The notes below the pieces were generated by a model, which made no database searches, had not been told where the DNA came from, and saw only the letters and a list, made by a program, of their open reading frames with translations. From Nostoc carneum NIES-2107 (GTDB lineage Bacteria > Cyanobacteriota > Cyanobacteriia > Cyanobacteriales > Nostocaceae), in contig AP018180.1 of the NCBI GenBank assembly GCA_002368155.1, positions 5,815,430 through 5,879,429 on the forward strand: DNA of 64,000 bases, given 5' to 3'. Of this stretch, positions 1-64,000 are shown in pieces (position 1 is the first letter of the stretch; every line of letters begins with the position of its first letter). The translations under genes were made by a program, and so were the position numbers.

Positions 1-1
1 G

Positions 2-415
2 TGTTGCTGATTCTAGAGTCGATGTGCTTTCTACAGCTCGGTTTGATGCTAAGTCACCAGGACGACGATAAACACCACGTACACGCTCTTCATAGTCGTA
101 ATCAACTCCTGAGCGTTCATTAAACTCAGGTAAATCATCTGCTTGCTGTCTGGTCATGCCAATAGCATAAACTCGATCAACGTTATAGTCGATGCGCGCA
201 CGTCCAATGGGTAACAATACTTTTTTACCAAAAATCCAGAAACCCAAATCCACGACTAAATAACGGAAATGTCCTTCATCGTCTACTAAAACATCGCTAA
301 CACTACCAATCTTGTCATCAGTGCCTTCTGCATAGACACCAAGTCCCTTAATATCATCACCTTGAAAAGTATCGCGGTAGTTGGGATCAAAATCTTCTAG
401 TTTGTAAAGAGCCAT
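2..415 (-). CDS. PRC-barrel domain protein, partial (C-terminus off the window)
   Basis: Reading the minus strand from the ATG at 415 gives an open frame to the window edge. It begins MALYKLEDFDPNY and contains IGSVSDVLVD and FRYLVVDLG, a PRC-barrel fold of about 100 residues. The gene at 973-1812 is a clear paralogue and carries a DUF2382 (YsnF-type) C-terminal half; the same is likely here but lies outside the window. Such proteins are usually called stress-response proteins in cyanobacteria; the biochemical role is unknown. The two genes lie in tandem on the same strand, suggesting local duplication. Confidence 0.75.
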   Translation of the reverse strand, partial: MALYKLEDFDPNYRDTFQGDDIKGLGVYAEGTDDKIGSVSDVLVDDEGHFRYLVVDLGFWIFGKKVLLPIGRARIDYNVDRVYAIGMTRQQADDLPEFNERSGVDYDYEERVRGVYRRPGDLASNRAVESTSTLESAT

Positions 416-972
416 TTTATGTTTACCTCAAATTATTCTCTTTCATCCGTTAATAACTAAAGTATAAATTTATATATTTTTTGCCATCTGACCAACGACT
501 GAAGTAATGCGATATTTTTTTATCTCAAGTAGTATATTTTTTGGTAATTTATATAATGCTTAATCCTAAATTAGCTCATATAAATTAAATATTTAAAATT
601 GCTCAATCAGTATTTCAAATTTATTAATTTTAATTACAATGTTTATTCTTAAAAAATTAGTTAATACATATTATTTCATCTCATCTAGGTAGCCCAGTAG
701 CATTCAAAATGCCTGTACTATAAGAGTTATACCAATTTGGTAAAATGTGACAAATTGTAGGGGTAAGGCAATGCCTTGCCCTCTAGAATATATTGATGTA
801 TCTCATCCTTTCATAAAAAAATAGATGGGTTAATAACACCCATCCATATTTTCTAGTGGAATAGTGAATTTTACGTCAGTTTGTTCTAATTAGAGAACTT
901 CATATACTGGATAGTATGCCGTTCTCTTCTAAAAATAAAACTGGATTTGATATCTTTAAATCTTGAATGTGA
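416..972. other. AT-rich intergenic region between the two PRC-barrel genes
   Basis: No credible gene. It holds a partial copy of a dispersed palindromic element (729-803, listed separately). The remainder is AT-rich and probably includes the promoter of the partial gene starting at 415. Confidence 0.6.
729..803. repeat. Partial copy of ATACCAATT-ended dispersed element
   Basis: It begins ATACCAATTT and contains the palindromic core GGCAATGCC within a longer hairpin, then TCTAGAATATATTGATG. The same 75 bases recur nearly unchanged at 30601-30675, where the element is complete with both ATACCAATT ends. Here the right inverted repeat is missing, so this is a truncated copy. Confidence 0.75.
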
Positions 973-1812
973 CTAAATTAAGTTATCTCTACCAGGAGCA
1001 GTTTCATTCACATTCAAATTACCAGAAGTATCAATATCTAACTCTTCACGGCGAATTGTTTCTTCTGCTTCAACGGTGTCGCTATCAACCACTTTTCTCA
1101 CTCGAACTTCTTCACGCACAAAGGTTTCTTTCCGAATCTCAGGGGTTTCTTCGTAAACTTCTATGCGTGCTACTTCTCCTTCTTGGAAGTGGGATTCTCT
1201 AGCATCTACCACAGCATCTTCCACTGTAGGAGTAACTCTTTCAATTACAACGCGCTCTTTTTGAATAGGTACGGAAACTTGTGCAGTTTCAGTTTCAATG
1301 CGCTTACCAACTGTAACTTCTCCAGCCTTAACCCGATTTTTGTTAGCAATCAATCTTTCTTCATAAAGTTTGAAAGTTTGATGATCTCGCTCATTTAAAT
1401 CGTATAAATCAGGTTCTTGGTAATTATAGCTATCCCGGTCGTAAGTGAATTGGCTATTTGGCGAACGATAAGTACTGCGGACATTCTCTTCATAGTCGGG
1501 ATCGACGACTAAGTTATCTCTATATTCAGGTAATCTTGCTACCTGTTCTTTACTTAATCCATCAACATAAACACGTTTTTGATCGTAATTAATCCGAGAC
1601 AACCCTATTGGTAGTAATATTTTTTTATCAACCGCATCTAAACTTGTATTAATAACTAAATAGCGAAAACGTCCATCTTGGTCAACTAAAGCATCATCAA
1701 CCGAACCAATTCTAACTCCACTTTCAGTGTAGAGATCCAAAACTTTAACGTCTTCACCACCAAATATTTCTTTGTAGTCGGGTTCAAAATCTTCAAGTCT
1801 GTAGAGAGGCAT
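973..1812 (-). CDS. PRC-barrel and DUF2382 (YsnF-like) stress protein
   Basis: 279 residues. Residues 1-100 form a PRC-barrel domain (MPLYRLEDFEPDY, IGSVDDALVD, GRFRYLVIN). A linker rich in Y, N and D follows. Residues about 145-265 are a charged DUF2382-type region with repeated E-R/K-V motifs (EKRVVIERVTP-like, FVREEVRVRKVV). There is no signal peptide or membrane segment, so it is probably cytoplasmic. Members of this family are commonly linked to osmotic or general stress, but no activity is established. It is a paralogue of the gene just upstream at the window edge. Confidence 0.85.
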   Translation of the reverse strand: MPLYRLEDFEPDYKEIFGGEDVKVLDLYTESGVRIGSVDDALVDQDGRFRYLVINTSLDAVDKKILLPIGLSRINYDQKRVYVDGLSKEQVARLPEYRDNLVVDPDYEENVRSTYRSPNSQFTYDRDSYNYQEPDLYDLNERDHQTFKLYEERLIANKNRVKAGEVTVGKRIETETAQVSVPIQKERVVIERVTPTVEDAVVDARESHFQEGEVARIEVYEETPEIRKETFVREEVRVRKVVDSDTVEAEETIRREELDIDTSGNLNVNETAPGRDNLI

Positions 1813-2299
1813 AGGTTATTCCAATGTGGCTGAAAATATATATGCATTAGCCTAAAAATTATGGAATAATTTTTCCTCCTGCTGGCGACTGAATTCTAGA
1901 AAAAGCTTCATGCTTAATAGGTGAAAAAATCAGAAGTATCAACTAATTTAATTACCAATTGGCATATAACTTAAGATATAGGAGTCTCGTATAATTGCTG
2001 AAATTACTTGCATGGCTAGAGAATAGGGAAAAATTTTCTGAAAAATTAACTAAAAGCCTTATATAAAATAAGCTTATTAGGTGAACGATATATTTGTAAT
2101 CTAGAACACAAATTATCCCAAGGTGAATTATTAAGGTTTCCTTGGATATTGGCTGCTTATGTTAAGCGCGATCGCAATCTTAAATTATCACTGCCTACTT
2201 TCAAGCCACTGCCCCTTACTTTACGTTTAGTTAACAGAAATATAGCAAACTTATGTTGATTTATTTCTACTGAGTGATTTAATTGGCAGTTAGTTTAGA
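1813..2299. other. Intergenic region, nothing recognised
   Basis: AT-rich sequence between divergently transcribed genes, with one near-HIP1 site around 2168. It presumably carries the promoters for both neighbours. I see no RNA gene, repeat or convincing small ORF. Confidence 0.5.
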
Positions 2300-2677
2300 G
2301 TGAAATTAAAACCTCGCTCATCAACATGGAAAAGTTTTATGTGGAAAACTCTGTTCTTCACACTGATACTATTGATTGCTTCAGTGTTACTAATTGCTGA
2401 AACAACCTTTGCAAATCCTTGGATTGAAGGAAACACATGGCTTGCTGAAACGGCTTTAAACGCTTCTAAACCTGAGGTAACACCATCACCAGAATTACCA
2501 AAGGCTAATGAAGAAGTGGCAAAAAATCAACAACCCCAAGAAAGCGAAACAGAAAATCAGAATACAGCCTTAGAAACACAATCAGCTATCAAGACCGTTC
2601 GTCCCCAAGCTGCTAATCCTTACGATATAGATGCTATCGAAAAATATAATGAGGAAAATTACGGCGCTGGTAACTAG
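2300..2677 (+). CDS. Hypothetical secreted or membrane-anchored protein
   Basis: 125 residues with a basic N-terminus, a hydrophobic stretch at about residues 15-35 (TLFFTLILLIASVLLIAE) and then a low-complexity region rich in P, E, Q and N. The pattern fits a signal peptide or single membrane anchor with a disordered extracytoplasmic tail. The listed start is GTG with only a weak ribosome site; an ATG about 13 codons in would keep the hydrophobic segment. I do not recognise the family. A run of TTCAAAA heptamers follows the stop. Confidence 0.5.
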   Translation: MKLKPRSSTWKSFMWKTLFFTLILLIASVLLIAETTFANPWIEGNTWLAETALNASKPEVTPSPELPKANEEVAKNQQPQESETENQNTALETQSAIKTVRPQAANPYDIDAIEKYNEENYGAGN

Positions 2678-2691
2678 TACCGCAAGGCGGA

Positions 2692-2722
2692 ATTCAAAAT
2701 TCAAAATTCAAAATTCAAAATT
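2692..2722. repeat. TTCAAAA heptamer tandem repeat
   Basis: About four copies of the heptamer TTCAAAA in tandem. Short tandemly repeated heptamers of this kind are typical of Nostocales intergenic DNA. No function can be inferred. Confidence 0.8.
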
Positions 2723-2958
2723 AAGACAGAGTAAGCGTTTTGTCGATTTTGTAGACGCAAAGCGGCTTCCCGTAGGGTATGGTCTATTTCTCTTACAAAG
2801 TTTGGCGGGACGGAAACCGACACCGCCAACTTTGCGCTATTTACGCCGTGCTGTACTAGCAGTTTATCAAGCCAAAATTTCTGGATTTGGGTGGGGAAAA
2901 GGTGAAGCAGTTAAAAATCTTTTCCCTTTACCCCAGCTTATTTAGCGAATTAATCAGA

Positions 2959-4539
2959 CTAAAGCGTCGTAATTTGTGAAATTGGTAGTGCAGGTGCTGT
3001 TTTCACTGGGTCGGGGCCACCTTGACCAATTTCAAACTGAGTCATCATGGCATGGTCTTCGTGAACAAGATTATGACAATGCATCATAAATTTACCTTTG
3101 ATGTCTCTGTTATCCCGACTGCGAAATTGAGCAATTACTCTTACAGTCTCGAATTCACCCACTAAGAAAACATCTTTCCAGCCTCTCTCGTAAGGACGAG
3201 GTGGTAAGCCGTTGCGGTCGAGTAGCTGCAAGTCCACCAGATGTATATGCACAGGATGTATCCAGCCACTTCCAGGGTTGACCAATTCCCAAATCTCTAC
3301 ATCCCCTGGTTGTGGATTAGCATCTACTCGCTTAGAGTCCCAAGTCAGGTTATTTATCTTCCACTGTCCATTGTTGCGTTCAAAGCGGAAGTTGCGAGTT
3401 CTGGCAATTGGCTTATCTGTGAGTGAATCTACAGGGCGTAATTGATTGGGAATGATACTATCATCCGGTTCTTGGCGCACAACATCAAAACGCATAATTG
3501 TATGTGTGCGGACATCATTATCGACTGTACCAGAGGCAACATTCCGTAAGTAAACTTGGGAACCGATGGGATATTTGGAAAAATCAATGACGACATCATA
3601 GCGTTCTGCCATGCCAATTTGTAGACCTTGCAATGGCGCAACCAACTCTACAGGTGATGCTAGTAAACCGCCATCACTACCAATCACAATTAATCTTTCA
3701 CCACTGGTTTGGGCTTCTGGTTTTTGGCTCAATACCAATCGGTAATTTCGAGAGGCTGAAGCGTTTAAAATTCGGAAGCGGTACTTACGATTAGCCACTT
3801 GCATTTGCGGCCAAGGTACTCCGTTAACCAGAATCACATCTCCATATAGGCTTCTTTGATTGTTGTCATTAAAGATTAAACTGCCATCGCTAGCTAATCG
3901 TTTATCTTGAATAATTAGCGGCACATCATACTCACCTTTAGGTAAAGGCAAATTCAATTCATAGTCATCTTCCACAATGTACATTCCGGCTAAACCCATA
4001 TACACATTGCGGGAGGTTAAATCAAGAGTGTGGTCGTGATACCAAAGACTAGCAGCGCGATCGTTAGGATAAATATAATCTTTGAAATATTGTGGGGGAA
4101 TATAATCAATAGCATAGCCATCATATTGCGGCAGAGATGCCATGCCATGTAAATGGATGACATGATTGATTGGCCGTCCTTGAGCATCTTTATCTAACTG
4201 ATTAATAAACCTAACTTTCGAGAATCTTCCCCCTTCGCTACGCTTACCGCCTATTTGTCTAATTGTTGGGCCGGGACTAATGCCGTTATAGCCCCAAATC
4301 TCTGTTTTTAAACCTGGTAAAATCTCAATTGCAGATTTCTGAATAGTAATTTCATAATAATCTGTGGTGTCATCACTACGTTTTGGTTTGAGTACAGGCG
4401 GTACTCTAAAAGGCTGCTTAAACCGAGGGATTTGCGGACTCAATTGTGCAGCAGCAATACTGGGAAATCCCAAAGGTGATAGTAGCACACCACCGCCCGC
4501 TAAACTGAGTTTAATCGCTTCTCGTCTGGTAATCTTCAT
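2959..4539 (-). CDS. Multicopper oxidase (CotA/FtsP/bilirubin-oxidase-like), Tat-exported
   Basis: 526 residues. The N-terminus has a twin-arginine signal (TRREAIKLSLAGGG, then a hydrophobic core and AAA). Copper-ligand motifs are HLHG near residue 128, WYHDHT near 165, HPVHIHL near 426 and MMHCHNLVHEDHAMM near 485. The last contains the Cys-His pathway and the Met of a type 1 site. This is a complete three-cupredoxin oxidase predicted to act in the periplasm, oxidising a phenolic or metal substrate with O2. The natural substrate cannot be told. It is monocistronic, with about 800 bp of non-coding DNA behind its start. Confidence 0.9.
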   Translation of the reverse strand: MKITRREAIKLSLAGGGVLLSPLGFPSIAAAQLSPQIPRFKQPFRVPPVLKPKRSDDTTDYYEITIQKSAIEILPGLKTEIWGYNGISPGPTIRQIGGKRSEGGRFSKVRFINQLDKDAQGRPINHVIHLHGMASLPQYDGYAIDYIPPQYFKDYIYPNDRAASLWYHDHTLDLTSRNVYMGLAGMYIVEDDYELNLPLPKGEYDVPLIIQDKRLASDGSLIFNDNNQRSLYGDVILVNGVPWPQMQVANRKYRFRILNASASRNYRLVLSQKPEAQTSGERLIVIGSDGGLLASPVELVAPLQGLQIGMAERYDVVIDFSKYPIGSQVYLRNVASGTVDNDVRTHTIMRFDVVRQEPDDSIIPNQLRPVDSLTDKPIARTRNFRFERNNGQWKINNLTWDSKRVDANPQPGDVEIWELVNPGSGWIHPVHIHLVDLQLLDRNGLPPRPYERGWKDVFLVGEFETVRVIAQFRSRDNRDIKGKFMMHCHNLVHEDHAMMTQFEIGQGGPDPVKTAPALPISQITTL

Positions 4540-5364
4540 AATTTGTCTTGCCTATAAATGACCCAGCGATTCCACTATTTCTTGACGAATAGTTGGTTGA
4601 AAAATAAGCAATTAGGAAGACTCAGGAAATTGATTTTATCTGACAGCAGAACTAGCACCGCAAAATTAATGTACAGTCGGCTCTCAATCAGTGCATATAT
4701 AGGGTTAAGCACAGATAGGCTATACACTACTTAACATTGTCTTCCGTTTGCATCCAGGAGTACGCCAATAATAGATATATTTCTATCTACTGAATATAAA
4801 GAAAAATCTAGGACGTTTGGTAGTAATTGATTGAGATAGATATAAAAATTTAAACCTTAGTACTTGTTCATTCAGAAATATAGAATGTTTTAAGTACATC
4901 AGTCACCACAATTAATAATAATGTAACTCTTGTGGTGCAGGCATCTTGCCTGCCATAGATGTATCGAAATCAGATGAAATTCCCTGAAGTACATTAGCAG
5001 AAATAAAGATATATGACGCAGCGTAGTATTAAGAATTATATGATGTCCGGCAAATTACCCTTAATATGTCATTGCGAGCAGAACGAAGTGGAGCGAAGCA
5101 ATCACAAAGACTCTGCGATTGCTTCTCTGCGAGACGCTACGCGAACACTTCGTACCCTACGGGAAGGCTTCGCCTACGCAATGACGGGCATTTAAACGGA
5201 CATGATATTATTGAGCGCTCTTGGCTTCACTCATAAAACTATGGTTCCCAAGCTCTAGGTTGAGAACCATAACTTACACTTAAGAGAACACTAATATAGC
5301 TGAAATCTAAGAATTCGACAAATCCCTGCCTGCGATCGCAATTTTGCTTCCAAGACAACTTGAG
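4540..5364. other. Intergenic region with a palindromic repeat
   Basis: No convincing gene. It holds the repeat at 5068-5185; a 60-codon frame over that repeat is a by-product of it. AT-rich on either side; the stretch next to 4540 should contain the promoter of the multicopper oxidase. Confidence 0.5.
5068..5185. repeat. GTCATTGCG...CGCAATGAC palindromic dispersed repeat
   Basis: A 118-bp element bounded by the perfect inverted repeat GTCATTGCG / CGCAATGAC. Its core (GAGACGCTACGCGAAC..., TACCCTACGGGAAGGCTTCGCC) is a sequence type scattered through many cyanobacterial genomes. Similar CCCGTAGGG cores occur near 2770 and 34730. It is probably a non-autonomous element, not a gene. Confidence 0.7.
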
Positions 5365-5589
5365 CTATAGCTTCGATAAAGAAGCCTCAACTAATTTTTT
5401 AAATTTTAGGTATGCTTCTGGTGCTGTCAAACCGATTGAATCTTCTTCACCTGGGATATAAAATACTGGGCTATCAGCATAGTGACGAACAACAAAAGAA
5501 GGAATCAGTTTCAAATTAACTGCCTTTCTTCCCCATGATTCTGCTTGTTCTGCTAAGGTAGCTTCATCGTGAAATGTGTAGTGGTTCAT
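5365..5589 (-). CDS. Conserved-looking hypothetical protein, 74 residues
   Basis: A short, well-composed protein (MNHYTFHDEATLAEQAESWG start, FVVRHYADSPVFYIPGEEDS in the middle). It has no signal peptide or membrane segment. I do not recognise the family. Its composition is like a globular soluble protein and it has no overlapping competitor, so it is probably real. Confidence 0.5.
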   Translation of the reverse strand: MNHYTFHDEATLAEQAESWGRKAVNLKLIPSFVVRHYADSPVFYIPGEEDSIGLTAPEAYLKFKKLVEASLSKL

Positions 5590-6140
5590 AACAATAATAG
5601 GGGCTTGAGTTTCTTTATGAGAAATTACGTAGCACTGTGCGCTTTTAGGTTTTCCTGTAAGGCAGGGATTTATTAATTAGTAATTGATTGACCTCAACTC
5701 GCAACAATTGGATAGGCAACTCTTCATCAGCGTTATCTTCAGACTTGTCTAGCACCACTACCATCGTCTGAGTTTCGAGAGAGTGAGAAAAAGAAGTCTT
5801 GCATCAGAGTTGGGCATTGGTTTGATGACAAGTTGGCACGATCTAGAATGATGAATATCAGGAGTTACAAGATTTTTTAACTTCTGATTATCATCTTACT
5901 GATTTGTTATAAAGACAAAATTTGAGGAACTTGTGAGGAATACCTATTAGCTCAACAAATTTCAGACCTCAAGCTAATCACCACAGAAAACTCTATGGTT
6001 GTAACCTATGCTGGGCAAGGTTATCTATCGATTCTTGTAGAGCGGGTATTTAAACTGCGACGACTGTAATAAGCAATGAAAAAAATTCCCGTTGTTAACT
6101 CAGCAACAACGGGAATCGATAGAATTTTATATAAATTGAA
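5590..6140. other. Intergenic region with a possible gene remnant
   Basis: Between about 5929 and 6069 the plus strand has a stop-free frame without a clear start (EEYLLAQQISDLKLITTENS followed by MVVTYAGQGYLSILVERVF and a TAA). Composition resembles real protein, so this may be the 3' remnant of a lost gene. Nothing else is recognised except the terminator at 6085-6116. Confidence 0.3.
6085..6116 (-). terminator. Rho-independent terminator of the 6141-7457 gene
   Basis: A perfect 12-bp stem (ATTCCCGTTGTT / AACAACGGGAAT) with an 8-nt loop. Read on the minus strand it is followed by a run of T. It lies about 25 bp past the stop codon of the upstream minus-strand gene. Confidence 0.85.
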
Positions 6141-7457
6141 CTATCGATAAGCGACTTGTGGACCTGCCCAAACTTCTGTTAGCTTTTGACCGAAAGTAAT
6201 AGGCTGATCTGTATCTGTATTTGTAGTTACAGTTTTACCATCACTTGCTACTTTCACTAAAGGCCAGTCTTCTTCGCCTAGTTCGCCAGCTCTAAATAGC
6301 ACGTGATCTGGTTGGCTCTTACTCCAGCCTAATAACACTGCAATCTTTTCATGTTCATCTTCTGCTTGCGCCGGAGACACAGTGTTAGCAAGATTATTTT
6401 GTCGATCCCAAATCACTGCACGATCTGTAGAATCTGCTGTATTGAATATACCTTCAAAACGACGAGCTAAGAAGCGATCGCCTTTTTCTGACCAGCTCAC
6501 AGGAACTAATACACCAATTGTGCCATTTGGCTGTATTGCTTCTGGAGATTGGGCTTTTGTTGCTAATAGCGGATCGTTAAGTACAGAAGTTGAAGCAATC
6601 ACCCGTAGCTTCTTGGTTTGGACATCTTCAACAAACAAAACGCTAGTAACGCGGCTATTGTACATTTGGGGTTGTACTTCTAGGCGCACTCTACTATAAA
6701 CCACATACTTACCATCCGGAGAAACTACAGGTACACTGCGGTAGTAACGGACTCCGGAACGACCTTGAGAACTAAAAGCTTCTTGAGTAGCTGTGATCCA
6801 TTTCCAAGGAATTGGATGGGGACTACCTATAGGATCTGCTTGTGCTGCTTGCTCTGGCCCTGGTTGTTCAGAAACAGGAACTTCCGTTGCAAAGTTTGGC
6901 TGTGCGTCTCTAGGAAGCGGTTGAGTTGCTGTCAAAGCTTGAGCAATCTTTAACTCTTGTATCTGAGAATTACCTGCTGTCAAAGATTGGATTTTCGAGT
7001 CTTTTAATTTTTTCAATAAATTTAATTGACTAGAATTCAGCTTTGTGGATGGCGCGAGTTCCACTTTTGATAAGGGATCGCTCACAGGTACATTGCTGCT
7101 AGGTACAGAGTGAGAATTTGCTGCTACTGCCGAAGGGTCAATTGCTTCTGATGGTAATAATTGTGGTTCCCCAACAGTAGCCATTGCTTGTGGCTGAGAG
7201 TCAGATTCTCCTGTTGAGGAGTCCATTGCAGCTGCTTTTAATAATTCAGTTACATTAGGTTCATTAGCCGTAGCTATTTCTACTGGTGCTGAACTCGGTT
7301 TTTCTATATCAGGAGTGCTATTTGCTACTTCTGATTGTTTAGCTGAGGTAGAGTGACCTGATGCTGCCACGAGAGGTGCAATCAGTATCGCAACGACAGC
7401 ATATTTAACAAATGGTTGCACGCGGAACCATCCTGACAGCAAAAGAGGTTTAAGCAT
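6141..7457 (-). CDS. Cyanobacterial protein with N-terminal anchor and beta-propeller-like C-terminus
   Basis: 438 residues. A hydrophobic segment near residues 18-33 (YAVVAILIAPLVAASG) suggests a signal or anchor. Residues about 40-220 are a low-complexity region rich in S, P, A, E and Q. The C-terminal 220 residues look like a beta-propeller fragment, with VVSPDGKYVVYSR and SWSEKGDRFLARRF repeats of the TolB/WD40-like type. I do not know a function; it may bind a partner at the envelope. It ends in a strong intrinsic terminator. Confidence 0.7.
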   Translation of the reverse strand: MLKPLLLSGWFRVQPFVKYAVVAILIAPLVAASGHSTSAKQSEVANSTPDIEKPSSAPVEIATANEPNVTELLKAAAMDSSTGESDSQPQAMATVGEPQLLPSEAIDPSAVAANSHSVPSSNVPVSDPLSKVELAPSTKLNSSQLNLLKKLKDSKIQSLTAGNSQIQELKIAQALTATQPLPRDAQPNFATEVPVSEQPGPEQAAQADPIGSPHPIPWKWITATQEAFSSQGRSGVRYYRSVPVVSPDGKYVVYSRVRLEVQPQMYNSRVTSVLFVEDVQTKKLRVIASTSVLNDPLLATKAQSPEAIQPNGTIGVLVPVSWSEKGDRFLARRFEGIFNTADSTDRAVIWDRQNNLANTVSPAQAEDEHEKIAVLLGWSKSQPDHVLFRAGELGEEDWPLVKVASDGKTVTTNTDTDQPITFGQKLTEVWAGPQVAYR

Positions 7458-8428
7458 GTGTTGACTCTCTAGGGGGTGGCAGTTGCTGTGTGGGGAGCAA
7501 GCCTATGCAGCAATGAAGTAGGCTATGAATATAGGTATAACAAGAAACTAAATACTTTAACGAGATAATTTGTTCAAATTTATAACTGCTTAACAAAGTG
7601 TAAGTATCATATTTAACTCCTTGTTTTCCTAGTATACTGTTGTCTGCTATTACAGTAGTAATGCAGATTAACTAAGCAATATAAAGCACCAAATAAACTA
7701 TTCAGTATTCAGCATCTAATACCATAACCGTACCTAGGGGTATCGGCATATAGGTATTAAACGCAAATTCAGACAGATAACAACCACAGCCAAGATTTAA
7801 ATAATCGGGCTGTGAGGACTTTTTTTTGAGGATAGCTAACCGATAAGCTGCTTCCTTATATATAAACTGCGACAACAGCGCAGAGGCCGAATCTGAGGGA
7901 ATTTGAGGCGTTAGTTGAAAAGCTAGCAAAGCTGACGCGCAACATATTGACTACTCAAAAACCACTACTAGTATCTACTCAAGATCATAGTTTTGTCATC
8001 TGCTCTACATTAATTGTGAGAAGACAGTGACATTTTAGCGATGTAAATACACCTACAGCTAGCTTAAAGGAAACACAAAGAAACGAAACTGATCTTGTAG
8101 ATGCACAGTGGTGTGGCAGACCTGCAGCGAATTAACCTCCGCGATTGAGCATCCGAAGGCATTGTCGTCAGACATCGCCAAATAATTAGGCTCGTTACAG
8201 CAAAAGCTGTTACTACTAGCTTACTTGCTGTCTAACATAAACTTAATTATAAGTTTATCAAGGAACCTTGAATTTCACCAATACCAAAACACTTTAGCAC
8301 CAAAAAACTTATTTTGTTAAAAGATTATGGTGTAAAAAACAAATATTAAAAATCAAGTATCTACAGTCTAAATTCCATCAGCCTTTGACACTTGACTATT
8401 CACCCTTGACACTGAACTATTAACTCAG
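7458..8428. other. Long intergenic region, no supported gene
   Basis: About 970 bp. A minus-strand frame at 7702-7929 (75 codons) has a CGC-containing central part but no supporting context, so I do not call it. No RNA gene or repeat was recognised. The last 150 bases probably contain the fmt promoter. Confidence 0.45.
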
Positions 8429-9430
8429 ATGAAAATCGTATTTTTTGGTACTCCCCAATTTGCTGTTCCTACTTTAGAAAAATTGCTGCATCACCCAGAA
8501 ATTGAGGTTTTGGCAGTGGTTACCCAACCAGATAAACGCCGAGAAAGAGGGAATAAACTAACACCTTCACCAGTCAAAACTCTTGCTACTTCTTTGAATA
8601 TCCCAGTATGGCAACCACAACGTCTGAAAAAGCACACCGCAACCTTAACTAAACTTAAAGAATCAGGTGCAGATGCGTTTGTGGTTGTCGCTTACGGGCA
8701 AATATTATCCCAAGCAATCTTAGATATGCCTAAGTTGGGTTGTATTAATGTTCATGGCTCAATTTTGCCACAGTATCGGGGTGCGGCTCCCATTCAGTGG
8801 TGCTTGTATAATGGTGAGCTAGAAACGGGGATCACCACCATGCTAATGGATGCGGGTATGGATACAGGAGCCATGCTGCTTAAAGCCACTACACCTATTG
8901 AGTTACTGGATAATACATATAATTTAGCCGAGAGGCTGGCGACCATTGGTGCTGACTTATTAGTGGAAACCTTATTCAAACTCCAACAGCAGGAACTTAC
9001 CCCGATTCCTCAAGATGATAGTGCTGCGACTTATGCACCGTTAATTCAAAAACAAGATTATGGATTGGATTGGTCTAAGAGCGCTATGCAATTACATAAT
9101 CAAATTCGAGGCTTTTATCCTAACTGCACAGCTAGCTTCCGCAATCAAGTTGTGAAAATTACTGCTACCGTTCCCCTTGGTTGTGCCCATAGCTATCAGC
9201 TACCACCAGAATTAGCAAAAATACTTGATAAATTGCCTGATTTGTCAACTTTATCTGGTAGCCCGGGAGAAGTGGTAAGCATTACCAAGGGAATTGGCGC
9301 TATTGTCCAAACTGGCGAAGGTATGTTGTGGTTACGAGAGGTTCAGTTAGCTGGTAAACGTCCTCAATCGGGATGGGATTTTGTTAATGGTACCCGCTTA
9401 ACTGTGGGAGAAATGTTTGCAAATGGCTAA
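8429..9430 (+). CDS. fmt: Methionyl-tRNA formyltransferase
   Basis: 333 residues, the usual length. The N-terminus [20 protein letters not shown] and the signature [16 protein letters not shown] (near residue 112) mark the formyl-transfer domain with its catalytic His and neighbouring Asp/Asn positions. The C-terminal OB-fold domain starts near residue 210. The enzyme transfers the formyl group of 10-formyl-tetrahydrofolate to initiator Met-tRNA. It ends just before a convergent gene at 9439. Confidence 0.97.
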
Positions 9431-9438
9431 GGAAGAAA

Positions 9439-9813
9439 TTATGTAGTCGGAATTTCATCCTTGCTCTTTTCGTAAAAACGGCAAGAATCACAAGGGCCAC
9501 TGGGATTGACTGCACAACGTACAATTTCTGAATGGGCATTGAAGCTACAGGTAGCATCGCCGATTACCCATCGCCCCTTTACCAAACTTTTCTCAGATGG
9601 CCTTTGAGCAGACTGTACGTAAAGGGCTATATTATGCAAGCGGTAGCGCCCTGCTTTTAATTGATATTTGTGGCGGCGCTCTAAAACTGCGTAGGTTTTA
9701 CCGTCAAAATCGAGATAGTTTCCAGGTTGCGGTGTCCAATCAAGCTGCGTTCTACCGAGGTATTGACGCGGATGCGTCAATATTACCTCGGTTGGTAAAG
9801 AGTCTGGCTCCAT
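9439..9813 (-). CDS. DUF6464-type small cyanobacterial protein
   Basis: 124 residues. It contains YLDFDGKTYAVLERRHKYQ and a C-terminal cysteine group (ATCSFNAHSEIVRCAVNPSG, CDSCRFYE) that could bind a metal or form disulphides. I recognise it as the DUF6464-type protein common in cyanobacteria, from memory only. Function unknown. It converges on fmt with 8 bp between the stop codons. Confidence 0.7.
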   Translation of the reverse strand: MEPDSLPTEVILTHPRQYLGRTQLDWTPQPGNYLDFDGKTYAVLERRHKYQLKAGRYRLHNIALYVQSAQRPSEKSLVKGRWVIGDATCSFNAHSEIVRCAVNPSGPCDSCRFYEKSKDEIPTT

Positions 9814-10689
<876 letters not shown>

Positions 10690-10764
10690 GTTTTTGAGGA
10701 ATTCATTTTAATTTCTCATTTTGCTCGCAATCCATTGTCTTAATTAGCAAGCACCTTTAGCAAC

Positions 10765-10789
10765 GTAGGGTGGGAACTTGCCACCCTAC
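10765..10789. repeat. GTAGGGTGG...CCACCCTAC hairpin
   Basis: A perfect 9-bp inverted repeat with a 7-nt loop, without a T run. It resembles the dispersed GTAGGGTG-type repeats seen elsewhere in the window (around 47896). Confidence 0.6.
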
Positions 10790-10818
10790 AGTATCGTTCT
10801 TTAAAAATAGTGACTATC

Positions 10819-10844
10819 AAAAGGAGTAATATGCTCCTTTTTTC
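10819..10844 (+). terminator. Rho-independent terminator downstream of psaC
   Basis: Stem AAAAGGAG / CTCCTTTT with a 7-nt loop, followed by further T residues. It is about 130 bp after psaC and separates it from glmS. Confidence 0.8.
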
Positions 10845-10918
10845 TTTGCTAAAATGTCACATCTATGATACCAACTTAAACAGGTTGGAGTCATCCTCAA
10901 CAGGGAATGGTGAACTAA

Positions 10919-12796
10919 ATGTGCGGAATTGTTGGCTATATCGGCACCCAAGCAGCAACAGAAATCCTACTAGCTGGACTAGAAAAACTCGAGTATCGTG
11001 GGTATGATTCTGCTGGAATTGCTACCATCTGGGAAGGTGATGTTCAATGTGTGCGGGCTAAGGGTAAACTGCATAACTTACGTTCTAAACTAGAACAATT
11101 AGAAACCCCTGCCCAAATTGGTATCGGTCATACTCGTTGGGCAACTCATGGTAAACCAGAAGAGTATAATGCTCATCCCCACTTAGACACAGCAATGCGA
11201 GTGGCGGTAGTGCAAAATGGCATTATTGAAAACTACCGGGAGTTGCGGGAAGAATTAAAATCGAAAGGACATCAGTTTCGTTCGGAAACAGATACCGAAG
11301 TCATTCCCCACCTGATTGCAGAAATTATCAAAAAATCTCCCGCTTCCTTATTAGAAGCAGTGCGTCAAGCAGTTAGCCACTTAGAAGGCGCATTTGCACT
11401 GGCTGTAATTTCTGCTGACTATCCAGATGAATTGATTGTAGTTCGGCAACAAGCTCCCTTAGTTATTGGCTTTGGGCAAGGCGAGTTCTTTTGCGCTTCC
11501 GATACGCCGGCGATCGTTGCCTATACAAGGGCTGTACTACCATTGGATAATGGCGAAATTGCCCGTTTAACACCACTAGGCGTGGAAGTTTATAATTTTG
11601 CTGGCGATAGGCTGAAAAAACAACCCCGGCTGCTGAACTTGAATCCCACGATGGTAGAAAAGCAGGGATTCAAACACTTTATGCTCAAAGAAATCTATGA
11701 GCAACCAGGAGTAGTACGAGCTAGTTTAGAAGCTTATTTTAATAATGATGCTAATGCGGCTGGAGCTAGCCAGTCACCGATTAATTTAGGTTTATCTGAA
11801 TCATTCTATGCAGATATAGAACAAATTCAAATTGTGGCTTGTGGTACTAGTTGGCACGCCGCTTTAGTAGGAAAATATTTGCTAGAACAATTAGCTGGTA
11901 TTTCTACACAAGTACATTATGCTTCGGAATATCGCTATGCACCATCACCTTTGATGGCTAATACATTAATTATTGGTGTCACGCAATCAGGAGAAACCGC
12001 TGATACTTTAGCCGCTTTAGCGATGGAAAAAGAACGCCGTCAAGGTAAAGAAGCTAAATATCAAGCGCGATTATTGGGTATTACTAATCGTCCAGAAAGC
12101 AGCTTGGGGCATCTAGTTCCGCATATTATTAATACATTGGCAGGGATTGAAATAGGGGTTGCAGCCACAAAAACCTTTATGGCTCAATTAATGGCATTTT
12201 ATGCTTTAGCCTTAGATTTAGCGGCTCATCGTCAATCAATTTCTGCTGATAAAATTGCCGATATTATTGAGGGATTGCGACAAGTTCCTAAAGAAATTGA
12301 AACAACTTTAGAAACTCAAGAAAGTTTAACAGAACAACTCGCCCACCAATTTGCTGAAACCCAAGATTTCATCTTTTTAGGCAGAGGAATTAACTTCCCC
12401 ATTGCTTTAGAAGGTGCTTTGAAATTAAAAGAAATTAGCTATATTCACGCTGAAGGTTATCCCGCCGGCGAAATGAAACACGGCCCGATCGCCCTTTTGG
12501 ATGCGAAAGTACCAGTAGTTGCGATCGCAGTTCCTGGTAGCGTTTACGAAAAAGTAATTTCTAACGCCCAAGAAGCTAAAGCCAGAGATTCCCGCTTAAT
12601 TGGTGTAACTCCTGTCAAAGATGGTGAAGCAGGCGAAATCTTCAACGATTTATTACCAGTACCAACTGTAGATGAATTGCTGTCTCCCCTAGTTTCCGTA
12701 GTACCTCTGCAACTATTGGCTTATCATATCGCCGCCCGTCGCGGTTTAGATGTCGATCAGCCCAGGAACCTGGCAAAAAGCGTTACGGTGGAATAG
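10919..12796 (+). CDS. glmS: Glutamine--fructose-6-phosphate aminotransferase (isomerizing)
   Basis: 625 residues. After the initiator Met, Cys2 (MCGIVGYIG) is the glutaminase nucleophile of the class II amidotransferase domain. HTRWATHGKP and the later SGETADT and EGALKLKEISYIHAEGYPAG mark the two SIS domains that bind fructose-6-phosphate, and the C-terminus ends LAKSVTVE as in the family. It makes glucosamine-6-phosphate for peptidoglycan and lipopolysaccharide. The 3' end of glmS is the recognition site for Tn7 TnsD, and a Tn7-like CRISPR transposon begins 24 bp after the stop codon. Confidence 0.98.
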   Translation: MCGIVGYIGTQAATEILLAGLEKLEYRGYDSAGIATIWEGDVQCVRAKGKLHNLRSKLEQLETPAQIGIGHTRWATHGKPEEYNAHPHLDTAMRVAVVQNGIIENYRELREELKSKGHQFRSETDTEVIPHLIAEIIKKSPASLLEAVRQAVSHLEGAFALAVISADYPDELIVVRQQAPLVIGFGQGEFFCASDTPAIVAYTRAVLPLDNGEIARLTPLGVEVYNFAGDRLKKQPRLLNLNPTMVEKQGFKHFMLKEIYEQPGVVRASLEAYFNNDANAAGASQSPINLGLSESFYADIEQIQIVACGTSWHAALVGKYLLEQLAGISTQVHYASEYRYAPSPLMANTLIIGVTQSGETADTLAALAMEKERRQGKEAKYQARLLGITNRPESSLGHLVPHIINTLAGIEIGVAATKTFMAQLMAFYALALDLAAHRQSISADKIADIIEGLRQVPKEIETTLETQESLTEQLAHQFAETQDFIFLGRGINFPIALEGALKLKEISYIHAEGYPAGEMKHGPIALLDAKVPVVAIAVPGSVYEKVISNAQEAKARDSRLIGVTPVKDGEAGEIFNDLLPVPTVDELLSPLVSVVPLQLLAYHIAARRGLDVDQPRNLAKSVTVE

Positions 12797-12816
12797 TATA
12801 AAATTATACTTTAATT

Positions 12817-12821
12817 CTTGT
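12817..12821. repeat. Putative 5-bp target-site duplication, glmS side (CTTGT)
   Basis: CTTGT here matches CTTGT at 43925-43929, directly outside the other transposon end. The last T overlaps the base expected to be the first of the element (TGTAGA), so the register is uncertain by one base. Confidence 0.6.
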
Positions 12822-12828
12822 GTAGAGG

Positions 12829-12887
12829 AATAATTCGGTTGAACAATAAATAATTCGATTCAACAATTAATAAAACGATTGAACAAT
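12829..12887 (+). repeat. Three TnsB-type binding sites, glmS-proximal end
   Basis: Three direct 19-bp repeats at 12829-12847, 12849-12867 and 12869-12887, with consensus AATAAWWCGRTTSAACAAT. They sit at an exact 20-bp pitch, about two helical turns, so bound protomers would line one face of the DNA. The same motif occurs inverted three times at the other end. Confidence 0.9.
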
Positions 12888-12945
12888 AACCTCTGATGGA
12901 GTACTATTGTACTAAGTAAAGGTGCGATCGCTTCCAGAGGTTATT
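12885..12945 (+). promoter_or_regulatory. Inverted repeat spanning the tnsA leader and ribosome site
   Basis: A perfect 11-bp inverted repeat: AATAACCTCTG at 12885-12895 and CAGAGGTTATT at 12935-12945. The left arm overlaps the last TnsB site; the right arm contains AGAGG, the only good ribosome-binding sequence for tnsA. Either an RNA hairpin hiding the ribosome site or a protein operator is possible. Confidence 0.55.
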
Positions 12946-12948
12946 TTT

Positions 12949-13767
12949 ATGGTGAGGGGCAGAAGGGAATGGACTCAAGCTAAATATGAGCGATATATAA
13001 AAGAAGGTCGTGGTCGAGGAAGTGGTAAGCAGTATAAACCTTGGCTTACAATCCAAGATGTTCCCTCTAAAGGACGTTCCTCTAGAACTCCTGGTTGGAA
13101 AACAAATCGAGTACATCATTTCTTCTCAGACCATGAAAAACGGCTATTTTATTTGTTTGAGTGGTCAGATATAGTCACAGACATAAGAGAGCAATTTCCT
13201 CTAGACGATCTTGATCTGGCAATGAGTATCGCTACAGATATGGATATAAAGTACCCTGTAGACACAAAAAGTGGAACTCCTTATGTTTTAACAAGTGACT
13301 TCATGCTTACAGTCAACCGCGATGGTAAGCAGATGCAGATTGCCCGGACTGTTAAGCCATCAACAGAACTGGAGAAAAAGCGGGTTAATGAGAAATTAGA
13401 GATAGAAAGACAATATTATTTAGCAAAAGGTATTGAGTGGGGAATTATCACTGAAAAAGAAATTCCAAGGCTTTTAGTCGAAAATGTTGAGTGGGTTCAT
13501 TCTGCTTACAGACTAGAAGCAAATCCTGAAATGAATACTGCACAACTGCGTGAGTTGTCAACAATTTTAAAATATAAGCTTCAGGAAGAAGATACAGCCA
13601 TCAATACAATAACTAGTGCTTTAGATAAAGAAATGAATATAAGTTATGGTACTTCACTTTATGTGTTTAAGCATTTAATCGCCATAAAAGAAGTCATTGT
13701 GGATTTGGTCAAAATAAAATTATCTGCTTGTCCGTCAACTAAAGTTTTTGAAAAAGTCATATTTTAA
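12949..13767 (+). CDS. tnsA: TnsA endonuclease subunit of the Tn7-like transposase
   Basis: 272 residues from the ATG at 12949. TnsA cuts the 5' ends of the transposon so that, with TnsB cutting 3' ends, the element moves by cut-and-paste. Restriction-enzyme-like catalytic residues are Glu63 (SDHEKRLF), Asp117 (LTSDFM) and Lys136 (ARTVKP), followed by the EKLEIERQYY helix. Numbering from this start puts the Glu at 63, as in Tn7 TnsA. AGAGG eight bases upstream also supports it over a GTG at 12922. The C-terminal part should contact TnsC. tnsB follows after 22 bp. A separate tnsA excludes a type V-K element, which lacks it. Confidence 0.95.
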   Translation: MVRGRREWTQAKYERYIKEGRGRGSGKQYKPWLTIQDVPSKGRSSRTPGWKTNRVHHFFSDHEKRLFYLFEWSDIVTDIREQFPLDDLDLAMSIATDMDIKYPVDTKSGTPYVLTSDFMLTVNRDGKQMQIARTVKPSTELEKKRVNEKLEIERQYYLAKGIEWGIITEKEIPRLLVENVEWVHSAYRLEANPEMNTAQLRELSTILKYKLQEEDTAINTITSALDKEMNISYGTSLYVFKHLIAIKEVIVDLVKIKLSACPSTKVFEKVIF

Positions 13768-13789
13768 ACACACATAGTATGTAAAGAAT

Positions 13790-16024
13790 ATGGTTAAAGA
13801 TTTATTTGTCAATGATTTAATAGAGTGGATTGTATATGACAACGCTCATGTAGTCGAAAGGATTATTTGGATAGATGAAGGTTATATTATTGCATTTGTT
13901 ATAGATATTAATGCTAAGAAAGGGCTCCCTGAACCAAAGAAAATATCAGATATTTTAGAAGCCATATCTGAAGGTGTTGCTTTTAAGCAACAACAAGATC
14001 CTTGGGCAAGAATTATTCGGGATGAAAATTTGACAGATAGAGAAAAGGAATACAGAGATAAAGCTTGGGAGATAATTTCATCATTAGTTATAGAAGAACC
14101 ATCAATATATTATAGGAATTTTAGAGGCTTGCTGGTTAAAAAAATTGTTGAAAATTATAACGAAGAAAGGGATAAGAATAAATTAGTAGAAAAAACTGTC
14201 TATGGTTATTTGAGAAGATTTTGACAAAGGGGAAAAAATACAAACGCTCTTATACCTGATTTTATCAATTCATCAGGTAAAGGTAAGATTCGAGGGCAAT
14301 CAGGTAAGAAGAGAGGAAGACCAAGAAAATATGCACATGATCCTGATATTGGTGAAGGTGTAAATGTTGCAGAAGAAGATAGAAAGATTTTTAGAATAGC
14401 TATAAGTAAATTTTACAATAATTCAAAAGAAAACTACTTAACAACAGCCTATGAATTAATGGTAAAGGAATATTATAAGGAAGGAATTAGATATGACGAA
14501 AATGGTGTACAAAAATCTATTTTAACTCCGACTGATAAAATACCTACAATTACCCAATTTAAATATTGGTATCAACTTGAGCAGGATGACGTTACCAAAA
14601 CTTTGACATCTCGAAAAGGAGCCAAAAGAGTAGCCTTAGAGAATAGAGCAATTTTGGGAACTTCTAAGATGGAGACTATTGGCCCAGGTTCTAGATATCA
14701 AATTGATGCTACAGTTGCTGATGTATATTTGGTGTCAAAATATAACCGTAATTGGATCATTGGCAGACCTGTTATTTATGTAATCATTGATGTTTTTAGC
14801 CGGATGATTACAGGTGTTTATGTTGGTTTAGAAGGCCCATCCTGGACAGGCGCAATGATGGCGCTAGCTAATGTAGCCGCAGATAAAACCCTATTTTGCC
14901 AGGAATACAACATTAATATTACTGAAGATGAATGGCCTAGCAATCAAATGCCAGATGCAATTTTAGGAGATAGGGGAGAATTAGCAGGGATGAAAGTGGA
15001 AACATTAATCCCTAATCTTTATGTTCGTATTGAAAATGCAGCTTCCTATAGAGCAGATTGGAAAGGTTTAGTAGAAAGACACTTTCGTATAATCCATGAA
15101 CATGTAAAACCTTTTTTACCAGGTTATGTAGATACGGATTTTAGACAAAGAGGTGCAAGAGATTATAGGCTGGATGGCAAACTTGATATAGATCAATTTA
15201 CTGAAATTATTGTTCGTTTAATTGTTCACCACAACAATAAATTTCTTAAGGAATACGAAAGGGATGAAGCGATGGTTGCTGATGATATACCTCCTATACC
15301 CAGAGAGTTGTGGAGGTGGGGTATTACCAATCGTTCTGGTAGACTCAGAACTTTTTCTGAAGATATTGTCAAATTGAACTTGATGCCTACTGAGAAAGCA
15401 ACCATTACAGCTAAAGGCATCAAAATGAGAGGCAAGGAGATGTACTATACCTGTGATAGTGCTGAAAAGGGGCAATGGTTTGAAAAAGCTAGAAGTAATC
15501 TCCTTTCTAAGTCAGATAAATCACTAATTGTGTCTTACGATACCAGAAACCCAAACTTCATTTACCTGCCATCCAGTGATGGTAGAGATTTTGAAAAATG
15601 TTTTCTTATCGACTCAGAAGGACGGTATGCTAATAAAAATTTTTATGATATTGAATATCTACTTGCTTATGAAGAATTGCAAAGACAGAAAAGCCAAGGT
15701 CAACAGCTACAAGAAAAGGTAGATTTAATAGCTGATATTGAAAGCATAGTGGATAAAGCAGAACAAATGACTGATGCTGCTCAAGAACCTAATTTAAGTA
15801 AGACCAAAAAAGTTTCTGGAATAAGAGAAAATAGGGCTTTTGAAAAGGCTAAACGGCGAGATAGCGAAGGATTTGAACTAGCAATTACAGAAAATCAGAG
15901 TAGTTTTCAGGTTATAGAGAGTAAATCCGAAACCTCCGAACAGCCAGAATCACTACAGCCAAATCATCTGAATCTTCTTAAGAAAAAGCGACAGGAGCGA
16001 AAACGTGGACAGGATCGAGGGTGA
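13790..16024 (+). pseudogene. tnsB: TnsB DDE transposase, interrupted by one in-frame TGA
   Basis: Full length would be 744 codons. Codons 1-144 match the N-terminal TnsB region. Codon 145 (14222-14224) is TGA in the stretch LRRF-stop-QRG, where the family has Trp. The same frame continues without another stop to 16024. The second part holds the RNase-H-like core with Asp306 (YQIDAT), Asp394 (LGDRGE) and Glu429 (GLVERHF), the last two 35 residues apart, as in DD(35)E transposases. TnsB binds the end repeats and joins the 3' ends to target DNA. ATG at 14459 (codon 224) could start a core-only fragment but has no good ribosome site. Nonsense mutation, UGA readthrough (the context is UGAC) and sequencing error are all possible. 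Confidence 0.9.
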
Positions 16025-17675
16025 ACTGGTTAAAATTCCTAATGGAGAATTAGCAGTTATTGCCAGATATATAGATCAAAAACTTCCAGAATACAACGTT
16101 AATCCATTAATTCAGGCATTACCTCATATTCTCTCAGCAGAAGAATTTATCGATCAAGTAACGAGAACACCAGATTTTAATGAACGAGAGAAGGAGCTAG
16201 AAACACATTATAGGTTTCATTGCATTGAGAGGCTATCTAGATATTTTGATCCTCAAAATAAAACGGTTGAACTACAGAAGGTTATTTGTGCATTAATTAT
16301 GACAGGCTATTTAGCTCGGAATATTCTGAAACCTGAATATGCAAGTCGTTCTAGGCAAATCTATAACGCAATAAAACATGGAGGAGGTAAAAACTTAGAA
16401 AACTATGTTAATCTTCCTACATCTGCTTCTGGTTTAACCCTAATTGGCCCATCGGGAATGGGAAAATCTACAAATTTCCAAAATATTCTTAATCTTTATC
16501 CTCAAGTAATTCTTCATCCTGATTATAGTGTTTACCAAATCGTTTGGTTGAAGGTTGATTGCCCTCATGCGGGTTCTTTGAAGGGTCTATGTACTGATAT
16601 TTTCCTTGCTGTTGACAGGTTATTAGGTACTAACTACTTTAAAAAATTTGGTTCCTCGCGCAACTCTGAAGATTATATGCTTGCTCAAGTTGCCCAAATA
16701 GCCCATACTCATCATTTAGGAGTTTTAGTTATAGATGAGATGCAGAATCTGGTTACAGCAAGAAGAAGTAGCTCAGATATGTTGAACTTTTTAGTTAAAA
16801 TGGACAATACTGTAGGAATTCCAGTAATTCGAGTTGGTACCAATGAGGCTTTTCCTATTCTTCAGGGAAATTTTAGAAATGCTAGGAGAGGCACAGGAGA
16901 AGGAAGTGTAATTTGGGACAGAATGGTAAATGATGATGAATGGTATTTCTTTATGGAAGGAATGTGGGAATACCAGTGGACAAAAACGTTTGTTCCATTC
17001 TCGGATGAAATAAACGAAGTTTTTTATGACATGTGCCAGGGAATAATTGATATTGCTGTCAAACTTTACAAAATGGTTCAATGGAGAGCAATTTCAATCG
17101 GTGATAAAGAAATTATTACTGTTGACCTAATTCGTCAAGCAGCTAAAGATGGACTATATTTAGTCAAGCCAATGCTAGATGCAATTAGGTCAGGGGACAA
17201 GGAGTGGATGATTAAGTATAAAGATATTGCTCCTCTCGATACTACAGAATATCAAAATAAATGTCTATCTGAGCTTGATTATAAAGATTTGAAGGAGATT
17301 AGGAGATTAGCTAGAAAGCAGCAGAATCAGCAGCAAGTATCGCCAAAGCTAAATTATGTAATTCTTGAGCTTTTGAACTTGGAAATAGAACCCGCTAAAG
17401 CCAAGGAATATGCAGAAAAAACTGTTTCTAGTGATGAAGATGCAGACATCCCATCTTTAGTTAAGAAGGCATATGCTCTTGCTTTGCAAGGAGGTCAAGT
17501 AAATGAAAACCTTGCTAAAACAAGTACCAAGAAAGTTAAATCAAAGCCAAAGTACAAAGAGAATGATATTCGACGAATTGTCGAGAATGCAAAGAAAGAG
17601 AAAAAATCTGCATATGAGGATTTAAAATCAGCAGGTATAATCAAAAATCCAATTGAAGATTTTATAAATAAGTAG
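16005..17675 (+). CDS. tnsC: TnsC AAA+ ATPase, transposition regulator
   Basis: 556 residues. Walker A GPSGMGKST at 148-156 and Walker B LVIDEMQN with Asp244-Glu245 show an AAA+ ATPase. TnsC forms ATP-dependent rings or filaments on target DNA and links the target selector (TniQ or TnsD) to TnsA and TnsB. The GTG start at 16005 has CAGGAG eight bases upstream and overlaps tnsB by 20 bp, pointing to translational coupling. The C-terminal 100 residues are Lys-rich and low-complexity. The stop codon TAG lies inside the terminal repeat of a MITE (17669-17790), so the last residues may differ from the ancestral protein. Confidence 0.95.
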   Translation: MDRIEGELVKIPNGELAVIARYIDQKLPEYNVNPLIQALPHILSAEEFIDQVTRTPDFNEREKELETHYRFHCIERLSRYFDPQNKTVELQKVICALIMTGYLARNILKPEYASRSRQIYNAIKHGGGKNLENYVNLPTSASGLTLIGPSGMGKSTNFQNILNLYPQVILHPDYSVYQIVWLKVDCPHAGSLKGLCTDIFLAVDRLLGTNYFKKFGSSRNSEDYMLAQVAQIAHTHHLGVLVIDEMQNLVTARRSSSDMLNFLVKMDNTVGIPVIRVGTNEAFPILQGNFRNARRGTGEGSVIWDRMVNDDEWYFFMEGMWEYQWTKTFVPFSDEINEVFYDMCQGIIDIAVKLYKMVQWRAISIGDKEIITVDLIRQAAKDGLYLVKPMLDAIRSGDKEWMIKYKDIAPLDTTEYQNKCLSELDYKDLKEIRRLARKQQNQQQVSPKLNYVILELLNLEIEPAKAKEYAEKTVSSDEDADIPSLVKKAYALALQGGQVNENLAKTSTKKVKSKPKYKENDIRRIVENAKKEKKSAYEDLKSAGIIKNPIEDFINK

Positions 17676-17790
17676 CTGGTGGGAATTAAATATAAGATGG
17701 ACGTAGGTTGGGTTGAGAAACGAAACCCAACACCCGCATGGGTTAGCGATAGCGTAACCCATCCTACAAATAATTATGCCTCCCTACTTA
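17669..17790 (+). mobile_element. MITE copy A (TAAGTAG...CTACTTA) between tnsC and tniQ
   Basis: A 122-bp element with imperfect inverted ends (TAAGTAG / CTACTTA; outside them a perfect AAATAAGTAG / CTACTTATTT). Its inner palindrome is GGGTTAGCGATAGCGTAACCC. A second, inverted, 148-bp copy is at 34661-34808, nearly identical except for an extra 26 bp or so in the middle. It encodes nothing but supplies the tnsC stop codon and a spurious upstream start for tniQ. Confidence 0.8.
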
Positions 17791-17802
17791 TTTAGCTTCT
17801 CA

Positions 17803-18750
17803 ATGCTTAGTTTTTTCCCAACGCCATATCCTGATGAACTTTTATATAGTGCTTTGGCTAGATATCATATACGAAGTGGCAATAAAACCTTCAAGCAAAC
17901 TGACTTAGAACTATTTGGTTATAGTTCTCAGCAACTATGTAAAGTTACTTTAACTAATAATTTGAATTATTTAGTTAAAAACTTGTCTTTATTTTCTCAG
18001 TTAACAGTTAGCGATTTGCTACAAAATTATACTCTATACCCTTTTTATTCAACTTTCTTAATACCTCAGCAAGCTTGGCAATTACAAGACTCTATGAGGA
18101 ACAAGCTAAGTGGCTCTATTCTAGAGGTTGCAAAAGTAGCTAATCATCCTACTGAAAACTCAACAAAGTTTTTAAAGTTTTGTCCTGTGTGTCTAAAAAA
18201 AGATACACAAGAATATGGTGAACCATACTGGCATAGAATTCACCAAATACCAGGTATATTAGTTTGTCCCACCCATAGAATTATTTTGCATGATAGCTCT
18301 GTAGCTGTTGATTCTAAGGGTATACATTATCATGCTGCGAGTCTAGAGAACTGCTTGTGCAATCAAAATCAAGTCAAATATACTGATAGCACTGTAGAAA
18401 AATTATTAATCTTGGCTCAGGATATTTGGGATACAAGTAATATTAATATTTCTTTTAAAGGTTTGGCTTGGCTCCGCAATCAATATCAGTCCTATTTAAT
18501 TAATCAAAAGTTTATGAACATCCTACCTGGGGGTAAATTTAGATTTAACCAAAAATCTTTTTCAAATTCCATCCGTGATTGTTATGGACAAGAGGTTTTA
18601 GAAATAATTAATCCAAATTTAATCAAAAATCCAGACAAATACTTTTCTAGTTATTTACTGGGTTGTGATCTTAATCCAGTAATTGACCGGATTACACATA
18701 TATTGATAATAAAATTTTTAGCTAAATCTGTAAAAACATTTTTTACATAA
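17803..18750 (+). CDS. tniQ: Short TniQ, CRISPR-linked target selector
   Basis: 315 residues from the ATG at 17803. The TniQ domain begins FFPTPYPDELLYSALARYHI and carries a zinc-finger set (FCPVC near residue 130, then CPTH about 30 residues later). The protein matches roughly the first 310 residues of the TnsD at 40564 and lacks its DNA-binding C-terminus. In type I CASTs this short TniQ joins Cascade and recruits TnsC to crRNA targets. A further upstream ATG at 17776 would add MPPYL..., but those codons come from the MITE, and the second MITE copy encodes the same residues out of context. 17803 also aligns with the TnsD start. Confidence 0.92.
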   Translation: MLSFFPTPYPDELLYSALARYHIRSGNKTFKQTDLELFGYSSQQLCKVTLTNNLNYLVKNLSLFSQLTVSDLLQNYTLYPFYSTFLIPQQAWQLQDSMRNKLSGSILEVAKVANHPTENSTKFLKFCPVCLKKDTQEYGEPYWHRIHQIPGILVCPTHRIILHDSSVAVDSKGIHYHAASLENCLCNQNQVKYTDSTVEKLLILAQDIWDTSNINISFKGLAWLRNQYQSYLINQKFMNILPGGKFRFNQKSFSNSIRDCYGQEVLEIINPNLIKNPDKYFSSYLLGCDLNPVIDRITHILIIKFLAKSVKTFFT

Positions 18751-18777
18751 CATAGTTGTTAGATTACTTAATATACA

Positions 18778-18804
18778 AATATATTTTTTCGCAAAAAATA
18801 TATT
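18778..18804. terminator. AT-rich perfect hairpin between tniQ and cas6
   Basis: Stem AATATATTTTTT / AAAAAATATATT (12 bp) with the loop CGC. An all-A/T stem is thermally weak, so termination is only a guess. It may separate the tns operon from the cas operon, which starts 107 bp later. Confidence 0.45.
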
Positions 18805-18910
18805 AATTTACTTGAAATTGCATAACTATTAAAGACGTAGCAATAGAGTATGGTAGAGAAATAACATCAATTAACCTCAGAAGTAGTAATTTTTCTGAGA
18901 CATAAAAGAA

Positions 18911-19579
18911 ATGGGCGATCATTTTCACTTATCAACTCAGAACCATGTAAAAGATGTTTTAAATCCTCAGTTAATCTACGTGGACTTAAGCTTTCGTGTA
19001 ATTGGTCAGACTTTACCCATAGACCACGGCTATGGTTTGTATGCTGCACTGACTCACTTACAGGACAAACTTCATTCTCTAGATGACCTTAGTATTCAAA
19101 CTATTCCTGGTATTCCTGATGGCAAAGATTCACTTAATCTTAATAACCACTCTAGGCTTCGGATTCGGCTACCAGTAGAAAAAATACCTTTAGTTTATCC
19201 GTTTGCGGGTAAATCACTAACAATTGGCAGGCATAAGATTCGTTTAGAAATTCCTCAAATGTATCTCCTTCAGGCAGTGGAGAAATTGCGATCGCGTATT
19301 GTGGTTATCAAAGGATATGAAGAACCAGACGCTTTTTTAGCAGCAGCGCAGCGTCAACTGGAAAGACTGGGTATCCAGGGAATAGCCAGTATACCTACCA
19401 AAGCTGATGGCAAACCCAAACGCAGAAGTATCAAAATTAAGAAATTTACAGTAGTAGGTTTTGGATTGGAGGTAACAAATTTAAGCAATGAAGATTCAAT
19501 AACCTTGCAAAAATACGGTGTCGGCGGGAAGCAAAAAATGGGTTGTGGAGTGTTTGTACCAGTTAACGAAAAGCGATAG
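18911..19579 (+). CDS. cas6: Cas6 CRISPR RNA endoribonuclease
   Basis: 222 residues. The ferredoxin-like RAMP fold is suggested by IYVDLSFRVIG near the start. The C-terminal Gly-rich loop GVGGKQKMGCGVF is typical of Cas6, especially the MYXAN type. Cas6 cuts the CRISPR transcript within each repeat and stays bound to the 3' stem of the crRNA. Candidate catalytic His residues lie in the N-terminal third (HGYGLYAALTH); I cannot tell which one acts. First gene of the four-gene cas operon; cas8 follows after 17 bp. Confidence 0.88.
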   Translation: MGDHFHLSTQNHVKDVLNPQLIYVDLSFRVIGQTLPIDHGYGLYAALTHLQDKLHSLDDLSIQTIPGIPDGKDSLNLNNHSRLRIRLPVEKIPLVYPFAGKSLTIGRHKIRLEIPQMYLLQAVEKLRSRIVVIKGYEEPDAFLAAAQRQLERLGIQGIASIPTKADGKPKRRSIKIKKFTVVGFGLEVTNLSNEDSITLQKYGVGGKQKMGCGVFVPVNEKR

Positions 19580-19596
19580 CAGTTGTTCAACAGCAG

Positions 19597-21129
19597 ATGA
19601 TAAATACAACAGCTAATTCCAAAATTCAGTTAAATCTAGGCGAATCCAGCACTACTTTGTTACATCGCGCAGGAATAGCAGGATTTTGGATGACGCTTAA
19701 ACAGTTGGAAAAAATATATCCAAATCCTGATCAACGTACTGGTAATTTAACCTGGGTGCTAACACCCTATAGCATCAGTCTTAACTGGGAAGGGCAGGAT
19801 TTCGCAGCTTTAGACTGGTTGCTAAAGCAATCTTTTCAAATTAGTGATGAGGGTTTAATTTCCTTAATAGGATCAAACCTACAAGCAATGGATATTGAAA
19901 GACAAATAATAATCCATCAAGGTATTACAGGAACTTTTTTACAGCATAATCAGTTTTTTAAATCTTCAGGCAAGAAATTAAAGTCTATAATTGTTGACAG
20001 CAAAAAATTTGTGACTGAGTACAAAAGTGCTATATCTTATGCTCATCAGCACTTTGCTATAAAGTTGTGTGACGAATCAGGACAATTTTTACAAGAGCCA
20101 ATTGGTATAGTAGGTTGGCTTTATCCAGGAGCAGTAGTTCGTCACTATGCTTTTAAAGAACAAACTCAATTTGAAGAAAAACCAGAGTATGCCCTAGCTT
20201 TATTGTTTGCTCCTGTGGCGTGCCATTATTTTATTTTGCGATCGCACACCAAACCCCAATCTACAAACTATATTCTGCTTGTCCCTGAAGTAAATAATTT
20301 AGAGCTTTACGCCCAGTATTGCTGGAATCTGAGTAATTTGAGTTACAGAGATTTTAATGTATCTAGCTTAAGAGAAGCTGGATTAAAATTCCTAACTACT
20401 CAAACAGCAGTACAGGTAAACCAAAATTGTGTTAAACGATGTCAGGTTTTTTCTTTTGGTACGCTAATTTGGTCAGAACAGCAAAAAGTTCGTACAGAAA
20501 TAGCAACGTTAAAGCTAACGGAAAAAGTGAGCTTCTACTATAAGCTTAGTCGGAGTTGTTTCCCCAATTACCGAATCGTTTACTATGGAAATCAACATTT
20601 TATCCTTACAAGTCTAGTTCAAGGAATAATTGCCAATAATTTAGGCTTGGGGTTGCCTTGGTGGAATGATTTTGGCAACAAACTTACATCTAGTAATTTG
20701 TTTAATCAAATAGCTGACGAAAGACAAGGAATTTATACGATGATTCAAGAGTTTGAATGGGACATAGAATCGCAAAAGCTGTTTATTAAAGCCTGTCATG
20801 AAGCATTAAAGGTAACATACGCCAAAATTTATTCCCGAACCAAGGAAAATGAATACGCTCAAATTGAACGAGAAAATACAAAAATTATATCTCAACTAGG
20901 ACGCTGCACTAATGCTGAAAATTTTAGGAAATTTATTGCGGAATTTTGGGGTAAAGCAGGGCAACTTTCAATTCTACAAAAACACTGGGAAGAATTACTA
21001 CCCATAACAACAGGTATGATGAATTGGAAAATGGCTAGGGATTTAACTTTTATTGCAATTGCTAGTTATCCAAAAACTCAGAACATCAAGCCTGAATCAT
21101 CAGAAATATCTCAGACAAGTAGTGAATGA
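19597..21129 (+). CDS. cas8: Cas8 large subunit of the type I-B CAST Cascade
   Basis: 510 residues. By position (between cas6 and cas7), length and the N-terminal LHRAGIAGFWMTLKQLEK motif I call it Cas8 of the MYXAN/I-B branch. It should recognise the PAM and start R-loop formation. No HD nuclease motif or palm-domain GGDD is seen, so it is not Cas3 or Cas10d. In CASTs the complex binds but does not degrade target DNA. 57 bp of AT-rich sequence separates it from cas7. Confidence 0.82.
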   Translation: MINTTANSKIQLNLGESSTTLLHRAGIAGFWMTLKQLEKIYPNPDQRTGNLTWVLTPYSISLNWEGQDFAALDWLLKQSFQISDEGLISLIGSNLQAMDIERQIIIHQGITGTFLQHNQFFKSSGKKLKSIIVDSKKFVTEYKSAISYAHQHFAIKLCDESGQFLQEPIGIVGWLYPGAVVRHYAFKEQTQFEEKPEYALALLFAPVACHYFILRSHTKPQSTNYILLVPEVNNLELYAQYCWNLSNLSYRDFNVSSLREAGLKFLTTQTAVQVNQNCVKRCQVFSFGTLIWSEQQKVRTEIATLKLTEKVSFYYKLSRSCFPNYRIVYYGNQHFILTSLVQGIIANNLGLGLPWWNDFGNKLTSSNLFNQIADERQGIYTMIQEFEWDIESQKLFIKACHEALKVTYAKIYSRTKENEYAQIERENTKIISQLGRCTNAENFRKFIAEFWGKAGQLSILQKHWEELLPITTGMMNWKMARDLTFIAIASYPKTQNIKPESSEISQTSSE

Positions 21130-21186
21130 TTAAAATTTTTTCTATTTTATTAAATCAATGATGTTAAATTTTAGGGTAAATCCTCA

Positions 21187-22182
21187 ATGTCTCATCTGTT
21201 TGGTAATATTTTAACTATTTATGGTACTGCTGCTAATAATCGTGGTGAAAATGAAGGTAATATCACTACCCTACAAAAAATAAACTGGAAGGGCGAAGTT
21301 CACACTACTGTCTCAGCAGAGGCAATTCGTTGGGCACTGCGGTACTACTGGCAAAATAATGGTTATGAAGTGAATCGGCGTTGGGATGAAAATGCCCAGC
21401 CACTCGCTGATCACATCTTGCAAGACCTTAACTTTAATAATGTTCGCTTCATTGATGATGATGTTTTAGGATTCATGCAAACAGAAGCCGCAAGAGTTGA
21501 AGCTGGTGATCAATCTGGAGGTGAAGTCCAGGAAGCATCCGCAGGAGAAATTCAAAATGTATCTCAAGATGAAGAGGTAACAAGCTCTAAAGGCAAGCGT
21601 AAAAAAACTTCGCAACGCAAAGGACGAGAAAGACCACAAGGGAGAGTCGCGGCTAAAAGAGGTGTACTAGAGGTTACTCGTGCAGTATCGTTGATTCCCT
21701 ATGAAGGGAACATTACTTTTAATGCAGTCAGTGGAAAAAAAGGACGAACTTCTCTTTATGGTACAGAAGTTCATGCTACTCGTTATCAGTATGGTTTTGC
21801 ATTGACACCTAACAGTCTCCAAGATAAATCTCGGAGCAATGCAGTTTTAAATGGTTTAATTTCAATTGGAGAAGTGGGAGGAAATCATGCCCGTTTTTTA
21901 TACGATTTTTCCCCAGATAGCATAATACTACGCTGGACACATGATTTCTCGCCTCGTTTTTTGTATTGCTTTGAACAAGATGAATGGGGAAATATATCAG
22001 TTCCAGATTTGGTTAGACGGGTAGAAGCTGAAGATATTGACCCAAAGGAATTATGGATTGGAGGAGCAATTGCTAGAGATTTAGGAAATTTGGGTGCAAA
22101 TGTGTTCCCAGGTGTGAAGAAGGTAGTAGAAGAATTACTAAAGGTCATTACACGAGACTTACAATTGCTACCAAGGAGTTAA
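21187..22182 (+). CDS. cas7: Cas7 backbone subunit (DevR/Cst2-like)
   Basis: 331 residues. The start MSHLFGNILTIYGTAANNRGENEGN, with the EVHTTVSAEAIRWALRYYW helix, is characteristic of Cas7 in MYXAN and I-B systems. Several copies coat the crRNA spacer to form the Cascade backbone. Residues about 110-160 are a charged, low-complexity insertion (KGKRKKTSQRKGRERPQGR) that looks like a flexible basic loop. AAGGAG near the 3' end serves the next gene. Confidence 0.92.
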   Translation: MSHLFGNILTIYGTAANNRGENEGNITTLQKINWKGEVHTTVSAEAIRWALRYYWQNNGYEVNRRWDENAQPLADHILQDLNFNNVRFIDDDVLGFMQTEAARVEAGDQSGGEVQEASAGEIQNVSQDEEVTSSKGKRKKTSQRKGRERPQGRVAAKRGVLEVTRAVSLIPYEGNITFNAVSGKKGRTSLYGTEVHATRYQYGFALTPNSLQDKSRSNAVLNGLISIGEVGGNHARFLYDFSPDSIILRWTHDFSPRFLYCFEQDEWGNISVPDLVRRVEAEDIDPKELWIGGAIARDLGNLGANVFPGVKKVVEELLKVITRDLQLLPRS

Positions 22183-22186
22183 TAAT

Positions 22187-22819
22187 GTGACGACTATTGC
22201 CTTAAAAGTAGAAGTCCCTATCGCTTGTTTTCGCCAGTCTCGTGCTAGGGAGTATGTAGAAACCTATCCTGTACCACCACCATCAACAGTATATGGGATG
22301 TTACTGTCTCTTGTAGGAGAAGTTGATAGATACAAACACTGTGGGGTAAAGCTGGCGATCGCACTTATATCCGAACCAGCAAAGTCAACTGTAATTCGTA
22401 CCTTTCACAGATTGAAAACGAAGAATATTCATGACCCTAAAAATAATAAACCTGATTACCAGGAGGTACTTACTAATATTGAGTTTGTAGTTTGGGTAGA
22501 TGCTGGGGTAGATAAAGCTAAACCAAATTTAGTGCAACGTTTAGAAGAGGCATTTACTAACCCAGGTTCTATTAATAGATTTGGTGGACTATGTTTAGGT
22601 GAAAGTCGAGATTTAGTAAATGATATTACCCTCTTACCAAAAAATTACTATGCAGAATCAATGCGGTGGTTAATCCGGGATGAATACGGGTTGCTAACTT
22701 TACCTTATTGGGTAAACCATGTAGGTTCGCGGGGAACACGATGGTTAAGTTACGAGATTCAAGAATGTCAAGTATTGCAACCGCCTGAATTATCTTGGAC
22801 TTCAGTTCAAAGTGATTAG
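22187..22819 (+). CDS. cas5: Cas5 Cascade subunit (DevS-like)
   Basis: 210 residues. It begins with a RAMP strand (TTIALKVEVPIACFRQSRARE) and has the family motif YPVPPPSTVYGMLLSLVGEVDR. Cas5 caps the 5' handle of the crRNA next to Cas8. The start is GTG at 22187, with AAGGAG at 22173-22178 and only 4 bp after the cas7 stop; the overlapping ATG is in a frame that stops at once. It is the last cas gene, and the CRISPR array lies 278 bp further on. Confidence 0.9.
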   Translation: MTTIALKVEVPIACFRQSRAREYVETYPVPPPSTVYGMLLSLVGEVDRYKHCGVKLAIALISEPAKSTVIRTFHRLKTKNIHDPKNNKPDYQEVLTNIEFVVWVDAGVDKAKPNLVQRLEEAFTNPGSINRFGGLCLGESRDLVNDITLLPKNYYAESMRWLIRDEYGLLTLPYWVNHVGSRGTRWLSYEIQECQVLQPPELSWTSVQSD

Positions 22820-23469
22820 GGGTTATTTTTTTATTTTGCAAGTACCTTTACTTGAGAAATCTAAATACCATGAGCAATAGTCTTGTCTTCTTATTTAACA
22901 AGCCTTTTAAGAATTTTATATGCATCCAAGATGCTTGCAATTTCCTGAAACACTCTCAACACAAGACTTAAGGAATTTAACAATTTTCTTTGTGCTATGA
23001 ATAGCTATGAATTTTTGCAACTGGACTAATCTTCAGTGATAGATGCTTGTAAAATTGAAATGGAGCTTAGGCAAGTCAACAAGTTTGGCAATCGCCGTGC
23101 TTCAACATTAGATGCCATTAGGCGTTGAGCAGACTAATTCATCAGGCCCAAGTTGGGCCTAGTAATTTGTGTTTCAGCATAGGATGCCTTTAGGCGTTGA
23201 GTAGCAAGCACAAGCAATATTTCTCATTGCTTATAATATTCAGCTTGAAAAGCATATATTATTAACCGATAGTAAACAAAGTAACTCAGTAATAATAAAT
23301 TAAATAGCATCAGAATTAAGGAAATATATAAGCGATCGCAAAAAAAATTCTAGATACAAAGAAAAACGCTACATGACTTGTGATCACCCTGAGGGGCGAT
23401 CGCTCCACCTAAAAGTAAAATATTCGCATACTCTTGGTAGTGATTTGAGCAAACCTTGGATGCAAAAAC
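22820..23469 (+). other. Non-coding region holding the CRISPR mini-array
   Basis: About 650 bp between cas5 and the cargo, with no gene. The stretch 22820-23096 would be the leader. The array is at 23097-23204 and a hairpin follows (AAGCAAT 23212-23218 / ATTGCTT 23226-23232) that might end its transcript. Two HIP1-type sites near 23333 and 23397 precede the response regulator. Confidence 0.6.
23097..23204 (+). CRISPR. CRISPR mini-array: two diverged 36-nt repeats, one 36-nt spacer
   Basis: Repeat 1 is 23097-23132 (starts GTGCTTCAAC, ends GTTGAGCAG) and repeat 2 is 23169-23204 (starts GTGTTTCAGC, ends GTTGAGTAG); 30 of 36 bases match. Both keep the core GATGCCnTTAGGCGTTGAG. The spacer, 23133-23168, has a central inverted repeat (AGGCCCAA-G-TTGGGCCT, 23144-23160). 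Position just behind the cas operon and the hairpin shared by both repeats support a real array. Adaptation genes are absent, as usual for CASTs. Confidence 0.82.
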
Positions 23470-25344
23470 ATGAAAATTTTGCTGGTAGAGGATGACATAT
23501 TACTCGCTCAGGCGGTAGTAGAGTTGCTGAGTGCAAATAATTACACTATCGACTTAGCCAATAATGGGCAAACTGGGTTAGACTTCGCACTATCAGCGGA
23601 ATATGACTTGATTTTGCTGGATTGGCAAATTCCGCAATTGGATGGGATTAGTCTGTGTCAGCAATTGCGATCGCAAGGCTATGCTAAACCAATTCTGTTA
23701 CTCAGTGCGAAGAATAGCAATGTAGATGTGGTGACGGGTTTAGATGCGGGAGCAGATGATTATGTGATCAAGCCTTATCACCCGGAAGCATTGCTGGCTA
23801 GAATTCGGTCTTTGTTGCGGCGTAGTGGGGGAATTACATCATCTAAGTTAACTTGGGGAAATCTCTGTTTAGACCAAACTTCTGCCCAAGTCACTTATAA
23901 CGAGCAGGTGGTTCCGCTTTCGGCAATAGAATACAACATACTGGAATTATTTTTACAAAATCCCAATCGCATCTTTAGCCGTCAGGTGATTCTGGATCGG
24001 CTGTGGGGATTTGATGATGCGCCAATTGAACATGCAGTGACCACTCATATTAAAGATATCCGCAAGAAGCTTAAGGCTTCTGGTTTCACCGCAGAGATTC
24101 TCGAAACGGTGTATGGAATTGGTTATCGGTTAAAGCCTGCACCAGAGCCTTTGGCTGCAACACCTGGGGCAATTGTAGATGGAAAGGAAAACAAACAATC
24201 ACCCCAAAGCCAAGATTCCGCCCCGATTAATAGTGTGATGGAAAAATTTCGTCATACCTTCCAGCAACGGGTGACGGTACTGGAGCAAGCTAAAACTGCA
24301 CTTCAAGCAGGGAATTTGCAGCAGGAGTTACAGCAGCAAGCAGTGCAGGAAGCTCATAAGTTAGCTGGGGCGCTGGGTACGTTTGGTTATCCAGAAGCTT
24401 CGAGGTTTGCACGGCAATTAGAAGAATTACTCATACATAATCGCTACCAGACAGATGAGGAAATTACTCAGTTTTCTCATCTGGTGACGGCATTGCAACA
24501 GGAATTAACTAAGCCGCCTGTGACTGTGACTGCTAAACCAGCACCTATGCGCCAGACTTATCGCGTGCTGCTGATTGATGATGATACAACCTTGGCTGAA
24601 GGGTTGCTAGCTCAAGCAGATGCTTGGGGGCTGCGGATTAAAATCGCTACTGATTTAGCAACTGCGCGATCGCGCCTGGCTGTAGCAATGCCTGATGTGG
24701 TGCTACTAGATTTAAGCTTTCCGGATGCAGCAGAAGATGGATTAGCAATACTGCGAGAATTGGCAGAAAAATCACCGCAATTACCAATTATTGTATTTAC
24801 AGGGCGAGATAGCTTAATTGATCGCTTGGCTGTGTCGCACTTAGGCGCAAGGCAATTTCTGCACAAACCCGCGACCACTGAGCAAATTTTACAAGCGATC
24901 GCCCGCGTCATACCTCAACGCCAAACCTCCCAAGCCAAGGTGTTAATTGTGGATGATGACCCTGTAATGCTGGCTGGCTTATCAGCAATGCTAACTCCTT
25001 GGGGGCTGGAAGTTACAACTCTCTCGCAACCGCAGCAATTTTGGCAAGTACTGCTGGCAACTGCTCCTGATTTAGTGATATTAGATTTACAGATGCCCCT
25101 AGTTAACGGATTAGATTTGTGCCAAGTCATCCGCCAAGATGCTCAGTGGGGTGATTTACCGATTTTAGTGGTGACAGCCTATACTGATGCAGAATCTCTC
25201 CAGCAGGCTTTTGCGGCGGGAGTGGATGATTTTATCACCAAGCCAGTAATTGGGCCAGAACTGGTGACTAGAGTACTCAATCGCATTCAGCGAGTGCGAT
25301 CGCGCTTACAGGCTGGGAGAGCCAGCAAAGGTAAGGAATTATGA
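23470..25344 (+). CDS. Multidomain response regulator: REC-winged helix-Hpt-REC-REC
   Basis: 624 residues. Residues 1-120 are a receiver (EDD at 7-9, phospho-acceptor Asp51, TGLDAGADDYVIKPY). 125-225 is an OmpR/PhoB-type winged-helix domain (IEYNILELFLQNPNRIFSRQ). An Hpt-like domain has His296 in EAHKLAGALG. Two more receivers follow, with Asp414 (VLLDLSF) and Asp539 (VILDLQMP). It can thus receive, shuttle and output phosphate in one chain and bind DNA. Its last four bases overlap the start of the histidine kinase (ATGA), so the pair is translationally coupled and almost certainly a cognate system. First gene of the transposon cargo. Confidence 0.93.
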   Translation: MKILLVEDDILLAQAVVELLSANNYTIDLANNGQTGLDFALSAEYDLILLDWQIPQLDGISLCQQLRSQGYAKPILLLSAKNSNVDVVTGLDAGADDYVIKPYHPEALLARIRSLLRRSGGITSSKLTWGNLCLDQTSAQVTYNEQVVPLSAIEYNILELFLQNPNRIFSRQVILDRLWGFDDAPIEHAVTTHIKDIRKKLKASGFTAEILETVYGIGYRLKPAPEPLAATPGAIVDGKENKQSPQSQDSAPINSVMEKFRHTFQQRVTVLEQAKTALQAGNLQQELQQQAVQEAHKLAGALGTFGYPEASRFARQLEELLIHNRYQTDEEITQFSHLVTALQQELTKPPVTVTAKPAPMRQTYRVLLIDDDTTLAEGLLAQADAWGLRIKIATDLATARSRLAVAMPDVVLLDLSFPDAAEDGLAILRELAEKSPQLPIIVFTGRDSLIDRLAVSHLGARQFLHKPATTEQILQAIARVIPQRQTSQAKVLIVDDDPVMLAGLSAMLTPWGLEVTTLSQPQQFWQVLLATAPDLVILDLQMPLVNGLDLCQVIRQDAQWGDLPILVVTAYTDAESLQQAFAAGVDDFITKPVIGPELVTRVLNRIQRVRSRLQAGRASKGKEL

Positions 25345-28300
25345 GAAGTTATCAGCGATTATTGCCTTATGGAATTGCGATTGGCTCAACTGCGATCGCC
25401 TTAATGCTGTCACTCTGGCTAGAAGATCTGCTATATCGCACAATTGGAGCTTTTTTCTACATTGCGGTGATTTTGAGTAGTTGGTATGGAGGTTTTCAAC
25501 CAGGTTGTGTCACAGTTGTGCTTTCGGTACTGGCAATTGATTATTTCGTGATTCCGCCTCGATATGCATTTCTTCCATCGCAACCAGGGGATGTATTGCG
25601 CCTAGCCCTTTTTTTGGGTGTTGCTTTGACGATGAATCTACTCACTGCCAATTTTCGCAAAAGTAAGCAGAAGATTGACAAACTCAGCCAAAAATTAGCT
25701 CAAGAAAATGCCGAGCAACTGCGAATGGCTCTATCTGCGGCGCAGATGGGGATATGGGATTGGGATATCGTTACAGGAATCATCAAATGGTCACCAGAAC
25801 ATGAAATTTTATTTGGCTTAACTCCTGGTAGCTTTAATGGTAGATATGAAAGTTTTGAGGCCTGTGTACATCCTGATGACCGCTCATTAACTAACCAAGC
25901 GTTACAACAATCCTTACAAACCCATAGTGCCTACAAGTGTGAATTTCGGGTAATTTGGCCAGATGAGAGTATTCACTGGGTTGAGGGACGAGGACAAGCA
26001 TTTTATAAAGAAGTAGATCAGCCTATCCGCATGACGGGAACTGTGATGGCGATAGACGATCGCAAACGCAGCGAAACTGAACGCTTGCAATCACAGATTT
26101 TACTGTCACAGCAATTTGAGCAACAGCGCTTAGTGATGGAAATGACCCAGCGCATCCGGCGATCGCTCAATTTACAAGATATCTTGCAAACTACTGTTGA
26201 TGAAGTGCGGCAGTTTTTAAGGTGCGATCGCGTCATTATCTTTAAATTTTCCCCTAGTTGGGGTGGAACTATTGTTGTTGAGTCGGTTGTGGATGAATCT
26301 TTAGCGTTGTTACCTTTAGAAATCTACGACCCTTGCATTGGTGAAGAAAACGTTGCACCCTTTCTTCAAGGCTTAGTCACCGCCAAAACTGATATTTATA
26401 CTGCCGGAATCAGCCCTTGTCACGTTGAATTTCTCGCCAGCCTGCAAGTTAGAGCGAATTTAGTTGTCCCGATTATCGAAGACAATGAATTATGGGGATT
26501 GCTGGCTGCTCACCATTGTACTGCTCCTCGTGAATGGCAAGCTGTCGAAATAGATCTAATGCGACAGCTAGCTTCCCAAAGCAGCGTTGCGATTCGGCAA
26601 GCTCATTTATTTGCAAAAGTACAAACCGAACTAATAGAGCGCCAACAAGCCCAAGCAGCTTTGCAGGAAAGGGAAGCAATCTTACGCTTATTTGCCCAGT
26701 ATGCACCTGCGGGGATTGCGATGTTTGATCGCGATATGTGCTATCTCATGTCCAGCAAAAGATGGGTAGATGACTATAATCTCGATTCGGTGGCAGCGCT
26801 AATTGGGCGATCGCACTACGAAATTTTCCCAGAAATTACGCAGCGATGGCGAGAAATTCATCAACAGTGTTTAGCTGGGGCGACTGCAAGAAGTGACGAA
26901 GATTTGTTTGTGCGCTTAGATGGTAACCAACAGTGGATACACTGGGAAATTCACCCTTGGTATCATGCTACGGGTGAAATTGGCGGCATTATTATTTTTA
27001 GCGACGATGTTACAGAGCGCAAACAGGCGCAAATTGCCCTAGTACAACTAAATGTTGAACTAGAGCAACGAATAGCAGAGCGTACAGAGCAATTAAAGGA
27101 AATAAACGCGCGCCTACTAGAAACGGTGATAGAGCAGCAACAAACCCAACTGATTCTGTTTGAACAGGCGCAAATTCTGGATCTAGCACATGACACGATC
27201 ATGACCCTGGATTTGAATTGGAGGATTACCTTTTGGAATGAGGGAGCCGAACAGATGTATGGCTTTCTTAAAGCCGAGGCGGTGGGGCAAATTTCTCACG
27301 ATCTACTGCAAACCCAATTTCCTCAACCATTACCCGAAATTCAAGCCCAATTCTTAGCAACAGGTTATTGGGAAGGAGAACTGATCCATTTCAGACGAGA
27401 TGCTCAACCTGTAATTGTAGCTAGCCGTTGGGTTTTACAAAAAGATCATGCTGGTAACCCGCTGAAAATCCTAGAAATTAATAATGACATTACATCAACA
27501 AAACAAGCAGAAAAAATGCTTGAGTTTCAAGCTGTCATCACCCGCAACATGGCGGAAGGAGTCTGCTTAGTACGCGCTAGTGATGCTGTGATTGTCTATG
27601 CCAATCCGAAATTTGAGCAGATGTTTGGCTATGATTCTGGTGAACTTAACGGTCAGCATGTTTCGATGATTAACTATGGTAACGAATCGGTAACTGCTGA
27701 AGATGTTAATCAAGCAATTCGAGCTGCTGTCTTATCAAAGGGTGAAGCCACCTATGAAGTTCATAATGTCAAAAAAGATGGAACTCCATTTTGGTGTTAT
27801 GCTACAACTTCTGTATTTAGTCATCCTGAATATGGCGATGTTCTGGTAGCAGTTCACCAAGATATTACCGATCGCAAACTGATCCAAGATGCTTTGCGCG
27901 AAAGTGAAGAAAAGTTTCGCCAGATGGCAGACAACATCCAAGCTATATTTTGGATTACGGATAGTCACTATCAGCAAGTTCTGTATGTGAGCAAAGCCTA
28001 TGAAAGTATTTGGCAACGCAGCCGTGAGGAACTTTACCACAACATATCGGCTTGGGTTGAGGCAGTTCATCCTGACGATCGCCAGCGCCTAGATGTTCAA
28101 ATTAGTGAACAGGCAAACACAGGAGAACAAGATAAACAATATCGCATTATCCGCCCTGATGGTTCCATACGCTGGATACGCGATCGCGCATTTCCCATTA
28201 AAAATGAACAGGGAGAAATAATTCGCATTGCAGGTATTGCAGAAGATATTACAGCGCAGCAAGAAATTGAGCAAATGAAGCGAGAGTTTATTGGCATTGT

Positions 28301-28955
28301 CAGTCACGAACTCCGCACACCTTTAACCTCAATTCGTGCATCTCTGGGATTATTAAATAGTGACCTCTACAAGCAAAAACCAGAGAAGTCCCAGCGGATG
28401 CTTGCAATTGCCGCCAGGGAAAGCGATCGCTTAGTGCGCCTAGTTAACGATATTCTGGATTTAGAACGTTTAGACTCTGGTCGCGTTACCTTACAAACAA
28501 CTATCTGTACAGTCACCGACTTATTTGAACAAGCTGTAGCCGGGGTGCAAGCACTCGCCAAACAGCAAAATATTACCTTAAATATACAACCTACAGATGC
28601 TCAAGTTTGCGTCGCTGCTGATGCCATACTGCAAACCCTGACTAATTTATTAAGTAACGCCATCAAATTTTCCCCGGCTGATTCTACAATTACTTTGAGT
28701 GTGGAACAGCAAAGCGATCGCGTATTATTTAGCATTAGCGATCAAGGAAGGGGGATACCCAAAGATAAGTTAGAAAAAATCTTCAACAGATTTCAGCAAG
28801 TAGATGCCTCTGACTCTCGCGTCAAAGGCGGCACAGGCTTAGGATTAGCAATCTGCCGTAGTATTATTGATCAGCATGGCGGTAAAATCTGGGCAGAAAG
28901 TACCCTGGGCGTTGGCAGCACATTTTTCTTTACGCTGCCATTGGTGAGGGATTAG
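25341..28955 (+). CDS. Membrane histidine kinase with multiple PAS and a dual-Cys cyanobacteriochrome-like GAF
   Basis: 1204 residues. Three or four membrane segments at 10-105 resemble the DUF4118 region of KdpD. Next are a PAS domain (125-240) and a GAF (270-430) with the canonical chromophore Cys360-His361 (SPCHVEFL) and Cys332 in DPCI, a DXCF-like motif; the two are 28 residues apart, as in DXCF cyanobacteriochromes. Further PAS/PAC domains, a coiled coil (560-620), HisKA with His989 (IVSHELRTP) and a full HATPase (NLLSNAIKF, GRGIP, GTGLGLAI) complete it. It probably senses light through a bilin and phosphorylates the overlapping response regulator. Light sensing is an inference from the cysteines. 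Confidence 0.88.
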   Translation: MRSYQRLLPYGIAIGSTAIALMLSLWLEDLLYRTIGAFFYIAVILSSWYGGFQPGCVTVVLSVLAIDYFVIPPRYAFLPSQPGDVLRLALFLGVALTMNLLTANFRKSKQKIDKLSQKLAQENAEQLRMALSAAQMGIWDWDIVTGIIKWSPEHEILFGLTPGSFNGRYESFEACVHPDDRSLTNQALQQSLQTHSAYKCEFRVIWPDESIHWVEGRGQAFYKEVDQPIRMTGTVMAIDDRKRSETERLQSQILLSQQFEQQRLVMEMTQRIRRSLNLQDILQTTVDEVRQFLRCDRVIIFKFSPSWGGTIVVESVVDESLALLPLEIYDPCIGEENVAPFLQGLVTAKTDIYTAGISPCHVEFLASLQVRANLVVPIIEDNELWGLLAAHHCTAPREWQAVEIDLMRQLASQSSVAIRQAHLFAKVQTELIERQQAQAALQEREAILRLFAQYAPAGIAMFDRDMCYLMSSKRWVDDYNLDSVAALIGRSHYEIFPEITQRWREIHQQCLAGATARSDEDLFVRLDGNQQWIHWEIHPWYHATGEIGGIIIFSDDVTERKQAQIALVQLNVELEQRIAERTEQLKEINARLLETVIEQQQTQLILFEQAQILDLAHDTIMTLDLNWRITFWNEGAEQMYGFLKAEAVGQISHDLLQTQFPQPLPEIQAQFLATGYWEGELIHFRRDAQPVIVASRWVLQKDHAGNPLKILEINNDITSTKQAEKMLEFQAVITRNMAEGVCLVRASDAVIVYANPKFEQMFGYDSGELNGQHVSMINYGNESVTAEDVNQAIRAAVLSKGEATYEVHNVKKDGTPFWCYATTSVFSHPEYGDVLVAVHQDITDRKLIQDALRESEEKFRQMADNIQAIFWITDSHYQQVLYVSKAYESIWQRSREELYHNISAWVEAVHPDDRQRLDVQISEQANTGEQDKQYRIIRPDGSIRWIRDRAFPIKNEQGEIIRIAGIAEDITAQQEIEQMKREFIGIVSHELRTPLTSIRASLGLLNSDLYKQKPEKSQRMLAIAARESDRLVRLVNDILDLERLDSGRVTLQTTICTVTDLFEQAVAGVQALAKQQNITLNIQPTDAQVCVAADAILQTLTNLLSNAIKFSPADSTITLSVEQQSDRVLFSISDQGRGIPKDKLEKIFNRFQQVDASDSRVKGGTGLGLAICRSIIDQHGGKIWAESTLGVGSTFFFTLPLVRD

Positions 28956-29103
28956 GGATTGGGGACTGGGGACTGGGGATTGGGGACTGGGGACTGGGGA
29001 CTGGGGGACAAGGGGAGAAATTTTTATTCTCAATTACCCATTACCAATTACCAATTACCAATTACCAATTACCAAATGACAAATGACAAATGACCAATAA
29101 CAA
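28956..29103. repeat. Heptamer tandem repeats (GGGGACT/GGGGATT and TTACCAA)
   Basis: 28956-29008 is a run of GGGGACT and GGGGATT units; 29033-29075 is a run of TTACCAA units. Such short tandem heptamers are common between Nostoc genes. They sit between the kinase stop and the next receiver gene. Confidence 0.8.
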
Positions 29104-29481
29104 ATGACAAAACAAGTATTAATCGTAGATGACGAAGAATGTATCCTGGAACTGGTAGAGGCTTGTTTATCAGATGTGGGCGGATGGGATACATTAACTG
29201 CTGCATCTGGGACAGAAGCGCTGAAAATCGCTCAGACACAAAAGGTTGATGGCATTTTACTTGATGTGTCTATGCCAGAGATGGATGGCTTTGCTGTGTA
29301 TGAGCAACTTCAGGCTAATTCTGTTACTCAATCAATACCAGTCATTTTTCTGACAGCGAAAGTGCAAAGTAGCGATCGCCTGCGTTTTGCCCAAATGGGA
29401 ATTGCCGGAGTGATTACCAAACCTTTTGAACCTTTCAGTATTTCTCAGGAGGTTGCTGAGATTTTCGGCTGGGATGAGTAA
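29104..29481 (+). CDS. Stand-alone receiver domain protein
   Basis: 125 residues forming one complete receiver: acidic pair in VDDEE, phospho-acceptor Asp in ILLDVSMPEMDG, Thr in FLTAK, and Lys in ITKPF. With no output domain it would act as a phosphate sink, a shuttle or a partner-binding switch. The closing EIFGWDE is shared with the receiver at 30001 (KILGWDS), so the two are related. It probably works with one of the kinases in this cargo. Confidence 0.92.
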   Translation: MTKQVLIVDDEECILELVEACLSDVGGWDTLTAASGTEALKIAQTQKVDGILLDVSMPEMDGFAVYEQLQANSVTQSIPVIFLTAKVQSSDRLRFAQMGIAGVITKPFEPFSISQEVAEIFGWDE

Positions 29482-29543
29482 TTGCATTGTTAAGCTTTGT
29501 AATCTTGACTTTGTTTTTACAAGTTTTTTACTTTTGTAATTTA

Positions 29544-29584
29544 TTTTTCTTGTGTAGCAAACATCTTTTAATTCACAAGAAAAA
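29544..29584 (+). promoter_or_regulatory. Perfect inverted repeat just upstream of the LuxR-type gene
   Basis: TTTTTCTTGTG (29544-29554) and CACAAGAAAAA (29574-29584) form an 11-bp perfect inverted repeat ending three bases before the ATG. It could be an operator or an RNA hairpin limiting translation. The neighbouring T-rich string (ACAAGTTTTTTA) is echoed upstream of the gene at 31518. Confidence 0.45.
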
Positions 29585-29587
29585 TAT

Positions 29588-29956
29588 ATGAGCATTTGTC
29601 AGATTGAATCGCTGGAAGCAATTACACAGGTTTCTTTATTTCCACCCCCAAGGCCCACTGACAGTAAAATTGCAGAGAAGTTGTTTGGGGTTTCAATTAT
29701 ACACCCACAAACCGTGATTATCCGTGCTGTTAATCCGCAACAGCAACAGCAAATTTTAGCTCATCCTCTAACCGAGCGAGAACTTTGTGTTCTGAGAATG
29801 ATTGTTGATGGTAATAGCAATCAAGATATTTCTGAAAAACTGTATATAACAATAGGAACTGTCAAAACGCACGTTAGGAATATTTTCAACAAGCTTAATG
29901 TAGACGACCGCACTCAGGCTACTGTCTTGGCACTGCGTTCTGGCTTAGTAGATTAA
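29588..29956 (+). CDS. LuxR/FixJ-type HTH regulator without a receiver
   Basis: 122 residues. The C-terminal 60 residues are a LuxR-type HTH (LTERELCVLRMIVDGNSNQD, then TVKTHVRNIFNKL). The first 55 residues contain no receiver and match nothing I know. As it lies between two stand-alone receivers it may act with one of them as a split response regulator; this is a guess from context. There is no clear ribosome site, and a strong inverted repeat overlaps the leader. Confidence 0.88.
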   Translation: MSICQIESLEAITQVSLFPPPRPTDSKIAEKLFGVSIIHPQTVIIRAVNPQQQQQILAHPLTERELCVLRMIVDGNSNQDISEKLYITIGTVKTHVRNIFNKLNVDDRTQATVLALRSGLVD

Positions 29957-30000
29957 GACATCGCTTCAATATCACAAGTCTTTTTCTGGAGTAGGGTTAA

Positions 30001-30405
30001 ATGTTGACTGATGAGGTAGTGACTTTGTCTACCAAAACTATTTTGCTCATTGATGATGAAGTCTATGTACGAGAGATGATAGAGCTGTGCCTCCAAGATG
30101 TAGCAGGTTGGAATGTGATAATTGCCGATTCTTTATTAGAAGGATTGCATAAAGCTGGACTTAAGCATCCTGATGCGATTGTTATAGATTTATCTATGTA
30201 CTCTATAGATAGTTTTAAATTTCTGAGCAAACTTAAAAATCATCCAGAAACTCAAGCTATTCCCATTGTGCTGCTGAGTGTAGGAGTGCAATGGTTAGAT
30301 ACAAAATTTTTACAACAGTACCAAATCACAGGTGTCATCCCCAAACCCTTCAATCCTTTGAAACTCCATATTCAGATTGCAAAAATTCTGGGTTGGGACT
30401 CATAA
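30001..30405 (+). CDS. Stand-alone receiver domain protein
   Basis: 134 residues, one receiver: IDDE near residue 18, phospho-acceptor Asp in IVIDLSMYSIDS, Lys in IPKPF. The usual MP-x-MDG after the Asp is changed to MYSIDS. It closes with KILGWDS, like the receiver at 29104. Probably a phosphorelay partner of the neighbouring kinases. 44 bp follow the LuxR-type gene, so the three may share a transcript. Confidence 0.9.
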   Translation: MLTDEVVTLSTKTILLIDDEVYVREMIELCLQDVAGWNVIIADSLLEGLHKAGLKHPDAIVIDLSMYSIDSFKFLSKLKNHPETQAIPIVLLSVGVQWLDTKFLQQYQITGVIPKPFNPLKLHIQIAKILGWDS

Positions 30406-30497
30406 GGCAATAGAGTTAAGTTAAGAAAATTTATGCGCTAGGGTAGGCAGAGGTAGCAGAGGGAGAGAAAAAGGCTGATTTCAACTGTATTGCCTCA

Positions 30498-30540
30498 TAA
30501 GGGACTTTCAACTCAAAAAATATACTATCGCTTTCTTAGC
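30498..30540. repeat. Dispersed repeat TAAGGGACTTTCAACT...CTATCGCTTT, copy 1
   Basis: About 43 bases that recur with few changes at 46536-46577, directly after the copper ATPase gene outside the transposon. No coding capacity; probably one of the dispersed intergenic repeats of this genome. Confidence 0.65.
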
Positions 30541-30600
30541 AGAGGACTAGTATCGCTGCTCGGAATTCAAATTTCGTTAACAAGTTCAGGCTATAGAGTC

Positions 30601-30700
30601 ATACCAATTTGAAAAAAGAATGCGACAGATTGTAGGGGCAAGGCAATGCCTTGCCCTCTAGAATATATTGATGTGTCGCAAACATTATTTGAATTGGTAT
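30601..30700. mobile_element. Complete ATACCAATT-ended MITE-like element
   Basis: 100 bp bounded by ATACCAATT (30601) and AATTGGTAT (30700), with the internal hairpin GGGCAAGGCA-TGCCTTGCCC. A truncated copy sits at 729-803. It has no coding capacity and is probably a non-autonomous element mobilised in trans. Confidence 0.7.
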
Positions 30701-30735
30701 CAGCATAATTGAAAGTTGCGACTATCGTTAAGTCA

Positions 30736-30987
30736 ATAGCGGCTTTCCTCAACTCAATAGCGGCTATTCTCAACTCAGTAGCGGCTTTCCTCAACTCAAT
30801 AGTGGCTATTCTCAACTCAATAGTGGCTATTCTCAACTCAATAGCGGCTTTGCTCAACTCAATAGCGGCTTTGCTCAACTCAATAGTGGCTTTCCTCAAT
30901 TCAATAGTGGCTTTTCTTAACTCAATAGCGGCTTTCCTCAACTCAATAGCGGCTATTCTCAACTCAATAGCGGCTTTCCTCAAAGGA
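30736..30987. repeat. 21-bp minisatellite, about 12 units
   Basis: Units approximate CTCAACTCAATAGCGGCTTTC, with variation at a few fixed positions (GCGG/GTGG, TTTC/TATT/TTTG). Because 21 is a multiple of three and the unit lacks stops, long repeat peptides are open on both strands: (AAFLNSI)n on plus and (RKAAIEL)n on minus. Both would need a TTG start without a good ribosome site, so coding is doubtful. Confidence 0.85.
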
Positions 30988-31008
30988 TCTTTGAAAAGTC
31001 ATGATTGA

Positions 31009-31517
31009 TGTATCAAATATTTTTTACCCTTACAGATAGTACTTGTGTGTACACCATAGCCCACCAGGAGAGGGGAGCAAGAGATTTAATTCCCCTTCTC
31101 CAGGGGAAGAAGGGGTGAGGGGATGAGGGCAAGGGTTTTTGTACAACACTCGCCGTATATAGCTTTTAGCTTAAGTTAACACGTATGCCCTACGCCTTAC
31201 CCCTACCTACCCATCTTATCTAGCTGAATCTACTTAAGTAGACTTTAGTTATTAGTCTTGGAATTAAATGCAAGATGAGATGACAACTCAGCCAGAGGGT
31301 ATCACCTTTGCGCTATAACATGCATGAATCTGCCAAAAAGCCCTTGTGCGTTCTCATTCGGCTTTATATTTATTAATTTATTACTCAAGTATTGAGATTT
31401 ATTACATAAACTCGCTTTTTACAAGTTTTTTATTTTTCATTCATAAATTTATTTTGTTGGTGATTCCACCAACAGCAAATTAACTGCCATTCAATTTATT
31501 GAATAAAAAACAAATTT
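31009..31517. other. Intergenic region with a small hairpin
   Basis: No gene. A hairpin TGTTGGTG / CACCAACA (31455-31474) lies 44 bp before the next ORF, within a T-rich leader similar to that of the LuxR-type gene. The rest holds common intergenic repeats (GGGGAAGAAGGGGTGAGGGG). Confidence 0.5.
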
Positions 31518-31700
31518 ATGACAAGCTGTCCTTGCTGTTCTCATCAAATGCTCCGCCATATCCGGTTACATGAAGCCTATTGGTTTTGTCGCCACTGTTG
31601 GCAAGAAATGCCTAATTTCAGTTCTAACAAAAATCACAGAATTTTAGGTCTAGAAAAAACACTCATATCAATCACAAATGAGTCAATAAACTCATTTTAA
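31518..31700 (+). CDS. Small Cys-rich putative zinc-ribbon protein
   Basis: 60 residues with two Cys pairs: CPCC at residues 4-7 and CRHC at about 24-27, the spacing of a zinc ribbon, plus several His. The rest is polar. Function unknown; proteins of this size can be adaptors or regulators. It lies alone among the signalling cargo. The Cys pattern argues that it is a real gene despite its size. Confidence 0.55.
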   Translation: MTSCPCCSHQMLRHIRLHEAYWFCRHCWQEMPNFSSNKNHRILGLEKTLISITNESINSF

Positions 31701-32064
31701 GTTTCTGTATTTTCTCCTTTAGTTACGTAAATAGTGTAGAGTTGGCGACTGCAATAATAAGTACAGCAGCTTTTCGGTAATTTATGTACAAAATTCATCA
31801 TATATCTCTTGTTGAATAAATATCTAGCCACTAGAGATGTAACACAAGCATAAAATCTGCTGTATTAATTTATAACTAATAATTCAGCATAAATAATTTA
31901 CTGGATCTAAACTAGCGAATTGCTCCGTGAAACCTTTTTATCAAGTATTAGTTATCAATTATCAATATTTTGGCTTTTTCTTAGAAAGAATCATATCTAT
32001 TTAGTTTACAGAATTAGCTAATTATCTAAAACAAAATTGCGGTGCCGTATGGCTAGGAATAAAG
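31701..32064. other. AT-rich intergenic region
   Basis: About 360 bp with no ORF, repeat or RNA gene recognised. It presumably carries the promoter of the receiver-PAS gene. Confidence 0.5.
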
Positions 32065-32829
32065 ATGAGTACTGCCTTGTATAACAGAAAAAGCAATAAG
32101 AATATTAAAGTTCTAGTAGTTGAAGACGATCATATACTTGCTGTCAATTTTCAAGAAATTTTAGAGTCTTTAGAATATACAGTTGTTGGTATTGCCAACT
32201 CTGCAGAAACCGCAATTACCAAAGCAACTGATTTAAACCCTAACTTAATTTTAATGGATGTCCAGTTGCAATATGAAATAGATGGAATCGAGGCAGCAGG
32301 AGAAATCTGGGATAATTTGCAAATTCCCATTATTTATGTAACAGAATATTCTGATACAAATACTGTAGATCGAGCAATCCAAACTTTTCCCTTTGCTTAC
32401 CTGCTTAAACCTGTAGGTCGGCAAGATTTTTACGTTTCTATTCAAATAGCGTTGAACCTTTATAAACGTGAAAAAATTTTTAGTACTGTGCTTCATGCAA
32501 TCAAACATGGCGTGATTGTAGTTGATTCTCAATTGCGTATCGAGTACATGAATCACGTAGCGCAAACACTCACAGGATGGGAATTTAAGGAAGCAAAAGA
32601 GCAAGTTTTTACCACTGTTTTGAAACTGATAGATCAACAAAATCTGTTGAATATTAAAAATCCTATTATCTCAGCATTTCAAAAAGAAACTACCATCTAT
32701 TATCACAAAGGTATTTTACTAATTGCGATAAATGGAAACATTATTCCTGTGGCTACTAGTGCTAGTGCTTTTAAAGATGACCAAGGTGAAATCACAGGAG
32801 GTGTAATAGTTTTTTGGGAGAACAGGTAA
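32065..32829 (+). CDS. Receiver-PAS protein
   Basis: 254 residues. Residues 10-130 form a receiver (VEDDH, phospho-acceptor Asp in ILMDVQL, YVTEYSD, Lys in LLKPVG), followed by a PAS domain at 140-250 (HGVIVVDSQLRIEYMNHVA, QTLTGW). It has no kinase, cyclase or DNA-binding output. The receiver is of the type often found before PAS-kinases in cyanobacteria, so this may be a truncated kinase or a dimerising adaptor in the phosphorelay. Confidence 0.85.
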   Translation: MSTALYNRKSNKNIKVLVVEDDHILAVNFQEILESLEYTVVGIANSAETAITKATDLNPNLILMDVQLQYEIDGIEAAGEIWDNLQIPIIYVTEYSDTNTVDRAIQTFPFAYLLKPVGRQDFYVSIQIALNLYKREKIFSTVLHAIKHGVIVVDSQLRIEYMNHVAQTLTGWEFKEAKEQVFTTVLKLIDQQNLLNIKNPIISAFQKETTIYYHKGILLIAINGNIIPVATSASAFKDDQGEITGGVIVFWENR

Positions 32830-33006
32830 CAACTAATTCAAAATTTACTTCAAATTCGCTGTAATACAAATTAGAACCCATACTATTACACTCAAGCTAC
32901 GCGTAGTTTATCTAACAGGAAACGGGAAGCATTGTCATACGAGTAGCACTTGGCATTACAAAATGCAAAACCATGTCTAACACTAATCACCAAATAAATA
33001 AAAAAT

Positions 33007-33384
33007 ATGCATTTGACAAAATCTAGAAAAAATTTAGTACTAATTGCAGATTATGAAGCAAGTTATCAAGCTTTATTCAATTTTATTTTAGAGAAAAAAC
33101 AATGGGAGATAAATCAAGCCCAGAATGCTACAGAAGCAATACAAATCTCGTGTAAAAGGCAACCAAATTTATTATTTTTAGATGAGCGAATGCCACAGTT
33201 ACTCAAACGCGATATTTATTCATATCTCAGAACCTATGGAATTAAATTACCAGTAATCTCACTTACTGACTATGAGGCTTTAACTAAATTAGTATCCTTC
33301 AATATCTCTATTTTATTAATCAACAATTTAAAAACTTATATTCCGGGAAAGAGCTTGAATCTGGTTAATAACGTAGTTCAGTAG
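33007..33384 (+). CDS. Degenerate stand-alone receiver, tandem copy 1
   Basis: 125 residues related to the genes at 33504 and 33996. The acceptor Asp is kept (FLDERMPQL), but the acidic pair is reduced (IADYEAS), the Thr/Ser region reads SLTDYEA, and no KPF motif can be seen near residue 105 (INNLKTY). Phosphorylation is doubtful; it may be a pseudo-receiver or decaying duplicate. The three copies lie in tandem with about 100 bp between them. Confidence 0.75.
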   Translation: MHLTKSRKNLVLIADYEASYQALFNFILEKKQWEINQAQNATEAIQISCKRQPNLLFLDERMPQLLKRDIYSYLRTYGIKLPVISLTDYEALTKLVSFNISILLINNLKTYIPGKSLNLVNNVVQ

Positions 33385-33503
33385 TACATTTAGCACTAAC
33401 CTAACTGAGTAAGATAACAGTTAAAAATTCAGAATCATGCACTATTTCTACTTACCGACACCAAACGATAATAAGCAAACATCAAATTACCAAAATCAAA
33501 ATT

Positions 33504-33896
33504 ATGAAATCTCAAAAATTGGAAAAACGTAGAGCCATAATAGCAGTTTATGAAGAAAGCTATCAAGCTTTACTCGCTTTTATTCTAGAAACAGAAGGCT
33601 GGCAAGTAAACGAAGTTGGGAGTGCTACAGAAGTAATAGAAAAATTATGTACAGAACCCCCAGATTTATTGATTTTAGATAATCGAATGCCACAACTAAC
33701 AAAAGGTGAAATGTATTTACCGTTGCTCGCACATGGAATTAAATTACCAATTGTACTACTTACTGAATGTGTAAATCTAGATAAATTAGCTCTATCCTTG
33801 GATATTTTTCATTGTCTAGAGCAACGATTTGAACTGCCATATTCTTTGAAAAAAATTAAATTAGCTTACGAACATACCTTAGGGTTACCAGTATAA
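33504..33896 (+). CDS. Degenerate stand-alone receiver, tandem copy 2
   Basis: 130 residues. The acceptor Asp is kept (LILDNRMPQL), but the acidic pocket reads AVYEES (one acidic position lost) and the conserved Lys of KPF is missing (EQRFELPYS). The receiver fold otherwise aligns along its length with copy 3. Mg2+-dependent phosphorylation would be impaired, as far as can be judged from sequence. Confidence 0.75.
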   Translation: MKSQKLEKRRAIIAVYEESYQALLAFILETEGWQVNEVGSATEVIEKLCTEPPDLLILDNRMPQLTKGEMYLPLLAHGIKLPIVLLTECVNLDKLALSLDIFHCLEQRFELPYSLKKIKLAYEHTLGLPV

Positions 33897-33995
33897 ATAA
33901 GCTTAGTATGAGAGTAAGATTTAGCACCAATTTAACCTGAAAGAATTTGCCATTATAAAAATCATCAATTTAAATACTTGGAGAAATAATCAACT

Positions 33996-34385
33996 ATGCT
34001 ATGTGAAAAAATGGGAAAAAGGAAAGTACTGGTTGCCGATGATGAAGAAAGCAATCGCACTGTCATGACTTTTATATTAAAGCAAGAAGGTTGGGAAGTA
34101 AGTGAAGCCTGCAATGGTAAAGAAGCGCTCGATAAAGTTTTAAAAGAACAACCTGATTTACTGATTTTAGATAATCGAATGCCTATCTTAACAGGAATTC
34201 AAGTTTATCAACAACTCCAATTACATGGAATTAAAATAGCAGTTGTATTAGTTTCAGGCAATAATAATTTAAAAAAAGCTGCCTCATCTGTAGGTATTGT
34301 TCATTTTATCCATAAACCATTTGATTTTACTGATTTTTTGCAAAAAGTTAATTCTGCTTATGAATACCTTATACGCGATGATTAA
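33996..34385 (+). CDS. Stand-alone receiver, tandem copy 3, intact
   Basis: 129 residues with all receiver residues: ADDEES pocket, Asp in LILDNRMPILTG, Ser in VLVSGNN, Lys in IHKPFDF. It is the canonical member of the tandem trio, and its LDNRMP motif shows close kinship with copy 2. It has no output domain. It precedes the bacteriophytochrome gene by about 550 bp and could be its phosphoacceptor. Confidence 0.88.
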   Translation: MLCEKMGKRKVLVADDEESNRTVMTFILKQEGWEVSEACNGKEALDKVLKEQPDLLILDNRMPILTGIQVYQQLQLHGIKIAVVLVSGNNNLKKAASSVGIVHFIHKPFDFTDFLQKVNSAYEYLIRDD

Positions 34386-34932
34386 TAGCTTATGCATACA
34401 TAAATAAATTTTTCTACCTCCATAACTCAACAAGAGATAATTTGTAAATAAAAGTAAAATACTTACTCTGTAACGGTTTCAGGAATTTAAGATAATAAAG
34501 CATTTGTTTGTAGAAATTTAGAGATTGTTTTAAAAGTATTTTGCTGAGACTTTAGATAGGTATTGATCCCCCCTACCCCCATTAAAAAAGGCGGAAATAG
34601 AATCAAAGTTCTCTTATTGAAGGGGGATTTAGAGGAATATAAAAGTATTTGATACATCACTAAGTAGGGAGGCATAATTATTTGTAGGATGGGTTAGCGA
34701 TAGCGTAACCCATGCGGGTGTTGGGTTACCCTACGGGAAGCCGCTGCGCGTCTACGTTCCTCAACCCAACCTACGTCCATCTTATATTTAATTCCCATCA
34801 GCTACTTAGGGACTTTTGAAACATCTTCTAAAAAAAGTTAAAAATTCAAATAATAACTTTCATCTGTTTTCTTGCTTTAGTCTGTAGCTTTAATTCTGCT
34901 TGCCTATTTTCCAAAAATTAACTTGAAATAAA
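34386..34932. other. Intergenic region with MITE copy B
   Basis: It holds the MITE at 34661-34808 and, just before it, a palindromic stretch (CCCCCTACCCCCATT... to GAAGGGGGATTTAG, about 34568-34632). No gene. A minus-strand frame at 34487-34675 begins inside the MITE and is discarded. Confidence 0.6.
34661..34808 (-). mobile_element. MITE copy B (TAAGTAG...CTACTTA), inverted relative to copy A
   Basis: 148 bp. Read on the minus strand it matches 17669-17790 almost base for base, with an extra central segment of about 26 bp (GACGCGCAGCGGCTTCCCGT type). Both copies are inside the transposon. It has no coding capacity. Confidence 0.8.
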
Positions 34933-37900
34933 ATGCAAGAATCAGCGTCATTTAATTATCCAGATTTTTTTACTTCAGAACCTATAGATTTAAGCAACTG
35001 CGATCGCGAACCAATTCATATTCCTGGTTTGATTCAACCGCATGGGGTGTTGCTATCATTACGAGAACCAGAACTTGAGATTTTGCAAGTTAGTGAAAAC
35101 GTAGAGCAAATATTAGGAATTAATGCCGAAAATCTCATCGGTAAATCTCTCAGCGTCCTGCTTTCTCAAACAAAAGTTAAAGAAATATCTCAATATCTCA
35201 CTCAAAATAATTTAAAAATATTTAACCCTTTAAATTTAAAAATTAAGCAACTCGCCGCAGCATCAGCTAACCAAAAAGCACATTGGCAAAGCTTTAAGGT
35301 GATGATGCACCGGAGTGAGGGACTTTTAGTAATGGAGTTAGAACCTAGCCGTATCAGTACCACTAAACAGGTTCTCCAGTTCTATCATCTATTAGAAGAA
35401 GCGATCGCTCAGATACGGGATGCAGAAAGTTTCAATGACTTGTTAGAAATTATCGTCAAACAAGTGCGGTTAATTACTGGCTTTGATCGGGTCTTGATTT
35501 ACCAGTTTGCTAGCGATAACAGCGGAGTTGTAGTTGCAGAAGAAAACGCCAATCATTTAAACAGCTATTTGGGGCTACATTATCCCGCTTCTGACATTCC
35601 ACAACAAGCCCGCCAACTTTATTACAATAGCTGGCTGCGGCTGATTCCCGATGTCAACTATCAACCAGCAAAACTAATTCCTTCTCATAATCCCATAACT
35701 GGAACATCACTAAATCTCAGTCAAGCGAATTTCCGCAGTGTGTCGCCTCTCCATATAGAATATCTGCAAAATATGGGTGTAGCTGCTTCAATGTCGATTT
35801 CCTTAATTAACGAGAAACGGCTTTGGGGATTGATTGCTTGTCACCATCACACACCCAAATTTATAGATTATGAAACAAGGAAAGCCTGCGAATTTTTAGG
35901 ACAGTTTGCCTCAATAGAATTAGTTTATCAACAAGAACATGAACTAAATCGCTATCGCTCCCAAGTGAAACTAATTCAGGAAGAATTGCGAACAAATTTA
36001 TCGCAAGAAGTCGGCTTTATAGAAGCGGTATTCCAACGTCATGAAGAGTCTTTATTAAATTTAGTTCACGCCCAGGGAGCCGCAATAATTTTAGATAATA
36101 CAATTTCGCTACGAGGTGCAACTCCATCAATCAAAGACGTGCAAGCATTAGTTACTTGGCTATTGCAGGAACATTGTCAACCAATATTTGTAACTGATTC
36201 ACTACCACAACTTTACCCACAGGCACAGCAATTTCCCATGATTGCTAGTGGCATTTTAGCTATTTCCATTTTGCTGCAACAAAAGTCTTATCATATTATC
36301 TGGTTTCGACCAGAGCAAATTCAAATAGTTAATTGGGCAGGGAATCCCCACAAACCTGTTTCTATTAGTACCGATGGCGAAATCCGCTTAACACCGCGTA
36401 AATCTTTTGAACTTTGGCAAGAAACAGTTAAAGAAACATCTCTACCTTGGGAAAGTGCGGAGATGGAAGCAGCATTAGAAATGCGAAATACTCTAATGCT
36501 AGCAGTACTAGAGTTTTCCCAAGCTGCCTTAGAACAAGCCGCAGAACGTGCTGCGATCGCCAATCGTGCCAAAAGTCAGTTCCTCGCCAAAATGAGCCAT
36601 GAACTGCGGACTCCCATGAACGCCATTCTGGGATTTACGCAATTAATGGTACGCGATCGCCAAACTCCCGAACAATTTCAAGAGCATCTAAGCATCATCA
36701 CCCGCAGTGGCGAACATTTACTAGCCCTAATTAACGATGTTTTAGAGATGTCGAGAATTGAAGCAGGACAATTGCTACTCAACGACAGCTGCTTTAATTT
36801 ACATCGACTGCTGCACTCACTCAACGAGATGTTTGCCCTCAAAGCCTCACAGAAAGGCTTGCATCTGCAAACTGAACAAGATGCAACTGTTCCCCGTTAT
36901 GTCTGGGGTGATGAAGCCAAACTGCGGCAGATTTTGATTAATTTGTTAGGTAATGCGATTAAATTTACTACTAGTGGCACGGTAACGCTGCGAGTACAAG
37001 CTTTGCCAGCAAGCAATCCTACTGTTACACAACCTAAACCCTCAATCAATTTACTACTGGAAGTTGAAGATACTGGATGTGGAATTGCACCCTCAGATTT
37101 AGAATCGATTTTTGAAGCCTTTATGCAAACAGAAAAGGGCCGCAATGCTCAAGGTACAGGCTTAGGTTTATCTATTAGTCGTCAGTTTGCCCGGTTGATG
37201 GGAGGTAACATTACAGTCAACAGCACTTTAAATCAGGGGTCAACCTTTACCTGTGAAGTATTTTTACATTTAGTAGATGCAGTCGATTTGGCGGAACCAG
37301 AAGCAACTCGTCATGTAATTGCTTTGGAACCAGGACAACCCACTTACCGAATTCTGATAGTAGAAGATGTTTTAGAAAATCGGCAATTGCTAGTCAAATT
37401 GCTAGAGTCAGTAGGTTTTGAAGTTTGCGCGGTGGAAAATGGCGCAGAAGCGATCGCCATGTGGCAAGAATGGCATCCCCACCTAATTTGGATGGATATT
37501 CAAATGCCTGTGATGGATGGCTACACAGCCACACAACAAATCCGCGCCACAGCAGGCAAAGAAGATGTAATTATTATTGCTCTCACTGCCTATGCCTTTG
37601 AACAAGACCGCATTGCTAGTCTGCAAGCAGGTTGCAACGACCATCTTGCCAAGCCTTTTACAGAAACCTTGCTGTTTGAGAAGATGGCACAGCACTTGGG
37701 GCTACGCTATGTATACAGCGAAGTTATCACACCCGACAGCAATATAGTAACTTCACCGAAAAAACCCCTCACCACTCAAGACTTACAGGTAATGCCCAGC
37801 GAGTGGATTGACCAAGTGCATGAAGCCGCTCTGGATCTCAATGATGCCAGACTCTATGAACTGATTGCCGAAATTCCTACCGAGCAAAAAACCTTAGCTG

Positions 37901-37971
37901 ATAGCTTTAAATACCTGGTCGATCATCTCCAACTAGAAGAAATTATTAACCTGAGCGATTTAAATTTATAA
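34933..37971 (+). CDS. Bacteriophytochrome hybrid histidine kinase (PAS-GAF-PHY-HK-REC)
   Basis: 1012 residues. Cys23 in NCDREPIHIPG is the biliverdin-binding Cys of bacteriophytochromes. The GAF has the PASDIP motif and SVSPLHIEYL in place of the plant/Cph1 Cys-His site. The PHY tongue has PRKSF. After a helical linker come HisKA with His556 (MSHELRTP), HATPase (NLLGNAIKFT, GTGLGLSI) and a receiver with Asp855 (IWMDIQMPVMDG). The C-terminal 90 residues are unassigned. It should be a red/far-red photoreceptor kinase. No heme oxygenase is seen in the window, so biliverdin would come from the host. Confidence 0.95.
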   Translation: MQESASFNYPDFFTSEPIDLSNCDREPIHIPGLIQPHGVLLSLREPELEILQVSENVEQILGINAENLIGKSLSVLLSQTKVKEISQYLTQNNLKIFNPLNLKIKQLAAASANQKAHWQSFKVMMHRSEGLLVMELEPSRISTTKQVLQFYHLLEEAIAQIRDAESFNDLLEIIVKQVRLITGFDRVLIYQFASDNSGVVVAEENANHLNSYLGLHYPASDIPQQARQLYYNSWLRLIPDVNYQPAKLIPSHNPITGTSLNLSQANFRSVSPLHIEYLQNMGVAASMSISLINEKRLWGLIACHHHTPKFIDYETRKACEFLGQFASIELVYQQEHELNRYRSQVKLIQEELRTNLSQEVGFIEAVFQRHEESLLNLVHAQGAAIILDNTISLRGATPSIKDVQALVTWLLQEHCQPIFVTDSLPQLYPQAQQFPMIASGILAISILLQQKSYHIIWFRPEQIQIVNWAGNPHKPVSISTDGEIRLTPRKSFELWQETVKETSLPWESAEMEAALEMRNTLMLAVLEFSQAALEQAAERAAIANRAKSQFLAKMSHELRTPMNAILGFTQLMVRDRQTPEQFQEHLSIITRSGEHLLALINDVLEMSRIEAGQLLLNDSCFNLHRLLHSLNEMFALKASQKGLHLQTEQDATVPRYVWGDEAKLRQILINLLGNAIKFTTSGTVTLRVQALPASNPTVTQPKPSINLLLEVEDTGCGIAPSDLESIFEAFMQTEKGRNAQGTGLGLSISRQFARLMGGNITVNSTLNQGSTFTCEVFLHLVDAVDLAEPEATRHVIALEPGQPTYRILIVEDVLENRQLLVKLLESVGFEVCAVENGAEAIAMWQEWHPHLIWMDIQMPVMDGYTATQQIRATAGKEDVIIIALTAYAFEQDRIASLQAGCNDHLAKPFTETLLFEKMAQHLGLRYVYSEVITPDSNIVTSPKKPLTTQDLQVMPSEWIDQVHEAALDLNDARLYELIAEIPTEQKTLADSFKYLVDHLQLEEIINLSDLNL

Positions 37972-38081
37972 ATTTTATTAAATGAAATTCAGAAACTGAC
38001 TACGCAAATCTTCAACTGTCTACTGCATTAACTTGCAATCAAAAATTTAAAATTTATTACCCAGTTTTGACATCAGATACT

Positions 38082-39890
38082 ATGCCTAAATTACTTAAAC
38101 CAGCATCACAAACCAAGATTCTCATTATTGATGACAAACTGGATAATATTCGCTTGTTAGCCAAAATTTTAGAGGCTCATAGTTATATTGTCCGGAAAGC
38201 TCTCAGTGGCAAAATAGTATTACAATCTGTGCAGCGAGAGCCACCAGATCTAATTTTGCTCGATATTAATATGCCGGATCTCAACGGCTATGAAGTGTGT
38301 CTACATTTGAGAAGTTTAGAAGCAACCAGAACTACTCCGATTATTTTTATCAGTGCCCTTGATAATATCAATAGTAAAGTTCTAGCCTTTGAATTAGGTG
38401 GGCAGGACTACATTACAAAACCATTTCATGAGTTAGAAGTCTTAGCCAGAATTAAAAATCAATTACTGATTCAGCAGCAAAAGCAACTCCTAATTGAGCA
38501 AAATCAACAATTAGAGCAGGAAATTCAACAACGTCAACTCGCTGAAGCTGAAATTCAGCGACTCAATCTTGAATTGGAACAACAAGTAAAACTTCGCACT
38601 TTAGAATTGCAGCAATCCTTAAACTTTGAAGCCACACTCAAACGCATTTCTGATAAAGTCCGCGATTCTCTTGACCAAAACCAAATTTTGCAAGTTGCTG
38701 TCAAAGAACTAGCTCTAGCCTTAGAGTTGAAATGCTGCGATGCTAGCCTTTATACCCGCGATCACCAATCCGCAATTATTCGCTATCAATATGTAGCATC
38801 AGGAGAACCTGTAACTCAGGGACAGATGCTATATATGACAGACGCACCAGAAATTTATCATCAGTTGGAACAACAAAAATCTTATTTCAGCTTTTGTCAA
38901 ATTCAGCCAATACCAATTCGCAATCATTCCGCGACCTTAGCCTGTCCCATTTTTGACGATCAAGTTGCAGAAACAGGGATTTTAGGTGACTTGTGGTTAT
39001 TTAAAGACACTGATTCTACTTTCACTGAAATGGAAATTAATTTGGTGCAACAAGTCGCCAACCAATGTGCTGTAGCCCTGCGTCAAGCTGATCTTTATCA
39101 AGCCGCCCAAGCCCAAGTCAAAGAACTACAACGCCTTAACCAACTTAAAGATGATTTTCTCTGCACCATCTCCCATGAATTGCGTACACCCGTTGCTAGT
39201 ATCAAAATGGGCATTGAGCTATTGAAAACCCTCAGCCAGCAAGCGGATGAGTTAACCAAGGAAGTGCGATCGCATGGGCAGGATCGTCAAGTCATCGAAT
39301 GTCTGAGTGTTTTGCAACAACAGTGCGATCGGGAATTGGAATTAATTGAAGACTTATTAAGCTTGCAATATTTAGAAGCGGGAGTCTACCCCCAACAACT
39401 CACTCAAATTCATCTTAGAGATTGGATTCTGCACATTATTGAGCCATTTCAAATCCAAATCCAAAATCAGCAGCAAATCTTAGAAATTAATCTAGCGCCA
39501 GACTTACCCACCCTCAACCTTGATGCTTTCAGCCTCAGCCGCATTCTTACAGAACTGCTGAATAATGCCCATAAATACACTCCCGCAGGTGAAACAATAA
39601 CGCTAGCAGCTAGCGTTATTCATCACAACACAGCAACACCACAACCCCAACCAATACTGCAAATAATTGTGGCTAACACAGGAGTAGAAATTGCTCCCGA
39701 AGAAATCCCCCGCATCTTTGATAAGTTCTACCGCATTCCCAATCACGACCCTTGGAAGCATAGCGGTACTGGCTTAGGGCTAGCATTAGTGAAAAAACTA
39801 GTTGCACAAATGAATGGGACGATAATTGCTGAAAGCGCTAACAATCGCACTCAGTTCCTTCTGCAATTTCCCATTCTCTCCAGACAGTGA
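38082..39890 (+). CDS. Receiver-GAF histidine kinase
   Basis: 602 residues from the ATG at 38082; a TTG five codons earlier is less likely. Domains: receiver (IDDK, acceptor Asp61 in LLDINMPDLNG, ITKPF), a Gln-rich coiled coil (140-185), a GAF without chromophore Cys (190-350), HisKA with His365 (ISHELRTP) and HATPase (ELLNNAHKYTP, GTGLGLALV). It lies 110 bp after the phytochrome and is the kind of second kinase that receives phosphate from an upstream hybrid kinase. Probably part of the same relay. Confidence 0.92.
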   Translation: MPKLLKPASQTKILIIDDKLDNIRLLAKILEAHSYIVRKALSGKIVLQSVQREPPDLILLDINMPDLNGYEVCLHLRSLEATRTTPIIFISALDNINSKVLAFELGGQDYITKPFHELEVLARIKNQLLIQQQKQLLIEQNQQLEQEIQQRQLAEAEIQRLNLELEQQVKLRTLELQQSLNFEATLKRISDKVRDSLDQNQILQVAVKELALALELKCCDASLYTRDHQSAIIRYQYVASGEPVTQGQMLYMTDAPEIYHQLEQQKSYFSFCQIQPIPIRNHSATLACPIFDDQVAETGILGDLWLFKDTDSTFTEMEINLVQQVANQCAVALRQADLYQAAQAQVKELQRLNQLKDDFLCTISHELRTPVASIKMGIELLKTLSQQADELTKEVRSHGQDRQVIECLSVLQQQCDRELELIEDLLSLQYLEAGVYPQQLTQIHLRDWILHIIEPFQIQIQNQQQILEINLAPDLPTLNLDAFSLSRILTELLNNAHKYTPAGETITLAASVIHHNTATPQPQPILQIIVANTGVEIAPEEIPRIFDKFYRIPNHDPWKHSGTGLGLALVKKLVAQMNGTIIAESANNRTQFLLQFPILSRQ

Positions 39891-39917
39891 TACAAGACAA
39901 TGATTTCAATAACAACT

Positions 39918-40321
39918 TTATTGACTGGAGATTTTGGCATGGATTTTTTCCCATTGCTCAATTTGATGAAGCAGTTCTAATCTGCGATCGCCTTCTACCC
40001 TACCGACTCCAGCAAACAAACCCTGACCATTCAACTGGTCGCGGTAGATAGAAATCATTTCAGTCAGCACTTTTTTATTACTTGCATTTCCTCCCCAGTG
40101 AAAGAATTTGCATCTAAGCGAATAATTCGTCTAGCTATTCTCTCTACAAGTTCCGATCTACTGATCTCAAAATTAGAGGCGATCTCATCCAATCCATTAA
40201 TACCAGTAGGAGTAAGAGCTAAATTTACCCTTTTCTTCACCTCGTCATACAACTCTGGTACGTCTTTTTGTCCTTTTTGACCTTTCTTGCCCATTACTAC
40301 TGAGTTATTAAACATCCTCAA
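39918..40321 (-). CDS. Small protein read in two frames over a dnaX-like slippery site
   Basis: The first frame starts at 40321 and encodes 85 residues (MGKKGQKGQKDVPELYDEVK, then an HTH-like EIASNFEISRSELVERIARR), ending at a TGA at 40064. Just before the stop is A AAA AAG in the reading phase (40076-40070). Slipping back one base there gives KKVLTEMISIYRDQLNGQG and about 50 further residues (GRVEGDRRLELLHQIEQWEK) to a stop at 39918. The downstream frame has natural protein composition. Either it is programmed -1 frameshifting, a one-base loss in the A run, or a sequencing error. The family is unknown to me; the first part resembles a small DNA-binding protein. Confidence 0.6.
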
Positions 40322-40563
40322 TCATAGTAAACACTAAGGGGCAGAGATTTTATTGCCTGTGTAAACCATTTAGTAATTGTGTAGTACCTAAATCAACGCT
40401 AATATAGGGATTGTGTAATACCTGAGATATTGCATTATAAGCAATTAATCTGGAAATTTAGTTGGGTTGATATAGAAGGGTCTGTAAGGCAATCACCATA
40501 AACTATAATCACTCTCAAATTTGCATAAGTTCACATTTCAGCTTTCAACATAAGAAATAATCT

Positions 40564-42462
40564 ATGCTTGGCTTTTTCCCATCTCCTTATCCAGATGAAA
40601 TTTTATACAGTATATTGGCGCGGTATCACATTAGAAGCGGTAACACAAGCCCAAAAATAACCCTCCGAGAACTATTTAATTCGGAAAATACCATAGCTAC
40701 TGTTGACCTACCTTCTAACCTGAATTCTTTGATGCAAAACATCAAATTAGTCTCAAATTATCAGGTAGAAGACTTCATATACAAACATACATTATTCCCT
40801 TTTTATAATGTTTTCTTACCTCCGAAGAGAGCTAGCCAAGTGATTGATTCCATGAAAGCAGAGTTCGGAGGAGATATTCATACCAGAGCCGGAATCATGG
40901 CTAGTTCTATAAAGATGCTAAGGTCTCTCCGGTTTTGTCCACAATGTTTGCAAGAAGATTTACAAAAATATGGAGAAGCATACTGGCATCGAATACATCA
41001 AATACCTGGAGTTTTAGTCTGTCCATTTCATTGCATAACTGTTCAAGATAGTATAATTTCCACACAAGGCTTAAACAGGCATGAATACTATGCTGCAAGT
41101 TCAGAAAATTGCCCTATCTCATCAATAGAAACTTATAGTGAGGAAACTTTAAATAAGTTGCTGTTGCTAGCTCAAGATAGCTGGTACTTAATTAATAGTA
41201 AATTTGTATCTAGAGAACTTGAATGGTTCCAGAAAAAATATATAGCATTATTGATTTCAAAAGGTTTTTCTACTGCATCAGGGAGAGTAAACCAGAAGAA
41301 ATTGCTAGATAATTTCTTGTTTTTTTATGGGCATGAAATTTTGACAGCAGTTAATTCAATGGTAAGTTACGAAAAGTCGCAAAATTGGCTATTCAGTATT
41401 TTCAGAAAACATAGGAAATCATTTCATCCTATTCGCCATTTACTCACAATTAGATTTTTATCAAATTCCCTGGATGAGTTTTTCAGCAATCATTATGAGT
41501 ATAAACCTTTCGGTGATGCTCCCTGGCTTTGCCTGAATGCTGCCACAGAACATTATCTTCAGGCAGTGGTCAATCATTTGGTTATTAGCCACTGTTTGGA
41601 TAATAAAAAGCCATTAGGTACTTTTTCCTGTTCCTGTGGCATGGTTTACTGCCGAACTGGCCCAGATGAAACAGAGGAAGATAAATTGCGAATCGGCAAA
41701 GTTATAAAATTTGGTTCAGTATGGGAACAAAAGCTCAAAGAATTGGTAGAAATACAAAAGTTAGGTTTACGGAAGACGGCAAGACAGCTAAATGTTGATC
41801 CTAGAACTGTAATCCGTTATACTTCGCTGTTGGGACTCAAAACTCATTGGAAATCTATTAAGGAAGCTAAACCATTAGATAAAGAAGTTTTAGAATTAAA
41901 TCCTGTAAATTATTTTAATAGTATAAACATTAAATACAGAGAAGCATGGAAAGATTTACAATACCAATATCCAGAAGCATCAAAAACTGCTTTGAGGAGA
42001 TTGGCTAAAGGAACCTATGCTTGGCTATATAGACATGATAAAGAGTGGCTCCACCAAAACTCACCAGATTTCAAAGTTTCTGTCCCCAGTTTAGGAAAAG
42101 TTGACTGGGTAAAAAGAGATAAGCAAGTTCTCGAAGAAGTAAAAAAAGCAGTATTATCACTTCTAAGTGCTGAGAAGCCTGTGAGAATAACTATTGGCAG
42201 AATAGGAAGAACTATTAATTTACTAGCACTATTAGAAAAACATTTGTCAGAAATGCCATTGACAAAAGCTTACTTAGACTCAGTCATAGAAACTGTCGAG
42301 GATTTTCAGATTCGGCGTATTCAATGGGCAATTCAGCAGCTTGATAATCACGGAGAAGAAATTCTTGCTTGGAAGGTGATTAGAGTTGCGGGTTTAGGTG
42401 AAAACTGCTCGGAAATAGTACAAGCATATCTGGAAAAAGAACTTTATATACGAATGTATTAA
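40564..42462 (+). CDS. tnsD: TnsD, glmS-site target selector
   Basis: 632 residues. The N-terminal TniQ domain (FFPSPYPDEILYSILARYHI, FCPQC zinc finger, CPFH) matches the short TniQ. A long C-terminus contains an HTH (LGLRKTARQLNVDPRTVIRY) and the Tn7 TnsD motifs YAWLYRHDKEWL, KVDWVKRDK and VEDFQIRRI. TnsD of Tn7 binds the 3' end of glmS and recruits TnsC. The position of this element, 24 bp after glmS, fits that role exactly. Unusually for a tns operon, it lies about 22 kb from tnsC, beyond the cargo and near the far end. Confidence 0.95.
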   Translation: MLGFFPSPYPDEILYSILARYHIRSGNTSPKITLRELFNSENTIATVDLPSNLNSLMQNIKLVSNYQVEDFIYKHTLFPFYNVFLPPKRASQVIDSMKAEFGGDIHTRAGIMASSIKMLRSLRFCPQCLQEDLQKYGEAYWHRIHQIPGVLVCPFHCITVQDSIISTQGLNRHEYYAASSENCPISSIETYSEETLNKLLLLAQDSWYLINSKFVSRELEWFQKKYIALLISKGFSTASGRVNQKKLLDNFLFFYGHEILTAVNSMVSYEKSQNWLFSIFRKHRKSFHPIRHLLTIRFLSNSLDEFFSNHYEYKPFGDAPWLCLNAATEHYLQAVVNHLVISHCLDNKKPLGTFSCSCGMVYCRTGPDETEEDKLRIGKVIKFGSVWEQKLKELVEIQKLGLRKTARQLNVDPRTVIRYTSLLGLKTHWKSIKEAKPLDKEVLELNPVNYFNSINIKYREAWKDLQYQYPEASKTALRRLAKGTYAWLYRHDKEWLHQNSPDFKVSVPSLGKVDWVKRDKQVLEEVKKAVLSLLSAEKPVRITIGRIGRTINLLALLEKHLSEMPLTKAYLDSVIETVEDFQIRRIQWAIQQLDNHGEEILAWKVIRVAGLGENCSEIVQAYLEKELYIRMY

Positions 42463-42510
42463 ATAACTGGAAATTTTTACCTATATTTCTTTTAATTAAA
42501 AGCTGAAAAC

Positions 42511-42539
42511 AAAAAAAAGACGTGAATTGAACCACGCCT
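42511..42539 (-). terminator. Terminator for the 42571-42876 gene
   Basis: On the minus strand AGGCGTG and CACGTCT pair (one G-U) over an 8-nt loop, followed by a run of eight T. It may also stop tnsD transcripts coming the other way. Confidence 0.7.
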
Positions 42540-42570
42540 CTAGGTGATGGAAAATAATTAATACCAGCGA

Positions 42571-42876
42571 TTAAGCCACATCCGCTACCAGCAAACCGTT
42601 AACAGCAATGATGAATAGCTGTGCTAACTCAGGAGTATCAAAGCAAGGTCTTTCATCTCTGTTACAGGGCTGTGCTACCCATTTACCCTCAAGGTTTTGA
42701 TAAAAAGTCCCAAGCAGATGAGAGCTGTTCCAAACGCGATAAAGTTCTCCAAGCTCATCTGGTACTGAGTCAATTTCAATTTCAGGAGCTATGGTTTCAG
42801 CAAGCTGGTCAATATATTCCTCAAACTCTAATTGAACCGAGGTTTGGTTATCGAATTCATCTTGTACAATCATCAT
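42571..42876 (-). CDS. Hypothetical acidic protein, 101 residues
   Basis: A Glu/Asp-rich soluble protein (FEEYIDQLAETIAPEIEIDS, then VWNSSHLLGTFYQNLEGKW). No motif, signal or membrane segment is recognised. It is convergent with tnsD, followed by its own terminator, and lies in the transposon near the far end. Unknown role; possibly cargo or a host-interaction protein. Confidence 0.6.
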   Translation of the reverse strand: MMIVQDEFDNQTSVQLEFEEYIDQLAETIAPEIEIDSVPDELGELYRVWNSSHLLGTFYQNLEGKWVAQPCNRDERPCFDTPELAQLFIIAVNGLLVADVA

Positions 42877-43004
42877 GAGTAACCTTTTTGATGGGGTTCA
42901 ACAAAGGGCGATCGCATTTCTCTTGGCTGAGGGCGGTCGCCTTTTTGATTTCATCAATATATTAGCTACTTTAGTAGCTAAAAACAATTAATGTATTTAA
43001 AACT

Positions 43005-43298
43005 TTAACTTGTAACTTCAACTATACTGAGGAAATCGCTTATAGATATTCCTAGTGCAGTACAAATAGCCTCTAATACTTTTATAGAAACACTTTCAGA
43101 CTCACCATACTCTAATTTTTTTAAGTTTTGATGAGAGCATTCACCGCCTCTAGCTGCGATTTCATTGGCTAATGATTGACGGGACTTTTTGCCACGCAAC
43201 TGCTTTAAAACTGCTCCTCTATCCTTGCTCCAGGTAACTGATACAACATCTGCAACATAAATGTACACTCTAGTTTTTTTCTCACTGTTATTGCTCAT
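43005..43298 (-). CDS. XRE-type helix-turn-helix regulator
   Basis: 97 residues. The HTH spans about 30-85 (RGKKSRQSLANEIAARGG, HQNLKKLEYGES, VLEAICTALGISISDFL), a Cro/C1 fold with a 29-residue N-terminal extension. It has no other domain, so it should bind DNA as a dimer. Small regulators near transposon ends often control transposition or cargo. That role here is inferred from position only. Confidence 0.85.
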   Translation of the reverse strand: MSNNSEKKTRVYIYVADVVSVTWSKDRGAVLKQLRGKKSRQSLANEIAARGGECSHQNLKKLEYGESESVSIKVLEAICTALGISISDFLSIVEVTS

Positions 43299-43775
43299 AT
43301 AATAGCTACAGCAGTAAACAAAATATAAAATTCTGAGCTACTACAGTTTACAAACTATGAGGATTTAACGTAAAAGTGAGTTTCCTTTAAATGAATTAGC
43401 GCTTCTGCTCCAGAACTGGTTTAGCTTCTACAGCTTTAAAAAGCTACCATAAGCAAGTACTCAAGACCTGAACATTTTTTGTTGTTGTGGATAAAAATGT
43501 ATTACTGAAACAGTGCGATCGCAATGTCAAGATTTTGATCTGCCTACCATTTATTCTCAAAGACGACAGACTGAACTAAATAGCAAGCTTGTAGAGGCGT
43601 TACAGATTTTATCGCTCTTTGACAGCTAGATGAAAGATAAGTTCAAGATAACTGTAACTGACGATTGCAGTTGCAAAAGAATGCGATCGCATAACATTTC
43701 TCACAGCAGGACTTCTAAACTTAATCTTCAACTTATTTAAGTATCCCAAATCTTTATCAGGAAAGGGTTTACAAA
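43299..43775. other. Non-coding DNA before the far transposon end
   Basis: No gene supported. A minus-strand frame at 43609-43812 starts within a TnsB site and is discarded. HIP1-type sites lie near 43516 and 43682. The three end repeats follow. Confidence 0.5.
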
Positions 43776-43916
43776 ATTGTTCAACCGTTTTATTCGATGT
43801 TTTTGCTGACAAGTAAGTATACTACAGAGAGTGTGCTTAAATTGTTCAACCGTTTTATTATGTAAATCACGATAGATTAAGCATTTGAGGCTCAAATATT
43901 GTTCAATCAAATTATT
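43776..43916 (-). repeat. Three TnsB-type binding sites, far end
   Basis: Inverted 19-bp sites at 43776-43794 and 43841-43859 (both ATTGTTCAACCGTTTTATT) and 43898-43916 (ATTGTTCAATCAAATTATT). Start-to-start spacing is 65 and 57 bp, unlike the 20-bp pitch at the glmS end. Tn7 shows the same asymmetry between its left and right ends. Confidence 0.9.
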
Positions 43917-43924
43917 TGTCTACA

Positions 43925-43929
43925 CTTGT
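43925..43929. repeat. Putative 5-bp target-site duplication, far side (CTTGT)
   Basis: CTTGT directly follows the terminal TCTACA and matches CTTGT at 12817-12821. Confidence 0.65.
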
Positions 43930-44173
43930 TGTGGAAACATAATAAAGTTATACAATTTCTCCTATGGGTGAGTATATTCCACCTGTAGGAAATTGTCTTT
44001 ATGGACAACTCATTCTCGATGGTCACGGAATGACTATCTTAGCACCTAACGCACCGCCGGATGGTGTTGTCTCTAACCCCCCAATACCCTCATAGCCGTA
44101 ACATACGCTACTTAACGGCTCCCCTTGCTTGCCAAAGCGATTGATTATTTTTCATTTGCAAGTCCCCCAGCCC
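43930..44173. other. Former glmS downstream DNA, mostly non-coding
   Basis: A 43-codon frame begins at ATG 43964 (MGEYIPPVGNCLYGQLILDG...) and ends at 44095. Its last third is a dispersed repeat (AACGCACCGCCGGATGG), so I do not call it as a gene. This is the sequence that would have lain next to glmS before insertion. Confidence 0.4.
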
Positions 44174-44205
44174 TTGACACTCCAGTGAACTGGAGGATTC
44201 AAGAT
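44174..44205 (+). promoter_or_regulatory. MerR-family operator/promoter of the P-type ATPase gene
   Basis: -35 TTGACA (44174-44179), then the palindrome CTCCAGTGAACTGGAG (44180-44195), then a -10-like CAAGAT with a 20-bp spacer. Overlong spacers holding a palindrome are the hallmark of MerR/CueR-activated promoters. Two more copies lie at 47245 and 48061. Confidence 0.8.
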
Positions 44206-44246
44206 AAAAGCAGTCTTGAACACGACTTGATCATTGGAGTCTGCAA

Positions 44247-46538
44247 ATGAAAAATACCACATTGAAGTTGCGCGGGATGAGTTGCGCTTCTTGTGCCAGA
44301 AGTGTAGAAGATGCGATTCGTGCTGTCCCTGGGGTGAATGAATGTAATGTAAACTTTGGGGCAGAACAGGCAACAGTTGATTATGACCCCAAAAGGACAG
44401 ATTTACAAGCTATCCAAGATGCAGTAGATGCAGCAGGTTATTCTGCTTTTCCCCTACAAGAGCAAAACTTGATGGCGGGAGAGGATGATGAGGAAAAGCG
44501 ACATCGCCTGCAGGAATCCCGTGATTTGCAGCGTAAGGTGACGGTAGGTGGGATTATTAGCACTGTGTTGGTAATTGGTTCACTACCAATGATGACAGGG
44601 TTAAACTTACCTTTTATTGCGATGTGGTTGCATAACCCTTGGCTGCAATTAGTGCTGACAACTCCTGTACAGTTTTGGTGTGGTTATTCCTTTTACGTTA
44701 ATAGCTGGAAGGCCTTAAAGCGCCATGCTGCGACAATGGATACGTTAATTGCATTAGGTACTAGTGCGGCATATTTCTATTCGCTGTTTGCAACTCTAGT
44801 TCCTGGCTTTTTCATTGCCCAAGGTTTGAGAGCAGATGTATATTATGAAACTGCGGCGATTGTCATTACTTTAATTTTATTAGGGCGGCTGTTTGAAAAT
44901 CGCGCTAAAGGACAAACTTCAGAAGCTATCCGCAAGCTAATTGGTTTACAGGCGAAAACTGCGCGGTTAATTCGTCACGGGCGAGAAGTTGATGTACCGA
45001 TTGAGCAAGTACAAATAGGTGATGTAGTGTTGGTACGTCCTGGGGAGAAAATTCCCGTTGATGGTGAATTAGTTGAGGGTACATCCACTGTTGATGAAGC
45101 GATGGTAACTGGTGAAAGTGTAGCAGTCAAAAAGCAACCAGGGGATGAAGTTATTGGTGCAACCATCAACAAAACTGGTAGTTTTCAGTTCCGCGCCACC
45201 AGAGTAGGTGCAGATACGGTACTAGCGCAGATTGTGCAATTAGTGCAGCAAGCTCAAGGCTCAAAAGCCCCCATTCAAAGACTAGCAGACCAAGTTACCG
45301 GGTGGTTTGTGCCAGCAGTAATTGCGATCGCCATCCTCACTTTCATAATTTGGTACAACATCATGGGTAATGTCACCTTGGCGTTGATGACCACAGTGGG
45401 TGTGTTAATTATCGCTTGTCCTTGTGCCTTGGGTTTAGCCACACCCACCTCTGTGATGGTTGGTACTGGTAAAGGTGCAGAAAACGGCATTTTAATTAAA
45501 GGCGCGGAAAGCTTAGAACTAGCACATCAAATTCAAACCATTGTGTTAGATAAAACAGGCACAATTACCCAAGGTAAACCCACAGTCACAGATTTTGTCA
45601 CAGTCAACGGCACAGCTAACGGCAACGAAATGCAGCTAATCCAACTAGCCGCCTCAGTAGAACGCTATTCCGAACACCCCTTAGCAGAAGCAGTTGTACG
45701 ATATGCTGAAACTCAAGAGACACAATTAATTGCCTCTGTACAGGATTTTGCAGCCATAGCAGGTAGTGGTGTCCAAGGTACAGTTGCTCATAGATTAGTG
45801 CAAATTGGGACACAACGCTGGATGGAAGAATTGGGTATTAACACTCAAGCCTTGCAACCAGACAAAGAACGCTTAGAATACCTGGGTAAAACCGCCGTAT
45901 GGTTAGCAGTTGACGGCGAAATCAAAGGAGTCATGGGGATAGCTGATGCTATTAAACCCACATCACCCCAAGCTGTGAGAGCATTACAAAGACTCGGTTT
46001 AGAAGTAGTCATGCTCACAGGCGACAACCAACGCACCGCCGAAAGCATTGCCCGTGAAGTCGGTATTACCAGAGTTTTAGCCGAAGTGCGTCCCGATCAA
46101 AAGGCGGCGGTGATTAAGTCACTGCAAGCAGGGGAACAGAGGAGCAGAAGAAAAACTCAGCACTCAATTGTCGCAATGGTTGGTGATGGTATTAATGATG
46201 CACCAGCCTTAGCACAAGCCGATGTGGGAATAGCAATTGGCACAGGTACAGACGTTGCGATCGCAGCTAGTGACATCACCTTAATTTCTGGCGATTTACA
46301 AGCCATAGTTACAGCAATTCAACTCAGCCGCGCCACCATTCGCAACATCCGCCAAAATTTATTCTTCGCCTTCATTTACAACGTTGCTGGTATTCCCATC
46401 GCCGCCGGGATTCTCTTCCCCTTCTTCGGCTGGTTACTCAACCCCATCATCGCCGGCGCAGCAATGGCATTTAGCTCAGTTTCCGTAGTCACCAACGCAC
46501 TACGCCTACGCAACTTCCACCCTAAAACCCTCAGCTAA
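44247..46538 (+). CDS. copA: Copper-type P1B ATPase
   Basis: 763 residues. One N-terminal HMA domain has GMSCASC (Cys13, Cys16). Membrane helices carry the metal-site CPC at 391-393 ([13 protein letters not shown]), with phosphorylation Asp435 in DKTGT and the hinge [16 protein letters not shown] marks the actuator domain. This is the motif set of Cu+ exporters, although some relatives move Ag+ or other metals. It is preceded by TGGAG and by a MerR-type promoter, so expression is metal-induced. The stop codon lies in a dispersed repeat shared with 30498. Confidence 0.93.
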
Positions 46539-46577
46539 GGGACTTCCAACTAAAAAATATGCTATCGCTTTTTTGGC
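46536..46577. repeat. Dispersed repeat TAAGGGACTTCCAACT...CTATCGCTTT, copy 2
   Basis: Matches 30498-30540 with few changes. Its first three bases are the copA stop codon. Confidence 0.6.
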
Positions 46578-46648
46578 AAGGGGGCAGGGAGCAGGGGAGA
46601 AATTCTTCATTCCAATTACCAATTACCAATTACCCATTACCAATAATT

Positions 46649-47218
46649 ATGATCAAAACAACCCTCATCAGTACTATAGCCAGTTTAGGCATTATCTTCG
46701 GAATCGCATTAGGTAAAGCTGTTGCCCAAACATCCCATGAAACCCATTCATCACCAACAGTCCAAACTAATCAATTTCAACGTATCGATCAGCCTTTAGG
46801 TAATAAAATAGCCGTGACTCTCGGCGGATTGGGATTAATTGGCTTAGAAATTTGGTGGTTTTTGCTGAGTAAACCCAAGTCTCAGAAAGCAGTTGCAACG
46901 GATGAGAATATTCAGGAAGTAACTGTGACTGTTGATGGCGGATATGATCCCAGCCGCATTGTAGTCCAAGCCGGGAAACCAGTTCGACTGAAATTTGCCC
47001 GCACAGATCCCAGCAGTTGTTTAGAGCAAGTTTTAATTCCAGACTTTCGCATCGCCGCAGATTTACCCCTAAATCAAGTCACAACTGTGGAATTTACACC
47101 CGAACAACCAGGTGAGTATGCTTTCACTTGTGGGATGAATATGTTTCGCGGTGCGATCGCAGTTCAAGCCGCAGACGCAACTGAAGAAACTGCTTCTACT
47201 CCAGTTAGTGTTTCATGA
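46649..47218 (+). CDS. Cupredoxin-like domain protein, membrane-anchored
   Basis: 189 residues from the ATG at 46649; codons upstream of it come from TTACCAA repeats and are not protein-like. A signal peptide (TTLISTIASLGIIFGIALG) and a second hydrophobic segment (KIAVTLGGLGLIGLEIWWFLL) are followed by a cupredoxin-type domain with VTVDGGYDPSRIVVQAGKPV and YAFTCGMNMFRG. The Cys and Met there are candidate copper ligands. It sits between the copper ATPase and the MerR regulator. Role inferred: periplasmic metal binding or hand-over during metal export. Confidence 0.82.
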   Translation: MIKTTLISTIASLGIIFGIALGKAVAQTSHETHSSPTVQTNQFQRIDQPLGNKIAVTLGGLGLIGLEIWWFLLSKPKSQKAVATDENIQEVTVTVDGGYDPSRIVVQAGKPVRLKFARTDPSSCLEQVLIPDFRIAADLPLNQVTTVEFTPEQPGEYAFTCGMNMFRGAIAVQAADATEETASTPVSVS

Positions 47219-47244
47219 GCTTGATGAAATGATACTTTTGATGC

Positions 47245-47276
47245 TTGACTCTCCAGTTAAATGGAGAGTTTAGTAT
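47245..47276 (+). promoter_or_regulatory. MerR-family operator/promoter of the merR gene
   Basis: -35 TTGACT (47245-47250), near-palindrome CTCCAGTTAAATGGAG (47251-47266), -10 TAGTAT (47271-47276); spacer 20 bp. It suggests autoregulation of the regulator. Confidence 0.8.
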
Positions 47277-47314
47277 AAAATCAGCAATCACATCTCACTG
47301 AGGATTTGGTAAGT

Positions 47315-47728
47315 ATGTTAGCCCAAGCAGAAGGAAAACAAATTGGTATAGTTGCCAAAGAAAGTGGTGTACCAATTAAAACCATTCGCTACTATGAAGA
47401 ACTTGGCTTACTCCAATCATCAGGCAGAACAGAAGGCGGATTTCGATTATTTAGCGCTGATGTTTTGGCAAGATTACACTTTATTAAACGCGCGCAAAGC
47501 TTGGGATTAAGCTTATCGGAAATTAAAGAATTTCTCAATGTTCATGATAGTGGCAACTTACCTTGTGAGCATATCAAAATCAAACTAGAGCAAAAGGTAA
47601 AAGCCATTGATGAGCAAATTCAGCAATTAATGATTTTGAGACAAGAATTATCTGGTTTACTGTCTGGCTGGGAAATTAAACCTGATAATAATCATGCAAC
47701 TATTTGTCCAATTATTGAACATCAATAA
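47315..47728 (+). CDS. MerR-family metal-responsive regulator
   Basis: 137 residues from the ATG at 47315, with GAGG about 11 bases upstream. The N-terminal winged HTH (IGIVAKESGVPIKTIRYYEELG) and RLHFIKRAQSLGLSLSEIKE linker are typical MerR. Metal-site Cys candidates are in LPCEH and ATICPIIE; the Cys-rich C-terminal loop of classical CueR is not seen, so the inducing metal is uncertain. It should bind the three CTCCAGTT-type operators in this cluster and untwist their long spacers. Confidence 0.9.
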   Translation: MLAQAEGKQIGIVAKESGVPIKTIRYYEELGLLQSSGRTEGGFRLFSADVLARLHFIKRAQSLGLSLSEIKEFLNVHDSGNLPCEHIKIKLEQKVKAIDEQIQQLMILRQELSGLLSGWEIKPDNNHATICPIIEHQ

Positions 47729-48060
47729 ATAAATTTAGAGATTATTTATCAAGCCTAACGCACCGTCGCATTGATGATGCGTTACGGCTAAATTTCATTG
47801 TCTCTGTGTCCCAAATCCTTTCAAAGCCGTAACACATCCTACTTAACATTTACTGTACCTTGCCAACTTGCAATTTGCTGTAATTAGTAATTATTGTAGG
47901 GTGTGTTAGGCGCTCGTTTCTAATATTATTGGTCATGCAAAAACTATCCTAGCGCTTAACGCACCGCCGCCGCATTGATGATGCGTTACTAAATTTCTCT
48001 TTTTAAGCATTCAAAATAGACGCACTTTTTAGCTCATTAAATCAAAAAACATATCACCTC
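47729..48060. other. Intergenic region with dispersed repeats
   Basis: Two related copies of AACGCACCG...CGCATTGATGATGCGTTA (about 47758-47790 and 47959-47989) and a GTAGGGTGTGTTAGGCG string near 47896. No gene recognised. Confidence 0.6.
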
Positions 48061-48092
48061 TTGACTCTCCAGTTAACTAGAGTATGTAAAGT
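48061..48092 (+). promoter_or_regulatory. MerR-family operator/promoter of the His-rich secreted protein gene
   Basis: -35 TTGACT (48061-48066), near-palindrome CTCCAGTTAACTAGAG (48067-48082), -10-like TAAAGT (48087-48092); spacer 20 bp, the same geometry as the other two. The transcript leader would be about 100 nt. Confidence 0.7.
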
Positions 48093-48199
48093 GATTTTGA
48101 GTTAAGTAGATAATTTAAACATTCACTTAGATTTCTGTACTAACTCTCTAACTAAACCTTTTGAGATGATTTGAGTAATTAAGTAATGGAGCAAAATCA

Positions 48200-49096
48200 A
48201 TGAAGAGATTTCTAAATGCAGTTGCTATAACTACTACTTTGATAGTAGCTCAAAGCTGCTCATCATTACCTAAGGTTCAAGAAAAAGCAATATCTGTTAG
48301 CACACATCAGCACGAAGATATTTCAATGACTGATAACCATCATGGAGAACATTTAACCAGTAACACTGTTCATCATAGTGAAAGTCATGAAGAGAAGAAA
48401 ATATTGACTCAAGCAAAACTCAAGGTTCCTAGTCACATCTCCCCAAATCAAACGATTCCCATATCTATTGTTGTACAAGATTTAAATGATAAAGCAATTA
48501 CCAATTTTGACACTTTCCAAGAAAAGCTGATGCACTTAATTGTTGTCAGTGATGACCTACAATTTTTTAGCCATATTCATCCCACATATAAAAATAATGG
48601 ACAATTTGAAGTTGCAGCTAGTTTTCCCCAAGCAGGTGGTTACACATTTTTTAGCGATTACAAACCCACTGGAAAAACAGAACAAGTCTCAGTATTGAAA
48701 GCACAAGTTCCAGGTAATACTATTCCATCTCCAGAAATTGACATTCAGCGTAGTAAAACTTTCAACGATACTCAAGTGAATCTTGCTCTTTCTGAACCTA
48801 CTGTAAAAGCTGGTCAAGAAGTTACTGTAATGTTTAAATTACAAGATGCTGCTAGCAATCAACCGCTAACAGATTTACAGCCTTACTTGGGAGAGAACGG
48901 ACATTTAGTTATCGTGCGAAATTCCAAGCAACTAACAGCAGCAGATTACATCCATGCTCACGCACTCAAAACTACCCCAACTGGACAGGTTCATTTTATG
49001 ACTAGCTTTCCGCAACGAGGAAAGTACAAGCTTTGGGGCCAGTTTAATCGCAATGGCAAAATCATTACTGCTGATTTTTGGCTCAATGTCGTCTAG
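48200..49096 (+). CDS. His-rich secreted putative lipoprotein of the metal cluster
   Basis: 298 residues. A signal peptide ends near VAQSC, a possible lipobox Cys. Residues 30-75 are rich in His (THQHEDIS, NHHGEHL, VHHSESHE), a likely metal-binding stretch. The rest forms two Ig-like beta domains with further His (MHLIVVSDDLQFFSHIHP; later HLVIV and IHAHAL) in a repeated pattern. I do not know the family name. The MerR-type promoter places it in the metal regulon, so periplasmic metal sequestration is a reasonable inference. Confidence 0.8.
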   Translation: MKRFLNAVAITTTLIVAQSCSSLPKVQEKAISVSTHQHEDISMTDNHHGEHLTSNTVHHSESHEEKKILTQAKLKVPSHISPNQTIPISIVVQDLNDKAITNFDTFQEKLMHLIVVSDDLQFFSHIHPTYKNNGQFEVAASFPQAGGYTFFSDYKPTGKTEQVSVLKAQVPGNTIPSPEIDIQRSKTFNDTQVNLALSEPTVKAGQEVTVMFKLQDAASNQPLTDLQPYLGENGHLVIVRNSKQLTAADYIHAHALKTTPTGQVHFMTSFPQRGKYKLWGQFNRNGKIITADFWLNVV

Positions 49097-49268
49097 TTTA
49101 GCGGTATGTATTCTTCTTGTGCAGTTTTGATGAAGTTAATTTGAAGAGTAAGCGATCGCCCTTAGCATCTCCTAATTGAGCTGCTACTATAGGGACATAT
49201 ACAGAACTACTTATACCGAAACCTGAATTATCGTCAAATTCTCTCAGAAGAACATGTACCAAATCAAA

Positions 49269-49291
49269 AGCCCCCAAAAGGGGCTATTTTT
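49269..49291 (+). terminator. Rho-independent terminator after the His-rich protein gene
   Basis: AGCCCC / GGGGCT stem with a five-base loop, followed by ATTTTT. A second hairpin, AGTGATTAC / GTAATCACT (49308-49338) followed by TTTT, lies just beyond it and may also serve the convergent gene. Confidence 0.75.
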
Positions 49292-49369
49292 GTATTCAGT
49301 AACTTTTAGTGATTACCCTTATGTTCAGAGTAATCACTTTTTGGGAAAACCCAGTATTATTGCGGAAAT

Positions 49370-50353
49370 TTATGATGGTATAGCGTAGGGTTGTGGCTCA
49401 GTAATCACCTGTTGATTGTGTTCCCGGCGATTCTGGGCAATAGTTTTATATAACTTCAAACGAGAAGCATTGACGCTACCCAACGGTTCATGTTCCGGTA
49501 GAGTATGCCAAGGCGTAAAAGAAAGACTTTCATCGAACTGTTTGCGATCGCTATTATCAAATTCCTGAGCCGGAATTTTGATAGTTGCTACTTTAATATA
49601 TGGAGAGATATTTTCATCCCAGAGGAGGGTAGGATCATCAACCCATTTGGGATCGTGATCAGGCTGTAGTTGAATTAAGAAATCAAAATAAACATCCCGC
49701 TTTTCTATAGTGAGAGTATTGACTAAAGCTGCGTGCAAAAAGTTATCCGAGTCTGGGATGGGTAAATCAGCAGTATTTATAACTTGCGGTTTTGCAGAAA
49801 ATTTAATCGCCTGGGTTCCCAAACGGTAGGGTGTAGCACTCCAATACTGAATTTCTACAGGATTGAGAGTTTTCTTACCAGCAATTTGTTGCAAAATCCC
49901 AAACTCGTACGCCAAGGTTTCTGGGGGAAGTTTACCAGCTGTCACTTCTGCTAGACGAATATAATCTTGAGCCTCTCGCACAAAGAAAACAGGATGATTG
50001 ATCAGCACAAAATCCTGAGCGTGAGGTTCATCTTCTAACACCTTTTTCCCTTCCACCTGGAGAACTTTAATTGCAAAGCCTCTACCATCAGGGTTCTTGT
50101 CAGATTGGAGTTGTCCTTGACTTAAGGGGCCAGATGCATTAGAAAATCTTGCCCAGATGGGGTAGGTTGTAACCTTGCTGAAAATACCAACTTGCAGATT
50201 CTCAGGAATATTATCTGCGATCGCCAACTCACCCCACACACAACCATGACTTTTAGCATGAGCTTGACGTAAGCCTGGTGCTTTAGCAGCTTGATCCTGA
50301 ACAGCACCTGCAACAATTTGGTCAATGATTTCACTATTAGATACTTGACTCAT
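49370..50353 (-). CDS. Catalase-family heme protein (small catalase-like)
   Basis: 327 residues from the ATG at 50353 (MSQVSNSEIIDQIV); an upstream in-frame extension to 50440 is not protein-like. Catalase-fold motifs are visible: RQAHAKSHGCVWGEL with the distal His, YPIWARFSNASG, DGRGFAIKVL and DFVLINHPVFF. The protein is shorter than true catalases (about 480) and belongs to the catalase-related heme proteins that include peroxidases and allene-oxide-synthase-like enzymes. Substrate unknown; peroxide metabolism is likely. Confidence 0.85.
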   Translation of the reverse strand: MSQVSNSEIIDQIVAGAVQDQAAKAPGLRQAHAKSHGCVWGELAIADNIPENLQVGIFSKVTTYPIWARFSNASGPLSQGQLQSDKNPDGRGFAIKVLQVEGKKVLEDEPHAQDFVLINHPVFFVREAQDYIRLAEVTAGKLPPETLAYEFGILQQIAGKKTLNPVEIQYWSATPYRLGTQAIKFSAKPQVINTADLPIPDSDNFLHAALVNTLTIEKRDVYFDFLIQLQPDHDPKWVDDPTLLWDENISPYIKVATIKIPAQEFDNSDRKQFDESLSFTPWHTLPEHEPLGSVNASRLKLYKTIAQNRREHNQQVITEPQPYAIPS

Positions 50354-50440
50354 AGTGATTTTCTTGAAAGATTTAGAATCACTATATAGGATGAATATTT
50401 TGGTGTTTAAAATATTCATGAGGTGAACAATGCCCGCCAT

Positions 50441-50808
50441 ATCATAGTTTTAATGGGCATTACCTAGCCTCAACTTCAGCTATCAATCTACGGAATTTCT
50501 TCAACAATCAAAGATTTTGTCTAGGGAATAGAGAATAGGACTTACGCAAGTGTCACATTTTTTTCGTTTAGGCTGTCAAGAGTCAAGAGGAGCCAGTCAC
50601 GTGCGGAGGTTCCCTCAGTTGAGTGAACTGGCGTTCAAAAGTCCAAAAAACCTAAATTTTTGAACGCCAGTCGCCTCAAGTCGGGAAACCCGCCCACGGC
50701 GCTGGCTCCCCTTGACCCTTGACTGTTGACTCTTAAACCAGAAGTTTGGTGTACCAGTTGTATAAGTCCTGGAGAAAAAAGAACCTCTTCCCCAAACCAA
50801 ATTTATCT
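50441..50808. other. Intergenic region dominated by a large palindrome
   Basis: No gene. Most of the region is the palindromic element at 50575-50734. The part next to 50441 should contain the catalase-like gene promoter. Confidence 0.6.
50575..50734. repeat. 160-bp palindromic element
   Basis: Outer arms GTCAAGAGGAGCCAG (50582-50596) and CTGGCTCCCCTTGAC (50702-50716) pair in 14 of 15 positions. An inner perfect 13-bp repeat CTGGCGTTCAAAA / TTTTGAACGCCAG lies at 50628-50670. It resembles a MITE; short GTTGACT/AGTCAA strings flank it. Confidence 0.7.
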
Positions 50809-52029
50809 TTATATATTACTAACAGCGCAGCGAAACCCTGTAAACACCTGACGCACACTCGGATAATACCAGTTACGAAAACTCGGGCGCAGTACCCAAG
50901 GACGAGTTGTCCAACTACCACCTTTTAATACGCGATGCTTCTGGTCAAAATAAACTTGGGAATAGCCTGTGTAAGGGAAACTTTTAAATCCTGGATAGCC
51001 ATCAAACCAGGTAGCTGTCCATTCCCAAACATTACCCAAAGTGTCGTATAAACCATAGACACTTTGACCACCGGGGTAAGCATCAACAGATGTAGTTTTA
51101 CCAATTAGGCGATCGCAATTACAATTCTCAGTTAATGCTGGTGCTTGGGGATTCCGCCTCGCCGCTTTTTCCCATTCGGCTTCTGTGGGTAGTCGCTTCC
51201 CGACAAACCGTGAATAGGCTTCTGCTTCGTACCAACTAACACCCCAAACCGGGTGATTATCCCAGGTAACATTTCCCTGCCAGTATAGCGGTTGAGTTAC
51301 CTGTTCATTTTGTAACCACTCCCACCCAGCCTTTGACCACCATTGAGGATTTTGGTAGCCGCCAGCCTCTATAAATGCGCGATATTGTCTACAAGTGACA
51401 GGATAACGGTCAATATAATAGGTGTCTAAATATACCTTATGTGCCAAAGATTCGTTATCTAGCGCCTCAATAGAGTTGTTACCTTGTTCAAATTCACCTG
51501 CAGGAATTTGAATCATTTCTTCCAGGTTATGAGACGCAGCTGGACTAACAGCATCAAGGTAAAGTGAGTTATTTAAAGGAAGTTTTGTTAATTCCAACAC
51601 CATGCTAATAATTTCACAGTGTTGGCTTTCGTGTTGAATTAAAAAGCGCCATAGCCGTTCATGTTGCTCAACATCAGCGACTTTTAGGATATCTAAAGCT
51701 TTGCTTCTGACTGTATCTAGGTAATTAAGAATTTCCCCTAACTCAGGTAATTCCACACGCTTGGCTTTGGGTAAACCGTCAGCTGCAAACAGCTGACAGT
51801 ATTGCGGAAACAAACATGGTAAACCTGCGATGTGTTCTAGCAACCACAAAGATTCAATGTAAGCAATATGACCTAAGTGCCAACCAACAGGGCTAAAATC
51901 TGGATGGGGTTGATTACAGAATGTCTGCCTATCCATACCCTCAAACAGTGTCAGAGTTTTCGTGCGACATTCAATAAACGCAAGAATAATATCTTCTCTG
52001 ACACTAGATATGCTCAACTTGGATAACAC
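50809..52029 (-). CDS. egtB: Ergothioneine biosynthesis sulfoxide synthase EgtB
   Basis: 406 residues from the GTG at 52029, chosen because GGGAG lies seven bases upstream. A longer frame to 52104 would overlap egtC by 101 bases; this start overlaps by 26. The N-terminal DinB-like domain supplies iron ligands in WHLGHIAYIE and QHESQHCE (HxxxHxE type). The C-terminal FGE-sulfatase domain has GVSWYEAEAYSRFVGKRLPT, GNVWEWTATWF and VLKGGSW. EgtB is a non-heme iron enzyme that joins O2, a thiol donor and trimethyl-histidine. egtC is directly upstream; egtD is not in the window. Confidence 0.9.
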   Translation of the reverse strand: MLSKLSISSVREDIILAFIECRTKTLTLFEGMDRQTFCNQPHPDFSPVGWHLGHIAYIESLWLLEHIAGLPCLFPQYCQLFAADGLPKAKRVELPELGEILNYLDTVRSKALDILKVADVEQHERLWRFLIQHESQHCEIISMVLELTKLPLNNSLYLDAVSPAASHNLEEMIQIPAGEFEQGNNSIEALDNESLAHKVYLDTYYIDRYPVTCRQYRAFIEAGGYQNPQWWSKAGWEWLQNEQVTQPLYWQGNVTWDNHPVWGVSWYEAEAYSRFVGKRLPTEAEWEKAARRNPQAPALTENCNCDRLIGKTTSVDAYPGGQSVYGLYDTLGNVWEWTATWFDGYPGFKSFPYTGYSQVYFDQKHRVLKGGSWTTRPWVLRPSFRNWYYPSVRQVFTGFRCAVSNI

Positions 52030-52792
52030 GGTCTTCTCCCACACTGATGATGCTATTTTCTGGGCAAGTTGTCCAATTACCATTAAATATCGGTTCAGAA
52101 GCAATAATTACCGACTCTGGGAAATTTGAATCATTCTCTAACCAGTAAAGAGAAGGCGCAGGTGATTTACTACTAAAGCGACAAGCAATTAGGCGATCGC
52201 CATCACTTAAAATGATGTTGGCAGAAACATCACTTTCATACTCTGCTGCTAATTCCAACAAGTGAAGTAATGTGATGTGTAAAGCCTGTTCTAGACTCTT
52301 AGCAGGGTGAGATTGCAACTGATTTAACAGTAAAGCAAAGATATGTTCTGAATCTGTACTTCCCTTAATTGATTGGTAAATCTCATTGCTAAGTTGATTG
52401 CGAATCGGTCTATATAATGTCTGGCGGAAATTCTCAATTCTACCATTATGAGTAAATAACAGCTTCTGATACTGAAATGGCTGAGAATTACTAAAATCTA
52501 GAGCTTGGCCTGTTGTCGCACTACGCACATAGCCTAAAATCCGCCCTGATTCTACATAGCGGCTCAGATGTGGCAGATTTTCGTCATTCCAAATCGGTAA
52601 AATATGTTTGTAGATAAATGGTTCGGTATCCTTTTGAGCATGATACCAACCAATCCCAAAGCCATCAGCGTTTACCACTCCAGAAATCATTTCCTGAGGC
52701 TGATAACTCTGCACAATCAAAGAATGTTCTGGTGTGTATAGTAAACGTTCTAAAGAAATCGGCGAACCGAGGTAAGCAAGTAAACGGCACAT
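52004..52792 (-). CDS. egtC: Class II glutamine amidotransferase EgtC
   Basis: 262 residues. MCRLLAYLG at the start gives Cys2 as the N-terminal nucleophile of a class II amidohydrolase. Further motifs are GFGIGWYH, YVRSATTG and FTHNGRIENF, as in EgtC, which removes the gamma-glutamyl group from the sulfoxide intermediate made by EgtB when gamma-glutamylcysteine is the thiol donor. The overlap with egtB shows a translationally coupled operon. Identification as EgtC and not another class II protein rests on that pairing. Confidence 0.9.
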   Translation of the reverse strand: MCRLLAYLGSPISLERLLYTPEHSLIVQSYQPQEMISGVVNADGFGIGWYHAQKDTEPFIYKHILPIWNDENLPHLSRYVESGRILGYVRSATTGQALDFSNSQPFQYQKLLFTHNGRIENFRQTLYRPIRNQLSNEIYQSIKGSTDSEHIFALLLNQLQSHPAKSLEQALHITLLHLLELAAEYESDVSANIILSDGDRLIACRFSSKSPAPSLYWLENDSNFPESVIIASEPIFNGNWTTCPENSIISVGEDRVIQVEHI

Positions 52793-52905
52793 AATATTGA
52801 ATCTTCAGTACTCAGCGACTTGATTATAATTAGTGGCGACACTTGTGTGACCACTAAATAGTCCCAATGCTTGCTATATTTCGGTTCCATCATCACAATA
52901 GCCGA

Positions 52906-53448
52906 TTAGCTAGCAACAAACTTTAAAGCTACACCATTCATGCAGTAGCGCTTACCAGTGGGTTTAGGGCCATCATTAAATACATGGCCCAAGTGTCCAC
53001 CGCATCGGCTACAATGCACTTCAACTCTCGTCATAAAAAATGATTTATCTACAGTGGTAGCGATCGCGCCTTCAATAGGATTGTAAAAACTAGGCCAGCC
53101 AGTACCACTGTTAAATTTAGTTTCTGAGGTGAATAAGGGTAAATCACACCCTGCACACAGGTATTGTCCCGCCGCATATTGCTTATCGAGCGGACTGGTA
53201 CCAGCTCGTTCTGTACCATGTTGACGCAGCACTCGAAACTGTTCTGGTGTCAGTGTTGTGCGCCATTCTTCCTCAGTTTTGGCGATTTCAAATTCATTAT
53301 TCTTTGCAGCTGTCATAACTTTTGGTTTCCTAAGTAGATAATTTGATAACCATACTGTGCCAAACATAACGGCACCAGCTTCTAGAAGATATCGCCTTTT
53401 CATTACCCTGTTGCCAACTTCGCCTGTTGATTCACTAATATCAGCCAT
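52906..53448 (-). CDS. msrB: Peptide-methionine (R)-S-oxide reductase MsrB, exported form
   Basis: 180 residues. An N-terminal MKRRYLLEAGAVMFGTVWLS looks like a signal or anchor with a basic pair. The catalytic domain has zinc Cys pairs CAGC and CSRC, the signature SGTGWPSFY, GGHLGHVFNDGP and the catalytic Cys in RYCMNGVALKF. It reduces methionine-R-sulfoxide in proteins, here probably at the membrane or in the periplasm. An ATG 15 codons in (53403), just before KRRYLL, is an equally possible start. Confidence 0.93.
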   Translation of the reverse strand: MADISESTGEVGNRVMKRRYLLEAGAVMFGTVWLSNYLLRKPKVMTAAKNNEFEIAKTEEEWRTTLTPEQFRVLRQHGTERAGTSPLDKQYAAGQYLCAGCDLPLFTSETKFNSGTGWPSFYNPIEGAIATTVDKSFFMTRVEVHCSRCGGHLGHVFNDGPKPTGKRYCMNGVALKFVAS

Positions 53449-54014
53449 AACCCTGAATTAACCCTGATAGCAACCTGAAAATGCTCTCAGAATCATATCA
53501 ATTTAGGTGTATGAGCCTGAAAATCACTGACTCAACCGCAAAGTTTTTGAAGAGGGTAAGTTAATCAATACAAGGAGGACTTACCGAACTCCTCGTAGCT
53601 TTGTAACATTCTGTTGTATTTTGTTTCAAAAATACATTGTAACGAGAACAGGCAATCTTAACAAAACTGGGGATTGGGGATTGGGGATTGGGGATTGGGG
53701 ACTGGGGACTGGGGATAAGGGGGATGAGGGGGATGAGGAAGATGTGGGAAAAATAATATAACGACAAATCCCATTACCAATTACCCATGACCAATTACCA
53801 CTGCACCAATCGGCTATACTGGAAAAGCCTAAAATTTATCAATCACTTTTATTTATTAAAATAAAAACTAAAAATAATTGCTTCTATCATTGGGAGTCTC
53901 TAAACTTAAAATTAAAATGGTCAACTAAAAGTTGATTTTTAAGCTTCTAGATTCACATATTGAGAAAAAAGTCAACAGTAAGTAAACATCCTATAAAATT
54001 AAGATATTACGCCT
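53449..54014. other. Intergenic region with heptamer repeats
   Basis: A run of GGGGATT/GGGGACT heptamers covers about 53668-53717. The rest is AT-rich and includes the promoter of the Rrf2 gene. A minus-strand frame across the repeats is not a gene. Confidence 0.6.
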
Positions 54015-54452
54015 GTGGAACTCTCTAACAAATCTGAATACGCACTTCTCGCTCTGTTAGAGTTGGCTAGTTGTTACCCTAGTGGTGAATCTCTACAAAT
54101 TCGGCAGATGGCAGTGCTGCAAGATATACCGAACCGCTATTTAGAACAATTGCTAGCAACTTTAAGGCGTAGAGGTCTAATTAAGAGCATACGCGGAGCC
54201 AAAGGAGGCTATGTTTTAGCGCGAGATCCGCGAAAAATTACATTGCTGGAAGCTTGGAGCAGTATTGAAGGAGTAGATGCTGCTGTACCGACTGTTGAGC
54301 AAAATTCCAAAACTCTAGAAACTCAAATCATTAATGAAGTTTGGCAGGAAGCACGTCAAGCGGCTAATGCGGTTTTAGAAAAATATACCCTGCAAGACCT
54401 ATGTGAGCGACGACTCAAGCGCCGAGAAAAAGACCTGATGTACTATATCTAA
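54015..54452 (+). CDS. Rrf2-family transcriptional regulator
   Basis: 145 residues. The winged HTH (MELSNKSEYALLALLELASC, IRQMAVLQDIPNRYLEQLLATL, GAKGGYVLARDP) is typical Rrf2. The three-Cys cluster motif of IscR near residues 90-105 is absent; that stretch reads GVDAAVPTVEQNSKTLE. It is therefore probably not an Fe-S sensor like IscR and may respond to another signal. GTG start at 54015. A strong terminator follows at 54493. Confidence 0.9.
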   Translation: MELSNKSEYALLALLELASCYPSGESLQIRQMAVLQDIPNRYLEQLLATLRRRGLIKSIRGAKGGYVLARDPRKITLLEAWSSIEGVDAAVPTVEQNSKTLETQIINEVWQEARQAANAVLEKYTLQDLCERRLKRREKDLMYYI

Positions 54453-54492
54453 GCAACAGCCAGTCAGAGTTTATTTATAAATTCTCAATGAT

Positions 54493-54546
54493 GAAGGGGA
54501 GCAGGAAAAAGTCAACGACAAATCCTGTTCCCCTTCTGCTTTATTC
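54493..54546 (+). terminator. Terminator after the Rrf2 gene
   Basis: Long stem GAAGGGGAGCAGGA / TCCTGTTCCCCTTC (one G-U pair) around a 26-nt loop, followed by a T-rich stretch. Confidence 0.65.
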
Positions 54547-54601
54547 TGTAATCAAATTTTATTTACTTAGCACTCACAACTACATCCTAACAGTGAGTAA
54601 A

Positions 54602-54620
54602 ACCGTCTTATTGAGACGGT
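54602..54620 (-). terminator. Terminator overlapping the end of the 54608-55045 gene
   Basis: On the minus strand ACCGTCT pairs with AGACGGT over a five-base loop, followed by TTTT. The hairpin contains the stop codon of the gene. Confidence 0.7.
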
Positions 54621-55045
54621 CTTTGTTGCGAAATTGAGAGGGTGTAGTTATACTGTCGTTTTGATGATTCACCGATATAAAAAGAGTATTCTCCTGCTGG
54701 CCAGAAACCAGACATCTCTGCTTTTCCACCGGAGTAACTATCGGCTTGAATACAGAAGCGTCCTCCAGGTCCATTAATCAGCAGGGTTGGTTGTCCTTCA
54801 CTCTCAACTGTAACGCGCAAATAAGGTAGTGACTCTTTCACCTGGATAACTTGGCTGGGTTCAGCAGGAATATTTCCACAATTACTTGCCACCGAACCGC
54901 CAGAATTGCCATTTAAAACTAGCGGCTCTGTCCGTAAGTTGGCATTAATGACGCTGGGGGGATTCTTGGCGAAATTAGCATCAGTAAAAACTAAATTCAT
55001 CGCCAAAGCTGCGGGAACAACTGTAAATAGTCTGTGCATTTTCAT
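54608..55045 (-). CDS. Secreted hypothetical protein
   Basis: 145 residues. An N-terminal signal peptide (LFTVVPAALAMNLVFTDANF-like) is followed by a beta-rich domain with LRVTVESEGQPTLLINGPGG and SGFWPAGEYSFYIGE, and two Cys (ASNCGN, GRFCIQ) that may form a disulphide. This looks like the small periplasmic beta-sandwich proteins frequent in cyanobacteria. No function is known to me. Confidence 0.75.
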   Translation of the reverse strand: MKMHRLFTVVPAALAMNLVFTDANFAKNPPSVINANLRTEPLVLNGNSGGSVASNCGNIPAEPSQVIQVKESLPYLRVTVESEGQPTLLINGPGGRFCIQADSYSGGKAEMSGFWPAGEYSFYIGESSKRQYNYTLSISQQRPSQ

Positions 55046-55501
55046 ATTATTAAATTAATGCTCCCGACTGTGATCGAGCGATATTGTTAAACATAATCTA
55101 AGTTTTTAGACGATGCTAATAAATTTGTGTTCCCTAACACAGAGTATAAAATTTTATCTTTTAAATAAAAAAATATACCTTAAATAAGATGAAAAAAGTA
55201 TAAAGTTGTTGCATAGTAAGTATTTGTAAATAAATAACACTTGCTGGTAAGTGATATACGAAAGTTACCAGTATGATTTTTCTTGATCAATCTTTGTTTT
55301 ATGGCAAAGCCCGTACTATTTCGGAATTTCCGGATTAGGCGTGATAAATCATGAAATCCTTGCCATGAAACTGTTTGAAAAATTTATGCCTGTAATTTTT
55401 TAAAAAAAAGATACTCTGCCTTAACTAAAAATGTCTAGCAAACACATACATTAGCTAAAATCACAGACAAAACCGCTTACAAGCTGAGGTAGAAAAGATA
55501 G
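55046..55501. other. AT-rich intergenic region
   Basis: About 455 bp with no gene, repeat or RNA structure recognised. It separates divergent genes and should contain both promoters. Confidence 0.5.
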
Positions 55502-55846
55502 ATGAATCCTCAACCTGATGAAGATTTGCAACGTCGCCTGCAAAACCTAGAGGCAGAGATTAATTCCTCCCCAAGAGAGGTTTCCCCGCCAGAAAAACAA
55601 AAACAGCCATTTGAGTTTAGTTTTGAGAGTTTAAACTCGCAAATAACAAAATTGCAAAGCTGGTTCAACACCTTGTCTGGAACTAAAAAGATAGTATTTT
55701 TAGGCGTGACGGCTGTAGTAGGTATTGCGATGTTGCAGACAGTACTAAAACTCGTAGCTTCTGTAATTAGCCTGGCAGTGTTGGCAGTGTTGGTGTATGT
55801 TGGATACAAATTTTTTGTGTCTAATAGTTTTCAGCAGAAAAAATAG
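55502..55846 (+). CDS. Small membrane protein with coiled N-terminus
   Basis: 114 residues. The N-terminal 60 residues are polar and partly helical (EDLQRRLQNLEAEINSS). Two adjacent hydrophobic segments follow, VFLGVTAVVGIAMLQTVLKL and ASVISLAVLAVLVYVGYKFF. The end is basic. Function unknown. It is 54 bp before the RDD/pentapeptide gene on the same strand, so the two may be co-transcribed. Confidence 0.75.
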   Translation: MNPQPDEDLQRRLQNLEAEINSSPREVSPPEKQKQPFEFSFESLNSQITKLQSWFNTLSGTKKIVFLGVTAVVGIAMLQTVLKLVASVISLAVLAVLVYVGYKFFVSNSFQQKK

Positions 55847-55900
55847 TCTATTTGTAACGATCCCGTAGTGGTGTGAAATAAAGTTAAAGGGAATTATACG

Positions 55901-58039
55901 ATGGCGACCCCAATTGTTAGGAGAAGTAATAATCAATCTAGTAGGTCAAAAGACCCAGAAAAATCCAGTTCACTGCCATTATTAAGCAAGCGCTTTGCAG
56001 CTTGGGCAACAGAAATGACGCTGGTGGTTGCCAGTGGTTTGGTTCCCTTCGGCTTTGGAGTGTATGCCAATTCCAGAAGTGATTTGAACCGTGTACCCCT
56101 GAATCCTGTTTTAGTGGTCACAGAAAGAGCGATCGCTAGGCCTTTGGCTTTACCTGTGAGCTATGGTATTCGTAACGTAGCTTGGCCAACTAATATTTTG
56201 TGGAGCCTGGCTTTATTAGGGCCTGTGACACTTTCGACATGGCAGCTATATTTACTCGCAAAAACAGGTAGCACCATCCCCAAACGTCGATTTGGGATTA
56301 AAGTGGTGAACGAGCAAGGAAAAGCGCCGGGTTTTGGCGCTGTAGTCATCCGCGAAGGACTAGGACGTTGGACTGTACCGTTATCTGTAGCCTATCTGCT
56401 GTGGCGCTACAGTTTAGCTTTTCCTAACTTAGGAATTTTCGCAGTTTTAGCCCTATTAGCGATCGCCTCTGAAGGAATTGGCTTACCTGCAAAAAATGGG
56501 CGGCGGGCAATACATGATATTTTGGCAGGTACTTATACAGTAGATGCCACTCGCCCTTTACCCGCTTCCTTCTCCGATGCTAACCGCGAAAGTCAAGCCG
56601 CTGTCAGCAGCGATGCTGAGTCATTGGCGGACGATCAAGAAGGAGCCACAGCATCAGACAATACACCAGCACATCCCCTCGTGGCACTGATTCGGCGTAA
56701 TCCTAATCTCACATTGATGGGTGTCACACTGGTGAGTATGGTAGCTGTGTTAACCACTTTAGTGGGCACTCAAGTCTACATCCAAACTCAAGAAACACAG
56801 CGTAAATCGCAGCAAATCAACGGACAACAGTTTCTAGAACTCGTAAAACAGCTGAACTCTAGCTCATTTGCTACTGTTGAAGAACGCCGCAGTGCAATTG
56901 TAGCTATGGGTACTCTCAACGATCCCCAAGCAGTTAAATTCTTAGCAGATCTACTAGTTAAAGAAACCAACCCTATGCTAGTGGATACAATACAACAAGC
57001 TTTGGCAAATATTGGGATTAAAGCTTTACCTGAGCTAAAAACTCAAAATCAAATTATTGCTGGGGAAATGGGGGCTGCAGGTACTAATGCAGTCCAGAGA
57101 TTACAACTCAATCAAAAAGCCATCAACAAAATTCTCGCTGTTTACAGTGGTCAAAGCAACGGCATTGATTTGAGTCGCAGCCAATTAGGTGTCGTCGGTT
57201 CTGGAGAAAATTCCTCGTTCAACTTAGTCTTAGAAAACGTTGATTTATCTGGAATTAAATTCAAATCTGCCAACCTCAATCAAGCTAGCTTTAAAGGCAG
57301 TCGTTTTCGCAGTGTGGGTGAAGATGGACGCTGGGACACCTACGACGATGTCATTGCTGATTTAACTCAGGTGCAGATGAAGCAAGCCAATCTCACCGAT
57401 GCTAATCTCAGCCGCGTATTGTTGAACCGTAGCGATTTGAGCCGCGCCACTCTCAACAGAGCTAATTTATCTGATGCTCGTTTAATTAATGCAAACCTCA
57501 GCAGCGCTCAGCTAGTGGGAGCAGATTTGCGTGGTGCAGTCTTAGAAAATTCCAGCTTAACTGGGGCAGATTTAGGCGATGCCAAATTAAACGAAGCTGA
57601 TTTATATGCAGCTCGTTTAGGACGTGTAGTGGCAATAGGTACTCAGTTATCCTATGCCAACTTAACCAAAACCGATTGGCAAGGTTCAGATTTATCTGGT
57701 GCTGACTTAGAACGTGCGAATCTCAGCAATGCAAACTTGAGCGCTACTCGCATGACTGGTGCAGTTTTGCGTTCTGCTCAAATGGAAAATGCCAACTTGC
57801 AAAATGCTGATTTGAGCCTTGTTGATTTACGGGGCGCAAATGTTGCTGGCGCTGATTTTAAGAATGCAGTTCTTTCACCCAGCAAACAAGACCCAGCAGA
57901 TGAATTTGTCCAAACACCATCTAAAGGTTCCGTTTCCGCTGTAGTGCAAGGAGTTGATTTCTCTCAAGCCAAAAACCTAGATTCCAAACAGCTTGCTTAC
58001 ATTTGTACTCAAGGCGGGATTCATCCTCGTTGTCCGTAG
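55901..58039 (+). CDS. RDD membrane domain, HEAT-like and pentapeptide-repeat fusion
   Basis: 712 residues. Residues 30-220 are an RDD-type membrane region (KRFAAWATEMTLVVASGLVP, RRFGIKVVNEQGKAPGFG) with four or so hydrophobic segments. Another membrane segment lies near 270-290 (LMGVTLVSMVAVLTTLVGTQ). A short HEAT-like stretch (RRSAIVAMGTLNDPQAVKFL) follows. Residues about 440-660 are A(D/N)LxxA pentapeptide repeats forming a right-handed beta-helix, with a Cys-containing tail (YICTQGGIHPRCP). Combining these on one chain is reported in cyanobacteria but the role is unknown; scaffolding at a membrane is a guess. Confidence 0.85.
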   Translation: MATPIVRRSNNQSSRSKDPEKSSSLPLLSKRFAAWATEMTLVVASGLVPFGFGVYANSRSDLNRVPLNPVLVVTERAIARPLALPVSYGIRNVAWPTNILWSLALLGPVTLSTWQLYLLAKTGSTIPKRRFGIKVVNEQGKAPGFGAVVIREGLGRWTVPLSVAYLLWRYSLAFPNLGIFAVLALLAIASEGIGLPAKNGRRAIHDILAGTYTVDATRPLPASFSDANRESQAAVSSDAESLADDQEGATASDNTPAHPLVALIRRNPNLTLMGVTLVSMVAVLTTLVGTQVYIQTQETQRKSQQINGQQFLELVKQLNSSSFATVEERRSAIVAMGTLNDPQAVKFLADLLVKETNPMLVDTIQQALANIGIKALPELKTQNQIIAGEMGAAGTNAVQRLQLNQKAINKILAVYSGQSNGIDLSRSQLGVVGSGENSSFNLVLENVDLSGIKFKSANLNQASFKGSRFRSVGEDGRWDTYDDVIADLTQVQMKQANLTDANLSRVLLNRSDLSRATLNRANLSDARLINANLSSAQLVGADLRGAVLENSSLTGADLGDAKLNEADLYAARLGRVVAIGTQLSYANLTKTDWQGSDLSGADLERANLSNANLSATRMTGAVLRSAQMENANLQNADLSLVDLRGANVAGADFKNAVLSPSKQDPADEFVQTPSKGSVSAVVQGVDFSQAKNLDSKQLAYICTQGGIHPRCP

Positions 58040-58040
58040 G

Positions 58041-58141
58041 CTGGTGATTGGGGACTGGTGATTGGGGAGTGGGGATTGGGTATGAGAGAAAAATAAAAAA
58101 TGCCCATTACTTATTACCAATCACCAATTACCCATTACCCA
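58041..58141. repeat. Heptamer tandem repeats
   Basis: GGGGACT/GGGGATT-type units at 58041-58081, then TTACCAA/TCACCAA-type units at 58107-58141. Confidence 0.75.
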
Positions 58142-58280
58142 ATGCCCCATGCCCTATGACGGCAGTTGCTACAACGCGGGAAACCCGCGCAACGCACTGC
58201 CTCCCCAATGCCCAATAACAGCGATAACATAGGTATTAAAAGGAACCATTACAATTTCAAATGGTGTGAGGAAACGGGCA

Positions 58281-58775
58281 ATGAAGCATCTCCGATCTTT
58301 GGTTGTAGTTCTGGGCGCTAGTTCGCTGTTGAATATGGCTACAAGCATTCAACCAGTACAAGCTCAAGTTGCTTATGGTAGTTATGTTGGTGTGGGCCCT
58401 TCTGTGGGATTAAGTGAAGGGGCGCAAATTGGTGGGGTGGTGGCGTTTCGTTATAAGCTTTTGGAATCGCCGATTTCTTTTCGTGCCCAAGCTTTGATTG
58501 GTCATGGTACAGCAATTGTGCCTACGGTTTCTTATGATGTCCCTATCAACTGGCAAACTGATGCCTACTTGGGTGCAGGATTGGCGTTAGCTAGTGGTGA
58601 CGATCCATCTCCGGTGGGGAATAAGATTAGTTTTGCTTTGCAACCAGGAATTGATTACACCGTTCCTAATAGCAATACTGTACTTTTTGGTAATGCGATT
58701 ATCGCTTTTGATGCTTACCGCAATGGAGGTGGTACTGCTTTTTCTTTGCAGGGTGGTGTAGGGTTAAGATTTTAA
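58281..58775 (+). CDS. Exported beta-barrel-like protein
   Basis: 164 residues from the ATG at 58281, chosen for GAGGAAA just upstream; a GTG at 58266 adds five unlikely residues. A signal peptide ends near VQAQVAYGS. The mature part alternates polar and hydrophobic residues with many Gly (YVGVGPSVGLSEGAQIGGVV, TDAYLGAGLALASGDD) and ends in GGVGLRF, an aromatic C-terminus as in outer-membrane beta-barrels. Probably a small outer-membrane protein; function unknown. A terminator-like hairpin with a T run lies near 58803-58832. Confidence 0.78.
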   Translation: MKHLRSLVVVLGASSLLNMATSIQPVQAQVAYGSYVGVGPSVGLSEGAQIGGVVAFRYKLLESPISFRAQALIGHGTAIVPTVSYDVPINWQTDAYLGAGLALASGDDPSPVGNKISFALQPGIDYTVPNSNTVLFGNAIIAFDAYRNGGGTAFSLQGGVGLRF

Positions 58776-59154
58776 TGACTGAATTGAATATAAAACCTAA
58801 ATTCCCAAGTCTTGAAGGCGTGGGATTTTTTTATGTTTTGACAGTCCCTATGAACAGTATGGGCAAATAGGCTTGGGTTAAGATCATTAGCGATTATTAC
58901 TTGTTAAACAAGCCAGATCAATTGGGGGAGAATCCCCCAAACCCCCGATTGGGTGACGGTTGCGTCCCCCAAACCCCCTCCAAAAGTATTGTTCGGTTTT
59001 TTTGTTGAGTAACTAGTTTTTTGTTTTTGTGGTCAATCAATTTTCTTAACTGAATGGTATTGATGTATGGGCTAAAGCTATGTCCGCAGGGCTTTACAGA
59101 ACTCAGCACTCAGCACTTTCAATGAGTGAACACACAGGGACGCAGAGTTGTGTA
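58776..59154. other. Intergenic region with terminator and repeats
   Basis: TTCCCA...TGGGA followed by T7 near 58803-58832 is a likely terminator. CCCCCAAACCCCC-type repeats lie around 58930-58980, and AGCACTCAGCACTT near 59105. No gene recognised. Confidence 0.5.
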
Positions 59155-59310
59155 TGATCGAACAGGTCACTTGGTTCTGGTGGGGATCAGCCATCAGAGG
59201 TAACGGGGAAAGTTCGGTGTGAATCCGGCACTGTCCCGCAACTGTGAAGCAATTTGAGATTAGTAGTCAAAAATTTCTCAATTGTGTAAGTCAGAACGCC
59301 CACCAATGTT
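59155..59310 (+). promoter_or_regulatory. Cobalamin riboswitch
   Basis: Conserved core elements appear in order: GGTAACGGGGAAAGTTCGGT, GTGAATCCGGCACTGTCCCG, CAACTGTGA, and near the 3' end GTCAGAACGCCCACC, the B12-box equivalent. It lies directly ahead of the DUF1636 gene at 59343 and should reduce its expression when adenosylcobalamin is plentiful. Exact ends are approximate. Confidence 0.93.
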
Positions 59311-59342
59311 GATTGTTTTGTTCTCACATCTGCGAGGTACAG

Positions 59343-59771
59343 ATGACTGCTGTGAATATTTCTGCGACTAGTAATTTGGGTGAGTCTTCCCATACTCTCT
59401 TTGTTTGCAAAACCTGTGCCAGTGTTTGGCAAGATGGGAAACGCGTAGGCGAAAGTGGAGGGGAAAAACTATTACAAAAACTAGAAATTCTGGCACAAGA
59501 TTGGGAGTTGCGAGATCAGTTTCCCATTCAACAAGTGGAATGCATGAGTGCTTGTAACCGTTCCTGCGTTGTCGCCTTTGCTGCACAAGGTAAAACTACA
59601 TATCTGTTTGGTGATTTAGCGGTGGATGATTGTGCATCTGCGGTGCTGGAATGCGCTAGTCAATACTACAGCAAGCCTGATGGTTTACTACCTTGGTCAG
59701 AACGCCCAGCAGCCTTGAAAAAGGGTATTTTGGCGAAGATTCCTCCGATTGGATTGGGGACTGGGGACTAG
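59343..59771 (+). CDS. DUF1636 family Cys-rich protein under B12 control
   Basis: 142 residues from the ATG at 59343 (MTAVNISATSNLG), with GAGG about seven bases upstream; a longer frame starts inside the riboswitch tail. Cys pairs are LFVCKTCASVW near the start and VECMSACNRSCVVAF in the middle, a thioredoxin-like [2Fe-2S] ferredoxin arrangement. DUF1636 genes are often found with cobalamin genes and the riboswitch here fits. Likely a metal-binding or redox partner in cobalt or B12 metabolism; the exact role is unknown. cobK follows. Confidence 0.88.
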   Translation: MTAVNISATSNLGESSHTLFVCKTCASVWQDGKRVGESGGEKLLQKLEILAQDWELRDQFPIQQVECMSACNRSCVVAFAAQGKTTYLFGDLAVDDCASAVLECASQYYSKPDGLLPWSERPAALKKGILAKIPPIGLGTGD

Positions 59772-59787
59772 GGATTGGGGACTGGGG
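59751..59787. repeat. GGGGATT/GGGGACT heptamers at the DUF1636 3' end
   Basis: The repeats run from the last codons of the DUF1636 gene (encoding IGLGTGD) into the spacer before cobK. Confidence 0.65.
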
Positions 59788-59885
59788 AAAGGGAGATGAG
59801 GTAGATGTAGACGCTTTGCGACTTCCCGCAGGGTGGGAGACAATACCAAACACCCCATTACCCATTACCCATGACCAAATGACAA

Positions 59886-60632
59886 ATGACAAATGCCAAA
59901 GTTTTAATTTTAGGTGGGACAGGAGATGCCGCGGAAATAGCTGCAAGAGTTGGTACTATCCCAGGAGTTGAGGCGATCGCATCTTTGGCTGGTCGTACTC
60001 GTCAACCGTCGATTCCGTCTGGAAATGTGCGAATTGGTGGGTTTGGTGGTGTGGCGGGTTTGGTTAGCTATCTGCAAGAGATGAGTATTGATTTTGTCAT
60101 TGATGCTACCCATCCCTTTGCTAGTCAAATTTCTTGGAATGCGGCTGCGGCTACTGCTGAGGTTGGTATCCCTCGGTTGCTGTTCAATCGTCCTGCTTGG
60201 GAAAAGGTAAATGGCGATCGCTGGATTGAAGTTGATAGCATTACCGATGCAGCCGCAGCACTTTCTAATCAAGCACAGCGTGTATTTTTGACTGTTGGTA
60301 GACAAGAACTCAGCGCTTTTGCACATCTAGAAGGGATTTGGTTTTTGATGCGGGTAATCGATCCGCCTAGCCCTGATGCTTTAACTCCGCCGGGTTTGGT
60401 ATTGTGCGATCGCGGCCCTTTTGCTTTAGATAATGAGCGAGAAATTCTCATTCATCACAAAATAGATACCATCGTTAGCAAAAATAGTGGTGGTGATGCG
60501 ACTTATGCCAAAATTATTGCGGCGCGAGAACTAGGTATACAAGTTGTGATGGTGAAGCGTCCAGCTATACCGCCAGGTGAACAAGTAAGTAATGTTGAAG
60601 ATGTTGTGGTTTGGTTGCTGGGTAATTTGTAA
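59886..60632 (+). CDS. cobK: Precorrin-6A reductase
   Basis: 248 residues. The N-terminal Rossmann motif VLILGGTGDAAEIAAR binds NADPH. DATHPFASQISWNAA, FLTVGRQELSAF and SKNSGGDATYAKIIAARELG are characteristic of CobK/CbiJ. It reduces precorrin-6A (or its cobalt form) in corrin ring synthesis. It is 114 bp after the riboswitch-controlled DUF1636 gene on the same strand and may share that transcript. cobL, the next pathway enzyme, lies nearby on the other strand. Confidence 0.93.
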   Translation: MTNAKVLILGGTGDAAEIAARVGTIPGVEAIASLAGRTRQPSIPSGNVRIGGFGGVAGLVSYLQEMSIDFVIDATHPFASQISWNAAAATAEVGIPRLLFNRPAWEKVNGDRWIEVDSITDAAAALSNQAQRVFLTVGRQELSAFAHLEGIWFLMRVIDPPSPDALTPPGLVLCDRGPFALDNEREILIHHKIDTIVSKNSGGDATYAKIIAARELGIQVVMVKRPAIPPGEQVSNVEDVVVWLLGNL

Positions 60633-60706
60633 TTCGTAATTAAATGGAAGCAATAACGCTCATTTAAAATGAAGGAAAGTATTCACAATACCTGGAGTGA
60701 TGCTAC

Positions 60707-61420
60707 ATGGTGACACAACGACAGCCACAGCAACCACAGATTAATGAAACTCCAGCTTTAATTCCACCTTTAGAAAACGGTGATAGATTGTCGCGTCATG
60801 AATTTGAGCGTCGCTATCAAGCTATGCCAAATCATAAAAAAGCTGAATTAATTGAAGGAGTCGTTTACTTGGCATCACCTCTACGTTTTGAACGTCATGC
60901 AGAACCACACGGAAAGATTGTTGTTTGGTTGGGAACCTATCAAATTTCTACGCCAGGTATAAAGTTAGGAATTGAACCAACTGTCAGGCTAGATCAAGAT
61001 AATGAACCACAACCAGATGCAGTTTTGTTCATTGATCAAAGTTTGGGTGGACAGTCACGTTTAACAGAAGATGACTATATTGAAGGCGCACCGGAGTTAG
61101 TTATAGAAATTGCTGCTAGTAGTGCAGCTTATGATTTACATGATAAAAAAAAGGCTTATCGGCGTAATGGTATTCAAGAATATATTGTTTGGCAGATATT
61201 AGAAAATAAGCTGGATTGGTTCCGGTTAAGTGAAAGTGAATATGTGCCTTTAGAACCTAATGCAGATGGGATTTTGCAAAGTCAAGTAATGCCTGGTTTA
61301 TGGTTAGCTGCTTCAGCTTTACTGGCTGGGAATATGTCTCAGGTAATGACGGTTTTACAAGCAGGATTAAGTTCACCTGAACATACAGAATTTGTGACAA
61401 GATTAGCAGGGAATAAGTAG
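60707..61420 (+). CDS. Uma2-family (DUF820) putative endonuclease
   Basis: 237 residues. The restriction-endonuclease-like core is visible as PQPDAVLFID, then ELVIEIAASSAAYDLHDKKK and AYRRNGIQEYIVW, giving a D...ExA...K arrangement. Uma2 proteins are very numerous in cyanobacteria; their biological role is unsettled. It stands alone between cobK and cobL with no antitoxin or transposase beside it. Confidence 0.92.
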   Translation: MVTQRQPQQPQINETPALIPPLENGDRLSRHEFERRYQAMPNHKKAELIEGVVYLASPLRFERHAEPHGKIVVWLGTYQISTPGIKLGIEPTVRLDQDNEPQPDAVLFIDQSLGGQSRLTEDDYIEGAPELVIEIAASSAAYDLHDKKKAYRRNGIQEYIVWQILENKLDWFRLSESEYVPLEPNADGILQSQVMPGLWLAASALLAGNMSQVMTVLQAGLSSPEHTEFVTRLAGNK

Positions 61421-61497
61421 CAGCATAAACAATAAATAATTAACCGCAGATAAAAGATGATGAACGCTGATGAACACAGATAAAATGGGAGGATAAA

Positions 61498-62724
61498 TTA
61501 TTGATGTTTGACAGTAGATTTTACTGCTATCCACTGAGTGACAGGTGCCATTCCTCGCCAGCCTAAAAATTTACCGATTGGTTCGGCACGTTGAATTGCA
61601 ATGCGGGTGAAGTTTCCACCAACTTTTTCATACCAGTTAAATAAGGTTTGTTCACCTTCAATAGTGACGACATTGGCAACTAATCTACCACCTGGTTTGA
61701 GTGCCGACCAACAAATATCAAATAAGCCATCGGCTGTTACGCCACCGCCGATAAAAATAGCATCAGGTTGAGGTAAATCTTGCAGAGAATTTGGTGCTTT
61801 TCCGGCAATAATTTGCAGATTTGGTACACCTAAAGCGGCTGCATTATCGGTAATGTATTGCAGTCTAGTTGAATTTTGTTCAATAGCGATCGCCCGACAG
61901 CGCGGATGAGTCCGCATCCATTCTATAGAAATTGAACCGCAACCCGCGCCTACATCCCACAGCAGTTCTCCGGGTATTGGTGCTAGGGTAGCTAGGGTAA
62001 TGGCCCTGACTTCATGTTTAGTTAATTGTCCATCGTGATGATAGGCGTTATCTGGTAATCCTGGGATTCTGGGCAAAGATACAACTCCAGAATCACCAAC
62101 ACAATCAACTGTGATCGCATTTAAAGCGGCGATGTCTGTTTCATTCCAGGATGCTGCGGTACTTTCTACAATCCTTTCCTGTGTACCACCCATCCTTTCT
62201 AAAACTGTAATTTTACTGTTACCAAAGCCGCGTTGTGTCAAAATTTTTGCCACAATCTCGGGTGTATCTTTACCTGCACTCAAAATCAGCAGTCGCGCCC
62301 CAGGATAAATATAAGACTGAACGAGGCCAGGTGGACGACCGCACAAGCTGACGGTTTCTACTTCTGTTAATGACCATCCTAATCTGGCACAGGCAAGGCT
62401 GAAGGCTGAAGGTGCAGGAATAATCGTGATTTCGGAGATAGGAATTTGCTTTGTTAAAGTGACACCAATTCCGTAACACATGGGATCGCCGCTAGCGAGG
62501 ACACATACAGCTTGACCGCGACGTTGGATAATTTCGGCTACTGAGTTGCTAATGGGGGAAGTCCAGGTAATTTTCTGGCGTTGATCGTTGCTAGGAAGCA
62601 TTGCTAAATGGCGATCGCCTCCTACTATTATTTCAGATCGCTCCACTAGGGAACGAGCGATCGCATTTAACCCCTGTAATCCATCTTCACCAATGCCTAC
62701 AATCGAAAGCCATTTACCTACCAT
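61498..62724 (-). CDS. cobL: Precorrin-6Y C5,15-methyltransferase, CbiE-CbiT fusion
   Basis: 408 residues. The N-terminal half (KWLSIVGIGEDGLQGLN, VLASGDPMCYGIG) is the CbiE tetrapyrrole methylase. The C-terminal half from about 225 is CbiT, with the SAM-binding LLWDVGAGCGSISIEW and DAIFIGGG. The fusion methylates C5 and C15 and decarboxylates the ring in cobalamin synthesis. It acts just after CobK, whose gene is 900 bp away on the opposite strand. Confidence 0.95.
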   Translation of the reverse strand: MVGKWLSIVGIGEDGLQGLNAIARSLVERSEIIVGGDRHLAMLPSNDQRQKITWTSPISNSVAEIIQRRGQAVCVLASGDPMCYGIGVTLTKQIPISEITIIPAPSAFSLACARLGWSLTEVETVSLCGRPPGLVQSYIYPGARLLILSAGKDTPEIVAKILTQRGFGNSKITVLERMGGTQERIVESTAASWNETDIAALNAITVDCVGDSGVVSLPRIPGLPDNAYHHDGQLTKHEVRAITLATLAPIPGELLWDVGAGCGSISIEWMRTHPRCRAIAIEQNSTRLQYITDNAAALGVPNLQIIAGKAPNSLQDLPQPDAIFIGGGVTADGLFDICWSALKPGGRLVANVVTIEGEQTLFNWYEKVGGNFTRIAIQRAEPIGKFLGWRGMAPVTQWIAVKSTVKHQ

Positions 62725-62745
62725 TTTTGCTAAAAAATAGATTAT

Positions 62746-63525
62746 TTAGACTTTAATAGCCACAATCCGAATTCTGCGGTAGTCTGCTGTCCAACTTCCT
62801 GCTTGATAAAGAGTCGGACGCAAAGTGTCTTCTACTTGCTGAATTACCTGTGCTTGTTGTGCAGCAGACAATCCCACAAAGAAAGTGCTGGCAAACATTT
62901 TAATCCAGTTGGCTAAACCTGCTTCTTTATCGGCTAACACAGTTGGGCGAGGATATAAGTTAGCATAAATTACCTCAAACCCTTGCCGTTCCAAGAGAGT
63001 AGCATATTCAGCAATACTAGGATAATACCAAGGATTCCTGGTTTGTGGTTCGGGAATGGCAATTGCTGTGATTGCGCTATATAAAGCTGTGACAATCGCT
63101 TGTACATTTCCTTTACCGCCAAATTCTGCTACAAACCGTCCCCCTGGTTTGAGTGCTTGATATATAGAGGCGATCGCTAAATCTGCTGGTTTCACCCAAT
63201 GTAAAACAGCGTTAGAAAACACCGCATCTACAGGCTGTTCAACTTGAAAGTTTGTCGCATCAGCAACATCAAAGCGCAGATGAGGATAGTTTTGTTTAGC
63301 TTGATCAATCATCTCAGGTGCATGATCAATTCCCCAGACATCAGCCCCAGCTTGGGCAATTTTTGCTGTTAATTGTCCTGTACCACAACCGAGATCCAAA
63401 ATTGATTCCCCTGGTTGAGGGTTGAGTAATTTTAATAAGTCTTCGCCATACTGCCAGACGAAAGCGTGTTTATCTTGATAAAGGGCAGCATTCCAATCAT
63501 TATTTGGTACAGAAATATTAGTCAT
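62746..63525 (-). CDS. Class I SAM-dependent methyltransferase
   Basis: 259 residues. Motif I is SILDLGCGTGQLTAKIA (about 40-55), followed by VWGIDHAPEMIDQA, FDVADATNF and VFSNAVLHWV, and GGRFVAEFGG. This resembles trans-aconitate 2-methyltransferase-like enzymes, but the substrate cannot be told. 21 bp upstream of cobL on the same strand, so probably co-transcribed, without clear evidence for a role in B12 synthesis. Confidence 0.88.
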   Translation of the reverse strand: MTNISVPNNDWNAALYQDKHAFVWQYGEDLLKLLNPQPGESILDLGCGTGQLTAKIAQAGADVWGIDHAPEMIDQAKQNYPHLRFDVADATNFQVEQPVDAVFSNAVLHWVKPADLAIASIYQALKPGGRFVAEFGGKGNVQAIVTALYSAITAIAIPEPQTRNPWYYPSIAEYATLLERQGFEVIYANLYPRPTVLADKEAGLANWIKMFASTFFVGLSAAQQAQVIQQVEDTLRPTLYQAGSWTADYRRIRIVAIKV

Positions 63526-63578
63526 ATCTAAAAATTAAAAATCTCAATTATTGAAGATATTTTATCTTTATATAAAAA

Positions 63579-64000
63579 TTATATAAATTCTCTGAAGATA
63601 GTTTTCATCGGTAAAAACAGTGAAAGAGGTTTATCTTGAAAAGGAATAAATTCGTATTTTAGATAGAATTCTTTTGCCTTCATATCTATAGCATCAACTC
63701 TCACAGCAAAAATGCCAATTTCTTGAGAAGCTTTGACTGCTCTCAAAAGTGCATCTACTAGTAATTCTCCTCCTAACCCTTGCCCTTTGACTGAGTTATC
63801 TACAGCTAACTTACCAATTAGTATTGCTGGAATTGGATAGGTAGGCATTCCTTTTTGATCAGATTCTGGTAGAGATGCAAACTCTATGACACTAGCACTA
63901 ACTGTATAAAACCCTTCTATTTTTAAAGATTGAGATTGAGAAATAGCCACAAAAGTTTTAGCAATTCCTTTTTCATGATTTTGTCGAGCGTATTTTTTGA
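63579..64000 (-). CDS. GNAT acetyltransferase, TacT-like, partial at the window edge
   Basis: The frame is open to the edge; residues before the internal GTG at 63950 read KKYARQNHEKGIAKTFVA and belong to the protein. The acetyl-CoA site is in VDNSVKGQGLGGELLVDALL, and EFYLKYEFIPF completes the GNAT fold. The sequence resembles TacT-type toxins that acetylate aminoacyl-tRNA and are usually paired with a DUF1778 antitoxin. That partner would lie outside the window, so the toxin role is an inference. Confidence 0.85.
   Translation of the reverse strand, partial: KKYARQNHEKGIAKTFVAISQSQSLKIEGFYTVSASVIEFASLPESDQKGMPTYPIPAILIGKLAVDNSVKGQGLGGELLVDALLRAVKASQEIGIFAVRVDAIDMKAKEFYLKYEFIPFQDKPLSLFLPMKTIFREFI

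What the first reader, a model, noticed from the sequence alone, without database searches (positions are those of the whole stretch)
12821..43924. Whole 31-kb type I-B CAST at glmS, with both targeting modules
Separate tnsA and tnsB, tnsC, a short tniQ next to cas6-cas8-cas7-cas5, a CRISPR mini-array and a distant full-length tnsD all lie between matching end repeats, 24 bp after the glmS stop. This fits a dual-mode element: TnsD for the chromosomal home site and Cascade-TniQ for crRNA-guided jumps. Type I-B CASTs are already known in cyanobacteria; this copy, its cargo and its layout may not be.
Basis: partly seen in the sequence, partly recalled or inferred. Interest (0 to 1): 0.85.

Follow-up and report, generated by a model that had tools for sequence, protein, structure and literature searches.

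The report
Chimeric, stalled type I-B1 CAST
This is a CRISPR-guided jumping element beside a cyanobacterium's glmS gene; it belongs to a known kind, but its transposase gene carries a stop codon and its RNA-guided targeting block was swapped in from a different lineage of the same kind of element.

Summary
Window 12821-43924 is a full-length Tn7-like element 24 bp after glmS, with three TnsB-type sites at each end, tnsA, tnsB, tnsC, tniQ, cas6-cas8-cas7-cas5, a one-spacer array and full-length tnsD: a type I-B1 CAST, a known kind. Four things were missed. (1) tnsB is broken by one in-frame stop (14222-14224), absent in 14 of 14 compared relatives, so this copy is probably immobile. (2) It is a chimera. 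Ends and tnsAB are closest to A-type relatives (G192, 91-92% aa). The tniQ-cas6-8-7-5-array block is 96% identical in DNA to a same-genus B-type CAST (G004) whose tnsAB is 64-66% identical. tnsD sides with neither. Trees reject one history (AU p 6e-71, 2e-5). Other relatives show similar block exchanges. (3) The right edge abuts the leftover right end of an older B-type CAST: elements stack at glmS; G004 and G179 look alike. (4) About 16.5 kb of two-component and phytochrome genes sit between array and tnsD; in G003 a 90% identical cluster lies 49 kb from the CAST. Most novel reading: stacking at one attachment site lets I-B1 CASTs reassort modules.

The parts
10919..12796 (+). glmS; its 3' end is the attachment-site signal for TnsD (host gene, outside the element)
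   Evidence: SIS and GATase domains; one match in the genome at E<=1e-100, 97-98% identical to four genus mates
12817..12820 (.). left copy of the target-site duplication, CTTG (4 of 5 bases; one base probably lost)
   Evidence: counted by eye, 25 bp separate glmS stop and element in G004, G179, G203 (26 in G213, 5 in G192) but 24 here
12821..12889 (+). right end (tnsA side) with three TnsB-type sites at 20-bp spacing, A type
12922..13767 (+). tnsA
   Evidence: PF08722 2e-18, PF08721 3e-22
13790..16024 (+). tnsB, broken by one in-frame TGA at 14222-14224; next in-frame start is ATG 14459
   Evidence: the part after the stop matches Tn7 TnsB (7pik) from residue 129, E 3e-101
16005..17675 (+). 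tnsC
   Evidence: AAA_22 1e-23, TniB 2e-13; 92% identical to G180
17776..18750 (+). tniQ (324 aa, shortened TnsD-like), start of the exchanged block
   Evidence: PF06527 2e-29, partial PF15978; 94.6% to G004, 60-67% to G203, G192, G179, G213
18911..19579 (+). cas6 (cmx6 family)
   Evidence: TIGR02807 3e-75
19597..21129 (+). cas8 (Cas8a1/Cmx1)
   Evidence: TIGR03485 1e-120, TIGR03486 2e-51; best solved structure Cas8 of 8fcj, E 2e-97
21187..22182 (+). cas7
   Evidence: TIGR02585 1e-32
22187..22819 (+). cas5
   Evidence: TIGR02586 2e-45
23097..23204 (+). mini-array: repeat 23097-23132, spacer 23133-23168 (contains an inverted repeat), diverged repeat 23169-23204
   Evidence: no target found
23394..39879 (+). 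cargo: response regulators, histidine kinases, phytochrome (34933-37971); most of it homologous to a cluster of G003 that lies away from its CAST
40564..42462 (+). tnsD
   Evidence: PF15978 2e-119 over 355 of 355 positions, PF06527 1e-30; Tn7 TnsD 8glu E 2e-40
42571..42876 (-). conserved small ORF beside tnsD, unknown function
   Evidence: 73-80% identical in the 7 relatives where it was tabulated
43005..43298 (-). xre-type regulator
   Evidence: HTH_26 3e-10; conserved near tnsD in relatives
43774..43924 (-). left end with three spaced TnsB-type sites, A type
43925..43929 (.). right copy of the target-site duplication (CTTGT)
43930..44004 (+). remnant right end of an older B-type CAST, directly behind the element
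   Evidence: 43938-44004 is 97% identical to the R end of the G003 CAST; 43928-44004 is 91% to that of G004

Best explanation
It is a type I-B1 CRISPR-associated Tn7-like transposon in its glmS home site. As built, TnsD would read the end of glmS and place the element about 25 bp downstream, while TniQ with Cas6-Cas8-Cas7-Cas5 and a crRNA would direct jumps elsewhere; TnsC passes either signal to TnsA and TnsB, which cut at the end sites. This copy is a chimera: A-type ends and tnsAB, a B-type tniQ-Cascade-array block, and a tnsD of neither of those two relatives. It lies against an older B-type CAST whose right end remains as a fossil. It is probably stalled, because tnsB has a nonsense codon. 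Shown: anatomy, stop, mosaicism, stacked end. Inferred: functions of the proteins in this copy, immobility, and that the block came from the neighbouring older element.
For: Domains and order. Ends and 24-bp spacing. In-frame stop not shared by 14 of 14 relatives. Identity to G004: tnsA/B/C 63.8/66.4/74.5%, tniQ-cas 92-98%; to G192: tnsA/B 91/92%, tniQ/cas6/cas8 65-67%. Trees: tnsAB puts the window with G192/G203/G179/G213 (100/100); tniQ-cas with G004/G066 (100/100); held-together alternatives rejected, p 5.9e-71 and 2.2e-5. Sharp switch near 17.70-17.85 kb. B-type R end behind the L end. Closest solved TnsB is Tn7's own, 3e-101 against 7e-14 for the next. In same-genus G003 a B-type CAST, with no tnsD matched in the stretch held up to the contig end, lies in comM-like coding sequence about 50 bp after a match (32 of 37 letters as cut) to one of its own spacers, so a related Cascade does seem to guide insertions.
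Against: No expression or transposition data. The duplication is 4 of 5 bases. The stop could be a sequencing error or be read through at a low level. The spacer has no identified target. Cas5 is high against both parents (91% G192, 97% G004), so the 3' edge of the block is less sharp by that gene. The groups tested by AU were named after the identity table was seen, and the tniQ-cas tree has three long rows (G060, G102, G003). AvCAST itself was not in the data and was not compared.
Confidence: 0.85

Rival explanations
1. A single-lineage, fully working dual-mode I-B1 CAST.
For: All parts present and all but tnsB open.
Against: In-frame stop in tnsB and no other related TnsB at E<=1e-30 in the genome; block-wise discordant relatives and rejected trees.
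Confidence: 0.08
2. Chimera, but still mobile at a low rate because the UGA stop in tnsB is partly read through.
For: Only one lesion; the translated tnsB is 92% identical to that of G192. Leakiness of UGA is recalled, not tested.
Against: No conserved recoding: 14 of 14 relatives have a sense codon there. The restart at 14459 would lose about 223 residues. Decay is common in these elements: G203, G066, G074 and G180 have breaks of their own in tns or cas genes.
Confidence: 0.15
3. The block exchange happened elsewhere (plasmid, other chromosome site, or another host) and the fossil B-type end behind the element is unrelated.
For: Two crossovers or gene conversion are needed, since the L end and tnsD are not B type. 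G066, of another genus, carries the same block at 89-95%.
Against: The fossil end is of the same B type as the block's closest relative; end-like sequences follow the left end in G004 and G179 too; G001 has a right end that joins a B first site to A second and third sites.
Confidence: 0.4
4. The 16.5-kb regulatory cluster is ordinary transposon cargo that travelled with the element.
For: It lies between the ends, and in G000 phytochrome matches at E<=1e-200 are only this copy and a 79% paralog.
Against: In 7 relatives cas5-to-tnsD is 1.2-3.4 kb, and in 4 with a located left end 15-20 kb lie between xre and that end instead. In G003 the cluster, about 90% identical, lies about 49 kb from the CAST with no tns gene or end site matched nearer on its contig.
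Confidence: 0.25

Closest known systems
Type I-B1 CAST (AvCAST, Tn7743)
   Same: Separate tnsA and tnsB, tnsC, tniQ, Cas6/8/7/5, tnsD, glmS attachment site, cyanobacterial host (group features partly as described in PMC11406308 passages; the exact AvCAST gene list is recalled)
   Different: tnsB has a nonsense codon; modules come from at least two I-B1 lineages; 17.7 kb part cas5 and tnsD. AvCAST sequence not compared here.
Transposon Tn7
   Same: TnsB closest to Tn7 TnsB, TnsD to Tn7 TnsD; tnsA-side end toward glmS, about 25 bp after its stop (the Tn7 distance is recalled)
   Different: Carries Cascade and TniQ; no TnsE was recognised among the 26 of 36 ORFs of 80 aa or more that were scanned
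Type I-B2 CAST (PmcCAST, Tn7744)
   Same: Type I-B Cascade; Cas8 matches the 8fcj Cas8 at 2e-97
   Different: I-B2 has fused TnsAB and a tRNA-gene site (passages); here separate genes and glmS
comM-directed I-B1 CASTs without tnsD
   Same: G003 has tnsABC 96-99% identical to G004 and a spacer that matches the comM-like gene it sits in; the kind is described in PMC11406308 (passages)
   Different: The window copy keeps tnsD and sits at glmS

Membership tests
Type I-B1 CAST | separate tnsA and tnsB genes with tnsC | tested here: met
   tnsB present but with an in-frame stop
Type I-B1 CAST | transposase close to prototypic Tn7 | tested here: met
   TnsB best solved match Tn7 TnsB 3e-101, next 7e-14
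Type I-B1 CAST | short TniQ with a partial TnsD domain | tested here: met
   PF06527 plus PF15978 over profile positions 2-106 of 355, 31.0 bits against a cut-off of 32.4
Type I-B1 CAST | type I-B Cascade genes without cas1, cas2, cas3 | tested here: met
   Pfam on 26 of the 36 ORFs of 80 aa or more that overlap the element, the ten others being short and mostly antisense; NCBIfam on ten core genes
Type I-B1 CAST | TnsD and insertion just downstream of glmS | tested here: met
Type I-B1 CAST | TnsB-site ends and 5-bp target duplication | tested here: inconclusive
   ends met; duplication 4 of 5 here, 5 of 5 in G004, G179, G213, none seen in G192 and G203
Type I-B1 CAST | RNA-guided and TnsD-guided transposition | not testable with these tools
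   needs a transposition assay; the tnsB stop argues against it for this copy
Type I-B2 CAST | fused TnsAB and tRNA-gene attachment site | tested here: not met
   separate genes; no tRNA gene in the window

The most novel reading that the evidence does not exclude
The glmS site acts as a reassortment hub. TnsD places each newcomer at almost the same base, so CASTs with different end types stack in the same orientation. Recombination between neighbours then swaps whole functional blocks (ends+tnsAB, tnsC, tniQ-Cascade-array, tnsD), and the losing neighbour decays to an end fossil. The window shows a newcomer that took its RNA-guided module from the resident it landed on.
Probability: 0.35. Interest if true: 0.7.

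Novelty: new member of a known kind. Interest (0 to 1): 0.45.

Why it matters
CAST engineering asks which TniQ-Cascade can work with which TnsABC. Natural elements that have exchanged the block at 64-66% TnsAB identity suggest that I-B1 parts may be interchangeable, and name the pairs to test. The stacked ends suggest where such hybrids form. It also warns that a CAST that looks complete can be dead: one nonsense codon in tnsB was overlooked at first reading.

Tried and rejected
Target of the spacer: 28 of its 36 nt, up to 3 mismatches, matched only the array itself in 8 genus genomes; its first 30 nt had no exact match in viral contigs nor in the loci then held, which did not include the array; plasmids and phages gave only partial matches at E 4-5. 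TnsC family PF11426 rang nowhere, controls included, so says nothing. Pfam gave no hit for cas8; NCBIfam did. I looked for the empty chromosomal site of the cargo cluster: the G003 neighbours (feoB side, sulfate-transporter side) lie about 260 kb apart in the window's genome, so no clean empty site could be named. The left edge of cargo homology (23394) falls at a GGCGATCGC site in both genomes; such sites are frequent (recalled), so I do not build on it. A second copy of the right end in the own genome was not found. I considered a split, two-gene TnsB and set it aside because the first in-frame start after the stop would lose about 223 residues and 14 of 14 relatives have a sense codon there. 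One search printed the glmS loci on the minus strand in the wrong orientation; one search is the corrected print and is the one used. Rows dropped: one search found TnsB in 26 of 192 genomes, the window's own included; the identity table uses one element from each of 14 others. Left out are 11 genomes: those at 38-44% TnsB identity (G165, G135, G170 with two places, G172, G175, G207, G142 with two places), partial matches (G024, G215, G149), and G002 (one partial place at 67%, one at 40%). Of the left-out ones G142 C5, G024, G215 and G149 were not fetched as regions. Three named-record loci (L164, L167, L177) were looked at but not put in the trees. PMC10293859 (passages) says that only a few dual TniQ-TnsD loci hold distantly related proteins, as exchange between transposons would give; that concerns wider distances than here. 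PMC8649781 (passages) already notes that transposition beside an existing element can yield multiple left and right ends, so stacking as such is not new. Searches listed no title that names block exchange within I-B1 or phytochrome cargo in CASTs; I saw listings and passages only, no paper in full, and doi 10.1093/nar/gkac1216 is not held.
Full report
What is there. The element spans 12821-43924. It starts 24 bp after the glmS stop and has three TnsB-type sites per end, closely spaced on the glmS side and spread on the other side. Between the ends lie tnsA, tnsB, tnsC, tniQ, cas6, cas8, cas7, cas5, a mini-array, regulatory genes, tnsD, a small conserved ORF and an xre-type gene. The Cas proteins are of the I-B/'MYXAN' group by NCBIfam.

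The tnsB frame 13790-16024 is interrupted by one in-frame TGA at 14222-14224. Fourteen other elements were compared at this place, and 14 of 14 have a sense codon. The sequence after the stop aligns with Tn7 TnsB from residue 129 of that protein; I take the part before it to be needed for end binding (recalled from Tn7, not tested). No other TnsB at E<=1e-30 was found in the genome. I infer that this copy cannot move by itself. Intact copies of tnsB exist in relatives, but some relatives have breaks of their own: a stop near the end of tnsB and a gap in tnsC in G203, tnsB in two pieces in G066 and G074, broken tnsC and cas8 in G180.

The element is a chimera. Against G004 (same genus), amino-acid identity is 63.8, 66.4 and 74.5% for tnsA, tnsB, tnsC, then 94.6, 94.1, 92.1, 97.9 and 96.7% for tniQ, cas6, cas8, cas7, cas5, then 63.3% for tnsD. 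Against G192 it is 90.7, 92.2 and 80.5%, then 67.0, 65.4, 65.0, 76.5 and 91.0%, then 62.4%. In DNA, 17800-23133 is 95.8% identical to G004, and the switch of nearest relative falls near 17.70-17.85 kb, around the tnsC stop and the start of tniQ. In the tnsAB tree (13 rows) the window groups with G213, G192, G203, G179 (100/100). In the tniQ-cas tree (11 rows) it groups with G004 and G066 (100/100). Holding the window with the other group is rejected in each (p 5.9e-71 and 2.2e-5). In the tnsD tree (11 rows) it can be placed neither with G004 nor with G192 (p 1e-43 and 3e-69), and its grouping with G203, G179, G213 is unsupported (56/41). The array repeat goes with the cas block: window, G004 and G066 share one form, G192 and G195 another. 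The groups were seen before they were tested, which makes the p-values optimistic, and the tniQ-cas tree has three long rows; the margins in log-likelihood are large (905 and 1290).

It is not alone. In one search the same pattern shows in other pairs: G192 and G195 are 63-68% alike in tnsAB and 92-97% from tnsC to tnsD; G004 and G003 are 98-99% alike in tnsAB and 61-77% in tniQ-cas; G004 and G192 are 92% alike in tnsD and 64-67% in tnsA, tnsB, tniQ, cas6 and cas8. The window's tnsC is 92% identical to that of G180, whose tnsA and tnsB are 60.6 and 68.5%. So blocks, not whole elements, are inherited together in these pairs.

Stacking at glmS. Directly behind the window's left end and the CTTGT duplication lies the right end of another CAST type: 43938-44004 is 97% identical to the right end of the G003 CAST and 43928-44004 is 91% identical to that of G004. 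I located both ends for six elements (window, G004, G179, G192, G203, G213). The 5-bp duplication is exact in three (G004, G179, G213), 4 of 5 in the window, and not seen in two (G192, G203). A right-end-like sequence of another type follows at once in three of six: window, G179 (also found by BLAST, 87.5% over 32 bp) and G004 (by eye). G007 keeps a decayed A-type left end about 6.7 kb after glmS that is also followed by an end-like sequence. G001 has a right end made of a B-type first site and A-type second and third sites, as recombination between stacked neighbours would give. G006 keeps an A-type right end and a match to the first 46 codons of tnsA. In G003 the sequence after glmS shows an older end remnant, the same one that lies behind the G004 element. 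G002, G005 and G007 show no right end just after glmS, but G005 has a weak left-end-like match 15 kb on, so only G002 looks empty over the 20 kb read. The B-type end in the window is reduced to one site, and from about 44126 the sequence matches copA regions that lie elsewhere, or on another contig than glmS, in seven of seven genus mates; I infer that the older element and its neighbourhood were lost by rearrangement. That elements can insert beside one another is already noted in print (PMC8649781, passage).

Cargo. Window 23394-39879 matches a two-component and phytochrome cluster of G003 at mostly about 90% DNA identity (83-91% by piece), with about 4 kb (30.5-34.3 kb) and a smaller gap unmatched. 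In G003 the cluster lies at C104:14.8-31.1 kb and the CAST begins at about 79.8 kb. In seven relatives tnsD starts 1.2-3.4 kb after cas5, and in the four of them with a located left end 15-20 kb lie between xre and that end. Here it is the other way round: 17.7 kb between cas5 and tnsD, 0.6 kb between xre and the end. I infer a capture by recombination inside the element. How it happened is open.

Mode of action. TnsD homing to glmS is inferred from the family (PMC11406308, passages) and from insertion at about the same offset in relatives. RNA-guided insertion by a related Cascade is supported by G003: no tnsD was matched in its element as far as the contig end, the element lies in comM-like coding sequence, and one of its spacers matches 32 of 37 letters about 50 bp before the insertion (the 37 letters as cut include about two of the next repeat, and the name comM is my reading of the sequence together with the review). 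The window's own spacer has no known target.

Names. 

Verdict. The finding is a true I-B1 CAST, a known kind, so the layout by itself is not new. What is of interest is the chimera, the stacked ends, and the same pattern in relatives. PMC10293859 (passages) treats modularity of target selectors across Tn7 types. I saw no report of block exchange within I-B1 in the listings, but key papers are not held.

Noticed in passing
L123:9003-14213 (G000:C1 6.60 Mb): A second cas6-cas8-cas7-cas5 set with its own array and the same small-ORF/xre pair (77% and 81% identical to those of the CAST), but no tns genes or tniQ matched in the 20 kb fetched, and no cas3 among the ORFs scanned: an orphan Cascade or CAST remnant.
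   Followed up: partly
window 44247-49096: The copper P-type ATPase gene lies elsewhere, or on another contig than glmS, in seven genus mates; its place next to the glmS island marks a rearrangement.
   Followed up: partly
L084 (G001), about 25-340 bp after glmS: A remnant of about 300 bp with a chimeric right end and a B-type left-end site but no tns genes matched, MITE-like.
   Followed up: partly
L164:8712-18974 (Nostoc sp. WHI): A CAST whose cas block is inverted relative to tnsABC-tniQ: cas5, cas7, cas8, cas6 on the other strand.
   Followed up: no
L170, L172, L174, L175, L178, L181: Bacillus, Clostridium, Lysinibacillus and Bacillaceae contigs encode TnsB 38-56% identical to this cyanobacterial one; in L170 it is followed by tnsC and one TnsD-like gene, with no cas match.
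   Followed up: no
window 23133-23168: The only spacer holds a near-perfect inverted repeat (GGCCCAAGTTGGGCC) that would fold in the crRNA; the array folds better than all but 4 of 200 shuffles.
   Followed up: partly
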